Shown here: positions 1-42,497 of the stretch, in pieces
Position numbering within the stretch: the stretch's first letter is position 1
Layout of the letters: each line of letters opens with the position of its first letter
DNA from: Cellvibrionales bacterium UBA4495
GTDB taxonomy: Bacteria; Pseudomonadota; Gammaproteobacteria; Pseudomonadales; Porticoccaceae
Reading direction: 5' to 3'
NCBI GenBank assembly: GCA_002388905.1
Contig: DGNJ01000032.1
Span: 22,015-64,511 of the forward strand
DNA: 42,497 bases
Notes under the pieces: model-generated
What the model saw: only the letters and a program-made list of their open reading frames with translations
Told to the model about the DNA's origin: nothing
Database searches by the model: none
Made by a program: the position numbers and the translations under genes

Positions 1-318
<318 letters not shown>

Positions 319-455
319 AGCCAATACCCGGTCACGGCGATCGTAACTATGGTTTCTAAAATGCTGTCTTAACCAAGCTTTTCGGCGGGCGATCCCAATA
401 AATTGCGGGACAAATCACCACTCTTCTCAAAAGTGCGAAAGATAATTTACGTTAT

Positions 456-505
456 CGCAAACCGGAGCGCAGCGTAGGTTTGTCCCTAGCAGCGCCCTGT
501 TAGGC
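456..505 (-). repeat. attC site of cassette 4 (distal, degenerate R')
   Basis: Read on the minus strand it starts with the R'' core GCCTAAC (505-499), two bases after the stop codon of the lipoprotein gene at 508. The arms GGGCGCTGC and GCTGCGCTCC can pair with an extrahelical base. The far core is GTTTGCG (462-456) instead of a GTTAGGC-like sequence. Recombination cuts after the G of this core, so the remaining bases would come from the flanking target DNA. The odd core may therefore mark the outer junction of the array. Confidence 0.6.
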
Positions 506-507
506 AT

Positions 508-987
508 TCAGATCTTGGATTGAAAAAAAGCATGCATATCAGTTTCTAGCTGCCCAGTGGACTCAAACCTAACAGCAATTCTCTCTAATGCATGACCGTA
601 TAGGTTCCTTCTTACAACCTGCGCGTCTGCATTAAGATTTACCGATATTTTCGAAGTATTTTCGTCTACTTCCCGAACCAACACATTCAGCCTTGAGTTT
701 ATATTTTCAAAACCACTACCAAGTCCGCCAGCTTCGCCGCAGTTCAAATAGTAACCAATACCAACAGAACCATTTTGAGCTGTTAGCAAGCCAGATTCCT
801 TTTCTATTTTGTCTAAATTAATGCCGTTCTCCGCAAAGAAATCGACAGAAATATTCCATGCTTTATCAAAGGGGATTTTATATGTTTTCTGCCTATCTAC
901 ATCTGCTCGGGGGGCTGCCTTATGTGTTGCACAGCCCTGCAAAATCAATGCAAAGATCGCGACAGCTAGAAAACTCTTGTAGTTCAT
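508..987 (-). CDS. Cassette lipoprotein, unknown function (159 aa)
   Basis: The protein starts with a lipoprotein signal peptide: a short charged start, a hydrophobic run, and a lipobox LQGC with the modified cysteine at residue 19. There is no aspartate straight after the cysteine, so outer-membrane sorting is expected. The rest is a soluble domain of about 140 residues with mixed alpha/beta composition. I do not recognise a family; it resembles small periplasmic lipoproteins of unknown role. The ATG is supported by AGGAG five bases upstream. It is the distal cassette of the array, and its base composition is more AT-rich than the genes around the array. Export to the envelope is well supported, function is unknown. 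Confidence 0.8.
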   Translation of the reverse strand: MNYKSFLAVAIFALILQGCATHKAAPRADVDRQKTYKIPFDKAWNISVDFFAENGINLDKIEKESGLLTAQNGSVGIGYYLNCGEAGGLGSGFENINSRLNVLVREVDENTSKISVNLNADAQVVRRNLYGHALERIAVRFESTGQLETDMHAFFQSKI

Positions 988-1009
988 CTTTACTCCTTTT
1001 GTTTGCTAA

Positions 1010-1067
1010 GCCTAACGGCTCCAAACAGCCGACGCTTATAGTGGTCGGCTGCTTTGGCTTGTTATGC
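1010..1067 (-). repeat. attC site of cassette 3 (canonical)
   Basis: On the minus strand it runs from R'' GCATAAC (1067-1061) to R' GTTAGGC (1016-1010), 58 bp. The inner arms CAGCCGAC and GTCGGCTG pair perfectly over eight bases. The flanking CCAAA and TTTGG also pair, leaving a single unpaired G, the extrahelical base typical of the L'' arm. The sequence AA after R'' and CG before R' give the usual attC polarity, matching the direction of the upstream gene at 1087-1590. Confidence 0.87.
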
Positions 1068-1086
1068 CCTTCTACGCAATCGGTAG

Positions 1087-1590
1087 CTAATACGATTTCC
1101 GAGCACGCGATACCCGTGGTCCTTCCTCAAAGACACATTCATACTTGTCGACGGACTTTTGAGGGCCACTGAAGCTATCTGAAGTAGAAAGTATGGCGTA
1201 TTCGGAATTGAATGAAATATAGTCAGTTGACTCTCTAAGTGCCTGGATTCGCTCTTCGTCAGTCATTAACGCGTCCCGCCCTGCCGGAAACTGATATACG
1301 TCAGAGCTATAGGTATCGATCATGTAGTTTGAAAATGGACCTTTGTTTCGTGAATCTGCATACTCTTCGATTATTTCTCTACAAGTGGCGAGCATCTGTT
1401 TCAGCTTTTCGTCGCTTGCTTCGAATATGGACAGCTTCAGCGCTTCTTCCTTAGCCTGCTGCTCTTCATACCGCCTCTTGTTTTCAGCAACTTCTTCAGG
1501 GGTCAACGTCCTCGGCTGGTCGTCACCAGAGCATGCCACCAAACCCGCGCAAGCGGCAATCATCACGAAACTTCTTCGAACTTTCATCAT
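1087..1590 (-). CDS. Cassette lipoprotein, unknown function (167 aa)
   Basis: A signal peptide with lipobox LVAC places the lipidated cysteine at about residue 20, followed by SGDD. Acidic residues after the cysteine could affect sorting between inner and outer membrane. Residues of about 30-75 are rich in Glu, Lys, Gln and Ala and should form a long helix, possibly a coiled coil. The C-terminal part has no motif I recognise. Two ATG codons are adjacent at the start; GAGG lies four bases before the first and seven before the second, so either (1590 or 1587) may be used. The stop is 20 bases before its attC site. Function is unknown. Confidence 0.78.
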   Translation of the reverse strand: MMKVRRSFVMIAACAGLVACSGDDQPRTLTPEEVAENKRRYEEQQAKEEALKLSIFEASDEKLKQMLATCREIIEEYADSRNKGPFSNYMIDTYSSDVYQFPAGRDALMTDEERIQALRESTDYISFNSEYAILSTSDSFSGPQKSVDKYECVFEEGPRVSRARKSY

Positions 1591-1635
1591 TCTACCTCTA
1601 CTACGTTCTAACTTAATGGTTTGTTGAACTGGATG

Positions 1636-1713
1636 GCATAACGCCCGCCATAAACGGCCAAGTGAAATGAGGTCCGGCGACAGAAAGGAGCGAATTTGAT
1701 GGCATGGTTATGC
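1636..1713 (-). repeat. attC site of cassette 2
   Basis: On the minus strand it runs from R'' GCATAAC (1713-1707) to R' GTTATGC (1642-1636), 78 bp, with exactly complementary cores. The arms contain GCCAT-C-AAA facing TTT-ATGGC, that is a paired stem with one extrahelical C. The TAA stop codon of the upstream gene (1710-1708) lies inside R''. The long central part pairs poorly, giving a larger loop than in the neighbouring sites. Confidence 0.84.
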
Positions 1714-1989
1714 ATTTTGCAGTAATTGCGATAACGCTTGCGCTGAAATTGAAAGGGCTGCCATTACCGCTGCAATCGAGTTCCAACGTGATTGAGCATG
1801 AAATGTACCCGACATATCCCAACCATCTAGTGAGACTCGAGCTAAATTTGGTGTTTCTCCTTTCTTCTCAGCTTTTGCTTTGCGTTTCTTTACCTCTTGT
1901 TCACGGGTAACTTTTACTATGCTTGCTCTCAGCCAGCAAGCCGCTGAAAGAAACCCTGCCACTATTGCGACCATTGTCAAAATTTCCAT
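1708..1989 (-). CDS. Cassette-encoded small membrane protein (93 aa)
   Basis: The chosen start begins MEILTMVAIVAGFLSAACW, a transmembrane segment in roughly the first 20 residues. A strongly basic, Lys/Glu-rich stretch follows (about residues 28-42) that should lie in the cytoplasm, and then a weaker hydrophobic segment near the C-terminus (AAVMAALSISAQAL). The reading frame stays open 28 codons further upstream, but those codons would translate the preceding attC site, and GGAAG lies five bases before the ATG at 1989, so that start is preferred. I do not recognise a family. Small one- or two-helix membrane proteins are common cassette cargo. Confidence 0.7.
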   Translation of the reverse strand: MEILTMVAIVAGFLSAACWLRASIVKVTREQEVKKRKAKAEKKGETPNLARVSLDGWDMSGTFHAQSRWNSIAAVMAALSISAQALSQLLQNA

Positions 1990-2022
1990 AAACACTTCCA
2001 ATATTGGAGGTTTCCGATACAT

Positions 2023-2082
2023 GCATAACGCCTGCAGCAGGGGCGCGACCTCAGGAACGTGCTTTGCCTGCACTTGTTTTGT
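2023..2082 (-). repeat. attC site of cassette 1 (imperfect)
   Basis: On the minus strand it runs from ACAAAAC (2082-2076), a diverged R'' core, to R' GTTATGC (2029-2023), 60 bp. R'' starts three bases after the stop codon at 2086. The arms share TGCAG pairing next to the cores, but the inner part pairs poorly. The end GGCGTTATGC matches that of the site at 1636, which supports the assignment. Confidence 0.7.
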
Positions 2083-2085
2083 GAC

Positions 2086-2331
2086 TTATTTTTGCAAAAC
2101 CCAAATTCCTCTAGGGGAAGATTCAGCTGGTGAAACAACTTTAGATTCTCTCAACTTTGTACATGCCCAACGCATGTCGTATTGCCATGTATAAAAAAGA
2201 TCACCAGAACGTTTTAGATCGCCCTCATGGTCCCTCCATAGTAGTTTTGCAACATCTACGATGGAGCCTCTTCCGCCGAGCTCACGCAGGGCTTCGACAA
2301 CCCAGTCTTGCAGATCTGACCTTGAAGTCAT
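2086..2331 (-). CDS. Cassette-encoded small winged-helix-like protein (81 aa)
   Basis: A short protein with no signal peptide and no membrane segment. The pattern at residues 5-35 (a helix, GGRGSIVDVAKLLW, then a second helix), followed by an Arg/Lys-rich helix and the end PRGIWVLQK, resembles the compact winged-helix fold seen at the N-terminus of Mrr-type proteins and in small cassette proteins. That similarity is by eye and of low certainty. AGGAG lies six bases before the ATG. It is the promoter-proximal cassette. A role in DNA binding is possible but unproven. Confidence 0.68.
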   Translation of the reverse strand: MTSRSDLQDWVVEALRELGGRGSIVDVAKLLWRDHEGDLKRSGDLFYTWQYDMRWACTKLRESKVVSPAESSPRGIWVLQK

Positions 2332-2348
2332 TTGACACTCCTAAAAAC

Positions 2349-2355
2349 ACATAAC
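2349..2355 (-). other. Proximal cassette boundary (attI- or attC-type core)
   Basis: The minus strand reads GTTATGT here, close to the GTTATGC cores of the array and 18 bp before the start codon of the first cassette gene. This is where an attI or a preceding attC would join the first cassette. No convincing R'' partner is visible upstream, so it is called a boundary core only. Confidence 0.45.
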
Positions 2356-2830
2356 ATTTGTATATCACGCATGCGCGTTTTGCCGAATCCGCAATTCGGC
2401 ACCGACGCGTAATTGATTGATTAACCGTAGAATTTTGCGACATTCCCGACTCCTTCCGGAAAAAAGTGAGTTTTTCCTATTATTTAAAATAACGAGGTCC
2501 TGTTATTTTTCTAGGCCTGCCCGTAACTCATTGAACTTTAATATATTCGTAGTTCCAGCCAGTGGGTATTGCGCACTTGCCACAGTATAAAGCGCGCATC
2601 GGATTTCACAACACCCAGGTAGATTGTATACAGATAATCTGCTTTATATGCGCAGGGAGGCGTCTATGCCAGTCCGTTTTTTTGTCGGCTCGCCGGGATA
2701 TCCGGCTGCGAGAGTATAGTCCGCGCACCGGCACCGGGAAGGCTAATCTCTACTGGATTCGGCTCTTTACCAACTAGTCCGGGAAGCAGCACCCGGGCGA
2801 CATGGGGCTGCCGGCCAGCTTTCCGTTTTG
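2356..2830. other. Gene-free stretch between cassette array and beta-oxidation operon
   Basis: About 480 bp without a supportable gene. It holds a strong palindrome at 2374-2409, an AT-rich palindromic patch around 2480-2495 (TTATTTAAAATAA), and short inverted sequence near 2620-2640. A 71-codon open frame at 2562-2777 lacks a good ribosome binding site and any recognisable pattern. No integrase fragment was seen in any frame. Confidence 0.6.
2374..2409. repeat. Inverted repeat / hairpin
   Basis: TGCCGAAT (2381-2388) and ATTCGGCA (2394-2401) pair perfectly around a five-base loop. CGCG at 2374 and at 2406 add an outer arm. No T-run follows on either strand, so it does not look like an intrinsic terminator. 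Its place just upstream of the cassette boundary makes an attI-associated or degenerate attC structure possible. Confidence 0.5.
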
Positions 2831-2870
2831 ACAAAGAAAAAGCGGCATGGCCGCGAAGCCATACCGCTTT
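2831..2870 (-). terminator. Intrinsic terminator of the thiolase-FadB-dehydrogenase operon
   Basis: On the minus strand AAAGCGGTATGGC and the complementary GCCATGCCGCTTT (one T-G mismatch pair) form a hairpin at 2870-2839. It is followed by TTCTTTGT. It begins 37 bp after the stop codon of the acyl-CoA dehydrogenase gene. Confidence 0.83.
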
Positions 2871-2906
2871 ATATGGCGACCGGGAGTCGCCGCGCCTGGA
2901 GTCCGG

Positions 2907-4064
2907 TTATTTCATCTTGCGCTCGTCCAGGCCCAGGCCCCGGCCGATAATCTCTTTCATGATTTCGCTGGTGCCGGCGAAAATCCGCGTCACCCGTGCA
3001 TCCTTGTACATCTGGCAGATGCGGTATTCGTTCATATAGCCGGCGCCGCCGTGAAGCTGGACGCATTCATCCATAACCCGGCCTTCAAGTTCGGTGGCCA
3101 GCAGCTTGGTCTCCGACGCCACTTCGGCGGTCAGGGTGCCATCGTTAAGCATCATCACGCACTGGTCGATAAACGCCTGGGCGGAATCGATCTGGGTACG
3201 CATTTCCGCCATCTTGAACCGGGAGTTCTGGAAGGCGCCGATGGGCTTGCCGAAGGCGCGGCGCTCGGTAATGTACTCCAGGGTCAGGTCGAAGGCGGCC
3301 TGGCACGCAGCCATGGAACCGATTGCCGCAACCAGCCGCTCCTGGGCGAGGAACTGGGTCAGGTATTTGAAGCCCTCTTCAGGCTCCCCGAGCAGGTTTT
3401 CCCTGGGCACCTTGACGCCGTCGAAAAAAAGCTCGGCGGTATCCTGGGAGGACAGCCCCATCTTGGAAAGGCGCTTGCCCCGCTCGAAGCCTTCCATCTC
3501 CGCTTCCACCAGGAACAGGCCGATACCGTACTTGTTGTCGGGGTTGGTGCGGGCCGCCACCACAACCACATCCGCCAGCAGGCCGTTGGAGATATAGGTC
3601 TTGGAACCACTCAGCTCCCAGTGATCCCCCTTGTCCACGGCCTTGGACTTCATGCCCGCCAGGTCACTGCCGGCACCGGGCTCGGTCATGGCCACGGCGA
3701 GGATTTTTTCGCCACTGACGATGCCCGGCATCAGGCGGTCTTTCTGCTCGTCAGTGCCCAGCTTGGCAATATAGGGGGCAACCAGGTCCGCGTGCAGGTT
3801 GATATAAAAGCCGATATCGCCGTTGATGATGTTTTCCTCGATGATGATCTGCTCGTAGCGAAAGTCATCGATACCGGCGCCACCATATTTTTCGTCGGCC
3901 CAGGTGGCGATATAGCCCTGTTCGCCGGCCTTGGTGTAGGCCGACCGGTCCACACAGCCCTGCTCCCGCCACTTTTCAGCATGGGGGGCGATCTCGTTCT
4001 GCATAAAACGGCGGACGGAATCGCGGAACAACTCGTGTTCGGACTCAAAAAAGAAACGTTGCAT
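2907..4064 (-). CDS. Acyl-CoA dehydrogenase (385 aa)
   Basis: A flavoprotein that introduces the alpha,beta double bond into an acyl-CoA, the first step of beta-oxidation. Visible family marks are MTEPGAGSD (flavin/substrate binding), the mid-domain SGSKTYISNG, RRAFGKPIGAFQ, and C-terminal QLHGGAGYMNEY followed by RIFAGTSEI. The usual glutamate before GT near the C-terminus is alanine, but a glutamate is present at about residue 242 in AQERLVAA, the place used by isovaleryl- and long-chain acyl-CoA dehydrogenases. That argues for a long- or branched-chain type enzyme. The start is the ATG at 4064 with GGAAGG seven bases upstream; an in-frame TTG six codons earlier is less likely. It is the last gene of the operon, before a terminator. 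Confidence 0.93.
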   Translation of the reverse strand: MQRFFFESEHELFRDSVRRFMQNEIAPHAEKWREQGCVDRSAYTKAGEQGYIATWADEKYGGAGIDDFRYEQIIIEENIINGDIGFYINLHADLVAPYIAKLGTDEQKDRLMPGIVSGEKILAVAMTEPGAGSDLAGMKSKAVDKGDHWELSGSKTYISNGLLADVVVVAARTNPDNKYGIGLFLVEAEMEGFERGKRLSKMGLSSQDTAELFFDGVKVPRENLLGEPEEGFKYLTQFLAQERLVAAIGSMAACQAAFDLTLEYITERRAFGKPIGAFQNSRFKMAEMRTQIDSAQAFIDQCVMMLNDGTLTAEVASETKLLATELEGRVMDECVQLHGGAGYMNEYRICQMYKDARVTRIFAGTSEIMKEIIGRGLGLDERKMK

Positions 4065-4141
4065 ATGGATGCCTTCCCACAATCGGTCAGTTGATTAATG
4101 CCGTCAGGCGGTAACCGCTACCCGGTTACCGCCGTTTTCAC

Positions 4142-6289
4142 TCACTCGACGGCGTAAAAGGGTTCGTTCCGCTTGGCCCGTTCGAGCAGCCACTCGGAGG
4201 GTTTGAAGCGCTCGCCGTAACTCTCTGTCATAGACTGGCATTCGGCCACAAAGGGTTGGATCCCCACGGTGTCGATAAACGACAGGGTGCCGCCGGTATA
4301 GGTGGGGAATCCCCAGCCCAGGATAGCACCCAGATCCCCGTCCATGGCCGCGGTGAGCACGCCTTCTTCCAGACAGCGGGCGGTTTCCAGCGCCTGAATG
4401 TACAGGTAGCGCTTGCCGATTTCCGCGGCGTCCGGCTGCTCGTCCGCCACCGGGTAGAGATCCCGAAGGCCCGGCCAGATATGCTTGCCACCCGCTTCGG
4501 GATAGTCATAGAAGCCGCCACCGTCACGGCGGCCGTTGCGCTTGACGTCCTCGACCATGGTCTTCATGACGTTATAGGCGCAGGGCAGCGTGTATTTGTC
4601 GCCCTCCGCCTCGATGGACTGCTGAACGATCTTCCAGGGCAGGCCCACGGTCAGTTCGTCGGTAAGCGCCAGCGGCCCTATGGGCATGCCCACCATTTTG
4701 GCGGCGTTCTCGATCAGCGCCGGCTCCACACCCTCTTCGAGCATTTTCATGCCTTCGTGGATGAAGGTCTGAAATACCCGGCTGGTATAAAAGCCGCGGG
4801 AATCGTTGACCAGCACCGGTGTCATGCGCACCTTGCCCACGTAGTCCAGCGCCTGGGCAAGGGTTTCCTCGCTGGTATCCTTACCGCTGATCACCTCGAT
4901 CAGGGGCATCCGCTCCACGGGGGAGAAGAAGTGCAGGCCGATAAACCGGTCCGGGCGTTTGGAGGCTTTGGCCAGTTCGGTGATGGGCAGGGTGGACGTG
5001 TTGCTGGCGTAGATGGCGCCTTCCGGAATCACCCCCTCGGCTTTTTTCGTGACTTCGCCCTTGATGCCGATATCCTCGAATACCGCCTCGATAATCAGGT
5101 CGCAGCCTTCCAGGTCGGCGTAGTCCACCGTGGGCGTAATCCGGGCCAGCAGGGCGTCGGCTTTTTCACGGGTGGAGCGGCCCTTGTCGATAGCCTTGTT
5201 GAGGACTTTCTCGCTGTAGTTCTTGCCCTTTTCCGCCTGCTCGATGGTGTTGTCGAGCAGGACCACATCGATCCCCGCCTTGGCGGATACGTGGGCGATA
5301 CCGGAGCCCATAAGGCCGGCACCGAGCACACCCACTTTCCTGACATCGTACTTGTCGTAGCCTTCCGGGCGACGAATCAGCTTGTCCGCAAGCCCCTTGT
5401 TGACGAAGCTGGTGCGGATGATATTGCGCGCCTCCGGGCTGGTGACCAACTGGGCAAAACGCTTGGATTCGTAAGCCAGGGCCTTGTCGAAAGGCATGAC
5501 CATGCCTTCGAAAATGGCGTCCAGGTTGGCGATGGGCGCCGGGTAGTTGCGCATGGTCTTGTTCTGGATGCGGGCCACCCACATGGTGTAGGTGGCGGAG
5601 ATTTTCGGGTTGAGCAGGCCGATGCCCTCGGGGGGTTGATAGCCTTTCTTGTCCCAGACGCGCACCGGATCGGGGTCGGTGGCGAGCCAGGCCCGGGCGG
5701 CATCGATCAGTTTATCCGCCGGCACCACCTCGTCGACCATGCCCAGTTTCAGGGCCTCGTCCGGCTTCTTGGTCTTGCCCTCGACAACCAGGGGCAGGGA
5801 GTTCTCGATACCGACGATGCGGGGCAGGCGCTGGGTGCCGCCGGAACCGGCGAGCAGGCCCACATTGGCTTCCGGCAGGCCCACGTTGGCCTTGGGGTCG
5901 TCGACGATAATGCGGCGATGACAGGCCAGGCACAACTCGTAGCCGCCGCCCAGGGCGTAGCCATTGATGGCCGCCACCCAGGGCTTGCCGCCGGTTTCCA
6001 TGCGCCGGTGCATTTCCGTGGCGCGCTGGCTGAATGCCAGGGCGTCGTCCAGGGACATGTTGTCTTCCATCTGCGACAGGAAAAACTTGAGATCGGCCCC
6101 CGCCATGAAGGCGGGCTTGCCGGAGGTGAGGATGACGCCCTTGATGTTGTCATCGCTGCCCACCTGGTCGATGGCCTGGAACATTTCGTCGATCCACTCG
6201 GCGGTAACCACATTCACCGAGCGGTCGGGGTCGTTAATGGTAATCAGGGCGATGCCGTCGGCACCGACTTCCACGTTGAGGGTTTTCAT
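4142..6289 (-). CDS. FadB/FadJ-type enoyl-CoA hydratase / 3-hydroxyacyl-CoA dehydrogenase (715 aa)
   Basis: A fused beta-oxidation enzyme that hydrates enoyl-CoA and oxidises the resulting 3-hydroxyacyl-CoA with NAD. Residues 1-190 form the crotonase domain, with the catalytic glutamates at about E118 (GGGYEL) and E140 (GLPEANVGL). A Rossmann domain starts near residue 313 with VGVLGAGLMGSGIA. The hydroxyacyl-CoA dehydrogenase domain carries GLHFFSPVERMPLIEVI and the C-terminal repeats. The length matches FadB/FadJ. The ATG at 6289 is preferred because upstream codons would run into the thiolase gene and because homologues start with a short MKTL-like stretch; the ribosome site is weak. It lies 52 bp after the thiolase gene in the same operon. 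Confidence 0.95.
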   Translation of the reverse strand: MKTLNVEVGADGIALITINDPDRSVNVVTAEWIDEMFQAIDQVGSDDNIKGVILTSGKPAFMAGADLKFFLSQMEDNMSLDDALAFSQRATEMHRRMETGGKPWVAAINGYALGGGYELCLACHRRIIVDDPKANVGLPEANVGLLAGSGGTQRLPRIVGIENSLPLVVEGKTKKPDEALKLGMVDEVVPADKLIDAARAWLATDPDPVRVWDKKGYQPPEGIGLLNPKISATYTMWVARIQNKTMRNYPAPIANLDAIFEGMVMPFDKALAYESKRFAQLVTSPEARNIIRTSFVNKGLADKLIRRPEGYDKYDVRKVGVLGAGLMGSGIAHVSAKAGIDVVLLDNTIEQAEKGKNYSEKVLNKAIDKGRSTREKADALLARITPTVDYADLEGCDLIIEAVFEDIGIKGEVTKKAEGVIPEGAIYASNTSTLPITELAKASKRPDRFIGLHFFSPVERMPLIEVISGKDTSEETLAQALDYVGKVRMTPVLVNDSRGFYTSRVFQTFIHEGMKMLEEGVEPALIENAAKMVGMPIGPLALTDELTVGLPWKIVQQSIEAEGDKYTLPCAYNVMKTMVEDVKRNGRRDGGGFYDYPEAGGKHIWPGLRDLYPVADEQPDAAEIGKRYLYIQALETARCLEEGVLTAAMDGDLGAILGWGFPTYTGGTLSFIDTVGIQPFVAECQSMTESYGERFKPSEWLLERAKRNEPFYAVE

Positions 6290-6341
6290 GCGCTGAATCC
6301 GTTTTCTTTCACGTGAATGGAAAAGCGTTCGTCGCTGGCGA

Positions 6342-7550
6342 TCAAACGCGCTCGATGATGGTGGCCGTGGCCAGGCCGTTGCCCGCACACAGAGTCACCA
6401 GGCCGGTATTGAGGTCGCGGCGCTCCAGTTCGTCCACGAGCGTGCCCGTGATCATGGCGCCGGTGGCGCCCAGGGGGTGACCCATGGCGATGGCGCCGCC
6501 GTTCACGTTGACCTTGTCCGGGTCGAGGTTCATCTCGCGCATATAGTGCATGACGACGGATGCAAAAGCCTCGTTGATTTCCACCAGATCGATATCGTCC
6601 ATGGACATACCCAGGCGCTTGAGCAACTTGCGGGTACAGGGCGCCGGGCCGTCCAGCATAATGGTGGGATCACTGCCGATGGAGGCAAAACCCACGATAC
6701 GGGCCCGGGGTTTACGGCCGATCTTGTTACCGAATTCCTCGCTGCCCAGGAGCACGCCGGCGGAGCCGTCGACAATGCCGCTGGAGTTGCCGGCGGTATG
6801 CACGTGCCGCATTGACTCGATCTGGGGGTACTTGAACATGGCCACGGTGTCGAAACCGGCCTTGGCACCCAGATCGGCGAAAGACGCCTTCAGGTCACCG
6901 AGCCCTTCCACCGTGGTTTCCGGGCGCATGTATTCGTCCCGGTCCAGCAGTACCTTGCCCAGGATATCCCTGACCGGAATCACCGAATCCCTGAAATAGC
7001 CCTGTTCCCAGGCCCTGGCCGCGCGCTGCTGGCTCTGGACCGCGTAGGTATCCACATCCTCACGGCTGAAGCCGTCCAGGGAGGCGATGATGTCGGCGCC
7101 GATACCCTGAGGGGTGAAGTAGTTCTTGTAAGCCACCCAGGGGTCGCCAACCCAGGCGCCGCTGTCGGCGCCCATATAGGTGCGCGACATGGACTCGACG
7201 CCGCCGCCGATGGCGGCCTCCGACGCGCCGGCAATGATCTGGCCCGCGGCGTTATTGATGGCCTCCAGGGCCGAGGCACAGAACCGGTGCACCTGCTGGC
7301 CGGCCACGGACTGGGCGTAGCCGGCATTCACTACGGCGGCACGGCCGATATTGCCACCCTGCTCGCCGACCGGCTGGGCGCAGCCCAGGATGACGTCGTC
7401 GACCAGGGCGGTATCCAGTGACGAACGCTCCGCCAGTGCCCGCAGCACCTGGGTCGCCAGCTCGCAGGCGGAGACTTCGTGCAGCGAACCTTTGGGGCGC
7501 CCGATACCGCGCGGGGTTCGTACGTGGTCGTAGATATATGCTTGTGCCAA
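6342..7550 (-). CDS. Acetyl-CoA acyltransferase (thiolase, 402 aa)
   Basis: Catalyses thiolytic cleavage of 3-ketoacyl-CoA, the last step of beta-oxidation. The nucleophilic cysteine is at about C91 in HRFCASALEA, the histidine at about H358 in GGAIAMGHPLGATG, and the second cysteine at about C388 in TLCAGNGLATA. The length is typical. The start codon is TTG at 7550, supported by GGAGG five bases upstream and by the standard MAQAYIYDHVRTP beginning. It is the first gene of a three-gene minus operon with the FadB-type protein and the acyl-CoA dehydrogenase, so the operon encodes a full beta-oxidation turn. Confidence 0.95.
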   Translation of the reverse strand: MAQAYIYDHVRTPRGIGRPKGSLHEVSACELATQVLRALAERSSLDTALVDDVILGCAQPVGEQGGNIGRAAVVNAGYAQSVAGQQVHRFCASALEAINNAAGQIIAGASEAAIGGGVESMSRTYMGADSGAWVGDPWVAYKNYFTPQGIGADIIASLDGFSREDVDTYAVQSQQRAARAWEQGYFRDSVIPVRDILGKVLLDRDEYMRPETTVEGLGDLKASFADLGAKAGFDTVAMFKYPQIESMRHVHTAGNSSGIVDGSAGVLLGSEEFGNKIGRKPRARIVGFASIGSDPTIMLDGPAPCTRKLLKRLGMSMDDIDLVEINEAFASVVMHYMREMNLDPDKVNVNGGAIAMGHPLGATGAMITGTLVDELERRDLNTGLVTLCAGNGLATATIIERV

Positions 7551-7897
7551 GGTGACCTCCAGATCAAAAAGACAGATTTACCCGTTCGCAGGATAGGGCC
7601 CGGCGACTCCAGAATGCACCTATCGAATGGTTGTCGGCCCGGGGCTGGGCCAATAGCCGGGCATTGGACTTAAAACCAACGGGGTTAGAATCCTCATCGG
7701 GCCCGCGGTGCGACAAGCGTCGACCCGGACACCCGAAGAAAGTCCCCCAATTTTATAGCCGCGGGGGCCCGACCACAACCTTCGGTTAAGGCGGCGCCTT
7801 AATCCGCTGCCGGAAGATAGGTGAATAGTTGGACAACGGTTGATATTATCCCGGAACATGCCCTTACCCATTCAACAAACACCATTCTGGAGGACAG
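7551..7897. promoter_or_regulatory. Divergent promoter region, thiolase operon / acyl-CoA synthetase
   Basis: A gene-free stretch of about 350 bp between divergent units. It must hold the promoters of both. It contains a half-site of the recurring box at 7811-7823, about 75 bp before the synthetase start, and a strong ribosome site GGAGG before 7898. I could not assign reliable -35/-10 elements. Confidence 0.55.
7811..7823 (-). promoter_or_regulatory. Recurring CTATC box, half-site
   Basis: The minus strand reads CACCTATCTTCCG, which matches the CCTATCTT arm of the palindromic box found elsewhere in the window (for instance 35231). The second arm is not conserved. It lies upstream of the acyl-CoA synthetase gene at 7898. 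Confidence 0.45.
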
Positions 7898-9532
7898 ATG
7901 GCATCGCATGAAATGACACTGCCGCAAGTGTTGAGCCGCGCTGTCGAGCGCAGCCCGGACACGGAGGCCCTGGTATTCCCCAACACCCGAATCACCTACC
8001 GCCAGCTGTCCGACCGGGTCCGGGCAACAGCGCGCTCGATGCTGGGCATGGGCATCAAGCCGGGGGATACGGTGGGCGTACTGATGCCAAACTGTGTCGA
8101 ACACGTCACTGTCTTTTTCGCATCCGCCACCATCGGCGCCCTTTTCGTGCCCATCAACAACCGGTTCCGGGCCCGGGAGTTGCGCCACGTTATCGCGGAC
8201 TCCGGCATGAAAGCCCTGTTTACCAATAACATCGTTGCCGAACACGTGGATTACACCGAGCGCCTCAACGAGGCGCTCCCGGAACTGGCCGGCGCCGAAG
8301 TTGGCGAAACGCCGGGCGCCGCGGCTGCCCCGAAACTGGAAAATATCGTTCTGTTGGGCGATGACCGGGCCGGCGGCATGATTACCGAAGCCGGCTTCGA
8401 CAGCTTCGGCGATTCTGTCAGCGACGATGACCTGGAACGGGCCCGGGAGGCGGTAACCCCGGCGCTCAAGCTCCAGATGCTGTATACCTCGGGCACAACC
8501 TCCATGCCCAAGGGCTGCCCGGTAAGCCACAACCAACTCACCAAAATCAGCCAGGAAGTGGCCGACCACCTGGGTCTGGTGCCGGGAGACAGGGTGTGGA
8601 ATGCCCTGCCCATGTTCCATGCCAGCAGCACCCTGCCCATGCTCGCCTCTTTCCACACCACATCGACCTTTGTGTCCCAACTGCACTTCACTGCCGACCA
8701 GACGTTGCAACAGCTGGTCGATGAAGATATCACTTTCGCGTGGCCCGCCTACGACCTGATCTGGCAGCAGATATTGACCCATCCCGACTTTGATGCGAGC
8801 AAACTGCAAAAAATTCGCGGGCTGCTGATGGTTGGGCCGCCGGATACCCTGAAGCGGATGGAATCGATCCTGCCCAATGCCAAGATCCTCAACTGCTACG
8901 GGATCACCGAGTGCACCGGCATCCCGGTCATGTGCCACCACGAGCAGGAACAGTCAGTGCGCATCGGCACCAGCGGCCTGCCGCTGGGCGACATGGCAGC
9001 CCAGATAAGGGATCCGGAAACCGGGAAGGAACTGCCTACGGGGGAGCGCGGAGCGCTCTGGCTGCACGGCGAATACGTGATCGAGGGCTACTGGAATGCG
9101 CCGGAAAAAACCGCCGAGGCCTTTGACGAAAACCACTGGTTCAACACCGGCGACCTGGGGTCCATCGACAAGGACGGCTATATCCACTTTCACGGCCGCA
9201 TCAAGGACACCCTCAAGGTCGGTGGCGAAAATGTCGCCGCCGTGGAAATCGAGGACTACCTCAGTTCCCATCCCGCCGTGAAGGTGGCCCAGGTGGTGGG
9301 CGTTCCCGACCCCAAGCTCGTCGAGGTCCCCGCCGCATTCATCGAGCTCAAGCAGGGCGAGAGTGTCACGGAAGAGGAACTGATCGATTTCTGCAAGGGT
9401 GAGATTTCCTCCTTCAAGGTCCCGCGACTGGTCCGGTTCGTGACCGAGTGGCCCATGTCCGCCACCAAGATTCGCAAAGTGGACCTGCGGGCCCGGCTTC
9501 TCGAGGAACTGGGGCTCGACAAGGACGACTGA
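7898..9532 (+). CDS. Acyl-CoA synthetase / AMP-dependent ligase (544 aa)
   Basis: Activates a carboxylic acid to its CoA thioester through an acyl-adenylate. ANL-family motifs are clear: the phosphate loop YTSGTTSMPKG at about residue 195, YGITECTG near 335, the GDLGSIDKDGYIHFHGR hinge region near 420, LKVGGENVAAVEIE, and the C-terminal lysine motif PMSATKIRK. The N-terminus is complete and GGAGG precedes the ATG. The acid substrate cannot be told from sequence; the related synthetase at 18446 shares the motif layout, so the island has two activating enzymes. It may be co-transcribed with the hydrolase that starts 94 bp downstream. Confidence 0.94.
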   Translation: MASHEMTLPQVLSRAVERSPDTEALVFPNTRITYRQLSDRVRATARSMLGMGIKPGDTVGVLMPNCVEHVTVFFASATIGALFVPINNRFRARELRHVIADSGMKALFTNNIVAEHVDYTERLNEALPELAGAEVGETPGAAAAPKLENIVLLGDDRAGGMITEAGFDSFGDSVSDDDLERAREAVTPALKLQMLYTSGTTSMPKGCPVSHNQLTKISQEVADHLGLVPGDRVWNALPMFHASSTLPMLASFHTTSTFVSQLHFTADQTLQQLVDEDITFAWPAYDLIWQQILTHPDFDASKLQKIRGLLMVGPPDTLKRMESILPNAKILNCYGITECTGIPVMCHHEQEQSVRIGTSGLPLGDMAAQIRDPETGKELPTGERGALWLHGEYVIEGYWNAPEKTAEAFDENHWFNTGDLGSIDKDGYIHFHGRIKDTLKVGGENVAAVEIEDYLSSHPAVKVAQVVGVPDPKLVEVPAAFIELKQGESVTEEELIDFCKGEISSFKVPRLVRFVTEWPMSATKIRKVDLRARLLEELGLDKDD

Positions 9533-9626
9533 AGGAAAGGGGCGGCAGCACGCGCCGCAGCGAGCGCTGTTCGACGCCTCCCTTTTCCCGGCAACTGATA
9601 TCTTCCCGGCAACAGAAAATCCCGAT

Positions 9627-10478
9627 ATGCCCGAAATACTGGAAACCCGTCTGTACCGGGGCCATGGCAATGTCCGCATCGCCGCGACCGTCGCCGGCAA
9701 TCCGTCGAACCCCGCCGTTTTGCTGATTCATGGCGGCGGCCAGACCCGGCATGCCTGGAATGGAACCGTGCGACACCTGTCCGGGCGAGGCTACTACGTG
9801 ACGGCCATGGACCTGCGCGGCCACGGCGATAGCGACTGGGCACCGGATGGCGATTACAGCCTGGCTGCCCAGACCGGGGATGTCCGGGCCCTGCTGGCGG
9901 AAATGCCCTCACCGGCCACCGTGATCGGCGCGTCCCTGGGTGGCCTGATCGCCCTGGTCACCCTTGGCGAGTCGCCGGATACGCCCGCCGAGGCCCTGAT
10001 CCTGGTTGATGTGGCACCCCGGGTCGACCCCGAGGGGGAGGCCAGGATCGTCAATTTCATGCAGGCCCACCCGGACGGTTTTGCCAGTGTCGAGGAGGCC
10101 GCCGAGGCCGTTTCACGATATAACCCCAATCGTCCGAAGCCCAGGGACAATTCCGGGCTTGAGCGCAACCTTCGCAAGATCGGCAACCGCTACTACTGGC
10201 ACTGGGACCCGAAACTGTTCGACACCCTGGATGCCCGGGCAAAGGACGCGGCGCGTTTCGATGAAGCGGCCCGCCACATCCGGGTGCCCACCCTGCTGGT
10301 GCGGGGCAGCCGCAGTGACCTGGTTCCGGAGGAGAGCGTCAGGCACTTCCTGGACGTGATTCCCGACGCCCGCTACGTGGACGTCCAGGACGCCGGCCAC
10401 ATGGTAGTGGGCGACCGCAACGACGCCTTCCGGGCCGCCCTCATCGAATTTCTGGAAGCTCGTCGCGAGACTCGATGA
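9627..10478 (+). CDS. Alpha/beta hydrolase (283 aa)
   Basis: A serine hydrolase of the alpha/beta fold. The oxyanion-hole segment HGGGQTRHAW is near residue 35, the nucleophile elbow GASLGG has the serine at about S103, an acid candidate is in LVRGSRSDLVPEE, and the catalytic histidine is in DAGHMVVGDRND near the C-terminus. No signal peptide, so it is cytoplasmic. Possible roles are hydrolysis of an ester, lactone, enol-lactone or C-C bond in the pathway; the substrate is not identifiable. The ribosome site before the ATG is weak. Its last 38 bases overlap the 3' end of the oppositely oriented TetR gene. Confidence 0.87.
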   Translation: MPEILETRLYRGHGNVRIAATVAGNPSNPAVLLIHGGGQTRHAWNGTVRHLSGRGYYVTAMDLRGHGDSDWAPDGDYSLAAQTGDVRALLAEMPSPATVIGASLGGLIALVTLGESPDTPAEALILVDVAPRVDPEGEARIVNFMQAHPDGFASVEEAAEAVSRYNPNRPKPRDNSGLERNLRKIGNRYYWHWDPKLFDTLDARAKDAARFDEAARHIRVPTLLVRGSRSDLVPEESVRHFLDVIPDARYVDVQDAGHMVVGDRNDAFRAALIEFLEARRETR

Positions 10479-11052
10479 TCGCCGAGACCGCGGGCAGCGA
10501 GCCCTCGAGCCCGGACACCGCCAGCTGTTTGAAGATATCCGCCATGGTTTCCGGGGAATGGGGGAAATCACTGTGCACCCACCAGATCAGCAAGCCCATC
10601 AGGGCGCTGACCAGGTACTGGACCACCGGTTCGACGCTGTCGAGACGCTGGCTGCCGGATTGCTGCCTGAGCCAGCTGCGGGTTCGCACCACCAGCATAT
10701 TGCGCATGTGAATGGATGCGACTGTATTGCTCTCCATGGTCAGGAATGCCCGGGACATCCCCGGATGCCGGCTGGCTCCCTGGAACAGGACCCGGGCAAA
10801 ATCGGGGTAGGCGGAATCCCCCTCCCCTATTTCGAACATATCGTCGGACGAGGTGATGCCGATATCCTGCAAACCGCTGAGCAAGAGGTCGTCCTTGTCC
10901 CGGAAATGGGCATAAAAACTGGACCTGGCGACACTGGCCCGGTCGATCAGCTCGGCGACGGTGATCGATTCGTAGGACTTTTCGTGCACCAGCTCGTAGA
11001 GCGCGTTCCGCAGCGCCCCCCGCGTCTTGTCAACCCGGCGATCCACTTTCAT
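10441..11052 (-). CDS. TetR/AcrR-family transcriptional regulator (203 aa)
   Basis: The N-terminal 60 residues hold the TetR helix-turn-helix: TRGALRNALYELVHEKSYESITVAELIDRASVARSSFYAHF contains the expected recognition helix ending in YxHF, followed by RDKDDLLL. The C-terminal part is the variable ligand-binding helical domain. Members bind palindromic operators as dimers and are released by a ligand, often an acyl-CoA in fatty-acid clusters. It is divergent from the acyl-CoA dehydrogenase operon at 11327, and the best palindrome of the window (11119) lies between them, about 70 bp upstream of this gene. It is therefore a candidate local repressor and autoregulator. The start lacks a strong ribosome site. 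Confidence 0.9.
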   Translation of the reverse strand: MKVDRRVDKTRGALRNALYELVHEKSYESITVAELIDRASVARSSFYAHFRDKDDLLLSGLQDIGITSSDDMFEIGEGDSAYPDFARVLFQGASRHPGMSRAFLTMESNTVASIHMRNMLVVRTRSWLRQQSGSQRLDSVEPVVQYLVSALMGLLIWWVHSDFPHSPETMADIFKQLAVSGLEGSLPAVSAIIESRDELPEIR

Positions 11053-11118
11053 CGATTTGTCTGCAACCGCTGTAAACAGGCTCTATTATGCCCCTCAATT
11101 TTCGGCAGGAAAAATCGA

Positions 11119-11133
11119 CTATCTTTTAGATAG
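11119..11133. promoter_or_regulatory. Palindromic operator-like box CTATC-N5-GATAG
   Basis: CTATCTTTTAGATAG is a perfect inverted repeat of CTATC with one more spacer base than the 14-bp copies elsewhere. It lies between the TetR gene (start 11052) and the acyl-CoA dehydrogenase operon (start 11327). A leader of about 190 bp follows before the dehydrogenase start and includes a small hairpin (CGGATT / AATCCG, 11264-11280). Confidence 0.65.
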
Positions 11134-11326
11134 CCGAACCCTGTGGCGTCGCCGCCCTATTCATGTAAAATATATTTTTTATTCGCCGCACCGCGTGGCC
11201 GGCTCAAGGCCGTCCGACGAAAGAGAGGTGCAATCACATTGCCAACGGGTAAGACTCATTGCCGGATTGGGTTAATCCGGCGTCGGAACCCCGGATTCAA
11301 ACCATCGACAAGCCCGAGATGAGACT

Positions 11327-12490
11327 ATGGACTTTCAACTGACCGAAGAACAGCAGGCCTTCCGCGACGTGGTACGTCGCTGGGTCGACGCCGAAGCCCC
11401 CAAGGACTGGATGCGAGAGTTGGAGAAGGATGAGGAAAACTACCCGTTCGCACTCTGGGACAAGCTCAAGAAAGAAGGCTTTTTCGGCATCGGCATCGAT
11501 GAGGAATACGGCGGACTGGGCGGCGATATCATCATGCAGATGATCTTTGCCCGGGAATTCGCCCGCACCGCCGGCGGCCTGCTCTGGACCTGGGGCCTCA
11601 CATCCTTTGCCGGCGCCAAATCCGTAGGCCTGTACGGCACCGAAGAGCAGAAGCAGCGCTGGCTGGCGCCCATGGCCGCGGGCGACCTGCGGGTTTCCAT
11701 CGGCATGACCGAGCCGGACGGCGGCACCGATGTGCTGGGGGCCATGAAAACCTTCGCCAAGAAAGTGGAAGGCGGCTGGGTGATCAACGGGGCGAAAATG
11801 TGGTGTACCGCCGCCAAGGTGGCGGACCGCATACTGCTGCTGGCCCGCTCGGAAAAGAATGTCGAGAAAAAGCACCACGGCCTGACCCTGTTTTTCCTCG
11901 ACGCCAAGTCCGAGGGTGTCAGCGCCAGCCTCCTCCCCAAACTGGGCATGCGCGCCATGGGTTCCTGCTCCGTGACTCTCGATGACGTCTTCGTCCCGGA
12001 CGAGGATGTGCTGGGCGAGCCCGGCAAGGCCTGGTACATGCTGTTGCCCACCCTCAACAACGAACGCATCATGGTGGCCGCCCAGTGCCTCGGCGCCATC
12101 GACGGTGTCCTCGAAGACGCCGTGCAGTACATGAAAGAACGCAAGGCCTTCGGCAAACCCATTGGCCAATTCCAGGCACTGCAACACTACGTGGCGGATA
12201 TCGCCACCTGGCAACAAACCACCGAGCTACTGCTTTATTATGTATCCTGGTTGCAATCGCGCGGCGAGGAGTGCGGTGTCCAGGCCAACATGCTGAAAAT
12301 GGTGGCCACGGAAAATGCCGTCAAAGCCGCCGACCTGGGCATCCAGATACTCGGCGGCATGGGTTACTCGGCGGAAACCGACATGCAGCGCTACTGGCGG
12401 GATCACCGCATCCTGCGCATGACCCCCATCTCCAACGAGATGGTGCGCAACTCCATCGCCGAGAGCCTGGGGCTGCCTCGCTCCTTCTGA
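11327..12490 (+). CDS. Acyl-CoA dehydrogenase (387 aa)
   Basis: A second FAD-dependent acyl-CoA dehydrogenase. Marks include MTEPDGGTDVLG, NGAKMWCTAAKVAD, ERKAFGKPIGQFQ, and QILGGMGYSAETDMQRYWRDHRI. The C-terminal glutamate of medium-chain enzymes is absent (RMTPISNEM), but a glutamate is at about E246 in LNNERIMVAA, the position used by isovaleryl- and long-chain types. It differs strongly from the copy at 2907, so it likely acts on another intermediate. It leads an operon with two hotdog hydratase subunits and a VOC protein, placing dehydrogenation directly before hydration of the same intermediate. The ribosome site is weak. Confidence 0.93.
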   Translation: MDFQLTEEQQAFRDVVRRWVDAEAPKDWMRELEKDEENYPFALWDKLKKEGFFGIGIDEEYGGLGGDIIMQMIFAREFARTAGGLLWTWGLTSFAGAKSVGLYGTEEQKQRWLAPMAAGDLRVSIGMTEPDGGTDVLGAMKTFAKKVEGGWVINGAKMWCTAAKVADRILLLARSEKNVEKKHHGLTLFFLDAKSEGVSASLLPKLGMRAMGSCSVTLDDVFVPDEDVLGEPGKAWYMLLPTLNNERIMVAAQCLGAIDGVLEDAVQYMKERKAFGKPIGQFQALQHYVADIATWQQTTELLLYYVSWLQSRGEECGVQANMLKMVATENAVKAADLGIQILGGMGYSAETDMQRYWRDHRILRMTPISNEMVRNSIAESLGLPRSF

Positions 12491-12539
12491 GTGAGCCAGG
12501 CGCCCGTTCATTCCATTTAGACGCCAAGGAGTAACATTT

Positions 12540-12983
12540 ATGGAACTACCACCGCCCCCGGACGTCGCGGGCACCTCCCTGTCGGGCTCCGAGCCCTACA
12601 CAATCTCCAGTGAGGAGAACCGCGCGCTCTGTGAATCGGTCAACACTCAGCCGGCCGAGGACGGCAGCGCCCACCCCATCTACTACTATATTGCCACCCA
12701 GGTGGGCATGGGCCAGACCGTGGCGGGTTTGTGCGAAATTTGCGACTTCGACGTGGAAGTCGGCCCCATGATGGCCAGCAGCCAGGTGGATTTCCAGCAG
12801 CCCCTGAAGACCGGGCAACCCTACCTGGTGGAAGGGGAGATCGTCGATATCGTGCGCAAAAAGAGCCGCAAGCTGGGCGTCATGGATATTGTCACCTATG
12901 AACTGCGGCTGACACTGCCGGACAAAACACCGGTATTGTCCACCACCAATGCATGGGTACTGCCCAGGAGAGAATTGACATGA
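12540..12983 (+). CDS. MaoC-type hotdog protein, likely non-catalytic hydratase subunit (147 aa)
   Basis: A hotdog-fold protein resembling the N-terminal half of double-hotdog MaoC dehydratases and small subunits such as ChsH1. Visible features are the YYYIATQVGMGQTVAGL helix, the GPMMASSQVDFQQPLKTGQPY strand region, and IVRKKSRKLGVMDIVTYELRL. The Asp/His hydratase motif is missing, so it is probably a structural or substrate-shaping partner of the next protein. The genes overlap by four bases (ATGA), a sign of translational coupling and equal production. AGGAG precedes its ATG. Function as half of a heteromeric enoyl-CoA hydratase is inferred from family knowledge. Confidence 0.8.
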   Translation: MELPPPPDVAGTSLSGSEPYTISSEENRALCESVNTQPAEDGSAHPIYYYIATQVGMGQTVAGLCEICDFDVEVGPMMASSQVDFQQPLKTGQPYLVEGEIVDIVRKKSRKLGVMDIVTYELRLTLPDKTPVLSTTNAWVLPRRELT

Positions 12984-13396
12984 AACCGACGGTAGGCGAT
13001 ACCCTCACCCCCTTCCGGATCGAATCCGTGAGCCCGGACGCCATGAAGGACTGGGCAAAATTCCTGCACGACCCCAACCCCATCCACCTGGACGTGGAAG
13101 TGGTCAAGGCCAAGGGGCTGGGCGACAAGCGGATCAACCAGGGCCCAGCCAACGTGGCCTATATTATGAATATGCTGATGAACGCGTTTCCCGGCGGTCA
13201 GATCGTAGCCATGGAATCCCGTTTCGTGGACAATGTCTGGGAAGACGATACAGTGGAAACGCTGGGCAAGATTACCGATGTCGAAGACACCGGCGATTAC
13301 TGGCGGGTCACCTGCGAGACGGGCCTTAAGGCCGAGGGACGGGATTTCGTCATCACCGGCAAGGCCGTGGTCCAAGCACCCAAAAACGGCAATTGA
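12980..13396 (+). CDS. MaoC-type (R)-specific enoyl-CoA hydratase, catalytic subunit (138 aa)
   Basis: A hotdog protein carrying the hydratase-2 motif: DPNPIHLD with the catalytic pair at about D31 and H36, followed by the GPANVAYIMNMLM helix. It should add water to an alpha,beta-unsaturated acyl-CoA. The start is the ATG at 12980, overlapping the previous stop codon as ATGA and preceded by AGGAGA; an upstream in-frame start at 12953 would lie inside the previous gene. Together with the preceding subunit it forms a split hydratase like ChsH1-ChsH2 of mycobacterial steroid side-chain degradation. It follows the acyl-CoA dehydrogenase gene, as such pairs usually do. Confidence 0.88.
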   Translation: MKPTVGDTLTPFRIESVSPDAMKDWAKFLHDPNPIHLDVEVVKAKGLGDKRINQGPANVAYIMNMLMNAFPGGQIVAMESRFVDNVWEDDTVETLGKITDVEDTGDYWRVTCETGLKAEGRDFVITGKAVVQAPKNGN

Positions 13397-13469
13397 TCGA
13401 GGCCGTCGGCGGTCGCAGGACCGTTTACACCCACTGAAAATACCGAGCACTTAATCGAGGAGTGAAATT

Positions 13470-13982
13470 ATGCCAAGCGGACCTTTTACCCACGTCGCCA
13501 TGGTCGTCAAGGACCTGGAAAAAGCCACCGAGGACTGGACAGCCATCCTGGAAGTCCTGGACCCCGCCCAACTGCAGGACCCCATCGTCAAGTACGACGA
13601 GTTCTCCAGCGGCGAGGACGCCGGCATGCGCTGGGTGACTTTCGTGAATCATCACGGCGCCGAAATCCAGCTTATTGAGCCTTCCCCGGGCACCCCCATG
13701 GGCGATCGCCTGGAAAAAGTGGGCGAGCATGTCCACCACCTGTGCTTCACCACGCCGGATGTGCCCGGCGCCCTGAAGAAGCTCGAGGAAAAGGGCGTCA
13801 AGCTCATGAGCGGCGGCCAGGTCTTCAACGATCCCGATATGACCTGGCAACGGTGGGGCTGGGTCTCCCACAAGAGCACCCACGGCTGCCTCATTGAAGT
13901 GGCTTCCCCCTACCAGAGCAAAAAGGACGGCAAGTGGCACTCCGCGGAGACCAACGACCACTCCGGGGCCAAGGCAGGCTGA
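13470..13982 (+). CDS. VOC-family protein (glyoxalase / methylmalonyl-CoA epimerase-like, 170 aa)
   Basis: A vicinal oxygen chelate protein with two beta-alpha-beta-beta-beta modules. Likely metal ligands are H8 (FTHVAMVV), a glutamate in IQLIEPSPG, a histidine in HVHHLCF at the start of the second module, and a glutamate near the end (CLIEVASPY). The layout is closest to methylmalonyl-CoA epimerase and glyoxalase I, but substrate cannot be assigned. GGAG precedes the ATG. It closes the dehydrogenase-hydratase operon and is followed by a strong terminator. An epimerase would suit a pathway that yields branched or methyl-substituted CoA intermediates and that also has a biotin carboxylase. Confidence 0.85.
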   Translation: MPSGPFTHVAMVVKDLEKATEDWTAILEVLDPAQLQDPIVKYDEFSSGEDAGMRWVTFVNHHGAEIQLIEPSPGTPMGDRLEKVGEHVHHLCFTTPDVPGALKKLEEKGVKLMSGGQVFNDPDMTWQRWGWVSHKSTHGCLIEVASPYQSKKDGKWHSAETNDHSGAKAG

Positions 13983-14026
13983 CAAAACGGCCGTGGCCTG
14001 CCACGGCTTGTCTCGCCAGTATACGG

Positions 14027-14057
14027 AAGGGCCCTCGACGGGCCCTTTTGTTTTTTC
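14027..14057 (+). terminator. Intrinsic terminator of the dehydrogenase-hydratase operon
   Basis: AAGGGCCC (14027-14034), loop TCGAC, GGGCCCTT (14040-14047), then TTGTTTTTT. This is a perfect eight-base stem with a T-rich tail, 45 bp after the VOC gene stop. Confidence 0.9.
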
Positions 14058-14141
14058 GATACCTGACTGACTAATTATCGACCCTACAAGCAAGCCGGGG
14101 AAATACGAATCCGGCACCAAACAACTTTCCAGGAGCCAGTC

Positions 14142-14900
14142 ATGACCGCAAAAGTACGAGACAAAGTCGTCCTGATTACCGGCACAGGTGGCGGCATGGG
14201 CCGGGCCGCCGCCCTGCGTTTCGCCGCCGAGGGAGCGAAGGTCGTCGGTTGCGACCTCAAAGAAGACGGGAACCGGGAAACCCGGCGCCTGGTGCGCGAA
14301 GCCGGGGGCACCATCCATACCATGGAGCCGGTGGACCTTGGCGATCCCGAACAGGCGGAAACCTGGGTGAGGGAGGCGGCCGGCGTGCATGGCCGTATCG
14401 ATATCCTTTACAACAACGCCTCCGCCTGTCGCTTCGCACCTATCGGGGAGTTTCCGCTGGAAGACTGGCATTTCACCATCCGCAACGAACTGGACCTGGT
14501 TTTCTATACCACCCGCCATGCCTGGCCCTACCTTAAGGAGAGCAAGGGGCTGATCATCAATATCGGCTCCACGGCGGGCCTCAACGGCTCCGGACCCGGC
14601 GGCGCCGCCCATGCGGCCACCAAGGGAGCGATTATCGCCCTGACCAGGCAACTGGCCAGCGAGGGCGCGGCCGACGGTATCCGCGCGGTCTGTATCAGCC
14701 CGGGCTACGTCGACACCCCCGGCACCGCCGACTTCACCAGCAACCCGGAAGTGAAGGAAAAATTGCTGCAGGGCAATATGGTGACCCGTGCCGGCCGGCC
14801 GGAGGACATCGCCGGCACGGCGCTTTTCCTTGCCAGCGAGGATGCCACCTACATGACCGGCGCCAACGTGGTGGTGGACGGCGGCCGAACCGCCTGGTAG
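14142..14900 (+). CDS. Short-chain dehydrogenase/reductase with Tyr-to-His active site (252 aa)
   Basis: A classical SDR by length and fold: the cofactor motif TGTGGGMGR near residue 10, a DxxD-like NAD site (VGCDLKED), NNAS, the catalytic serine at about S143 in NIGSTAG, and PGYVDTPG. The catalytic Tyr-x3-Lys motif reads HAATK, with histidine at residue 157 where tyrosine is expected and lysine at 161. Some SDR subgroups have this change and may still act on alcohols or ketones, but activity is uncertain. It stands alone after a terminator and is convergent with the glutaminyl cyclase gene, with only five bases between them. The upstream CCAGGAG serves as ribosome site. Confidence 0.88.
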   Translation: MTAKVRDKVVLITGTGGGMGRAAALRFAAEGAKVVGCDLKEDGNRETRRLVREAGGTIHTMEPVDLGDPEQAETWVREAAGVHGRIDILYNNASACRFAPIGEFPLEDWHFTIRNELDLVFYTTRHAWPYLKESKGLIINIGSTAGLNGSGPGGAAHAATKGAIIALTRQLASEGAADGIRAVCISPGYVDTPGTADFTSNPEVKEKLLQGNMVTRAGRPEDIAGTALFLASEDATYMTGANVVVDGGRTAW

Positions 14901-14905
14901 CCGGC

Positions 14906-15700
14906 TCAGCGGGACGGCTGGTCCACCGACACCTCGAAAAGCCGGGGCCATAGCTTGCCGGTGACGAAAAGGCGCCCTGTCTGAGGATCCCGGGCGATAC
15001 CGTTGAGGGGCTGGTTCGGTGCCCGCCGGGCCCGGGGGTACAGGTGCCCGAGATCGATCCAGCCGAGAATATCGCCGCTGGCCGGCGAGATGCGGGCAAT
15101 GCGGTCGCTGCCCAGAATATTGGCCCAGATTTGGCCATTGACCCATTCCAGTTCATTGAGCCCACGAACACTCCGGCGACCATCGGTTACCCTGACTTCG
15201 CGAACCACCTCAAACGTATCGGGTGTCAAGAACCGCAGCACCGGGGTACCGTCGCTGAGGATCAGCCGTGTCCCATCATGGGTCAGGCCCCAGGCCTCGC
15301 CCGGATAGTCGAGCCGGGTCAAAAGCCGAAGATCTTCCGGGTCATAGACCAGCACCACTCCCGCCTTCCAGGTAAGCTGGTAGAGCCTGCCCCCGAGGAT
15401 TGCGATACCTTCCCCGAAAAGGTGGTCGTCAAGCGCCACCTGGCGCTGCACTTCACCCCTTTCGGGGTCGACGATTCGCAGCCTCGACCGACCGTAACGG
15501 CCGGTACTTTCGTAGAGCATCCCATCGTGAATCGCGAGCCCCTGGGTAAACGCCCGGGGATCATGGGGATAGGCGGCCAGAACCCGGGCCGTCGCCGTTT
15601 CCACGGCGCCATCCCGTGGCGCCGGCACGCAGGCAACCACCACACTGCCTGCAAAACCGAGTATCAAAACCCACACCGTAAACAGCCTGGCCGGCCACAC
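14906..15700 (-). CDS. Glutamine cyclotransferase-type lipoprotein (264 aa)
   Basis: Matches the plant/bacterial glutaminyl-peptide cyclotransferase family (five-bladed propeller), which converts N-terminal glutamine to pyroglutamate. Typical patterns are HDPRAFTQGLAI, YESTGRYGRSRLRI, FGEGIAILGGRLYQLTWKAG, LNELEWVNGQIWAN, LNGIARDPQTGRLFVTGKLWP. A signal peptide with VVAC gives a lipidated cysteine near residue 24, so it acts in the periplasm, anchored to a membrane. It is read toward the SDR gene and away from the phosphatase gene at 15864. A link to the catabolic genes is not obvious; it may be a neighbour by chance. Confidence 0.9.
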   Translation of the reverse strand: MWPARLFTVWVLILGFAGSVVVACVPAPRDGAVETATARVLAAYPHDPRAFTQGLAIHDGMLYESTGRYGRSRLRIVDPERGEVQRQVALDDHLFGEGIAILGGRLYQLTWKAGVVLVYDPEDLRLLTRLDYPGEAWGLTHDGTRLILSDGTPVLRFLTPDTFEVVREVRVTDGRRSVRGLNELEWVNGQIWANILGSDRIARISPASGDILGWIDLGHLYPRARRAPNQPLNGIARDPQTGRLFVTGKLWPRLFEVSVDQPSR

Positions 15701-15770
15701 TATCGGGGCGCTCCTGAATTAACAACGAGAATCGCCATTATCGGTTCACAAAGTGGCAACATAAAGCACA

Positions 15771-15802
15771 TATCTTATATAGTACCGACTATCCCCGATA
15801 AC
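15771..15802. promoter_or_regulatory. Degenerate copies of the CTATC box (weak)
   Basis: TATCTTATATAG (15771-15782) and CTATCCCCGATAA (15789-15801) both resemble the box but have shortened or altered spacers. They lie in the divergent region between the cyclotransferase gene (start 15700) and the phosphatase gene (start 15864). Confidence 0.35.
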
Positions 15803-15863
15803 GCCCCTGGCACTGCCCCGTACTTCACGGCTCTCCAGGGTGGACGGCAACAGGAACCAATGC

Positions 15864-16646
15864 ATGGCACATATCCTCGATCTTGAAGGCGGTTGCAATT
15901 TCCGCGACCTGGGTGGTTACCGCACCGGCGACGGTCGCCGGTTGCGCCACGGCCTTCTGTTTCGCTCCGGCGTTCTCAGTTACTTCAACGAACAGGACTT
16001 GGAGAGACTCAGGGACCTGGGTGTACGCACCATCTGCGACTTTCGCCGGATCAACGAGAGGCGCGACGAGCCCACCCGCTGGCCCGACGACAGCACCGAA
16101 ATCCTGTTCTGGGACGATGGCCCCGAGCAGCACGAGAAAGGGGAACTTTCCCTGTACGAATGCCAGACGCCGGAGGCGGCCCGGGAGACCATGGCCAGCC
16201 TCTACAGATCCATGCCGAAATGGCTGGAACCGCGACTGCGGGGCATGTTCGACCGCATTGCCGAGGGCAATATCCCCCTCGTCTTTCACTGTGCCGCCGG
16301 CAAGGACAGGACCGGCCTGGCGGCCGCCCTGCTTTTACACAGTGTGGGCGTTCCCCGCGAAGTCATCATCGAGGATTACCGCCTCACCAACGAGGCCGTG
16401 GACCTGGAAGACTTCTTCAACCGACACCGTTTTGCGGGATTAGGCCTCAATGATCCCGATCATCCCCTGACCAGCATTCCCACGGCTGTTCGCCAGATGC
16501 TCATGGCCGCCCACGAAGATTTTCTCGTGGCGGCCCTGGACCAGATCGAGCAGGAGCATGGCTGCCTGGACAGCTACCTGGAAGACCGGTTGGGCTTGAC
16601 CTCGCAGCGGCGCGCCCGGGTACAGTCGGTATTGCTCACTGACTGA
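15864..16646 (+). CDS. PTP-like protein tyrosine/serine phosphatase, copy 1 (260 aa)
   Basis: A cysteine-based phosphatase of the bacterial Y_phosphatase3 type. The P-loop HCAAGKDRTG has its nucleophilic cysteine at about C143. The N-terminal signature LEGGCNFRDLGGYRT is typical of the family, and LLFRSGVLS follows. Such enzymes act on phosphotyrosine, phosphoserine or phosphoinositide-like substrates; the target is unknown. The ATG at 15864 is chosen because the paralogue at 16714 starts at the matching place and AGGAA lies upstream; a GTG eight codons earlier is possible. It is 67 bp before its paralogue, with which it likely forms an operon. Confidence 0.88.
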   Translation: MAHILDLEGGCNFRDLGGYRTGDGRRLRHGLLFRSGVLSYFNEQDLERLRDLGVRTICDFRRINERRDEPTRWPDDSTEILFWDDGPEQHEKGELSLYECQTPEAARETMASLYRSMPKWLEPRLRGMFDRIAEGNIPLVFHCAAGKDRTGLAAALLLHSVGVPREVIIEDYRLTNEAVDLEDFFNRHRFAGLGLNDPDHPLTSIPTAVRQMLMAAHEDFLVAALDQIEQEHGCLDSYLEDRLGLTSQRRARVQSVLLTD

Positions 16647-16713
16647 TGGGCTCCGAACAGCCGATAGCACGGCACTGCGCCCACGAACCGGCCCGAACAC
16701 CGGTTAAAAAGCC

Positions 16714-17526
16714 ATGACCGACCGACACAACCCTATTCATCTCTCCCTCGAGGGGGGCTGCAACTTCAGGGATCTGGGAGGCTATAAAACCTCGGACGGG
16801 CACTGTCTCCGGTCCGGCATTCTGTTCCGTTCCGGAGTCCTGAGTTACCTGACTGACAGCGACAAGACAAACATTGCCGCGCTCAATATTCGCACCATCG
16901 TGGATCTGCGCAAAGCCGGTGAACGAGAGCGGGAACCCACGCGCTGGCCGGACGCCGCCACGGCGATCCTGGTGCCGGACAGTACCGTCGCGCCGGGAGA
17001 GACCGGCAACTCCCAACCGGACAAGCACAAGCAGACCGCCGAAGACGTAAAAGTTTTTATGCTGAACTTTTACCGAGCCATGGAGCAGACGATGGTGCCC
17101 CACCTTCGAATCCTGCTGGATGCCATCCTGGCACGGCGAACACCCCTGTTGTTCCACTGTGCCTCTGGCAAGGACCGGACCGGGCTCGCCGCCGCCCTCC
17201 TGCTCCATGCCGTAGGCGTTCCGCGGTCGACGATCCTCGAGGATTACAGTCTCACCAACACAACAGTCGACCTGGAAACTTTTATCCGGCGTTTCCGGCA
17301 GCCGCGGCTGAATCATTTCAACAAAATACACCCGGGCCTTGCCCTGGCCCCGGATGCGCGCGCGCCCATGCTCAGGGCTGACCCGGTCTACCTGGAAACG
17401 GCGCTGACCCGGATCGAAGAAAGCGCCGGTTCCCTGGACCGCTTTCTGGAAGAAAAAGCAGGCCTGACGCCGGAAAAGCGGGATTCACTGCGCTCACATC
17501 TGCTTACAGCGCCGGATTTCTCCTGA
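16714..17526 (+). CDS. PTP-like protein tyrosine/serine phosphatase, copy 2 (270 aa)
   Basis: A paralogue of the preceding gene with the same layout: LEGGCNFRDLGGYKT near the start, ILFRSGVLSYL, EREREPTRWPDA, the catalytic loop HCASGKDRTG with cysteine at about C149, and GVPRSTILEDYSLTN. The two proteins share most motif positions but differ in the middle, where this one has a Gln/Lys-rich insert. Tandem duplication followed by divergence is the simplest reading. No signal peptide, so both are cytoplasmic. Their place inside a lipid-type catabolic island is unusual; control of a regulator or removal of phosphate from a pathway intermediate are both open. Confidence 0.87.
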   Translation: MTDRHNPIHLSLEGGCNFRDLGGYKTSDGHCLRSGILFRSGVLSYLTDSDKTNIAALNIRTIVDLRKAGEREREPTRWPDAATAILVPDSTVAPGETGNSQPDKHKQTAEDVKVFMLNFYRAMEQTMVPHLRILLDAILARRTPLLFHCASGKDRTGLAAALLLHAVGVPRSTILEDYSLTNTTVDLETFIRRFRQPRLNHFNKIHPGLALAPDARAPMLRADPVYLETALTRIEESAGSLDRFLEEKAGLTPEKRDSLRSHLLTAPDFS

Positions 17527-17581
17527 GATTTCTGCAACCACCGACGAGCCTACGGGCCAGAACGGGAAATCGCCAATGGCT

Positions 17582-17595
17582 CTATCTTAGGATAG
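17582..17595. promoter_or_regulatory. Palindromic operator-like box CTATC-N4-GATAG
   Basis: CTATCTTAGGATAG is an inverted repeat with intact CTATC/GATAG arms and a four-base spacer. It lies 94 bp upstream of the DUF2889 gene at 17690 and 55 bp after the second phosphatase gene. Confidence 0.65.
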
Positions 17596-17689
17596 GAGGC
17601 CCTGTGCATGGAGCCGGTTAAACTGCTAAGGTCAGGCTTTATTTCGAGACGGCTCAACCCATGACAGTACAGCAACCGGGCAAAGCACC

Positions 17690-18442
17690 ATGGGCGCACT
17701 GAGACGCCGTATCCGCATCGTTGCGGGGTCCGGCGAGGTTCGCGGGACACTGGAAGACGACTTCCATCATTTCCGCGTCGCCCTGCGACACGACGGCAAA
17801 TTCATTGTCGATACAGCGTGTGAGCCAATCCGTTATCCCTTCAGTCTCTGCCCGGCGGCAGGCGAACAACTGCAGGTATTGGTTGGCCAACCGCTGGACG
17901 CTTCTGTTTTGACACTCACCAACTACACCGATCGCCTGCAACAATGCACCCACCAGCTGGACCTCGCCTGCCTGACGGCAGCTACCGCCTTTCAGGAAAA
18001 GAGCTGGAAAACCTACGATATCAGGGTCGACGATCCCGAGGACGGCGATCCCCGCCCTGCTGTTTTGTGGATGAATGGCAAGAAGGTGCTCGACTGGCAA
18101 TTTTCGACAGACCGAATCATCTCCGATGATGAGTTCAGCGGTGTCGACCTGCGCGGCGGTTTCAGAAAATTTCTATACGCCGCAACGCTCAGCGACGAAC
18201 GAATAGAACAGGCCACCGTCCTGCGGCGGGGTATCTTTATCTCGAAAGGCCGGTCCAGTGAGGCCTGGAGCGGCAGTCCCTCTCATATGGGAGGCTGCTA
18301 CGTTCTCCAACCGGAACGATTCGACCAGGCAAATCCTGTCAATAACAGTCGCCGGGATTTTTCGGGTGACCCCGAAAAACTCACTATGGAAGACGATGAT
18401 TGGCTTGAAACCCAGTCTGGCAATGACCGCTTTATCCATTAG
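17690..18442 (+). CDS. DUF2889-family protein (250 aa)
   Basis: The N-terminal two thirds match the DUF2889 pattern: RRRIRI, GEVRGTLEDDFHHFRVALRHDGKFI, then an arginine followed by PFSLCPAAGEQLQVLVGQPL, and a helix CTHQLDLACLTAATAF. The family has no established biochemical role but is often found next to acyl-CoA synthetase and P450 genes in proteobacterial clusters. The last 70 residues are polar and probably disordered. No signal peptide is visible. It is preceded by a full copy of the recurring box and ends three bases from the convergent acyl-CoA synthetase gene. Its place in the same presumed regulon suggests a role in this pathway. Confidence 0.8.
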   Translation: MGALRRRIRIVAGSGEVRGTLEDDFHHFRVALRHDGKFIVDTACEPIRYPFSLCPAAGEQLQVLVGQPLDASVLTLTNYTDRLQQCTHQLDLACLTAATAFQEKSWKTYDIRVDDPEDGDPRPAVLWMNGKKVLDWQFSTDRIISDDEFSGVDLRGGFRKFLYAATLSDERIEQATVLRRGIFISKGRSSEAWSGSPSHMGGCYVLQPERFDQANPVNNSRRDFSGDPEKLTMEDDDWLETQSGNDRFIH

Positions 18443-18445
18443 AAA

Positions 18446-20095
18446 CTACTTTTTCGATCCGGGCCGGGGCGCCTCCCGAATCCCTTTTGCGTCCAGTTCA
18501 CCGGTAAGCGAGTCGCGCAGTTCGAATTTTTTGACCTTGGTCCCGGACATGGGCCATTCTGTCACGAAGCGAACATAGCGGGGCACTTTGTAGGTGGCAA
18601 TGGCGCCCATACAGAATTCGACAAGCGCCGCCCCGGAGACCGTCGCACCCTCCCTGAGTTCGACAAAAGCAGCCGGAACTTCGCCATAGCGCTCATCCCG
18701 CACGCCAACCACCTGAGCCACCTTCACAGCCGGATGCCGTATCAGAAAGTCCTCCACCTCGATGGCGGCGACATTCTCACCGCCAACCTTGAGCATATCC
18801 TTGAGGCGTCCGCCGAAGACGAGATTGCCACCCTGGTCGATACTCGCCCGGTCACCCGAATGAAAAAAGCCATCGCTGTCGAAGGCAGCGGCAGTCTGCG
18901 CCGTGTCTTTGTAGTAACCCTCGAAGCAGGAATAACCACGAAAACAGAGCTCCCCCATCACGCCCGGACCGAGCTTCTCACCGGTTTCGGGATCAGTAAT
19001 CTTCACTTCCATCCCCTCCACCGGCTTGCCCAGGGTTTTTGCCCTAACTTCGAAGGGTTCGTCCGGCAGCCCCATGGTCAGGTTGGTCGCACATTCGGTC
19101 GAACCGTAGGATGTAACCTGTTTGGCCCAGGGCATACGCTCCTCAAACTGGGCCATGCGCTCGGGAGTGGCAATATTCTGGATCAGACGGACATGGCTGA
19201 AGTCGGCCTTACCGAAATCGGGATGTTCCAGAACCGGCAACCAGATTGCTTCAAAGGATGGATAGAGGACCGTGCAACGCTCTTTCTCGATTGTGCGGAT
19301 GGCCTGCCCGGCATCGAAATGCCCGGCGTGGCAATACTTCGCACCCACCGAAAAGCAACCCAGCATGGGCACAATACCGCCACAATGAAAGAGCGGCAGG
19401 GGATCCCAGAACCCTTCTCCCCGAGTCAGGAAAAAACGGGTCTTCGCCACTTTCTCTCCCTGGCGCGTCAAAGCCTCATGGGTCAACAGGCACCCCTTGG
19501 GCAGGGCGGTTGTCCCGGAGGTATACATCAAAAGCGCGATGTCCCTGACCCGGACACGTTTCTGCCGGGTCTTGATTTCATCAAAAGACACGGCTTCGCC
19601 CGCTGCTTCAAAGTCCGCCCGTGACAGGAATCCGTCAACACGGCCGGTAAGGCAAACGACATGGGACAGGGTCGAGACGAGTTCCGACTCATCGCCGCCC
19701 GAGCCTTTGCCATCGGGAGAAATGATCTCGCTCACCAGGGCCGGATAATCCATGCCATGCGGATCGGCCCCGGTAAGCATCACCTTCAGATCGGCATGCC
19801 CGATGACATAGCCCGCCTCGTGGCGCTTGAATCGCCCGTTAATGGGCACCGCCACAGCGCCTATCTTGGCCGCGCCGAAAAGCGCCAACACGTAGTCGAG
19901 ACCGGCAGGCATCAGAATCCCGACTTTGTCGCCGCGCTCGACCCCGAGACCCGCGAGACCGGCGGCAAAGCGGTCGCTGGCCGCGGACAGCTGCGGATAG
20001 GTCAGCCTGACGCCCGGCATTACCAGGGCTGTATCCCCGTTGACTTCCGCCTGGCGGTCCACCAGGTCACCGATTGTCGTTACGTTGATCCACAT
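18446..20095 (-). CDS. Acyl-CoA synthetase / AMP-dependent ligase (549 aa)
   Basis: A second ANL-family ligase. Motifs: MYTSGTTALPKGCLLTHEAL, YGSTECATN, the FHSGDRASIDQGGNLVFGGRLKD hinge segment, LKVGGENVAAIEVEDFL, and the C-terminal PMSGTKVKKFEL with the catalytic lysine. It resembles the synthetase at 7898 over its whole length but is clearly distinct. The ATG at 20095 with an upstream GGGA is preferred to a start 24 codons earlier because the family begins close to this residue. It is the last gene of the six-gene minus operon that starts with the carboxyltransferase, 102 bp after the P450 gene, so it may activate the acid produced by P450 oxidation. Confidence 0.92.
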   Translation of the reverse strand: MWINVTTIGDLVDRQAEVNGDTALVMPGVRLTYPQLSAASDRFAAGLAGLGVERGDKVGILMPAGLDYVLALFGAAKIGAVAVPINGRFKRHEAGYVIGHADLKVMLTGADPHGMDYPALVSEIISPDGKGSGGDESELVSTLSHVVCLTGRVDGFLSRADFEAAGEAVSFDEIKTRQKRVRVRDIALLMYTSGTTALPKGCLLTHEALTRQGEKVAKTRFFLTRGEGFWDPLPLFHCGGIVPMLGCFSVGAKYCHAGHFDAGQAIRTIEKERCTVLYPSFEAIWLPVLEHPDFGKADFSHVRLIQNIATPERMAQFEERMPWAKQVTSYGSTECATNLTMGLPDEPFEVRAKTLGKPVEGMEVKITDPETGEKLGPGVMGELCFRGYSCFEGYYKDTAQTAAAFDSDGFFHSGDRASIDQGGNLVFGGRLKDMLKVGGENVAAIEVEDFLIRHPAVKVAQVVGVRDERYGEVPAAFVELREGATVSGAALVEFCMGAIATYKVPRYVRFVTEWPMSGTKVKKFELRDSLTGELDAKGIREAPRPGSKK

Positions 20096-20197
20096 AGCCG
20101 CATTCCCAGATTTGCCTGCAATATCAGCAACACGCACACCACTTCTCGCCTGGATGCGCCGAACCACGGCGGCCCACCGACTGATGGTTTTTGCTTT

Positions 20198-21421
20198 TCA
20201 GCTATCCCAGACAACATTCAGCGGCTGATGGGAGCGGATATAGAACCCCGAAAAACGGGGCGGTTCGGCGTCGGGGTCGAGACGCACGTTGGGCAACCGA
20301 TCCAGTACCGACCCCAGGATTTCCCGCATCTCGACCCTGGCCAACTGGGCGCCGACACAGGATCGGGGCCCGCGGCCAAACGCCAGATGATCTGCGGCCA
20401 TTTTTCGGTCGAGATCGGCGTGGGCAGGACACTCGTAGTGGGCAGGATCGCGATTGGCCGCGGCATGTACCAGCAGGATCATCTCCCCCTGCCTGATGGT
20501 TTGACCGCCGAGTTGCGTATCCATCCTCGCCAGCCGGTGCCGCAACTGGACCACGTTGTAGAGTCGAAGCCCCTCTTCAACCAGGCTTTTCAGGGCCTTG
20601 CCCCGATCTGCGTGGACCCGCTCGCGAATGGCCGGATCGGTCAATAGCAGATAAAGGGCATTGGCGGTACCGTGGATCGTGGTATCGCTGGCCGCAAAAT
20701 AGAGTTCCCGGCAGATGGCGACGGCGTCCGCTTCGGTAAGATCATCGCCGTATTCGGTAGGCGCCTCCAGCCATACCCGGCTGATAAAATCCTCCGTTGG
20801 ATTTTCGCGGCGTTCACGAATATACGGCAATAGCATCTGGTTGAGCTCACCGGAGGCGGCCAGGGCTTTTTCCCGTAAGTCGTCGCCCTGATAGTTGGCA
20901 CCGACAAAACGGAGTATGGCGTCATTCAACTCGAGGATACGCGCCACTTTGGCATCGTCTTCCCAGGGAATTCCCATCAGGGAACAGATCACCCGGGGAA
21001 CAATCTGGGCGGCCAGATCCTGCATCAGGTCGGCACGACCACGATCGACAATACGATCCAGGGCAAAATCGATGATGGGGCGCACGTGATTTACCCGGTA
21101 GGATTCCACGGGCGGCGCCGCCAGCAGGGCCAGGTGAAATTTGCGCAAGCGGGCGTGTTCAGCCCCCTGGCTGAAGGTGATATTGGCCTTGCCGCCCTTT
21201 AACCGTTCCAGGATCGGGTCGGCATTCATATAGACATTGCCGAACACCTCTTCCGTGGCTTCCGCCTCCACACACTGGTCATAGTCGAGCACCAGCCAGG
21301 CCTGAGCCTTTTCATCCCATACCGGGGAGCCCTGTGAACGCAACTGCTCCAGAAACGGGAAAATGTCCTTGTCGGCGAAATCCACGATGCTCGGCTGCGC
21401 TTTGCTGGTTGTTTCGGTCAT
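20198..21421 (-). CDS. Cytochrome P450 (407 aa)
   Basis: A soluble class I bacterial P450. The I-helix oxygen-activation motif is AASDTT, the K-helix ExxR is EEGLR, and the heme loop is FGRGPRSCVGAQLA with the cysteine at about C355. It should hydroxylate a hydrophobic substrate using electrons from a ferredoxin and its reductase, neither of which is encoded in the window. The frame extends 109 codons upstream, but AGGAGG lies just before two ATG codons at 21424 and 21421, and the second gives the best spacing and the typical P450 length. It shares the C-terminal LDPDAEPPRF segment with the P450 at 33916, so the two are paralogues. Confidence 0.94.
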   Translation of the reverse strand: MTETTSKAQPSIVDFADKDIFPFLEQLRSQGSPVWDEKAQAWLVLDYDQCVEAEATEEVFGNVYMNADPILERLKGGKANITFSQGAEHARLRKFHLALLAAPPVESYRVNHVRPIIDFALDRIVDRGRADLMQDLAAQIVPRVICSLMGIPWEDDAKVARILELNDAILRFVGANYQGDDLREKALAASGELNQMLLPYIRERRENPTEDFISRVWLEAPTEYGDDLTEADAVAICRELYFAASDTTIHGTANALYLLLTDPAIRERVHADRGKALKSLVEEGLRLYNVVQLRHRLARMDTQLGGQTIRQGEMILLVHAAANRDPAHYECPAHADLDRKMAADHLAFGRGPRSCVGAQLARVEMREILGSVLDRLPNVRLDPDAEPPRFSGFYIRSHQPLNVVWDS

Positions 21422-21485
21422 CATACCCTCCTGATTTTCCAGCCCCACCTGACCGGGGCTGTATATCGGTTTATAAAAACAGCGC

Positions 21486-22835
21486 CTAAAAAGCCTCTTC
21501 CCGGACCAGGGCCTCTCGGTAACGGGGCAGTGCCGTGAACAACAGCCAGGCACCGGTAGCGGCGCAAAGGACACAGACAATCGCAAGCGACTCCCCGACC
21601 CGAGCGGTATCACGAAATCCCAGGTCCGTGACCAGCGCCACTGCCGTCGGGGCCAGGCCGAGGCCAAAGACCGAAATGGCGAAGACATAGAGTGACACGG
21701 CGACCCCGCGCATGCGGTTGGGGGTGACCATCTGCAGGGCGGAGGCACACATGGCCTGGGGCAGGCTGTAAAAGAAGGTGGCCCCGGCGGCCATCACCAG
21801 CGCCCATTGGTAACTGGGCACAAGCGGAAGCGCGGCACAGAAGGGGATAACCCCGAGGCAGGCAATGGCGGCGGCCCGCACCTGGGCATCCCCGTGGCCA
21901 CGGGACATCAACCAGCGCCCGAAAAAGGGACCGGAGAGCACCCCCACCGACCCCATCACCACAACCAGGATGCCGTAGTGGTAACCCACCGTGGCGGCAT
22001 CGGCACCATGATGCCGCATCAAAAAGGCGGGCATCCAGGCAGGCAGGGCATAGAGGATAATAACCAGCAGGGAAACTCCCACATAAAAGCGCGCATAAAA
22101 ATCCCGCCTGGCCACAAGAAAGGCCAGTACCTCACGAAGGGTATATGCGCGGTCATCCACACCCGCGCCCCCGGCTTTGGAGCGGGCGGGTTCACGGATA
22201 ACGAACATGGACAGGCCGAGAAGGATACCGGGCATGCCGACCACGATAAAGGTCAGCTGCCAGGGCGTAAAAGCCGCCAGCCAGGCAGGCAACCCGTCCA
22301 GACCCGCCAGGGTGCCAATGACCGCCCCACCGGTAATCAGGGCCAGGCCGCCGCCCAGGTAGGGAGCCACCAGAAAAAGGCTCATGGCCCGGGGCAGGCG
22401 CTCGCGGCTGAAGTAATCCGACAGCAATGACCAGGCCGCCGGCGCCAGGCAGGCCTCGGCGGCACCGACACCGGCGCGGGCGAGAAAGAGCCCCCAGAAA
22501 CTGCTGGCCATGCCGCACAGCAGGGTAAAAGTGCTCCAGAGAGTGACGCCAAACACCAGAATATTGCGCCTGTTGCCCATATCGGCCCAGCGTCCGAACA
22601 GGGGCCCGAAGGCGATATAGGTGGCCATAAAGGCCAACCCCTGGAGCAGGCTGATCCGGGTATCCGATAGCAACAGGTCCTGCTTGATGGGGTCCACCAG
22701 CAGGTTGAGCAACTGGCGGTCGATAAAAGCCAGGGTGTAGGCCAGGGTCAAAAACGCAAGGACGCACCAGGCGTAGCCATTGTCCTGCAGAACGGGCCGG
22801 GAAACCGGCGGCGCTGCTGCCATGGAATCACCCAT
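21486..22835 (-). CDS. MFS transporter, Spinster-like (449 aa)
   Basis: A 12-helix major facilitator. The first helix FLTLAYTLAFIDRQLLNLLVDPI, the loop GRWADMGNRRNI (the MFS A-motif region) and the central basic loop before the seventh helix are visible. The FIDRQ segment in helix one is typical of Spinster-type carriers, many of which move lipids or organic acids. AAGGTGG seven bases before the ATG at 22835 supports this start rather than one 22 codons earlier, which would touch the end of the SDR gene. It lies between an SDR and a P450 gene in the operon, so it probably takes up the substrate or exports a product. Confidence 0.9.
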   Translation of the reverse strand: MGDSMAAAPPVSRPVLQDNGYAWCVLAFLTLAYTLAFIDRQLLNLLVDPIKQDLLLSDTRISLLQGLAFMATYIAFGPLFGRWADMGNRRNILVFGVTLWSTFTLLCGMASSFWGLFLARAGVGAAEACLAPAAWSLLSDYFSRERLPRAMSLFLVAPYLGGGLALITGGAVIGTLAGLDGLPAWLAAFTPWQLTFIVVGMPGILLGLSMFVIREPARSKAGGAGVDDRAYTLREVLAFLVARRDFYARFYVGVSLLVIILYALPAWMPAFLMRHHGADAATVGYHYGILVVVMGSVGVLSGPFFGRWLMSRGHGDAQVRAAAIACLGVIPFCAALPLVPSYQWALVMAAGATFFYSLPQAMCASALQMVTPNRMRGVAVSLYVFAISVFGLGLAPTAVALVTDLGFRDTARVGESLAIVCVLCAATGAWLLFTALPRYREALVREEAF

Positions 22836-22897
22836 GCGAGGGCCACCTTGCCGGGTTGGCACGGTGTTGTGACTCAAGCCCTGTATCCACGACCGCC

Positions 22898-23602
22898 TCA
22901 AAGGCCGCCATGGACATCGATGGTCGTACCGTTAACATAACTTGCCCCGTTGCTCACCAGGAAAGCGACCACCTGGGCGATTTCTTCCGGCTCCGCGGCC
23001 CGTTTCAACGGCGTCATTTCCAGGAAGCGCTCCCTGACACCGGGGCCGAGGCGAGTGCCCATGCCGGTGGCGATCAGGGCGGGAGCCACGGCATTAATGC
23101 GGATACCCTGGCCACCGAGAACCCGTCCCAACGTTGCGGTGAGATTGATTACCGCGGCCTTGGAGGCGCCGTAGTCGGCCTGGGAGCTGCCGTTACGGCC
23201 CGCGATCGAGGCCATGTTGACGATGACGCCGGCCTTCCCGTCATCGATCATCCGCTTTGCCACGCGCTGACACAGAAATACGAGAGCGGTAACATTGACC
23301 GACAATGTCTTGTGGATCTGTTCGACACTGAGTTCGAAAAAAGGGGTGTGCTGATAGTAGGCGGCATTGTTGACAAGGACATCGATCCCGCCCATATCGG
23401 TTTCTATTTTCTGAAGGACTCCGGCGACCTGGTCAATATCGGCAAGATCGCAGCGGTAATTGCGGTCAGCCTCCAGCTCCGGGGACTCTCGCAGGTCGAG
23501 GCCCGCCACCTCATAACCCTGCCCTTTCAATGATTTGATGATCGCAGTTCCCAATTCGCCGGCACTGCCGGTGACAAGAGCCGCTCCTTTTGATGCTGCC
23601 AT
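22898..23602 (-). CDS. Short-chain dehydrogenase/reductase (234 aa)
   Basis: A classical SDR: cofactor motif TGSAGELG at residues 11-18, NNAA near 88, the catalytic serine in NMASIAG, and YGASK with Tyr and Lys intact. AGLDLRE after the second strand suggests NAD rather than NADP. The end YVNGTTIDVHGG is the standard SDR C-terminus. It should oxidise a hydroxyl group or reduce a keto group, for instance on the P450 product. It sits 38 bp after the biotin carboxylase gene and 62 bp before the MFS gene. Confidence 0.92.
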   Translation of the reverse strand: MAASKGAALVTGSAGELGTAIIKSLKGQGYEVAGLDLRESPELEADRNYRCDLADIDQVAGVLQKIETDMGGIDVLVNNAAYYQHTPFFELSVEQIHKTLSVNVTALVFLCQRVAKRMIDDGKAGVIVNMASIAGRNGSSQADYGASKAAVINLTATLGRVLGGQGIRINAVAPALIATGMGTRLGPGVRERFLEMTPLKRAAEPEEIAQVVAFLVSNGASYVNGTTIDVHGGL

Positions 23603-23640
23603 ACTCTACCCCCATTCGATTATGCCGGGACCCGTTTACA

Positions 23641-25437
23641 CTAACTGCCAGGTTTAACCTCGTTGCCCTCCTTGCCGGAGAGAGAAACCAGCCGTGCCCC
23701 CCGCCTGGCTGTCTGCCCCACCTCAACCAGGACATCTTCGACCACACTGTCCCACGGTGCCGTGATCTGCAGTTCCATTTTCATGGCTTCCAGGATCACC
23801 AGCGTGTCCCCCTTTGAAACCCGATCGCCGGCCGCGACGGGAACTTTAACCACGGTAGAATCCATGGGTGCCACAGGCTCGGCCTGGCGCTCCGGATCGC
23901 TCTGCCTTTTGGCCGCAGGCGCGCCTGTCGCCGCCTCGCTGGCACGGCTATGGCCAATGCGCCCGTAGACAGCGATATCGAGCGTCCCGCGGGACGTACT
24001 CAGACTGACCCGGCGTTCCGATATCGAATCCTCCGGTTTCCCGGTAGGCATGGGCGGCGCGTCACTGACCATCACCGGCCGCTCAATATCCTCGGGTTGC
24101 CAGCTGCTTTCCACCGAGCCGGTATGGTGCCTGACCTCGATAAAATCGCTCTGTTCCAGAACGTGACGGAGATAAGGCGCCGTGGATTGAACGCCGGGCG
24201 CCTCGAAGTCATGGAGGGCAGAAACCAGCCGTTGTCGCGCTGCTTCACGGTTTTGCCCCCAGGCCTGTATTTTGCCGAACATGGCATCGTAGAAGGCGGG
24301 AATATCGTCGCCGCCCTCAACGCCGAAATCGAGCCTCAACCAGGGACCCAGCGGCAGTTTCAAGGCGCCGATACGTCCTGGACAGGGCCGGAAACCCTCC
24401 CAGGGGTCCTCGGCACCGATACGGGCCTGGATAGCGTGACCGCGAATGGTCACCCGATCCTGATCGAAATCGAGAACTTCTCCCGCAGCGATTTTCAGCT
24501 GCCATTCCACCAGGTCGACCCCGGTCACCAGCTCCGTAACACCGTGTTCCACCTGAAGCCGGGTATTCATTTCCAGAAAATAATAGTGATTCTCCCGGCT
24601 ATCGACGAGAAACTCGACAGTACCGGCGCTTCGATACCCGACACTTCTGGCGAGACGCACGGCCGCCTCGCGCAGACTGCGGCGGACGCCCTCGGGAAGT
24701 GCCGGGGCCGGCGCCTCCTCCACCAGCTTCTGGTGTCGGCGCTGAACCGAACAGTCCCGATCTCCCAGATGGATTACTCCCCCCTGGCCGTCAGCGAGAA
24801 CCTGCACTTCCACGTGTCTCGCCTGTGGCACGTAGCGCTCCAGGTAGACTTCGCCGCGGCCGAATGCCGCGCTCGACTCACGCTCCGCCTGTTCGAGCGC
24901 CTCTCTGAGTTGCCGGGCCTCGCGAACAACACGCATCCCGCGTCCGCCACCGCCAAAACAGGCCTTGACCACCAGCGGATACCCGATTTCTTCGGCAACT
25001 CGTTCCGCAGCCGGCAAGGAATCGACCGGACCGTCGGATCCCGGCAGTAGAGGAATTTCGCAGGATTTAGCGGCTTCTCTCGCAACCACCTTATCCCCCA
25101 TCCGGGCGATCGTGTCGGGCTCGGGGCCGACAAAGACGAGACCGGCACCGACAACGGCGGCGGCGAAATCGGCATTTTCGCTCAGCAGGCCGTAGCCGGG
25201 ATGAACGCCCTCGACCCCGGCATCGCGACAGACGGCCAGGATTCTGTCCACATTCAGATAGGACTGTGCCGCCGGCGCGGGGCCCAGCAGATAGGCTTCG
25301 TCGGCAAGCCGCACGTGCAAAGCCCCGGCATCCGCTTCGCTGTAGACCGCCACGGCGCGGATGCCCAGCCCCTTGCAGGCTCTAATCAGGCGCACGGCGA
25401 TCTCACCGCGATTGGCAACCAGCACTGACGTCAGCAA
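23641..25437 (-). CDS. Biotin carboxylase-BCCP alpha subunit of an acyl-CoA carboxylase (598 aa)
   Basis: The alpha subunit of a biotin-dependent acyl-CoA carboxylase. The N-terminal VLVANRGEIAVRLIRACKGLGI, HPGYGLLSENADFA, the glycine-rich ATP-grasp loop KACFGGGGRGMRVV, and EMNTRLQVEH identify the biotin carboxylase domain. The C-terminal domain carries biotin on about K553 in EAMKMELQITAP. It carboxylates biotin with bicarbonate and ATP and passes it to the beta subunit at 25480, which begins 42 bp upstream in the operon. Length is shorter than 3-methylcrotonyl- or propionyl-CoA carboxylase alpha subunits (about 650-670), mostly in the middle. After QVEH the usual Pro is Gly. The substrate may be a branched or terpenoid acyl-CoA. 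Confidence 0.93.
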   Translation of the reverse strand: MLTSVLVANRGEIAVRLIRACKGLGIRAVAVYSEADAGALHVRLADEAYLLGPAPAAQSYLNVDRILAVCRDAGVEGVHPGYGLLSENADFAAAVVGAGLVFVGPEPDTIARMGDKVVAREAAKSCEIPLLPGSDGPVDSLPAAERVAEEIGYPLVVKACFGGGGRGMRVVREARQLREALEQAERESSAAFGRGEVYLERYVPQARHVEVQVLADGQGGVIHLGDRDCSVQRRHQKLVEEAPAPALPEGVRRSLREAAVRLARSVGYRSAGTVEFLVDSRENHYYFLEMNTRLQVEHGVTELVTGVDLVEWQLKIAAGEVLDFDQDRVTIRGHAIQARIGAEDPWEGFRPCPGRIGALKLPLGPWLRLDFGVEGGDDIPAFYDAMFGKIQAWGQNREAARQRLVSALHDFEAPGVQSTAPYLRHVLEQSDFIEVRHHTGSVESSWQPEDIERPVMVSDAPPMPTGKPEDSISERRVSLSTSRGTLDIAVYGRIGHSRASEAATGAPAAKRQSDPERQAEPVAPMDSTVVKVPVAAGDRVSKGDTLVILEAMKMELQITAPWDSVVEDVLVEVGQTARRGARLVSLSGKEGNEVKPGS

Positions 25438-25479
25438 GGTCTGCTCCTTTCTTTCTTGGTCATTGACACCATGGCAGAC

Positions 25480-27048
25480 TTACCGCCTGGCCACTCTCAC
25501 CGGATGCTCACCCCAGGCAATGTCGAGGCTTGCGGCGATCACGCGCCGGGTGTCGGCCGGTGCGATGACATCGTCCAGGGCCAGGTGAGCCGCCGCCTCC
25601 CAGGGCTCGGATTCAGTCACCCACTCGTCGAACAACTCGGCCGCCAGCTTTTCAGCCGCCTCGTCCCCCTGCTCTTTCGCTACCTTCTCAAGGCGCCGGC
25701 GGTAGACTGTCTGGACTCCGGTCTCCGGCGCCATAAAACCCATCTCGGCGGAAGGCCATGCAAAAAGAAAATCCGGATGGGTAGGTCTGCCTCCCATGGC
25801 AAAGTGGCCACCCCCATAGGCCTTGCGCAGAACCACCCCTACCTTGGGCACGGCCGCCTCGGAAATTCGCAGGGCCAGTTTTTCATAGGCCTTGAGAATG
25901 CCGGTTTTCTCCGCTTCGGTACCCACCATCAGGCCGGGAACATCGTGAAGAAAGACGATGGGAATATTGAAACTGTCACAGAGGTCGACAAAATCGTGTT
26001 CCTTGGTCAGGGCGTGGGCATCCAGCGCCCCGGCCAGCACCATGGGCTGATTGGCGACGATACCCACGGGATTTCCCTCGATGCGGGCAAAGCAGGTCAA
26101 CAGGGCGGGACCCCAGTCATCGGCCCAGGGGAAAACACTGGCTTCGTCGGCAATGGCTTCGATAACCCGGTACATGTCGTAACCCGCCTTCGCCCCCAGG
26201 GGCACGATGTTTTCCAACTCCTCGGGAGATACAGCAGGGTTGCGGGACGGCGCCGCCGGGGCGGGCAAACCGGCATTGGCGGGAAAATAGGACAGGAACG
26301 CGGCAATGGCGTCCATGGCATCGTCTTCGCCAGCCACCGCCATATGGGCGTTGCCGATGGCCAGTGCCTGGTCGGCACCTCCCAGTTCCGCATCAGTCAA
26401 CTGTTCTCCGGTAGCGGACTCGATCACTGAAGGCCCCACCAGCGCCAGGGAGGCGTTTTTCACCATAACGACAAAATGGGCGGTGGAGGCATGGAGGGCT
26501 GAATCGCCGTAGGACGGGCCCAGTACCGCCGCGGCCCGTGGAATCAATGGGCCGCCATCCGTGGGCTTGAGAAAGGATTTAAAATCCAGGGGCAGATGAC
26601 TGAAACGCCACCCCATCACGTCGGGAATGCGGCCGCCATCGGCATCGCAAAGCATAACGAGCGGAAAGCCGTGCTTTTGCGCATGCTCGATCAAGCGGCC
26701 CTGCTTGCGCATACTGGTGGGCGCCGTGGTTCCCGCTACGACACTCGAATCAATACCGATCACTCCGACTCTGCGTCCATCGACCTTACCAAACCCGGTC
26801 ACCACCGCATCGCCAGGCACATGCCTGCTGGTGCGCAGCTCGGGCAGGCCCAGAGCACCGATTTCAAACCAGGATTCATCATTGTCAAGCAGCAGAGAGA
26901 TCCGCTCGCGCACCGGCAGACGACCGGATTCCCGGTGCCGCTTCAAGCCATCGACGCCGCCCATCTCCCGGGCCCGGGCCTGGCGACGGCCCAGCTCGGC
27001 GATAAGCGATTGCATAGTGAGCTGATTTTTCGGGGTGTCATCGTCCAT
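25480..27048 (-). CDS. Acyl-CoA carboxylase beta subunit (carboxyltransferase, 522 aa)
   Basis: Transfers the carboxyl group from carboxybiotin to an acyl-CoA. Family patterns: RERISLLLDNDESWFEIG, PGDAVVTGFGKVDGR, DADGGRIPD, GPSVIESATGEQLTDAELGGAD, and in the C-terminal half VPGLMVGTEAEKTGI, RKAYGGGHFAMGGRPTHPDF and AWPSAEMGFMAPETG. The length fits propionyl-, methylcrotonyl- and geranyl-CoA carboxylase beta subunits; the exact substrate cannot be called. The usual GGAYIVM-type segment reads GGGHFAMGG, which may mark a distinct subgroup. It is the first gene of the operon and is preceded by a near-palindromic copy of the recurring box about 70 bp upstream. Confidence 0.92.
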   Translation of the reverse strand: MDDDTPKNQLTMQSLIAELGRRQARAREMGGVDGLKRHRESGRLPVRERISLLLDNDESWFEIGALGLPELRTSRHVPGDAVVTGFGKVDGRRVGVIGIDSSVVAGTTAPTSMRKQGRLIEHAQKHGFPLVMLCDADGGRIPDVMGWRFSHLPLDFKSFLKPTDGGPLIPRAAAVLGPSYGDSALHASTAHFVVMVKNASLALVGPSVIESATGEQLTDAELGGADQALAIGNAHMAVAGEDDAMDAIAAFLSYFPANAGLPAPAAPSRNPAVSPEELENIVPLGAKAGYDMYRVIEAIADEASVFPWADDWGPALLTCFARIEGNPVGIVANQPMVLAGALDAHALTKEHDFVDLCDSFNIPIVFLHDVPGLMVGTEAEKTGILKAYEKLALRISEAAVPKVGVVLRKAYGGGHFAMGGRPTHPDFLFAWPSAEMGFMAPETGVQTVYRRRLEKVAKEQGDEAAEKLAAELFDEWVTESEPWEAAAHLALDDVIAPADTRRVIAASLDIAWGEHPVRVARR

Positions 27049-27119
27049 CTGAATCTATACTCCGGACTGGTCAGATTCGTCCAAGGTTTCAGGCTATCGC
27101 AAGAAAATAAACGGCGGTC

Positions 27120-27133
27120 CTATCTTTGGAAAG
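27120..27133. promoter_or_regulatory. Recurring box before the carboxylase-P450 operon
   Basis: CTATCTTTGGAAAG has one intact arm and a second arm with one mismatch to the CTATCYWWRGATAG consensus. It lies 72 bp upstream of the carboxyltransferase start. Another CTATC half-site is at 27094. The crotonase gene ends at 27150, so the operon can have its own promoter here. Confidence 0.55.
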
Positions 27134-27149
27134 TGGAAGCTTTTTCCGC

Positions 27150-27971
27150 TCAGGAAGCAGCTCCCGGGTCCGGAAACTGCGGCTTCCTCTTTTCCAGAAA
27201 GGCCCGCACCCCCTCGGCAGCGTCTTCCGATGACTGTAGTACCGTCAGAGCCTCTACCGAATAATCAAATTCGGCCCGGTCGATCCCCCGGTTGATCAAT
27301 TTTTTGCCAACGGCATGGGCCAGCGGCGAGTTCTCGGCAATTTTCGTGGCCATGTTTCTGGCCTCGGACATCAACTGCTCGTGTACAACAACACGCTGAA
27401 CCAGGCCGCATTGCAGCGCCTGATGGGCGTCAAGTCGCTCCCCGGCCATTACCATCATCTTGGTCATCTGACGGCCGATGACCGAAGGGGCACGCAATAC
27501 ACCGAAACCTGGCACGAGCCCCAATGCGGATTCCGGCATCCCGAATACGGCCCTGTCGGAGGCAATGACCACATCGCAGGCAAGTGTCAGCTCACACCCG
27601 CCACCAAGAGCATAGCCGTTCACAGCGGCAATGACGGGCAGACGACTATTTTCCAGGGCGATAAATGTGTCCATGACGTTCGCCTGGTATTCACGCCGCT
27701 GGGTCATGGTCTTCATCTCGCCAAAGCTGGCGATATCGCCACCCGCAGAGAAAGCCTTGTCCCCGCTACCAGTGATAACAAGAACGCGAGTCCGCCCGTC
27801 GTTTTCGAGCCGGGCAAGAGCCTCGCGCATATCCCCCCAGAACCGACTTCCCATGGCATTAAGTTTTTCGGGGCGATTCATTTTAAGGAGAGCAATCACA
27901 CCCGAAAGCGTGATTCGAAGATCACCGATTTCAAATGATTCAGCACTGCTTGCGACGGTTTTATCACTCAT
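27150..27971 (-). CDS. Enoyl-CoA hydratase/isomerase (crotonase, 273 aa)
   Basis: A single-domain crotonase. The oxyanion-hole region FSAGGDIASFGE is near residue 75 and GYALGGGCELTLACD carries one catalytic glutamate at about E127. FGMPESALGLVPGFG carries the second at about E147. Both glutamates present argues for hydratase activity, although the family also includes isomerases, hydrolases and lyases. GGAA lies five bases before the ATG. The gene is divergent from the LAL regulator at 28215 and upstream of the carboxylase operon; geranyl- and leucine-type pathways pair a carboxylase with such a hydratase. Confidence 0.91.
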   Translation of the reverse strand: MSDKTVASSAESFEIGDLRITLSGVIALLKMNRPEKLNAMGSRFWGDMREALARLENDGRTRVLVITGSGDKAFSAGGDIASFGEMKTMTQRREYQANVMDTFIALENSRLPVIAAVNGYALGGGCELTLACDVVIASDRAVFGMPESALGLVPGFGVLRAPSVIGRQMTKMMVMAGERLDAHQALQCGLVQRVVVHEQLMSEARNMATKIAENSPLAHAVGKKLINRGIDRAEFDYSVEALTVLQSSEDAAEGVRAFLEKRKPQFPDPGAAS

Positions 27972-28097
27972 GGTATTTCCTTACTGGGGCCGTTTTCCCG
28001 ATAAGACGGGTAAATCGCGCATCACTATCAAATCGAACCGGTTGCCGGTCGCGCAAAAAGCAGGGAGAATTCTCGATGGTTGGCAGTAACCAGTCTC

Positions 28098-28136
28098 CTA
28101 TCCAAAGTTAGAAAGGGTACAATTCAATCATGATAG
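28098..28136. promoter_or_regulatory. Recurring box between crotonase and LAL regulator genes
   Basis: CTATCCAAAGTTAG (28098-28111) matches the consensus with one mismatch in the second arm. A GATAG half-site follows at 28132-28136. Both lie in the divergent region, 104 bp upstream of the regulator start and 127 bp upstream of the crotonase start, so they could serve both genes and allow autoregulation. Confidence 0.6.
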
Positions 28137-28214
28137 ACCTTTGCCAGACTCTTTTCATTGGCGTCAAAGCATTCGCGCATCGCAGACCGACCTGCATCTG
28201 ATACCGGGATAAAG

Positions 28215-30941
28215 ATGAAAATATTGCGCGTAAAGCTCCGCCCACCGGGATTCCATTCAGACCTCACCCAGCGGCCGAGGCTCGAGCACCGTCTCGACGA
28301 GGCAGTGCATGCCCGCGTGAGTCTGCTTATGGCACCTGCAGGGTTCGGCAAATCCAGCCTGATGGTCCAATGGTACCGACGCTTGCAGGATTTGGGGTAC
28401 TCGCCTCGTTGGCTAACCATTGACAAAACCATCGGAGAAGCCGTGGACATCCTTGGCTATCTGATAGCGGCTTTACACGTTGATGAAACCCAACCGGCCC
28501 CGGGCGAGGCGGCCTATACCGGAGGACTGGCTTCTGCCGATTACTTACTGGACCTCCTTCTGGAGACGCTGGAAAGCGTTGCCTCGCCCACTTATTTCTT
28601 CCTGGATGATTTCCATTTACTCAGCGATGGTGCCGTCAGCGCCGTGGGCAGGCTTATCGAGCAGGCACCAGGAAACACCCATTTCATTATTGCCAGCAGA
28701 ACACAGCCTGAACTGCCTCTGGCTCGCGCCCGAACGCTGGGCGAATTACTGGAACTCGATGCCCAGGAACTCAAATTCAGCCTGGGTGAGACACGGCTAT
28801 TCCTGAACCACAACCTTGCCAGCCCGCTCGGCGACGAGATCACGAAGACTCTCCTTGAACGAACCGAAGGCTGGATTGCCGCCCTCAAGCTTGCGACGCT
28901 TGCCATGAGACGGGGTGTGACGCCGGAAAAACTGTTGAGTACGGTTAACGGCCGTAACCGGACGATAGCCGACTACTTCAACGAGGAGGTGCTTTCTCCA
29001 CAAAACAGCGCGATCCGTGACTTTATGCTCAAGACCTGCATCCTGGAACGCTTTTGTCCGGAACTCTGCAATGCCGTTACAGGCCAGGATATGGCCCGGG
29101 AAATGATTGACGAAGTGGAGAGCAAGGGCCTGTTTCTATTCCAACTGGACGAAGAACGTCACTGGTACCGCTATCATCACCTGCTCGCCAAATATCTCTC
29201 CCGGTTACTCGGCGAAAATGACCCGGAACTTCTGTACCAACTGCATCGACGTGCATCCAAATGGTTCTGGGCGGAAGGTTACTTCTCCGAAGCAATGGAA
29301 CATGCCCTGCAGTCAGGCGACATGCACTACGCCGCAGAACTCCTGGAGGAGAGCTCCCTGGGGTTTACCTACAGCGGCAACATACGCCAGGTTGCCCGTT
29401 TTTCGGCGAGGATTCCCGATCTGATCATCAACCGGCAGCCTCGCATCCTTCTCACTTTGTCCTGGTTCCATACCCGGGGCATGCGATTTGAGCGAAGCCA
29501 GGAAATTCTTGACACCGCCCGGGAGTGTATTGAACAACTGGAATCCTCGGGATCCCTTGGCGCGACGCAGTTGCGCGAATTACGCTATTTATTGCTGCAT
29601 CGGCAAATGCTCCTCACTTCCGCCCGCGACGATGTCATAACGCTGGAAAAACAGTGTCGCCAATTGCTGGATGACTTTCCGGAAATGGAACACCCCTACA
29701 TGGTTGGAACCACTTACTGTCATCTTCTCCTGTCACGCAGGGAGCAATACAAACTCGATGACCTGGAACAGCTGTGGCTCGCGGTCAAGGGCGTGGAAAG
29801 CCGCTCGCCTTATTCCATGCTGGTTCCGGCCCTTCGCGCCGACCTTGGCCCATCGCTGTATTTTGCCGGAAAGACCACGTCGGCCCGCCAGGCCCTGGAA
29901 GAAGGGCTGCAAAAGGCGATTGAGTTCTCCGGCCCCAGGTCCGCACTTGCCTCATTGCCTGCTCTTCCACTGGCCGAAATGGCCTATGAGCGCAACGACC
30001 TCGAACAGGCGGAGAAGTTGATTTCCGATGCCCTGCCGTCGGCCCGGAAGCTGGGTTATATCGACCAGCTCATGCCCGGCGTGCTGACTCTGGCCCGCTT
30101 GCATCGTGCCCGGGGCAATACCCAGGAAGCATTCCAGGCTCTCGACGAGGGAATGGTCATCGCGCTGGACCGCCAACTCGAACGTTTCCGGCTTGGCCTT
30201 ATAGACGAGCGCGTCAAATATCTGTTCCAGGATGGCCGGACCGAAGAAGGCATGAACTATGCGAAAAACGCGGGAATCTCTCTCAATGAAACCCCACCTC
30301 TCCCCGAAACGGGCGTCACCACGCGCCAGGAATTACTTGCCAGTATTTGGGTAAGGATAGCAATTGCCACACTCAACATCCGGCAGGGGCTCGATGTTGC
30401 CAAACACTGGCGCGTATTTTGTGCGAAACGGGGAGCCGTGCGGTCACTTATCCGCTGGAACCTCCTGCATGCCCAACTTCATTTCCTGGATGGCCAGGAG
30501 AACGAAGCGCAACGCCCGCTCCGGGAAGCGCTGACCCGTGCCTCAGACGCAGACTTCAAGCGCAGCTTCCTTGATGAAGGCCCACTGATCCGGGCGCTTC
30601 TCCAGAAAGCCTATTCTCCGGAACCGGTTACCGACGACTCCGTTGAGCAGTTTGCCAGCGAGCTACTGCAATTTTTCGAGGGCAATTCCCCCATAGTGGA
30701 TACCGATGAAGAGGATGTAAACGGGACGGTCGTCGAGGGACTCCATGAAAATCTCACCAATAACGAGCTTAAAATACTCGGAATGGCCGCCCACGGTTTG
30801 CGCAATCGGGAAATTGCCAGCAAGTTGGGCATGACCGAAGGTTCGATAAAATGGTATATGCAGCAGATATACGACAAGCTGGGGACCCGGCCGCGAACCC
30901 GTGCCATCGATAAAGCACGGAAACTGGGACTTATTCAGTGA
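28215..30941 (+). CDS. LuxR/MalT-type (LAL) ATP-dependent transcriptional regulator (908 aa)
   Basis: A large ATP-binding LuxR-family regulator like MalT and AlkS. The N-terminal NTPase has Walker A APAGFGKSSL (lysine about 46) and Walker B TYFFLDDFHLL. A winged-helix segment and a long helical-repeat region of about 450 residues (TPR-like, sensory) follow. The last 60 residues are the LuxR helix-turn-helix (LTNNELKILGMAAHGLRNRE, then IASKLGMTEGSIKWYMQQI). Such proteins bind an inducer and ATP, oligomerise, and activate at repeated sites. The ATG at 28215 with GGGAT upstream is preferred to an earlier TTG. It is divergent from the crotonase gene, shares an upstream box with it, and is the leading candidate activator of the island. 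Confidence 0.93.
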   Translation: MKILRVKLRPPGFHSDLTQRPRLEHRLDEAVHARVSLLMAPAGFGKSSLMVQWYRRLQDLGYSPRWLTIDKTIGEAVDILGYLIAALHVDETQPAPGEAAYTGGLASADYLLDLLLETLESVASPTYFFLDDFHLLSDGAVSAVGRLIEQAPGNTHFIIASRTQPELPLARARTLGELLELDAQELKFSLGETRLFLNHNLASPLGDEITKTLLERTEGWIAALKLATLAMRRGVTPEKLLSTVNGRNRTIADYFNEEVLSPQNSAIRDFMLKTCILERFCPELCNAVTGQDMAREMIDEVESKGLFLFQLDEERHWYRYHHLLAKYLSRLLGENDPELLYQLHRRASKWFWAEGYFSEAMEHALQSGDMHYAAELLEESSLGFTYSGNIRQVARFSARIPDLIINRQPRILLTLSWFHTRGMRFERSQEILDTARECIEQLESSGSLGATQLRELRYLLLHRQMLLTSARDDVITLEKQCRQLLDDFPEMEHPYMVGTTYCHLLLSRREQYKLDDLEQLWLAVKGVESRSPYSMLVPALRADLGPSLYFAGKTTSARQALEEGLQKAIEFSGPRSALASLPALPLAEMAYERNDLEQAEKLISDALPSARKLGYIDQLMPGVLTLARLHRARGNTQEAFQALDEGMVIALDRQLERFRLGLIDERVKYLFQDGRTEEGMNYAKNAGISLNETPPLPETGVTTRQELLASIWVRIAIATLNIRQGLDVAKHWRVFCAKRGAVRSLIRWNLLHAQLHFLDGQENEAQRPLREALTRASDADFKRSFLDEGPLIRALLQKAYSPEPVTDDSVEQFASELLQFFEGNSPIVDTDEEDVNGTVVEGLHENLTNNELKILGMAAHGLRNREIASKLGMTEGSIKWYMQQIYDKLGTRPRTRAIDKARKLGLIQ

Positions 30942-30963
30942 GCCCTTTGCGTGTCGAGACAAT

Positions 30964-31365
30964 TCATCCGTCCCCTGCCATATCGCTGATGCGTTTCGTA
31001 TCCCAGTAATAAGGCCAGAGCGCCACCGCTTTGCCATCCCGGCATTCCCAGACCTCACAAACCGACATCGACACTCGCTCCCCGGTTTTCGGGTCCCTGC
31101 CCCGCAGACGCAAAACGGCTATCACCCAGTCGCCATCGGCGATCATCCGCTCCACCTCTCCCACCAGGGTTCGGTTCCAGAAAGCGGCGACCTTTCGCAA
31201 CAGGCTTTTAAACCCCTGGAAGCCTTCGTATTCTCCACCATAAGGCAGTGACTCGGCCTCTATGAGGTAAAAACCGGGAGCCAGCAACGGCTCCATGCGG
31301 TCCACCTCACCACCAAAGATACATTGATAGATACGGACCACGGTAGCCAAATTGGGATTATCCAT
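30964..31365 (-). CDS. NTF2/SnoaL-like protein (133 aa)
   Basis: A small alpha+beta barrel-type protein of the NTF2-like superfamily, which includes ketosteroid isomerases, polyketide cyclases and many non-enzymatic binders. The N-terminal helix VVRIYQCIFGGEVDRMEPLLAPGFY, then GFQGFKSLLRKVAAFW, and strands ending in VCEVWECRDGKAVALWPYYWD are typical. Active-site residues cannot be assigned with confidence. It lies downstream of the TonB receptor gene, beyond that gene's terminator, and is convergent with the LAL regulator gene. It may isomerise or bind a cyclic pathway intermediate, but this is a guess. Confidence 0.78.
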   Translation of the reverse strand: MDNPNLATVVRIYQCIFGGEVDRMEPLLAPGFYLIEAESLPYGGEYEGFQGFKSLLRKVAAFWNRTLVGEVERMIADGDWVIAVLRLRGRDPKTGERVSMSVCEVWECRDGKAVALWPYYWDTKRISDMAGDG

Positions 31366-31420
31366 TTACCTTCTCCGGTTCTCTGCCGACCTGTACCTGT
31401 TTGGCCTTTGCCACACGGAC

Positions 31421-31450
31421 CAAAAAAAGCCCCGCTGAAATAGCGGGGCT
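31421..31450 (-). terminator. Intrinsic terminator of the TonB receptor gene
   Basis: On the minus strand AGCCCCGCT, loop ATTTC, AGCGGGGCT forms a nine-base stem (31450-31428) followed by seven T residues. It is 37 bp after the receptor stop codon. Confidence 0.92.
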
Positions 31451-31486
31451 CCATTGGTGGGGGAACCATGCTCCCAGGCCATTGGA

Positions 31487-33700
31487 TCAGTACTCGTAGC
31501 TGACCCTGATGCCTGCTGTGCGTGGCGCGCCCACAAAGCGGTTTTCACCGAGTGCCCCCAGCGTCGCGCCCCAGATTGAATATTCTTCATTACCGAGGTT
31601 TTTGCCAAAGACCGCCACTGTCCACTGCGCCGAGGGATCGGTATAGGTCACGCTGGCGTCCCAGAGTTCATAGGCGGGCTCCCGGATATTGTTGAGGTCG
31701 TCATGGTACTGGGCACCGACCCGGCTCCAGGAGGCGCGGAAGGCCAGATCCCCGGCATCGCCCAGCGGCACTAGGTAATTCGCCGTGGCGCTGTAGGTCT
31801 CATCCGGAACCCTTGGAAAATCCAGGTCTGCGGCCAGATCCGGATCCGAAGCACCGTCGCCGTCCACATCCAGGCCCTCGAACTTATCATAGGAGGCATC
31901 GGTGTACCCGTAAGCGAAGGTGAAGGTCAGATCATCCGTCGCCTGCAGGACGATATCCGCTTCCAGGCCCTGAATGGTCGCCTGGGCCGCGTTGCCGGTG
32001 GACTGCACCACGCCCGCAGTCACGCTGGGCACCAGGATGGTCCGCTGAAGGTCGTCGAACTCATTGTGGTAGATCGCCAGGTTCAGGCGCAGGCGGTTAT
32101 CGAGCATATCGCCTTTATAACCCACTTCAAAGGCGGTCACCTGTTCGGAGTCAAAGGGCGGCAGGAGTTCGTTGCCCCGCATGCTGAAGCCCCCACTACG
32201 AAAGCCCCGGGTGGCACTGCCGTAAACCAGCTGGTTTTCATCCGGCTCCCAGGTGAGCGCCAGTTTGGGCGAAAAATCGTTCCAGTCATCGTCGGCGGTC
32301 GGCCCCAGATCACACGGCAGGAAGGTACGGATCCTGACGGTAGCGTCCGCTATGCTGTTGTCCAGCGGGCAGACAAAACCCCGGGTCTGCGCATCGATGG
32401 TTTCCTGGGTATAGCGCCCGCCCAGGGTAAAGGTCCAGTTGTCGGCAAAATTGAAGTCGATTTCACCGAAGACAGCCGTGGATTCCTGCTCCAGCTTACT
32501 GGCGGTGGCAAATACCAACGCACCCAGTGCCAGCTCGCGTCCTTCCCGGTACTTCTGTTCCTGCTCGAAGTAGTAGGCGCCGACGGTGAACTGTCCCCAG
32601 TCAGCGAGATTGGACGCATAACGCAACTCCTGGGAGAACTGGTCCTGCTCGTAACTGATACTCTGGTTGAAACCGACAATGGGCGTGCCGTCGAAATCGG
32701 TCCAGTTGAAGATATCGGTCTCGCGATAACCGGAAATGGAGGTAACCACTCCCTGACCGACATCCCAAGTCACCTCAAGTGTGGCGGTATCCACCTCGAC
32801 GTCGGACTCGCCAGGATCGTTCAACTGGATATCCCACCAATCCTCGGATTGATCGAAACCCAACTGGTCGGGAAGATTTCCCGGTCTCTCAATGGCGATG
32901 GCGGCGGTGGAGTCACCGTCATCCTCGTAGGTATCGACAATCAGCGTGGCCTGCACATCGTCCACCGGCTGCCACACCAGGGTGCCCCGAACAAGGCTGG
33001 TGTTGGATTCCCCGAAATCCTTACCGGTTACCAGATTGTCGTAATAACCATCCAGGTTGCGGTCGAGCACCACCAGCCTGCCCGCCAGTGTATCTTCGAT
33101 AATGTCGCCCTCGACGGCCACGGAAATATCACGACGGCCATAAGAACCGTAAATGCCTTCGGCGGCGAAGCCGAATCCCTCGCCAACTTCCGGGCGCTTG
33201 GTTTGCACCAGCACGGCGCCACCGGTCACATTGCGGCCGAACAGCGTCCCTTGAGGACCCCGCAGGATCTCCACGGACTGAACGTCAAACTGGTCGAGCA
33301 GGGAGCCGTAGTTCATGCCCCAGAATACGCCGTTCTGAAAAACCCCCACCGCCGGCTGGTCGGACGGGGTTGTACCCGTAACACCCATACCGCGAATGTG
33401 GAAGTTCTGTACACCGACCTGGCTGGAAGACTTCAATTCGACGTTGGGCGCCAATCGGCCCAGGTCCTGAAGGTCATCCGCAAAAACGGCCTTGAACTGC
33501 TCTTCCCCGAATGCCGTCATGGCAATGGGCGTATCCTGGACAGCTTCCCCGGCAGCTCGTTTACGCGCGGTTACCACCACTTCTTGCATCAGTGCCGAGC
33601 GGGCTTGCGGCTCAGCATCTTCCTGAGCGTAGAGAGCGGTTGTGCTTATCCCCAGAGAGACGGCAACAGCCAGGTTGGACATGCGAATTGATTGCGACAT
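31487..33700 (-). CDS. TonB-dependent outer-membrane receptor (737 aa)
   Basis: An outer-membrane beta-barrel transporter driven by TonB-ExbBD. A signal peptide ends near ALYAQ (about residue 26). A TonB box-like segment MQEVVVTARKR follows, then the plug domain with NFHIRGMGV, VEILRGPQGTLFGRNVTGG, and a barrel of alternating aromatic strands ending in RVSYEY. The closing residue is tyrosine rather than phenylalanine. This subfamily is very common in marine gammaproteobacteria and sphingomonads and often serves uptake of hydrophobic or aromatic substrates. GGGGAG precedes the ATG, a full copy of the recurring box lies about 120 bp upstream, and a terminator follows. It is the likely entry port of the pathway. 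Confidence 0.95.
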   Translation of the reverse strand: MSQSIRMSNLAVAVSLGISTTALYAQEDAEPQARSALMQEVVVTARKRAAGEAVQDTPIAMTAFGEEQFKAVFADDLQDLGRLAPNVELKSSSQVGVQNFHIRGMGVTGTTPSDQPAVGVFQNGVFWGMNYGSLLDQFDVQSVEILRGPQGTLFGRNVTGGAVLVQTKRPEVGEGFGFAAEGIYGSYGRRDISVAVEGDIIEDTLAGRLVVLDRNLDGYYDNLVTGKDFGESNTSLVRGTLVWQPVDDVQATLIVDTYEDDGDSTAAIAIERPGNLPDQLGFDQSEDWWDIQLNDPGESDVEVDTATLEVTWDVGQGVVTSISGYRETDIFNWTDFDGTPIVGFNQSISYEQDQFSQELRYASNLADWGQFTVGAYYFEQEQKYREGRELALGALVFATASKLEQESTAVFGEIDFNFADNWTFTLGGRYTQETIDAQTRGFVCPLDNSIADATVRIRTFLPCDLGPTADDDWNDFSPKLALTWEPDENQLVYGSATRGFRSGGFSMRGNELLPPFDSEQVTAFEVGYKGDMLDNRLRLNLAIYHNEFDDLQRTILVPSVTAGVVQSTGNAAQATIQGLEADIVLQATDDLTFTFAYGYTDASYDKFEGLDVDGDGASDPDLAADLDFPRVPDETYSATANYLVPLGDAGDLAFRASWSRVGAQYHDDLNNIREPAYELWDASVTYTDPSAQWTVAVFGKNLGNEEYSIWGATLGALGENRFVGAPRTAGIRVSYEY

Positions 33701-33816
33701 GATTGATCTCCCCTTCGTGTATTTGTATTTGACGATTAAAATTTTGCTAATTAATGCTGTTAAAAGCTGCTTATACGATGAGCGCGGACATTAATTCAGA
33801 TTGAAACCCCTCTCAC

Positions 33817-33853
33817 CTATCCAAAGATAGCACTCAACCGGCGACCTGGATAG
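33817..33853. promoter_or_regulatory. Palindromic operator-like box before the TonB receptor gene
   Basis: CTATCCAAAGATAG (33817-33830) has intact CTATC/GATAG arms and is the best match to the 14-bp consensus. A TGGATAG half-site follows at 33847-33853. They lie in the 215-bp gap between the P450 stop (33916) and the receptor start (33700). Confidence 0.7.
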
Positions 33854-33915
33854 CTAATCGACGCCGTGGGGAAAATTACCGGTCTATAACTCCTTACCAG
33901 CACAAAAGGCTGAAG

Positions 33916-35127
33916 TCAATTAAAAATCACATTGAGCGGACGGTAGGACCGGGTGAAGAAACCGGTGAACCGGGGCGGCTCGGCGTCCGGATCCAGGCGC
34001 AGCCCGGGCAACTCGCGGATCAACGCCGCCAGGCCCGTGCGCATCTCCGCCCGGGCCAGCCCCGAGCCCACGCACACCCGCGGCCCGGTGTTGAAGGCCA
34101 GGTGGTCCCGGGGCCGCTGACGGTGCAGGTCAACCCGCGCCGGCTGCGCGTAGTGGGCCGGGTCCCGGTTCGCCGCGGCATTGACGGTAAAGATCACCTG
34201 GTCTTTGCGGATCCACTGCCCGCCCAGCTCGATATCCTGGTTCGCCACCCGGTAGCGGTACTCCACGGAACCGTGGGTGCGCATCACTTCCTCGATAAAG
34301 TTGCCCATGGCACTGCCCGCCGGGTCCGCCGCCACCGCCTCGAACAGGCCGCTGTCGCTGAGCAGCAGGTAGATGGCGTTGGCCAGGGCGTGCACGGTGG
34401 TATCGCTGCCCCCCAGGTACAGCTCCCGGCACGTAGCGATCATGTCCTCCTCGGTAACACCCGCGAGAAGGTCCGGCGCCTCGGCCCAGAGCCGGCCCAT
34501 CAGGTCGTTGCCCGGGTTGTCCCGGCTCCGGCGGATGTAGGGAATCAGGATGTCGTTGAGCTCCCGGGATGCCGCCAACGCCCGGTCCGTCAGCTCCCGG
34601 CCGTGGAAATGCCGGCCCCCGGCCCATTCCATGATGGTCTCGTGTAACGCCATGACATGGTCGAGAAAGGCGTCGTCACGGGCATCCATGCCGAACAGGG
34701 ACATAAAGGTCCGGCACGGCAGTTGCTGGCAGAAGGCCTCGAACAGCTCGGCCCGGCCCCGGGGCCTTAAGCGGTCGATCAGGTAGCGGGTGGTGGGCAC
34801 AATGTGGTGGTCGATATAGAGCTTGATGTTTTTGGGGCTGAAGATCTGCAGCACATAGCGGTGCATGCGATCATGTTCCTCCCCCTGGAGCACCGTGATG
34901 TTGCGCGCACCGCCCTTGACCGCGATCATGGTCTCGTCGGCATCGGCATAGGGGTGGCGAAACAGGTCCTCGTTGCTGAGCACGGTCTTGCAGGTATCGT
35001 AACTGAGCGCAAGCCAGCCCTTCATCTCCTCGTCCCAATGCACCGGGCCGCGTTCGCGCAGGCGATCGTAAAACCCGTGCGGCACCTGGTCCTGGGTGGC
35101 GAGCAGCGATTCGGCCGTTGTATTCAT
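33916..35127 (-). CDS. Cytochrome P450 (403 aa)
   Basis: A second soluble P450. The I-helix motif is LGGSDTT, and the heme loop is FNTGPRVCVGSGLA with the cysteine at about C352. It differs from the consensus by Asn where many P450s have Gly after the first Phe. The C-terminus LRLDPDAEPPRFTGFFTRSYRPLNV matches the P450 at 20198, showing common origin. GGGAG six bases before the ATG at 35127 decides the start. It has its own upstream region with a tandem copy of the recurring half-site. It is followed by the TonB receptor gene, 215 bp downstream. No ferredoxin or reductase gene is near. Confidence 0.94.
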   Translation of the reverse strand: MNTTAESLLATQDQVPHGFYDRLRERGPVHWDEEMKGWLALSYDTCKTVLSNEDLFRHPYADADETMIAVKGGARNITVLQGEEHDRMHRYVLQIFSPKNIKLYIDHHIVPTTRYLIDRLRPRGRAELFEAFCQQLPCRTFMSLFGMDARDDAFLDHVMALHETIMEWAGGRHFHGRELTDRALAASRELNDILIPYIRRSRDNPGNDLMGRLWAEAPDLLAGVTEEDMIATCRELYLGGSDTTVHALANAIYLLLSDSGLFEAVAADPAGSAMGNFIEEVMRTHGSVEYRYRVANQDIELGGQWIRKDQVIFTVNAAANRDPAHYAQPARVDLHRQRPRDHLAFNTGPRVCVGSGLARAEMRTGLAALIRELPGLRLDPDAEPPRFTGFFTRSYRPLNVIFN

Positions 35128-35230
35128 AAAGGACTCCCGGGTAGACACTTTTCCTTATAAGCCAGAATTATTTTCCTTGGAGTAATAGGGTTACTTGCCG
35201 GTACCGTAGAATAATAAAAAGGTAATTTCA

Positions 35231-35256
35231 CCTATCTTTTTACCCTATCTTTTTAC
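35231..35256. promoter_or_regulatory. Tandem 13-bp direct repeat of the CTATC half-site
   Basis: CCTATCTTTTTAC occurs twice with no gap (35231-35243 and 35244-35256). Each copy holds the CTATCTT arm of the recurring box. The pair lies about 105-130 bp upstream of the P450 start at 35127, in a 267-bp gene-free gap. Confidence 0.65.
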
Positions 35257-35394
35257 CGTTAAATTTTTATTGATCATGGCCATCGTTCATAAAGGATCAA
35301 CACCTGTTCTTGCGGCTTTATTTTGCCGTTTACAGGAGTGCCTTTCACCACAGGACAAACCGGGCCCAACTCGGCAGCCTGGTCAGTTATAAGG

Positions 35395-36675
35395 TCATAT
35401 CGCAGCCCGCGACAACTGTGGACCGATTTTATCGTTATTCGATGCCGGCATTCTCAAAAGAAACAGGCATGCCATCGCCACCAAAGTCACCAAAAGCATG
35501 ATCAGGAACATCAGCCTGTAACTGCCGGTAATGTCGTAAATCCAGCCGGAAAGCACCGGCGCCACAGCCGTAGTGGCCAACATGGCAAAGGTCATGGCCC
35601 CCATTACCCGGCCGTAGATGCGGGTCTGGAAAATGCGCCCCACCAGCGATGCCAGCAAGGGGAAAACACCGCCCCCCACAAAGCCCTGCAACAGTACTGC
35701 CAGCATGAGCGTTTGGTAATTGACAGATAACATAAAGACAACGGATGCTGTGCCGCTGATGGCAAACAGGACCAGACCAATAAGCCTGTTACTCAGGATA
35801 TCGCAATAATGGCCCACCAGGGGACTGGCAATCATCCCCAACACAAAAAAGACCGAGACCAGGTAGGCGCCACTCTCGTTACTTTCACCCAGATCGATGG
35901 CAAACAGCGACAGGTTGGTAATGACAGCCACGTTGACCATACTGGTACAGGCGATGGCGACGGCGACAAGTACAAAGGCTCGACGCCTGCAAAGGTCGAA
36001 AAAAGTCACCCCGAACTCATGCTTTCGAGAGACATCGGCATGACTCTCCGCCGACGCGCCATGATCCCCACCCTTTTCTTTCGGACGGTCCACCACCAGA
36101 AAATAGGCCAGCAAGGGCATGATCAGGATAATACCCGCCCCCAGCCCGAGCATGGCCACGCGCCAGTCATAAAGGACGATCAAATTCGCCAGAAGTGGTG
36201 GAAAGATCAAGCCGCCAAACTGGGTTCCCAGGGAGGCAATGCCGAGTGCCAGGCCCCGTTTTTTAGAGAACCAGCGGGCAAGCAGTGTGGAACAGGTCAG
36301 CGGACTGAGGGTCGCCAGGCCGACGCTGACAAAGAGGGCATAGGCCACGATCACGTGCCAGATATGCCGACTGAGCCCTATCCAGATAAATCCCAGCCCC
36401 ATAATGATGGAACCGACAATCATGATCCATTTAATGGGGAAGCGATCCAGCAAAGCACCCACCCGGGGAGACAACAAAGCCGCGCACAGCACCACGCCAG
36501 TGGCTCCCATCATCACCAGGGCCCTTCCGCCCGGGTAGGCCTCACCCAGGGGAGTGGCCACCACACTGTAGACATAGAGCGAGGAGCCGAAGCCCACACT
36601 CTGCACCAGCAGACTGATCACGACCAGCCACCAGCCGTAGAAAATCCGGGGTGCTTTGCCTGCTTCAGTGGACAT
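35395..36675 (-). CDS. MFS transporter, monocarboxylate/OFA-like (426 aa)
   Basis: A 12-helix major facilitator. The FYGWWLVVISLLVQSVGFG opening is typical of the monocarboxylate/oxalate-formate antiporter group. Later features are the central loop rich in charged residues (DRPKEKGGDHGASAESHADVSRK) and helices ending in FLIMLLVTLVAMACLFLL. It should carry an organic acid across the inner membrane. It is the last gene of the phosphotransferase-SDR-MFS operon, 70 bp after the SDR. It is unlike the Spinster-type carrier at 21486, so the island has two inner-membrane carriers, perhaps for substrate and for a by-product. Confidence 0.92.
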   Translation of the reverse strand: MSTEAGKAPRIFYGWWLVVISLLVQSVGFGSSLYVYSVVATPLGEAYPGGRALVMMGATGVVLCAALLSPRVGALLDRFPIKWIMIVGSIIMGLGFIWIGLSRHIWHVIVAYALFVSVGLATLSPLTCSTLLARWFSKKRGLALGIASLGTQFGGLIFPPLLANLIVLYDWRVAMLGLGAGIILIMPLLAYFLVVDRPKEKGGDHGASAESHADVSRKHEFGVTFFDLCRRRAFVLVAVAIACTSMVNVAVITNLSLFAIDLGESNESGAYLVSVFFVLGMIASPLVGHYCDILSNRLIGLVLFAISGTASVVFMLSVNYQTLMLAVLLQGFVGGGVFPLLASLVGRIFQTRIYGRVMGAMTFAMLATTAVAPVLSGWIYDITGSYRLMFLIMLLVTLVAMACLFLLRMPASNNDKIGPQLSRAAI

Positions 36676-36745
36676 GGATAAGCTTCCTCGCCAGCTATTT
36701 ATTTTTCGATGGGCACGGGCCTGCCTGTTCGCCCCCTATTGGCAG

Positions 36746-37498
36746 TCATTCATTGCGCAGGTAGAGGGACATCATCATGGTTCGGGCGCCGCCATCCACG
36801 GGCAGGTCGACGCCGGTCACAAACCCTGCCTCGGGCTGGAGCAGAAAATAGATAACCTCGGCAATATCCTTCGGCTTCCCGATTCGCCCCAGGGGAATAT
36901 TGCCCTCGCGGACTTTCCGGATTGCCGGGTCATCATAGAGATTAGCATTCAGGGGGGTCCGGGTAGTGCCTGGCGACACCAGATTGCACCGGATGCCGTC
37001 CGGCCCCCACTCCGCCGCCAACTGCTGAATCAGCATCGACAACGCCGCCTTACTGACACTATAGGCCCCAAGCGAAGGAGTGGGATACTGTCCCGACAGG
37101 GAGCCGACGGCAATCAATGAACCCTGCGATTCCCTGAGCCAGGGATAGGCCGCCTGGGCCAGGGCGAAGGTGGCCCGGACATTGATAGCCATGACCTGGT
37201 CGAAATCCGCCAGGGAAAGATCGCTGAGGGGCCCCGGAAGTATGCCGCCGGCGTTGCTCACCACCGCGTCCACGCCCCCCATTGCATCGACCGCTGCCCG
37301 GACGATTTGCCGACCGGCATCCGGCGCGCCCACGTCCGCCACGGCTGTATGGACACCGGGAAATTCGCCGGCTATTCCCGCCAGCTTTTTCCGGTCGCGG
37401 CCCACCACAAGAAGCTCGTCGCCGTTTCCCCTGGCCGCGAACAGTTCAACCAGCGCGCGACCGATCCCACTGCTGCCCCCGGTAATGATGATTCGCAA
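36746..37498 (-). CDS. Short-chain dehydrogenase/reductase (250 aa)
   Basis: A classical SDR beginning MRIIITGGSSGIGRALVELF, with SNAGG near residue 86, the catalytic serine in AVGSLSG, and YSVSK with Tyr and Lys intact. VVGRDRKKL after the second strand favours NADP. The C-terminus VTGVDLPVDGGA is standard. It lies 57 bp after the phosphotransferase gene and 70 bp before the MFS gene. It is the third SDR of the window, and the three differ enough to act at different steps. Confidence 0.92.
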   Translation of the reverse strand: MRIIITGGSSGIGRALVELFAARGNGDELLVVGRDRKKLAGIAGEFPGVHTAVADVGAPDAGRQIVRAAVDAMGGVDAVVSNAGGILPGPLSDLSLADFDQVMAINVRATFALAQAAYPWLRESQGSLIAVGSLSGQYPTPSLGAYSVSKAALSMLIQQLAAEWGPDGIRCNLVSPGTTRTPLNANLYDDPAIRKVREGNIPLGRIGKPKDIAEVIYFLLQPEAGFVTGVDLPVDGGARTMMMSLYLRNE

Positions 37499-37555
37499 TC
37501 AACCCCTCCTTAAAATACCCGGCATCATATAAGCCGCCACCTTGTTCATCCGCAT

Positions 37556-38671
37556 CTAATCATTGAACAGGGCATCATGGGTCTCCAACCGTTTTACCGC
37601 CGCATTGAAGCGAAGTGCTTCCAACTCGCATACCTCGGGAGGCTGCATCACCGGGGGTACGGTATTCCACACCAGCCCATACATGGCGTGGCGGCGATAA
37701 CTGAGCCAGGCTTGGTCCCAGTCCAGGTCCCGCACACCCTGGCTTTCAAGTTCCTCAAGATATCCCCTGAGCAGGGATTCCTCGTGCCTCGCGCTTTCGT
37801 CCATGTCCATGCAGCCGATAACAAAGTAGGCGACGTCATGCCCCCAATCGCTCTGCATCAGGCGTTGCCAGTCGAGAAAGCCCGGCGTGCCGTCCTGTTC
37901 GAAAAACAGGTTTCCCGGATGCGCGTCGCCGTGGACCATACACAGGTTGTTCGATTGCCTGTCCAGTTCCCAAAGCCGCTCCATGCCGGCGACCGCAGCT
38001 TCGTAATGCCGCAAGGCCTCCGGTACGTCCCGGGAATAGTCCTTTTCCATTGCCCTTTCCCAGGCGGGCACATCGTCGCCGGAGCCATCATTGCCCCAGT
38101 CCCGTTTGCCCATGATCTTGAGCACGATGCCATCCGTGGCCAGTGAACCACCCACGGGTCCCAGCCTGTCCAGTTCCGGACTTTTCCACCAGTGGGCATG
38201 CAGGCGGGCAAGCTGCTTTAGCCCGTCTCGCACGGTGGCCAGGGGCACGGGATTTCGGGCATCGCCAAACCAGGCGTTACGTTGCAGGAGGTCCTCGATC
38301 AGTTGAACACCGAAGTCTCCGCTGTCACTGATACTCGCGTAGTAACACGCAGGCGAATTCACCAGCTTCAGGGGCTCGATCTCGCTATAAAACAGGCTTT
38401 CGCGGGCATGGGATGTACGCACATTTTCGGTATGGGGCTCGTAACCGCCCTTGAACCACATGGTGGGCGGTAACCGGTGCCTGTGGCCCGCGTCGTTATA
38501 CTCGAGCAACAACCGGATCTTGGTGCCCGTGGCGCGCTTGGCTCCCCCGAAGGTGACATGCAAGACCTCGGTCCCGGGAAATTTTTCGCTAAGCGCCGAC
38601 GTCAACCATTCCCTGGTGACATCCTCGATCCTTTCAGGTGGTTTCACAGTATTCGATCTTGCACTTTTCAC
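37556..38671 (-). CDS. Phosphotransferase, APH / ecdysteroid-kinase-like (371 aa)
   Basis: A small-molecule kinase of the APH/choline kinase fold. The catalytic loop is MVHGDAHPGNLFF near residue 245, with the conserved Asp and Asn, and the metal-binding Asp is in GFLDWQ. The N-terminal region with TKIRLLLEY, MWFKGGYE and the ESLFYSEI helix resembles the ecdysteroid 22-kinase-like group and the kinase domain of ACAD10/11 proteins. In lipid pathways such kinases phosphorylate a hydroxyl so that it can be eliminated, as known for 4-hydroxy acids. That role here is inferred. It is the first gene of a three-gene operon with a CTATC-type half-site 76 bp upstream. Confidence 0.85.
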   Translation of the reverse strand: MKSARSNTVKPPERIEDVTREWLTSALSEKFPGTEVLHVTFGGAKRATGTKIRLLLEYNDAGHRHRLPPTMWFKGGYEPHTENVRTSHARESLFYSEIEPLKLVNSPACYYASISDSGDFGVQLIEDLLQRNAWFGDARNPVPLATVRDGLKQLARLHAHWWKSPELDRLGPVGGSLATDGIVLKIMGKRDWGNDGSGDDVPAWERAMEKDYSRDVPEALRHYEAAVAGMERLWELDRQSNNLCMVHGDAHPGNLFFEQDGTPGFLDWQRLMQSDWGHDVAYFVIGCMDMDESARHEESLLRGYLEELESQGVRDLDWDQAWLSYRRHAMYGLVWNTVPPVMQPPEVCELEALRFNAAVKRLETHDALFND

Positions 38672-38746
38672 GATTAATCACCCATTCTGCCCGCTGGAAA
38701 ATTCATAAGCAGGGTACGAGCAAGGAACACGCCGACCACCTCACTA

Positions 38747-38753
38747 AAGATAG
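38747..38753 (-). promoter_or_regulatory. Recurring box half-site before the phosphotransferase operon
   Basis: AAGATAG, preceded by CTCACTA, lies 76 bp upstream of the phosphotransferase start. The minus strand reads GCTATCTTTAG, matching the CTATCTT arm. The second arm is lost. It also shares GATAGCA with the copy at 33817. Confidence 0.45.
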
Positions 38754-38801
38754 CAATGGCGCTGTGTGCCGACAATTGACGAAGTGCGTACAACTTAGCT
38801 T

Positions 38802-39707
38802 TCAGTCACGCGCGGCGGCGCGCATGGTTTCGAGCGCCTTTATATGGTCGTCAACGCTTTCGAAACCGGCATTCATGGTGACAAGCGAAAGGTGGGTGGC
38901 ACCGGCCTCACGAAAAATCGCGGCATTTCGCTGCCAGTCGTCCTCTGTCTGCCGAAAGCAGCTTATCCTGCACTCGATACCGATGGCTGCGGGGTCTCGA
39001 CCCGCTTCCCGGGCATACCCGTGCATGCGCCCGATAATGGCTTTGGGCTCCATCTCCGAACTCAGGGTCCGGGACATGCCCGGTTCGAACTGCTTGAACA
39101 GGGGCAGCCAGCCATCGCCCGTGCGGGCCACGCGTTTCAGGACTTTTTCGTTCATGCCTCCGAACCAGATGGGAATGGGGCGCTGCCGGGGCAGGGGATT
39201 GAGACCGGCATTGGGTACGGATTCAAACTCCCCCTCGAATTCCACAAGGGGCTCTGTCCACAATTTGCGCAGCAACGCCACCTGCTCATCCAGGTATCGC
39301 CCCCTGTCGGCGAAGGATTTGCCCAGAGCGGTATATTCAACATGGTTCCATCCGGTACCGACACCGAGACGCAGACGCCCCTTACTGAGAACATCGACTT
39401 CAGCGGCCTGCTTCGCCACCAGCACCGTTTGTCTTTGCGGCAACACCATGACCCCGGTTGCCAGCCCGATTCGCCGGGTCACCCCCGCCAGAAAACCAAA
39501 GAGCACCAGCGGTTCGTGGAACATATGCTGCTCCCGATAGGGCCCGCGCAACTGCTCCTTACCGTAGCCGGCGGCGCTGGCGCCCACCACATGGTCGTAG
39601 GCGAGCAAATGATCGAACCCCAGGTCCTCAACGGCCTGGGCAAAAGCACTTATGGCGCCGGGATCGTCACCGATCTCGGTCTGGGGAAAAACGGCACCCA
39701 TTTTCAT
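38802..39707 (-). CDS. LLM-class (luciferase-like) flavin/F420-dependent oxidoreductase (301 aa)
   Basis: A TIM-barrel oxidoreductase of the bacterial luciferase superfamily. Family patterns are MGAVFPQTEIG, AVEDLGFDHLLAYDHV, FGFLAGVTRRIGLATGVMVLPQRQTVLVAKQAAEVD, the LRLGVGTGWNHVEY loop, and PIPIWFGGMNEKVLKRVARTGDGW. Members use FMNH2 or coenzyme F420; the sequence resembles groups often annotated as F420-dependent, but F420 use cannot be confirmed here. It may perform a Baeyer-Villiger-like or desaturation step. It is a single gene downstream of the RND gene in the same direction and carries no box upstream, so its link to the island is weaker. Confidence 0.9.
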   Translation of the reverse strand: MKMGAVFPQTEIGDDPGAISAFAQAVEDLGFDHLLAYDHVVGASAAGYGKEQLRGPYREQHMFHEPLVLFGFLAGVTRRIGLATGVMVLPQRQTVLVAKQAAEVDVLSKGRLRLGVGTGWNHVEYTALGKSFADRGRYLDEQVALLRKLWTEPLVEFEGEFESVPNAGLNPLPRQRPIPIWFGGMNEKVLKRVARTGDGWLPLFKQFEPGMSRTLSSEMEPKAIIGRMHGYAREAGRDPAAIGIECRISCFRQTEDDWQRNAAIFREAGATHLSLVTMNAGFESVDDHIKALETMRAAARD

Positions 39708-39883
39708 CGCATCGAAGTCCCGGGTCGTCTCATACCAATTTCATAAAAGGCCAAACCAATGGCTTACATGACACCCAGCATAGAGTATTTAACTCCAGGG
39801 ACACCTTTCTTTTGATTGGCGCTTAAAACGTCCAATCCATTTCTTATCCAGGTTTCAAGCGGTTGCTCGGGTATCGAAGTCAC

Positions 39884-42497
39884 TCAGGGCGTTGAAAAAC
39901 GCCGGGATCGCCAACGCTCCCGTGCTTGCAACACGAGCATCAGCAACGCCGGAAGGAATACCAGGGTTACCAGCATCGCGCAAAGCAGGCCCGCCATTAC
40001 CACCACCCCCACGCCGCGATAGAGCTCGGTACCGGCACCGGGGATGAACACCAGTGGGGAGAGGCCGAACAGGGTGGTGACGGTGGTCATAAGAATGGGC
40101 CGGAGGCGCACTTCCACGGCGCGGCGGATAGCGGTGGCCGGGTCGCAACCGGTCTCCCGGAGCTCGTACCGGGTGTGGTCGACGATAAGAATGGGATTGT
40201 TGACCACGGTGCCCAGCAGAATCAGGAAACCGAGCATGGTGATCATGTCGAAGGGCTGTTGCACGGTGGCAAAGCCCAGCAGGGAGAGCCCGCCGCTGAT
40301 GCCGTTGAGCGCCCAGAGCCCGAGAATGCCGCCCGCGATGCCGAGGGGCACGGTGGCCATGATCAGCATGGGATAGCCCCAGTGAACGAATACCGCCACC
40401 ATCAGCAGGTAGGCGAGGATCACCGCCACGACAAAGTTGCCCCCCAGGGCCTCGCGGGTGGCCTGGAGCTGGTCGCTGGCCCCGGAAATATCCACGGCGA
40501 CGTCGTAGGGAATCCGTCCGCTGTCCTGCAACTGCGATACCACCTCTTTCCTGACTATCTCGACCCCTTCCTCCAGGGCCACGGAACGGGGCGGAATAAT
40601 ATTCAGGGTCACCGTGCGCCGGCCGTTGATACGCCGGATATTGTCGGTGGCCACCGTCTCCACCACGTCGGCGACGGCGGAAATCGGCACCACGCCCCGG
40701 GGCGTGTAGAGCGGCTGATCGCCCAACTCGTTCAGGGCCATGGCCGTATCCCGCCGGTCGTTGAAGGCGAAAATATCGATTTTGTCGTCGCCCATGAAAA
40801 ACTCGCCCACGTAGGCACCGTCGGTAAGCGCGGCCACGGCATAGCCAAAGTCCTCCCTGGTCATGCCCATCTCGGCGAGGCGCTCCCAGCGGGGACGGAT
40901 TTCCACCAGGGGCTGGCCCAGACTCAGGGAAGCGGGCTCGGAATTCACGGAAGGGTTGTCGAACACCTCGTGGGCACGGTCGTAGGCCGCCGACGCCACC
41001 TCGAACAGCGGCCCCAGGTCGGGCCCGGAAATGTCCAGGTTGACACTGCGGGTGCCACCGTCGTTGCTGGTAATAATGGACCCCCGGGTTACGAAGGCCC
41101 GCATCCCCGGGTACTCGGCGTACTTGTCGCGGATTGCCGTCATCAGTGCATCCATATCGCCGGGATCAACCGGCTCCGCGATGATCCGCAGGGACTGGGG
41201 ATTGCTCTGGATTCCCAGGTAGGCAATTGGCGGCACCCTGCCGTCGCGCTTCACCGCCGACTCGCCGGTTTTGATATAGGGGGTGAAATAGCGGTCGAGG
41301 GAGTCGCTGATTTCCGTCATTTTTTCCAGGTTGTAACCCGACGGCGCCAGCATGGAGGCAAAGACCTTGGGCTCCTCCCCTTCCGGCAGGTATTCGGCGG
41401 GAGGCGTCACCACCAGGATCACGAAGACGGTACCCACAGCGAGGCCAGCCACCGCCGCCAGGCTGCGCCCTGGGGATTCGATCAGCCAGGCCACGCCGGC
41501 GGAAACGCGTCCCGTCAACCGGGACAGTGGTGTGTCGGCCCGGTCCCTGTTCCTGCCAATGGACAGGTGGCTGGTGAGGGTGGGCACAACGGCGATGGCC
41601 ACGAACATGGAGGCCAGAATCGACGCCGAGATGGCCACGGCGATATCCGAGTAAAGTTGTCCGGCCTCTTCGCGAACGAAAAGAATGGGCGTAAACACCA
41701 GGATGGTGGTCATGGTGGAGGCCAGCACCGCCGGCCAGACCCGGGTCACCCCGCCCAGGGCGGCGTCGAAGGGACTCCTGCCCCGGCGCCGCTCCCGCTC
41801 AATGCTCTCCAGGACAACGATGGTATTATCGAGGGTCATGCCGATGGCGAAGGCCACACCCGCCAGTGAGATGACGTTGATGGTGCGCCCCGCCGCCAGC
41901 AATCCCAGGAACGCGGCGATGGTGCAGATGGGGATGCCCACCACACCCACCAGGGTGGCTGTGGCCGAGCGCAGGAAGAAGTACATGACCAGGGTCACCA
42001 GGCCAATGCCGATGGCCAGGTTCTGCCAGACATTGGCCACCGAGGCTTTCACATAACGGGCATCGTCGGTGAAAATCGCCATGTCGAGGCCCACCGGGTG
42101 GAGGACATCCCGGTTCAGTTCGTCGACCACCGGGGCGATGGCCTCCTTGATCTCGAGGACATTGGAGCCGGTGTCCCGGCGTATGCCCATGAGCAGGTTG
42201 GGCTGGCCGTTGAACAACGACCGGTCGCGCATTTCGAAATGGCCGAACGCGACTGCGGCCACATCCCCCAGCCGAACCACGGCATCGCCGCGACGGGCGA
42301 GAATGGTCTCCTCCAGCGCTTTGATGTCTTCGTAGCGGCCCATGGTACGCAACAGGTAGCGCCGCTTGCCGGCATCGATATCGCCGGCGGAGGTATCCCG
42401 GTTGCGGTCCCGCACGGCCTCGCGCACATCCGCCAGGGTGAGTTCCCGGGACGCCAGCCGCGACGGGTCCACATGAATCTGGATCTGGCGCTCCGCG
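39884..42497 (-). CDS. RND efflux permease (3' part; 5' end beyond the window)
   Basis: An inner-membrane proton-driven RND transporter. The frame is still open at 42497 and reads ERQIQIHVDPSRLASREL before the first possible internal start, so the gene begins outside. About 870 of the usual 1,030 residues are visible: porter-domain segments, helix 2-6 block (VWQNLAIGIGLVTLVMYFFLR, GVVGIPICTIAAFLGLL, GVAFAIGMTLDNTIVVLESIER), the second periplasmic half, and helices 8-12. In helix 4 the Asp pair of AcrB (DD) is DN, so only the first aspartate is kept, as in some heavy-metal and lipid-type RND pumps. The partner adaptor and porin are not in the window. Confidence 0.93.
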   Translation of the reverse strand, partial: AERQIQIHVDPSRLASRELTLADVREAVRDRNRDTSAGDIDAGKRRYLLRTMGRYEDIKALEETILARRGDAVVRLGDVAAVAFGHFEMRDRSLFNGQPNLLMGIRRDTGSNVLEIKEAIAPVVDELNRDVLHPVGLDMAIFTDDARYVKASVANVWQNLAIGIGLVTLVMYFFLRSATATLVGVVGIPICTIAAFLGLLAAGRTINVISLAGVAFAIGMTLDNTIVVLESIERERRRGRSPFDAALGGVTRVWPAVLASTMTTILVFTPILFVREEAGQLYSDIAVAISASILASMFVAIAVVPTLTSHLSIGRNRDRADTPLSRLTGRVSAGVAWLIESPGRSLAAVAGLAVGTVFVILVVTPPAEYLPEGEEPKVFASMLAPSGYNLEKMTEISDSLDRYFTPYIKTGESAVKRDGRVPPIAYLGIQSNPQSLRIIAEPVDPGDMDALMTAIRDKYAEYPGMRAFVTRGSIITSNDGGTRSVNLDISGPDLGPLFEVASAAYDRAHEVFDNPSVNSEPASLSLGQPLVEIRPRWERLAEMGMTREDFGYAVAALTDGAYVGEFFMGDDKIDIFAFNDRRDTAMALNELGDQPLYTPRGVVPISAVADVVETVATDNIRRINGRRTVTLNIIPPRSVALEEGVEIVRKEVVSQLQDSGRIPYDVAVDISGASDQLQATREALGGNFVVAVILAYLLMVAVFVHWGYPMLIMATVPLGIAGGILGLWALNGISGGLSLLGFATVQQPFDMITMLGFLILLGTVVNNPILIVDHTRYELRETGCDPATAIRRAVEVRLRPILMTTVTTLFGLSPLVFIPGAGTELYRGVGVVVMAGLLCAMLVTLVFLPALLMLVLQARERWRSRRFSTP

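Follow-up and report, generated by a model that had tools for sequence, protein, structure and literature searches.

A palindromic box as the candidate operator of a MalT-type regulator in a bacterial P450/CoA catabolic island

AlkS of Pseudomonas putida GPo1 is a LuxR/MalT-type activator of the alkane regulon that has been shown to bind DNA, with an inverted-repeat operator upstream of both a catabolic promoter and its own promoter, creating positive feedback (PMC8784404). According to PMC6099782, MalT recognises decanucleotide sites arranged as direct repeats, and the proposed site of TpdR, an LAL activator of a catabolic operon in Rhodococcus jostii TMP1, is a 15-nt direct repeat, TnnAAnnGCGGAnTC. 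PMC8700777 describes EdcR of the sphingomonad Caenibius tardaugens, a repressor that controls a catabolic cluster through the palindrome TnnCnnTACnAnTnGTAnnGnnA. The locus compared with these systems is a 42,497-nucleotide stretch from Cellvibrionales bacterium UBA4495 (hereafter the window), in which a palindromic box recurs across a P450/CoA island. Its likeness to the AlkS system lies in a LuxR/MalT-type putative activator, in putative hydrocarbon catabolism and in an inverted repeat at catabolic promoters and upstream of the regulator's own gene (the box at 28098, and boxes at 44 of 55 compared loci). In this comparison of operator arrangement, the two differ in gene content, and binding, shown for AlkS, is a prediction for the island. 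The domain order of the regulator recalls MalT, but the box is an inverted rather than a direct repeat and, unlike in the maltose regulon, no maltose genes were seen among the scanned ORFs of the window. Repeat orientation likewise separates the box from the TpdR site, despite the shared LAL activator and catabolic operon, whereas EdcR shares control by a palindrome but is a repressor with a different one. A literature search found no description of the box motif: six exact box 14-mers gave no match, and among the matches listed for the consensus spellings and two 10-mers, none had a consensus spelling.

Most likely, the box serves as operator for the island's own LAL (MalT-type) activator, which would regulate itself and switch on the P450/CoA catabolic genes. 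The proposed reader of the box (28215..30941, plus strand, 908 aa) has TPR_MalT and GerE domains and a weak AAA_16 match below the cut-off (21.3 vs 32.6). Its first-listed TTG start at 28158 is probably too early; an ATG stands at 28215, and the database copy has 908 aa. The GerE helix-turn-helix is C-terminal (865-920 of 927) and the size of about 900 aa is as in LAL/MalT-type LuxR regulators. The N-terminus aligns to the MalT structure 8bob over 35-396 (E 2.9e-46), with a P-loop (gfgkss) and an LDD motif visible, and the protein fails the NCBIfam MalT equivalog (332.6 bits, cut-off 537). Under the proposed mechanism, the LAL would sense a putative inducer (a pathway compound) together with ATP and then assemble; a pair of its GerE-type helix-turn-helix domains would bind both arms of A-CCTATC-N4-GATAGG-T, and the bound protein, positioned just upstream of weak -35 elements, would activate transcription, that of its own gene included. 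With operon boundaries as predicted, the regulon in the window would comprise the LAL gene and about nine further transcription units with at most 26 genes. This reading builds on where the boxes lie, on their conservation beside LAL genes and at orthologous promoters, and on a fixed TTG distance in most LAL upstream regions, features that can be read in the sequence itself. If it is correct, one short operator ties the LAL to some 26 genes of a P450/CoA island not characterised before, the LAL subfamily gains a clear inverted-repeat code, and scans of other Proteobacteria for the operator-regulator pair could recover complete catabolic regulons, with their uptake receptors and unlabelled enzymes.

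The hidden regulon put forward in the original prediction is supported by a strong link between box and LAL in related genomes. Specifically, 55 loci with LALs 31-38% identical to that of the window, most of them bearing titles of Alpha- and Betaproteobacteria, were compared, and in 50 of them CTATC-N4-GATAG (at most one mismatch) occurs no more than 250 bp from the LAL gene. Within that distance it is found upstream of the LAL match in 44 loci and downstream in 37, and the remainder of the 1.05 Mb examined holds 59 box places away from LAL genes. Two of these loci, L024 and L051, have no nearby site. Of 32 distinct LAL upstream regions, 26 have a TTG exactly 10 bp past the palindrome, a spacing that may also hold for the window's own sites; the position appears activator-like and suggests that the palindrome is centred near -52 in these LAL promoters, and the exact 10-bp TTG is absent from the four Betaproteobacterial rows (L034, L041, L070 and L071). 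The DNA-binding helix was compared over 90 rows, from which eight duplicates (L073, L074, L075, L076, L083, L086, L092 and L093) and six further rows with the helix-turn-helix outside the match were removed; 63 rows bear the helix signature KWY[ML]QQ, 55 of them also serving as training loci for the matrix described below. Beyond those loci, five of nine signature-bearing LAL genes have a site (five of eight before L124 was added), and none was found near L016, L089, L096 or L124. The site-less LALs include the closest relative, at 69% identity; judged by eye, a transposase-like ORF fills most of the DNA upstream of its gene. Searching 369 class and 390 order genomes for the LAL gave one hit each besides the own genome; the one new hit, L124, bears the helix signature without any site scoring at least 7, which counts against the LAL reading.

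The signature-bearing LAL genes without a nearby box, together with the sequence-level nature of the LAL-box link, would also suit another regulator, encoded outside the island and counting the LAL genes merely among its targets. We regard this as quite unlikely, because the link spans records of three proteobacterial classes and plasmids with differing cargo, and because the box is nearby in none of 13 LALs with another DNA-binding helix, although these are also more distant. Reading of the box by the LAL itself leads to a broader claim, to which we give slightly better than even chances: a single operator code, CCTATC-N4-GATAGG, would have been kept by the LAL branch with the KWY[ML]QQ helix at about 33% mutual identity in Alpha-, Beta- and Gammaproteobacteria, with controlled genes as varied as P450/CoA islands, F420-linked clusters and hydroxyquinol pathways. 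Were this so, a large number of undescribed catabolic regulons could be found by searching for the box, and unlabelled genes (DUF2889-like, SnoaL-like) could be assigned to them.

Sites in the window were scored with a matrix trained on box sites at LAL loci of other genomes, the arms for collecting training sites being those of the originally predicted pattern. Two sites lie between the thiolase-FadJ-ACAD2 unit (2907-7550, minus) and the acyl-CoA synthetase gene ACS1 (7898-9532): a newly added degenerate box before the former (7583..7596, minus, score 10.4) and an intergenic one-arm box (GATAGGTGA) before the latter (7807..7820, plus, 9.1). In the relatives G018 and G007 the divergent thiolase/ACS1 promoter holds a site scoring 17.2, and L089 and L090 show, by eye, GGATAGGTGAA at the place corresponding to the box at 7807. 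An ORF at 2847-4094 was rejected as a gene, being antisense to ACAD2 (2907-4082). The ACAD-MaoC-MaoC-VOC-SDR unit (11327-14900) is preceded by the predicted 15-bp palindrome with perfect arms and a 5-bp spacer (11119..11133, plus), a 15-mer type with no second example in the window or the compared loci (L016 to L122); most sites are inverted repeats with a 4-bp spacer. In G007:C88 the ACAD orthologue (83%) is preceded by GACTATCTGAAGATAGGT at a distance of 132 bp, and in G018 the orthologue (86%) has a site scoring 17.4.

The window's two exact matches to the literal consensus CTATCYWWRGATAG, and its two copies with one mismatch, are as originally described. The former lie at 17582..17595 (plus, 21.7), before a DUF2889-like gene (17690-18442) with a borderline domain match (25.9 bits, cut-off 25), and at 33817..33830 (minus, 19.4), before the TonB receptor-SnoaL unit (30964-33700, minus). 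The latter lie at 27120..27133 (minus, 14.7), before the AccD-AccBC-SDR-MFS-P450-ACS2 unit (18446-27048, minus), and at 28098..28111 (no strand assigned, 18.4), in the gap that separates the crotonase gene (27150-27971, minus) from the divergent LAL gene. Two direct GATAG half-sites (35232..35249, minus) precede a P450 gene (33916-35148, minus), whose 63% identical counterpart in G140 has an upstream site scoring 14.8 in common with its divergent LAL gene. An intergenic one-arm box with two mismatches to CTATCYWWRGATAG (38740..38753, minus, 8.0) precedes the phosphotransferase-SDR-MFS unit (35395-38671, minus), and a further box missing from the earlier list (39805..39818, minus, 11.1) precedes a luciferase-like monooxygenase gene (38802-39707). 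PDB matches of both P450s and of the carboxylase are generic as to pathway. The degenerate site at 15771-15802 drops out, as it is absent from the 40 best matrix places of the window, and no supported site accompanies the phosphatase genes once named as targets. Start codons lie 75-133 bp from the box centre in 9 of 11 gene-site pairs, the exceptions being thiolase (39) and ACAD (201). With no Rfam match in the window at the gathering threshold and, by eye, no T run after the inspected boxes, an RNA hairpin or known RNA element was rejected.

Conservation in related islands held for most but not all promoters. Ten orthologues were tested in three relatives among the Gammaproteobacteria, and seven have a strong site 104-180 bp upstream (three of the six not already seen), whereas TonB in G018 and in G140 and the ACAD of G140:C52 have none; in G398, none of three sought orthologues was found. 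The LAL gene of G007 is on a different contig from the box sites, as would be expected for a trans-acting factor.

The LAL and a TetR-family regulator (10441..11052, minus; TetR_N E 2.8e-10, PDB TetR matches) had both been named as candidate binders, and the box could instead be the operator of this island repressor, with the LAL genes merely its targets. The tetR gene adjoins the perfect-arm 15-mer at 11119, for which its product is a rival binder, and TetR proteins usually bind palindromes. We nevertheless judge this very unlikely: among loci L016 to L122 a TetR relative (E 1e-5) occurs on a single contig (L016/L086), with no box before it and no site of at least 10, whereas loci without a TetR relative still carry the box, which therefore does not travel with tetR. 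The LAL is the better candidate. An ORF at 10558-11133 was rejected as a gene because it is antisense to tetR and without a homologue, whereas the tetR strand matches TetR_N.

The predicted palindrome is real, and the sites listed for it are confirmed in part, but its literal consensus is only modestly enriched. At up to three mismatches CTATCYWWRGATAG has 10 matches in the window against a shuffle mean of 5.30, a count equalled in 5 of 100 shuffles, which makes the literal pattern weak evidence by itself. Across the assembly, CTATCN4GATAG (at most one mismatch) occurs at 40 places and its reversed control at 42, hence without any excess genome-wide; yet 4 of the 40 fall within the 42.5-kb window (1.3% of the assembly), all intergenic by a mechanical ORF rule, compared with 6 of the 25 places classified among the 36 outside (the other 19 lie within ORFs). 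Six window sites reach a matrix score of at least 10, against a mean of 0.82 and a maximum of 4 in 100 shuffles, and all six are intergenic in a window with only 10% intergenic DNA (corrected genes). The reversed matrix finds no window place at 8 or above and, over the 55 loci, 43 places at 10 or above versus 205 for the true matrix; perfect palindromes in seven records or genomes number 17 versus 1 for the control. Half-sites fared unevenly: all three copies of GATAGGTGA in the window are intergenic (7816, 33813 and 35228), but only 20 of 57 bare GATAG are, and three places within ORFs (18235, 9.9; 41553, 9.5; 32838, 9.3) outscore the boxes at 7807 and 38740. Chance palindromes in AT-richer intergenic DNA, which the shuffle result for the literal consensus and the missing genome-wide excess would allow, are extremely unlikely as a general explanation given the other-genome matrix, its shuffles and reversal, and conservation at orthologous promoters, but may still account for the 15771 site and some half-sites.

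Because 8 of the 25 outside places, scored with flanks, reach at least 10 (best 16.7), weak sites are not separable by score alone. Two intergenic ones do so, C5:52717 (14.1) and C127:38790 (11.4). Pfam assignments for genes flanking the five of the six outside intergenic places that are not on C5 are Ldh_2/amidase, FAD monooxygenase-like, SurE/Nramp/thioesterase, sodium symporter and peptidase M3; among them, the FAD monooxygenase-like gene, which neighbours C63:36513 (9.3), may be another target.

The palindrome CTATC-N4-GATAG of the original prediction occurs in the window exactly at 17582 and 33817, with one mismatch at 27120 and 28098 and with two at 38740. As a literal pattern allowing up to three mismatches, it matched 10 places against 5.30 expected, a count as high as 10 arising in 5 of 100 shuffles. 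A symmetric matrix of 18 columns, built from the 51 distinct sites of other genomes (consensus A/T-CCTATC-NNNN-GATAGG-T/A), returned six window places scoring at least 10 (mean 0.82 and maximum 4 in 100 dinucleotide shuffles) and four scoring at least 12 (mean 0.24 and maximum 2 in 100 such shuffles). All six are intergenic, intergenic DNA making up 4,268 of the 42,497 bases with corrected genes, and the reversed matrix found no window place at 8 or above. Low scores separate less well (16 window places at 4 or above against a mean of 10.63), and the places within open reading frames at 18235, 32838 and 41553 score 9.3-9.9.

Assigned by position, with operon limits inferred, boxes stand upstream of 26 genes in the window: thiolase-FadJ-ACAD2, ACS1-hydrolase, ACAD-MaoC-MaoC-VOC-SDR, a DUF2889-like gene, the six-gene run from AccD to ACS2, crotonase, the MalT-type regulator LAL, TonB-SnoaL, P450, phosphotransferase-SDR-MFS and a luciferase-like monooxygenase. 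The glutamine cyclotransferase and TetR genes are not preceded by a supported site in the window; neither are the two phosphatases, before which a box had been proposed. At the right edge (39884-42472) lies an RND efflux pump (ACR_tran) whose start falls beyond the window.

Across the organism's own assembly (3.38 Mb in 132 contigs), CTATCN4GATAG with at most one mismatch occurs at 40 places against 42 for the reversed control, so there is no excess across the genome as a whole; four of the 40 nevertheless fall within the 42.5 kb window, all intergenic by one mechanical ORF rule. Beyond the window, 19 of 25 classified places sit within ORFs, and 8 of 25 scored places reach a matrix score of 10 (maximum 16.7), only two of these eight being intergenic. 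One intergenic near-match beyond the island (G000:C63:36513, score 9.3) lies 14 bp off a FAD monooxygenase-like gene.

A protein-guided scan collected 56 loci with LAL relatives: a gammaproteobacterial contig (L016, 69% identity) and 55 loci (L017-L071, 31-38%) with titles mostly of Alpha- and Betaproteobacteria, one merely 'bacterium'. Of the 55, 50 have the palindrome (at most one mismatch) no further than 250 bp from the LAL match, 44 on its upstream and 37 on its downstream side, and 59 further places are scattered across the rest of the 1.05 Mb; many loci are closely related, and 81 sites collapse to 51 distinct 18-mers. The arms counted were those of the window pattern, which introduces no bias towards LAL-adjacent positions. 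At a score of at least 10, the forward matrix found 205 places in these loci and the reversed matrix 43. The second box of 37 loci lies 8-219 bp after the LAL match, just beyond the stop codon, and a 3-keto-5-aminohexanoate cleavage gene follows it on two sphingomonad plasmids. The L016 LAL promoter has no box; by eye, a transposase-like ORF (L016, 1-486) ends about 150 bp ahead of that gene.

Among scanned window ORFs, LAL (28215-30941, forward strand; MalT-like ATPase, TPR and GerE domains) is the sole GerE-type regulator. Aligned LAL ends share the helix signature KWY[ML]QQ where a box is nearby. After removal of 8 duplicates and 6 rows lacking HTH coverage from 90, a site scoring at least 10 lies within about 350 bp in 58 of 63 signature rows versus 0 of 13 other-helix rows, 55 of the 63 being training loci and the 13 also being more distant relatives. 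Outside training the fraction is 5 of 8, or 5 of 9 with the later match L124, which carries the signature and has no site. TetR (10441-11052) might instead bind the box at 11119, but among loci L016 to L122 (at E 1e-5) a relative was seen only on the L016/L086 contig, which holds no box scoring at least 10.

Orthologous promoters were compared in relatives of the same family (G018, locus L089; G007, locus L090) and order (G140). Between the divergent thiolase and ACS1 genes (73-75% and 65-67% identical to the window's in G018 and G007, respectively), both family members carry ACCTATCGAAAGATTGGC, with window equivalents at 7583 and 7807. A site scoring 17.4 precedes the G018 ACAD (86% identical), and GACTATCTGAAGATAGGT precedes that of G007:C88 (83%) at the same place as window 11119, GACTATCTTTTAGATAGCC, whose spacer is one base longer. 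In G140, thiolase is preceded by a site of 23.9 and an ACAD-like gene by one of 18.1, and a 14.8 site lies between LAL and a P450 with 63% identity. The predicted conservation held in part: in 7 of 10 orthologue neighbourhoods from the three genomes, a site of at least 15.9 precedes the match by 104-180 bp (four already seen earlier; three of the six new ones), and ACAD of G140:C52 and TonB of G018 and G140 have no upstream site. A 13.3 site lies beyond the 3' end of the G018 TonB gene. The G007 sites are on contigs separate from its LAL contig, which has none scoring at least 10. In window region 11327-13982, ACAD is 86% identical to genes of Acidocella and an Acetobacteraceae MAG that are followed, as here, by MaoC, MaoC and VOC, which suggests that this region moved between classes.

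Upstream of LAL genes are 37 perfect palindromes, 32 of them distinct. A TTG starts exactly 10 bp past 26 of the 32, the six exceptions including all four betaproteobacterial rows, and 11 of the distinct palindromes are followed by GATA in the -10 position, across a 17-bp spacer. With the usual promoter spacing, the palindromes would have their centre close to -52, a position from which an activator contacts RNA polymerase. Window 11119 is followed, by eye, by TGGCGT-N16-TAAAAT. Probably, inducer and ATP would drive LAL assembly on the box, and the assembled LAL would bring in polymerase at the promoters of the catabolic genes and of the LAL gene itself. This mode of action, own promoter included, is the one described for AlkS (PMC8784404). 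The palindromic box differs from the LAL sites described for MalT and TpdR, which are direct repeats (PMC6099782). The literature searched yielded no description of the box and no paper containing any of six exact 14-mers; among the matches listed for consensus spellings or 10-mers, none had the consensus.

On annotated plasmids of relatives, LAL and boxes adjoin thiolase, FadJ, TonB and F420 genes (Novosphingobium pSA2), F420 genes (Croceicoccus), hydroxyquinol dioxygenase (Massilia) or a dioxygenase and maleylacetate reductase (Caballeronia); an Agrobacterium plasmid has a single strong box about 6 kb from LAL. These five plasmids, G018 and G140 hold 17 perfect palindromes against 1 for the control, and the operator thus seems to be retained as the genes around it change. 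Downstream of LAL on two sphingomonad plasmids (L092, 15001-27114; L093, 14959-26062) lie F420 biosynthesis genes cofC, cofH and npdG, joined in L093 by cofD and cofE, and F420-dependent LLM enzymes.
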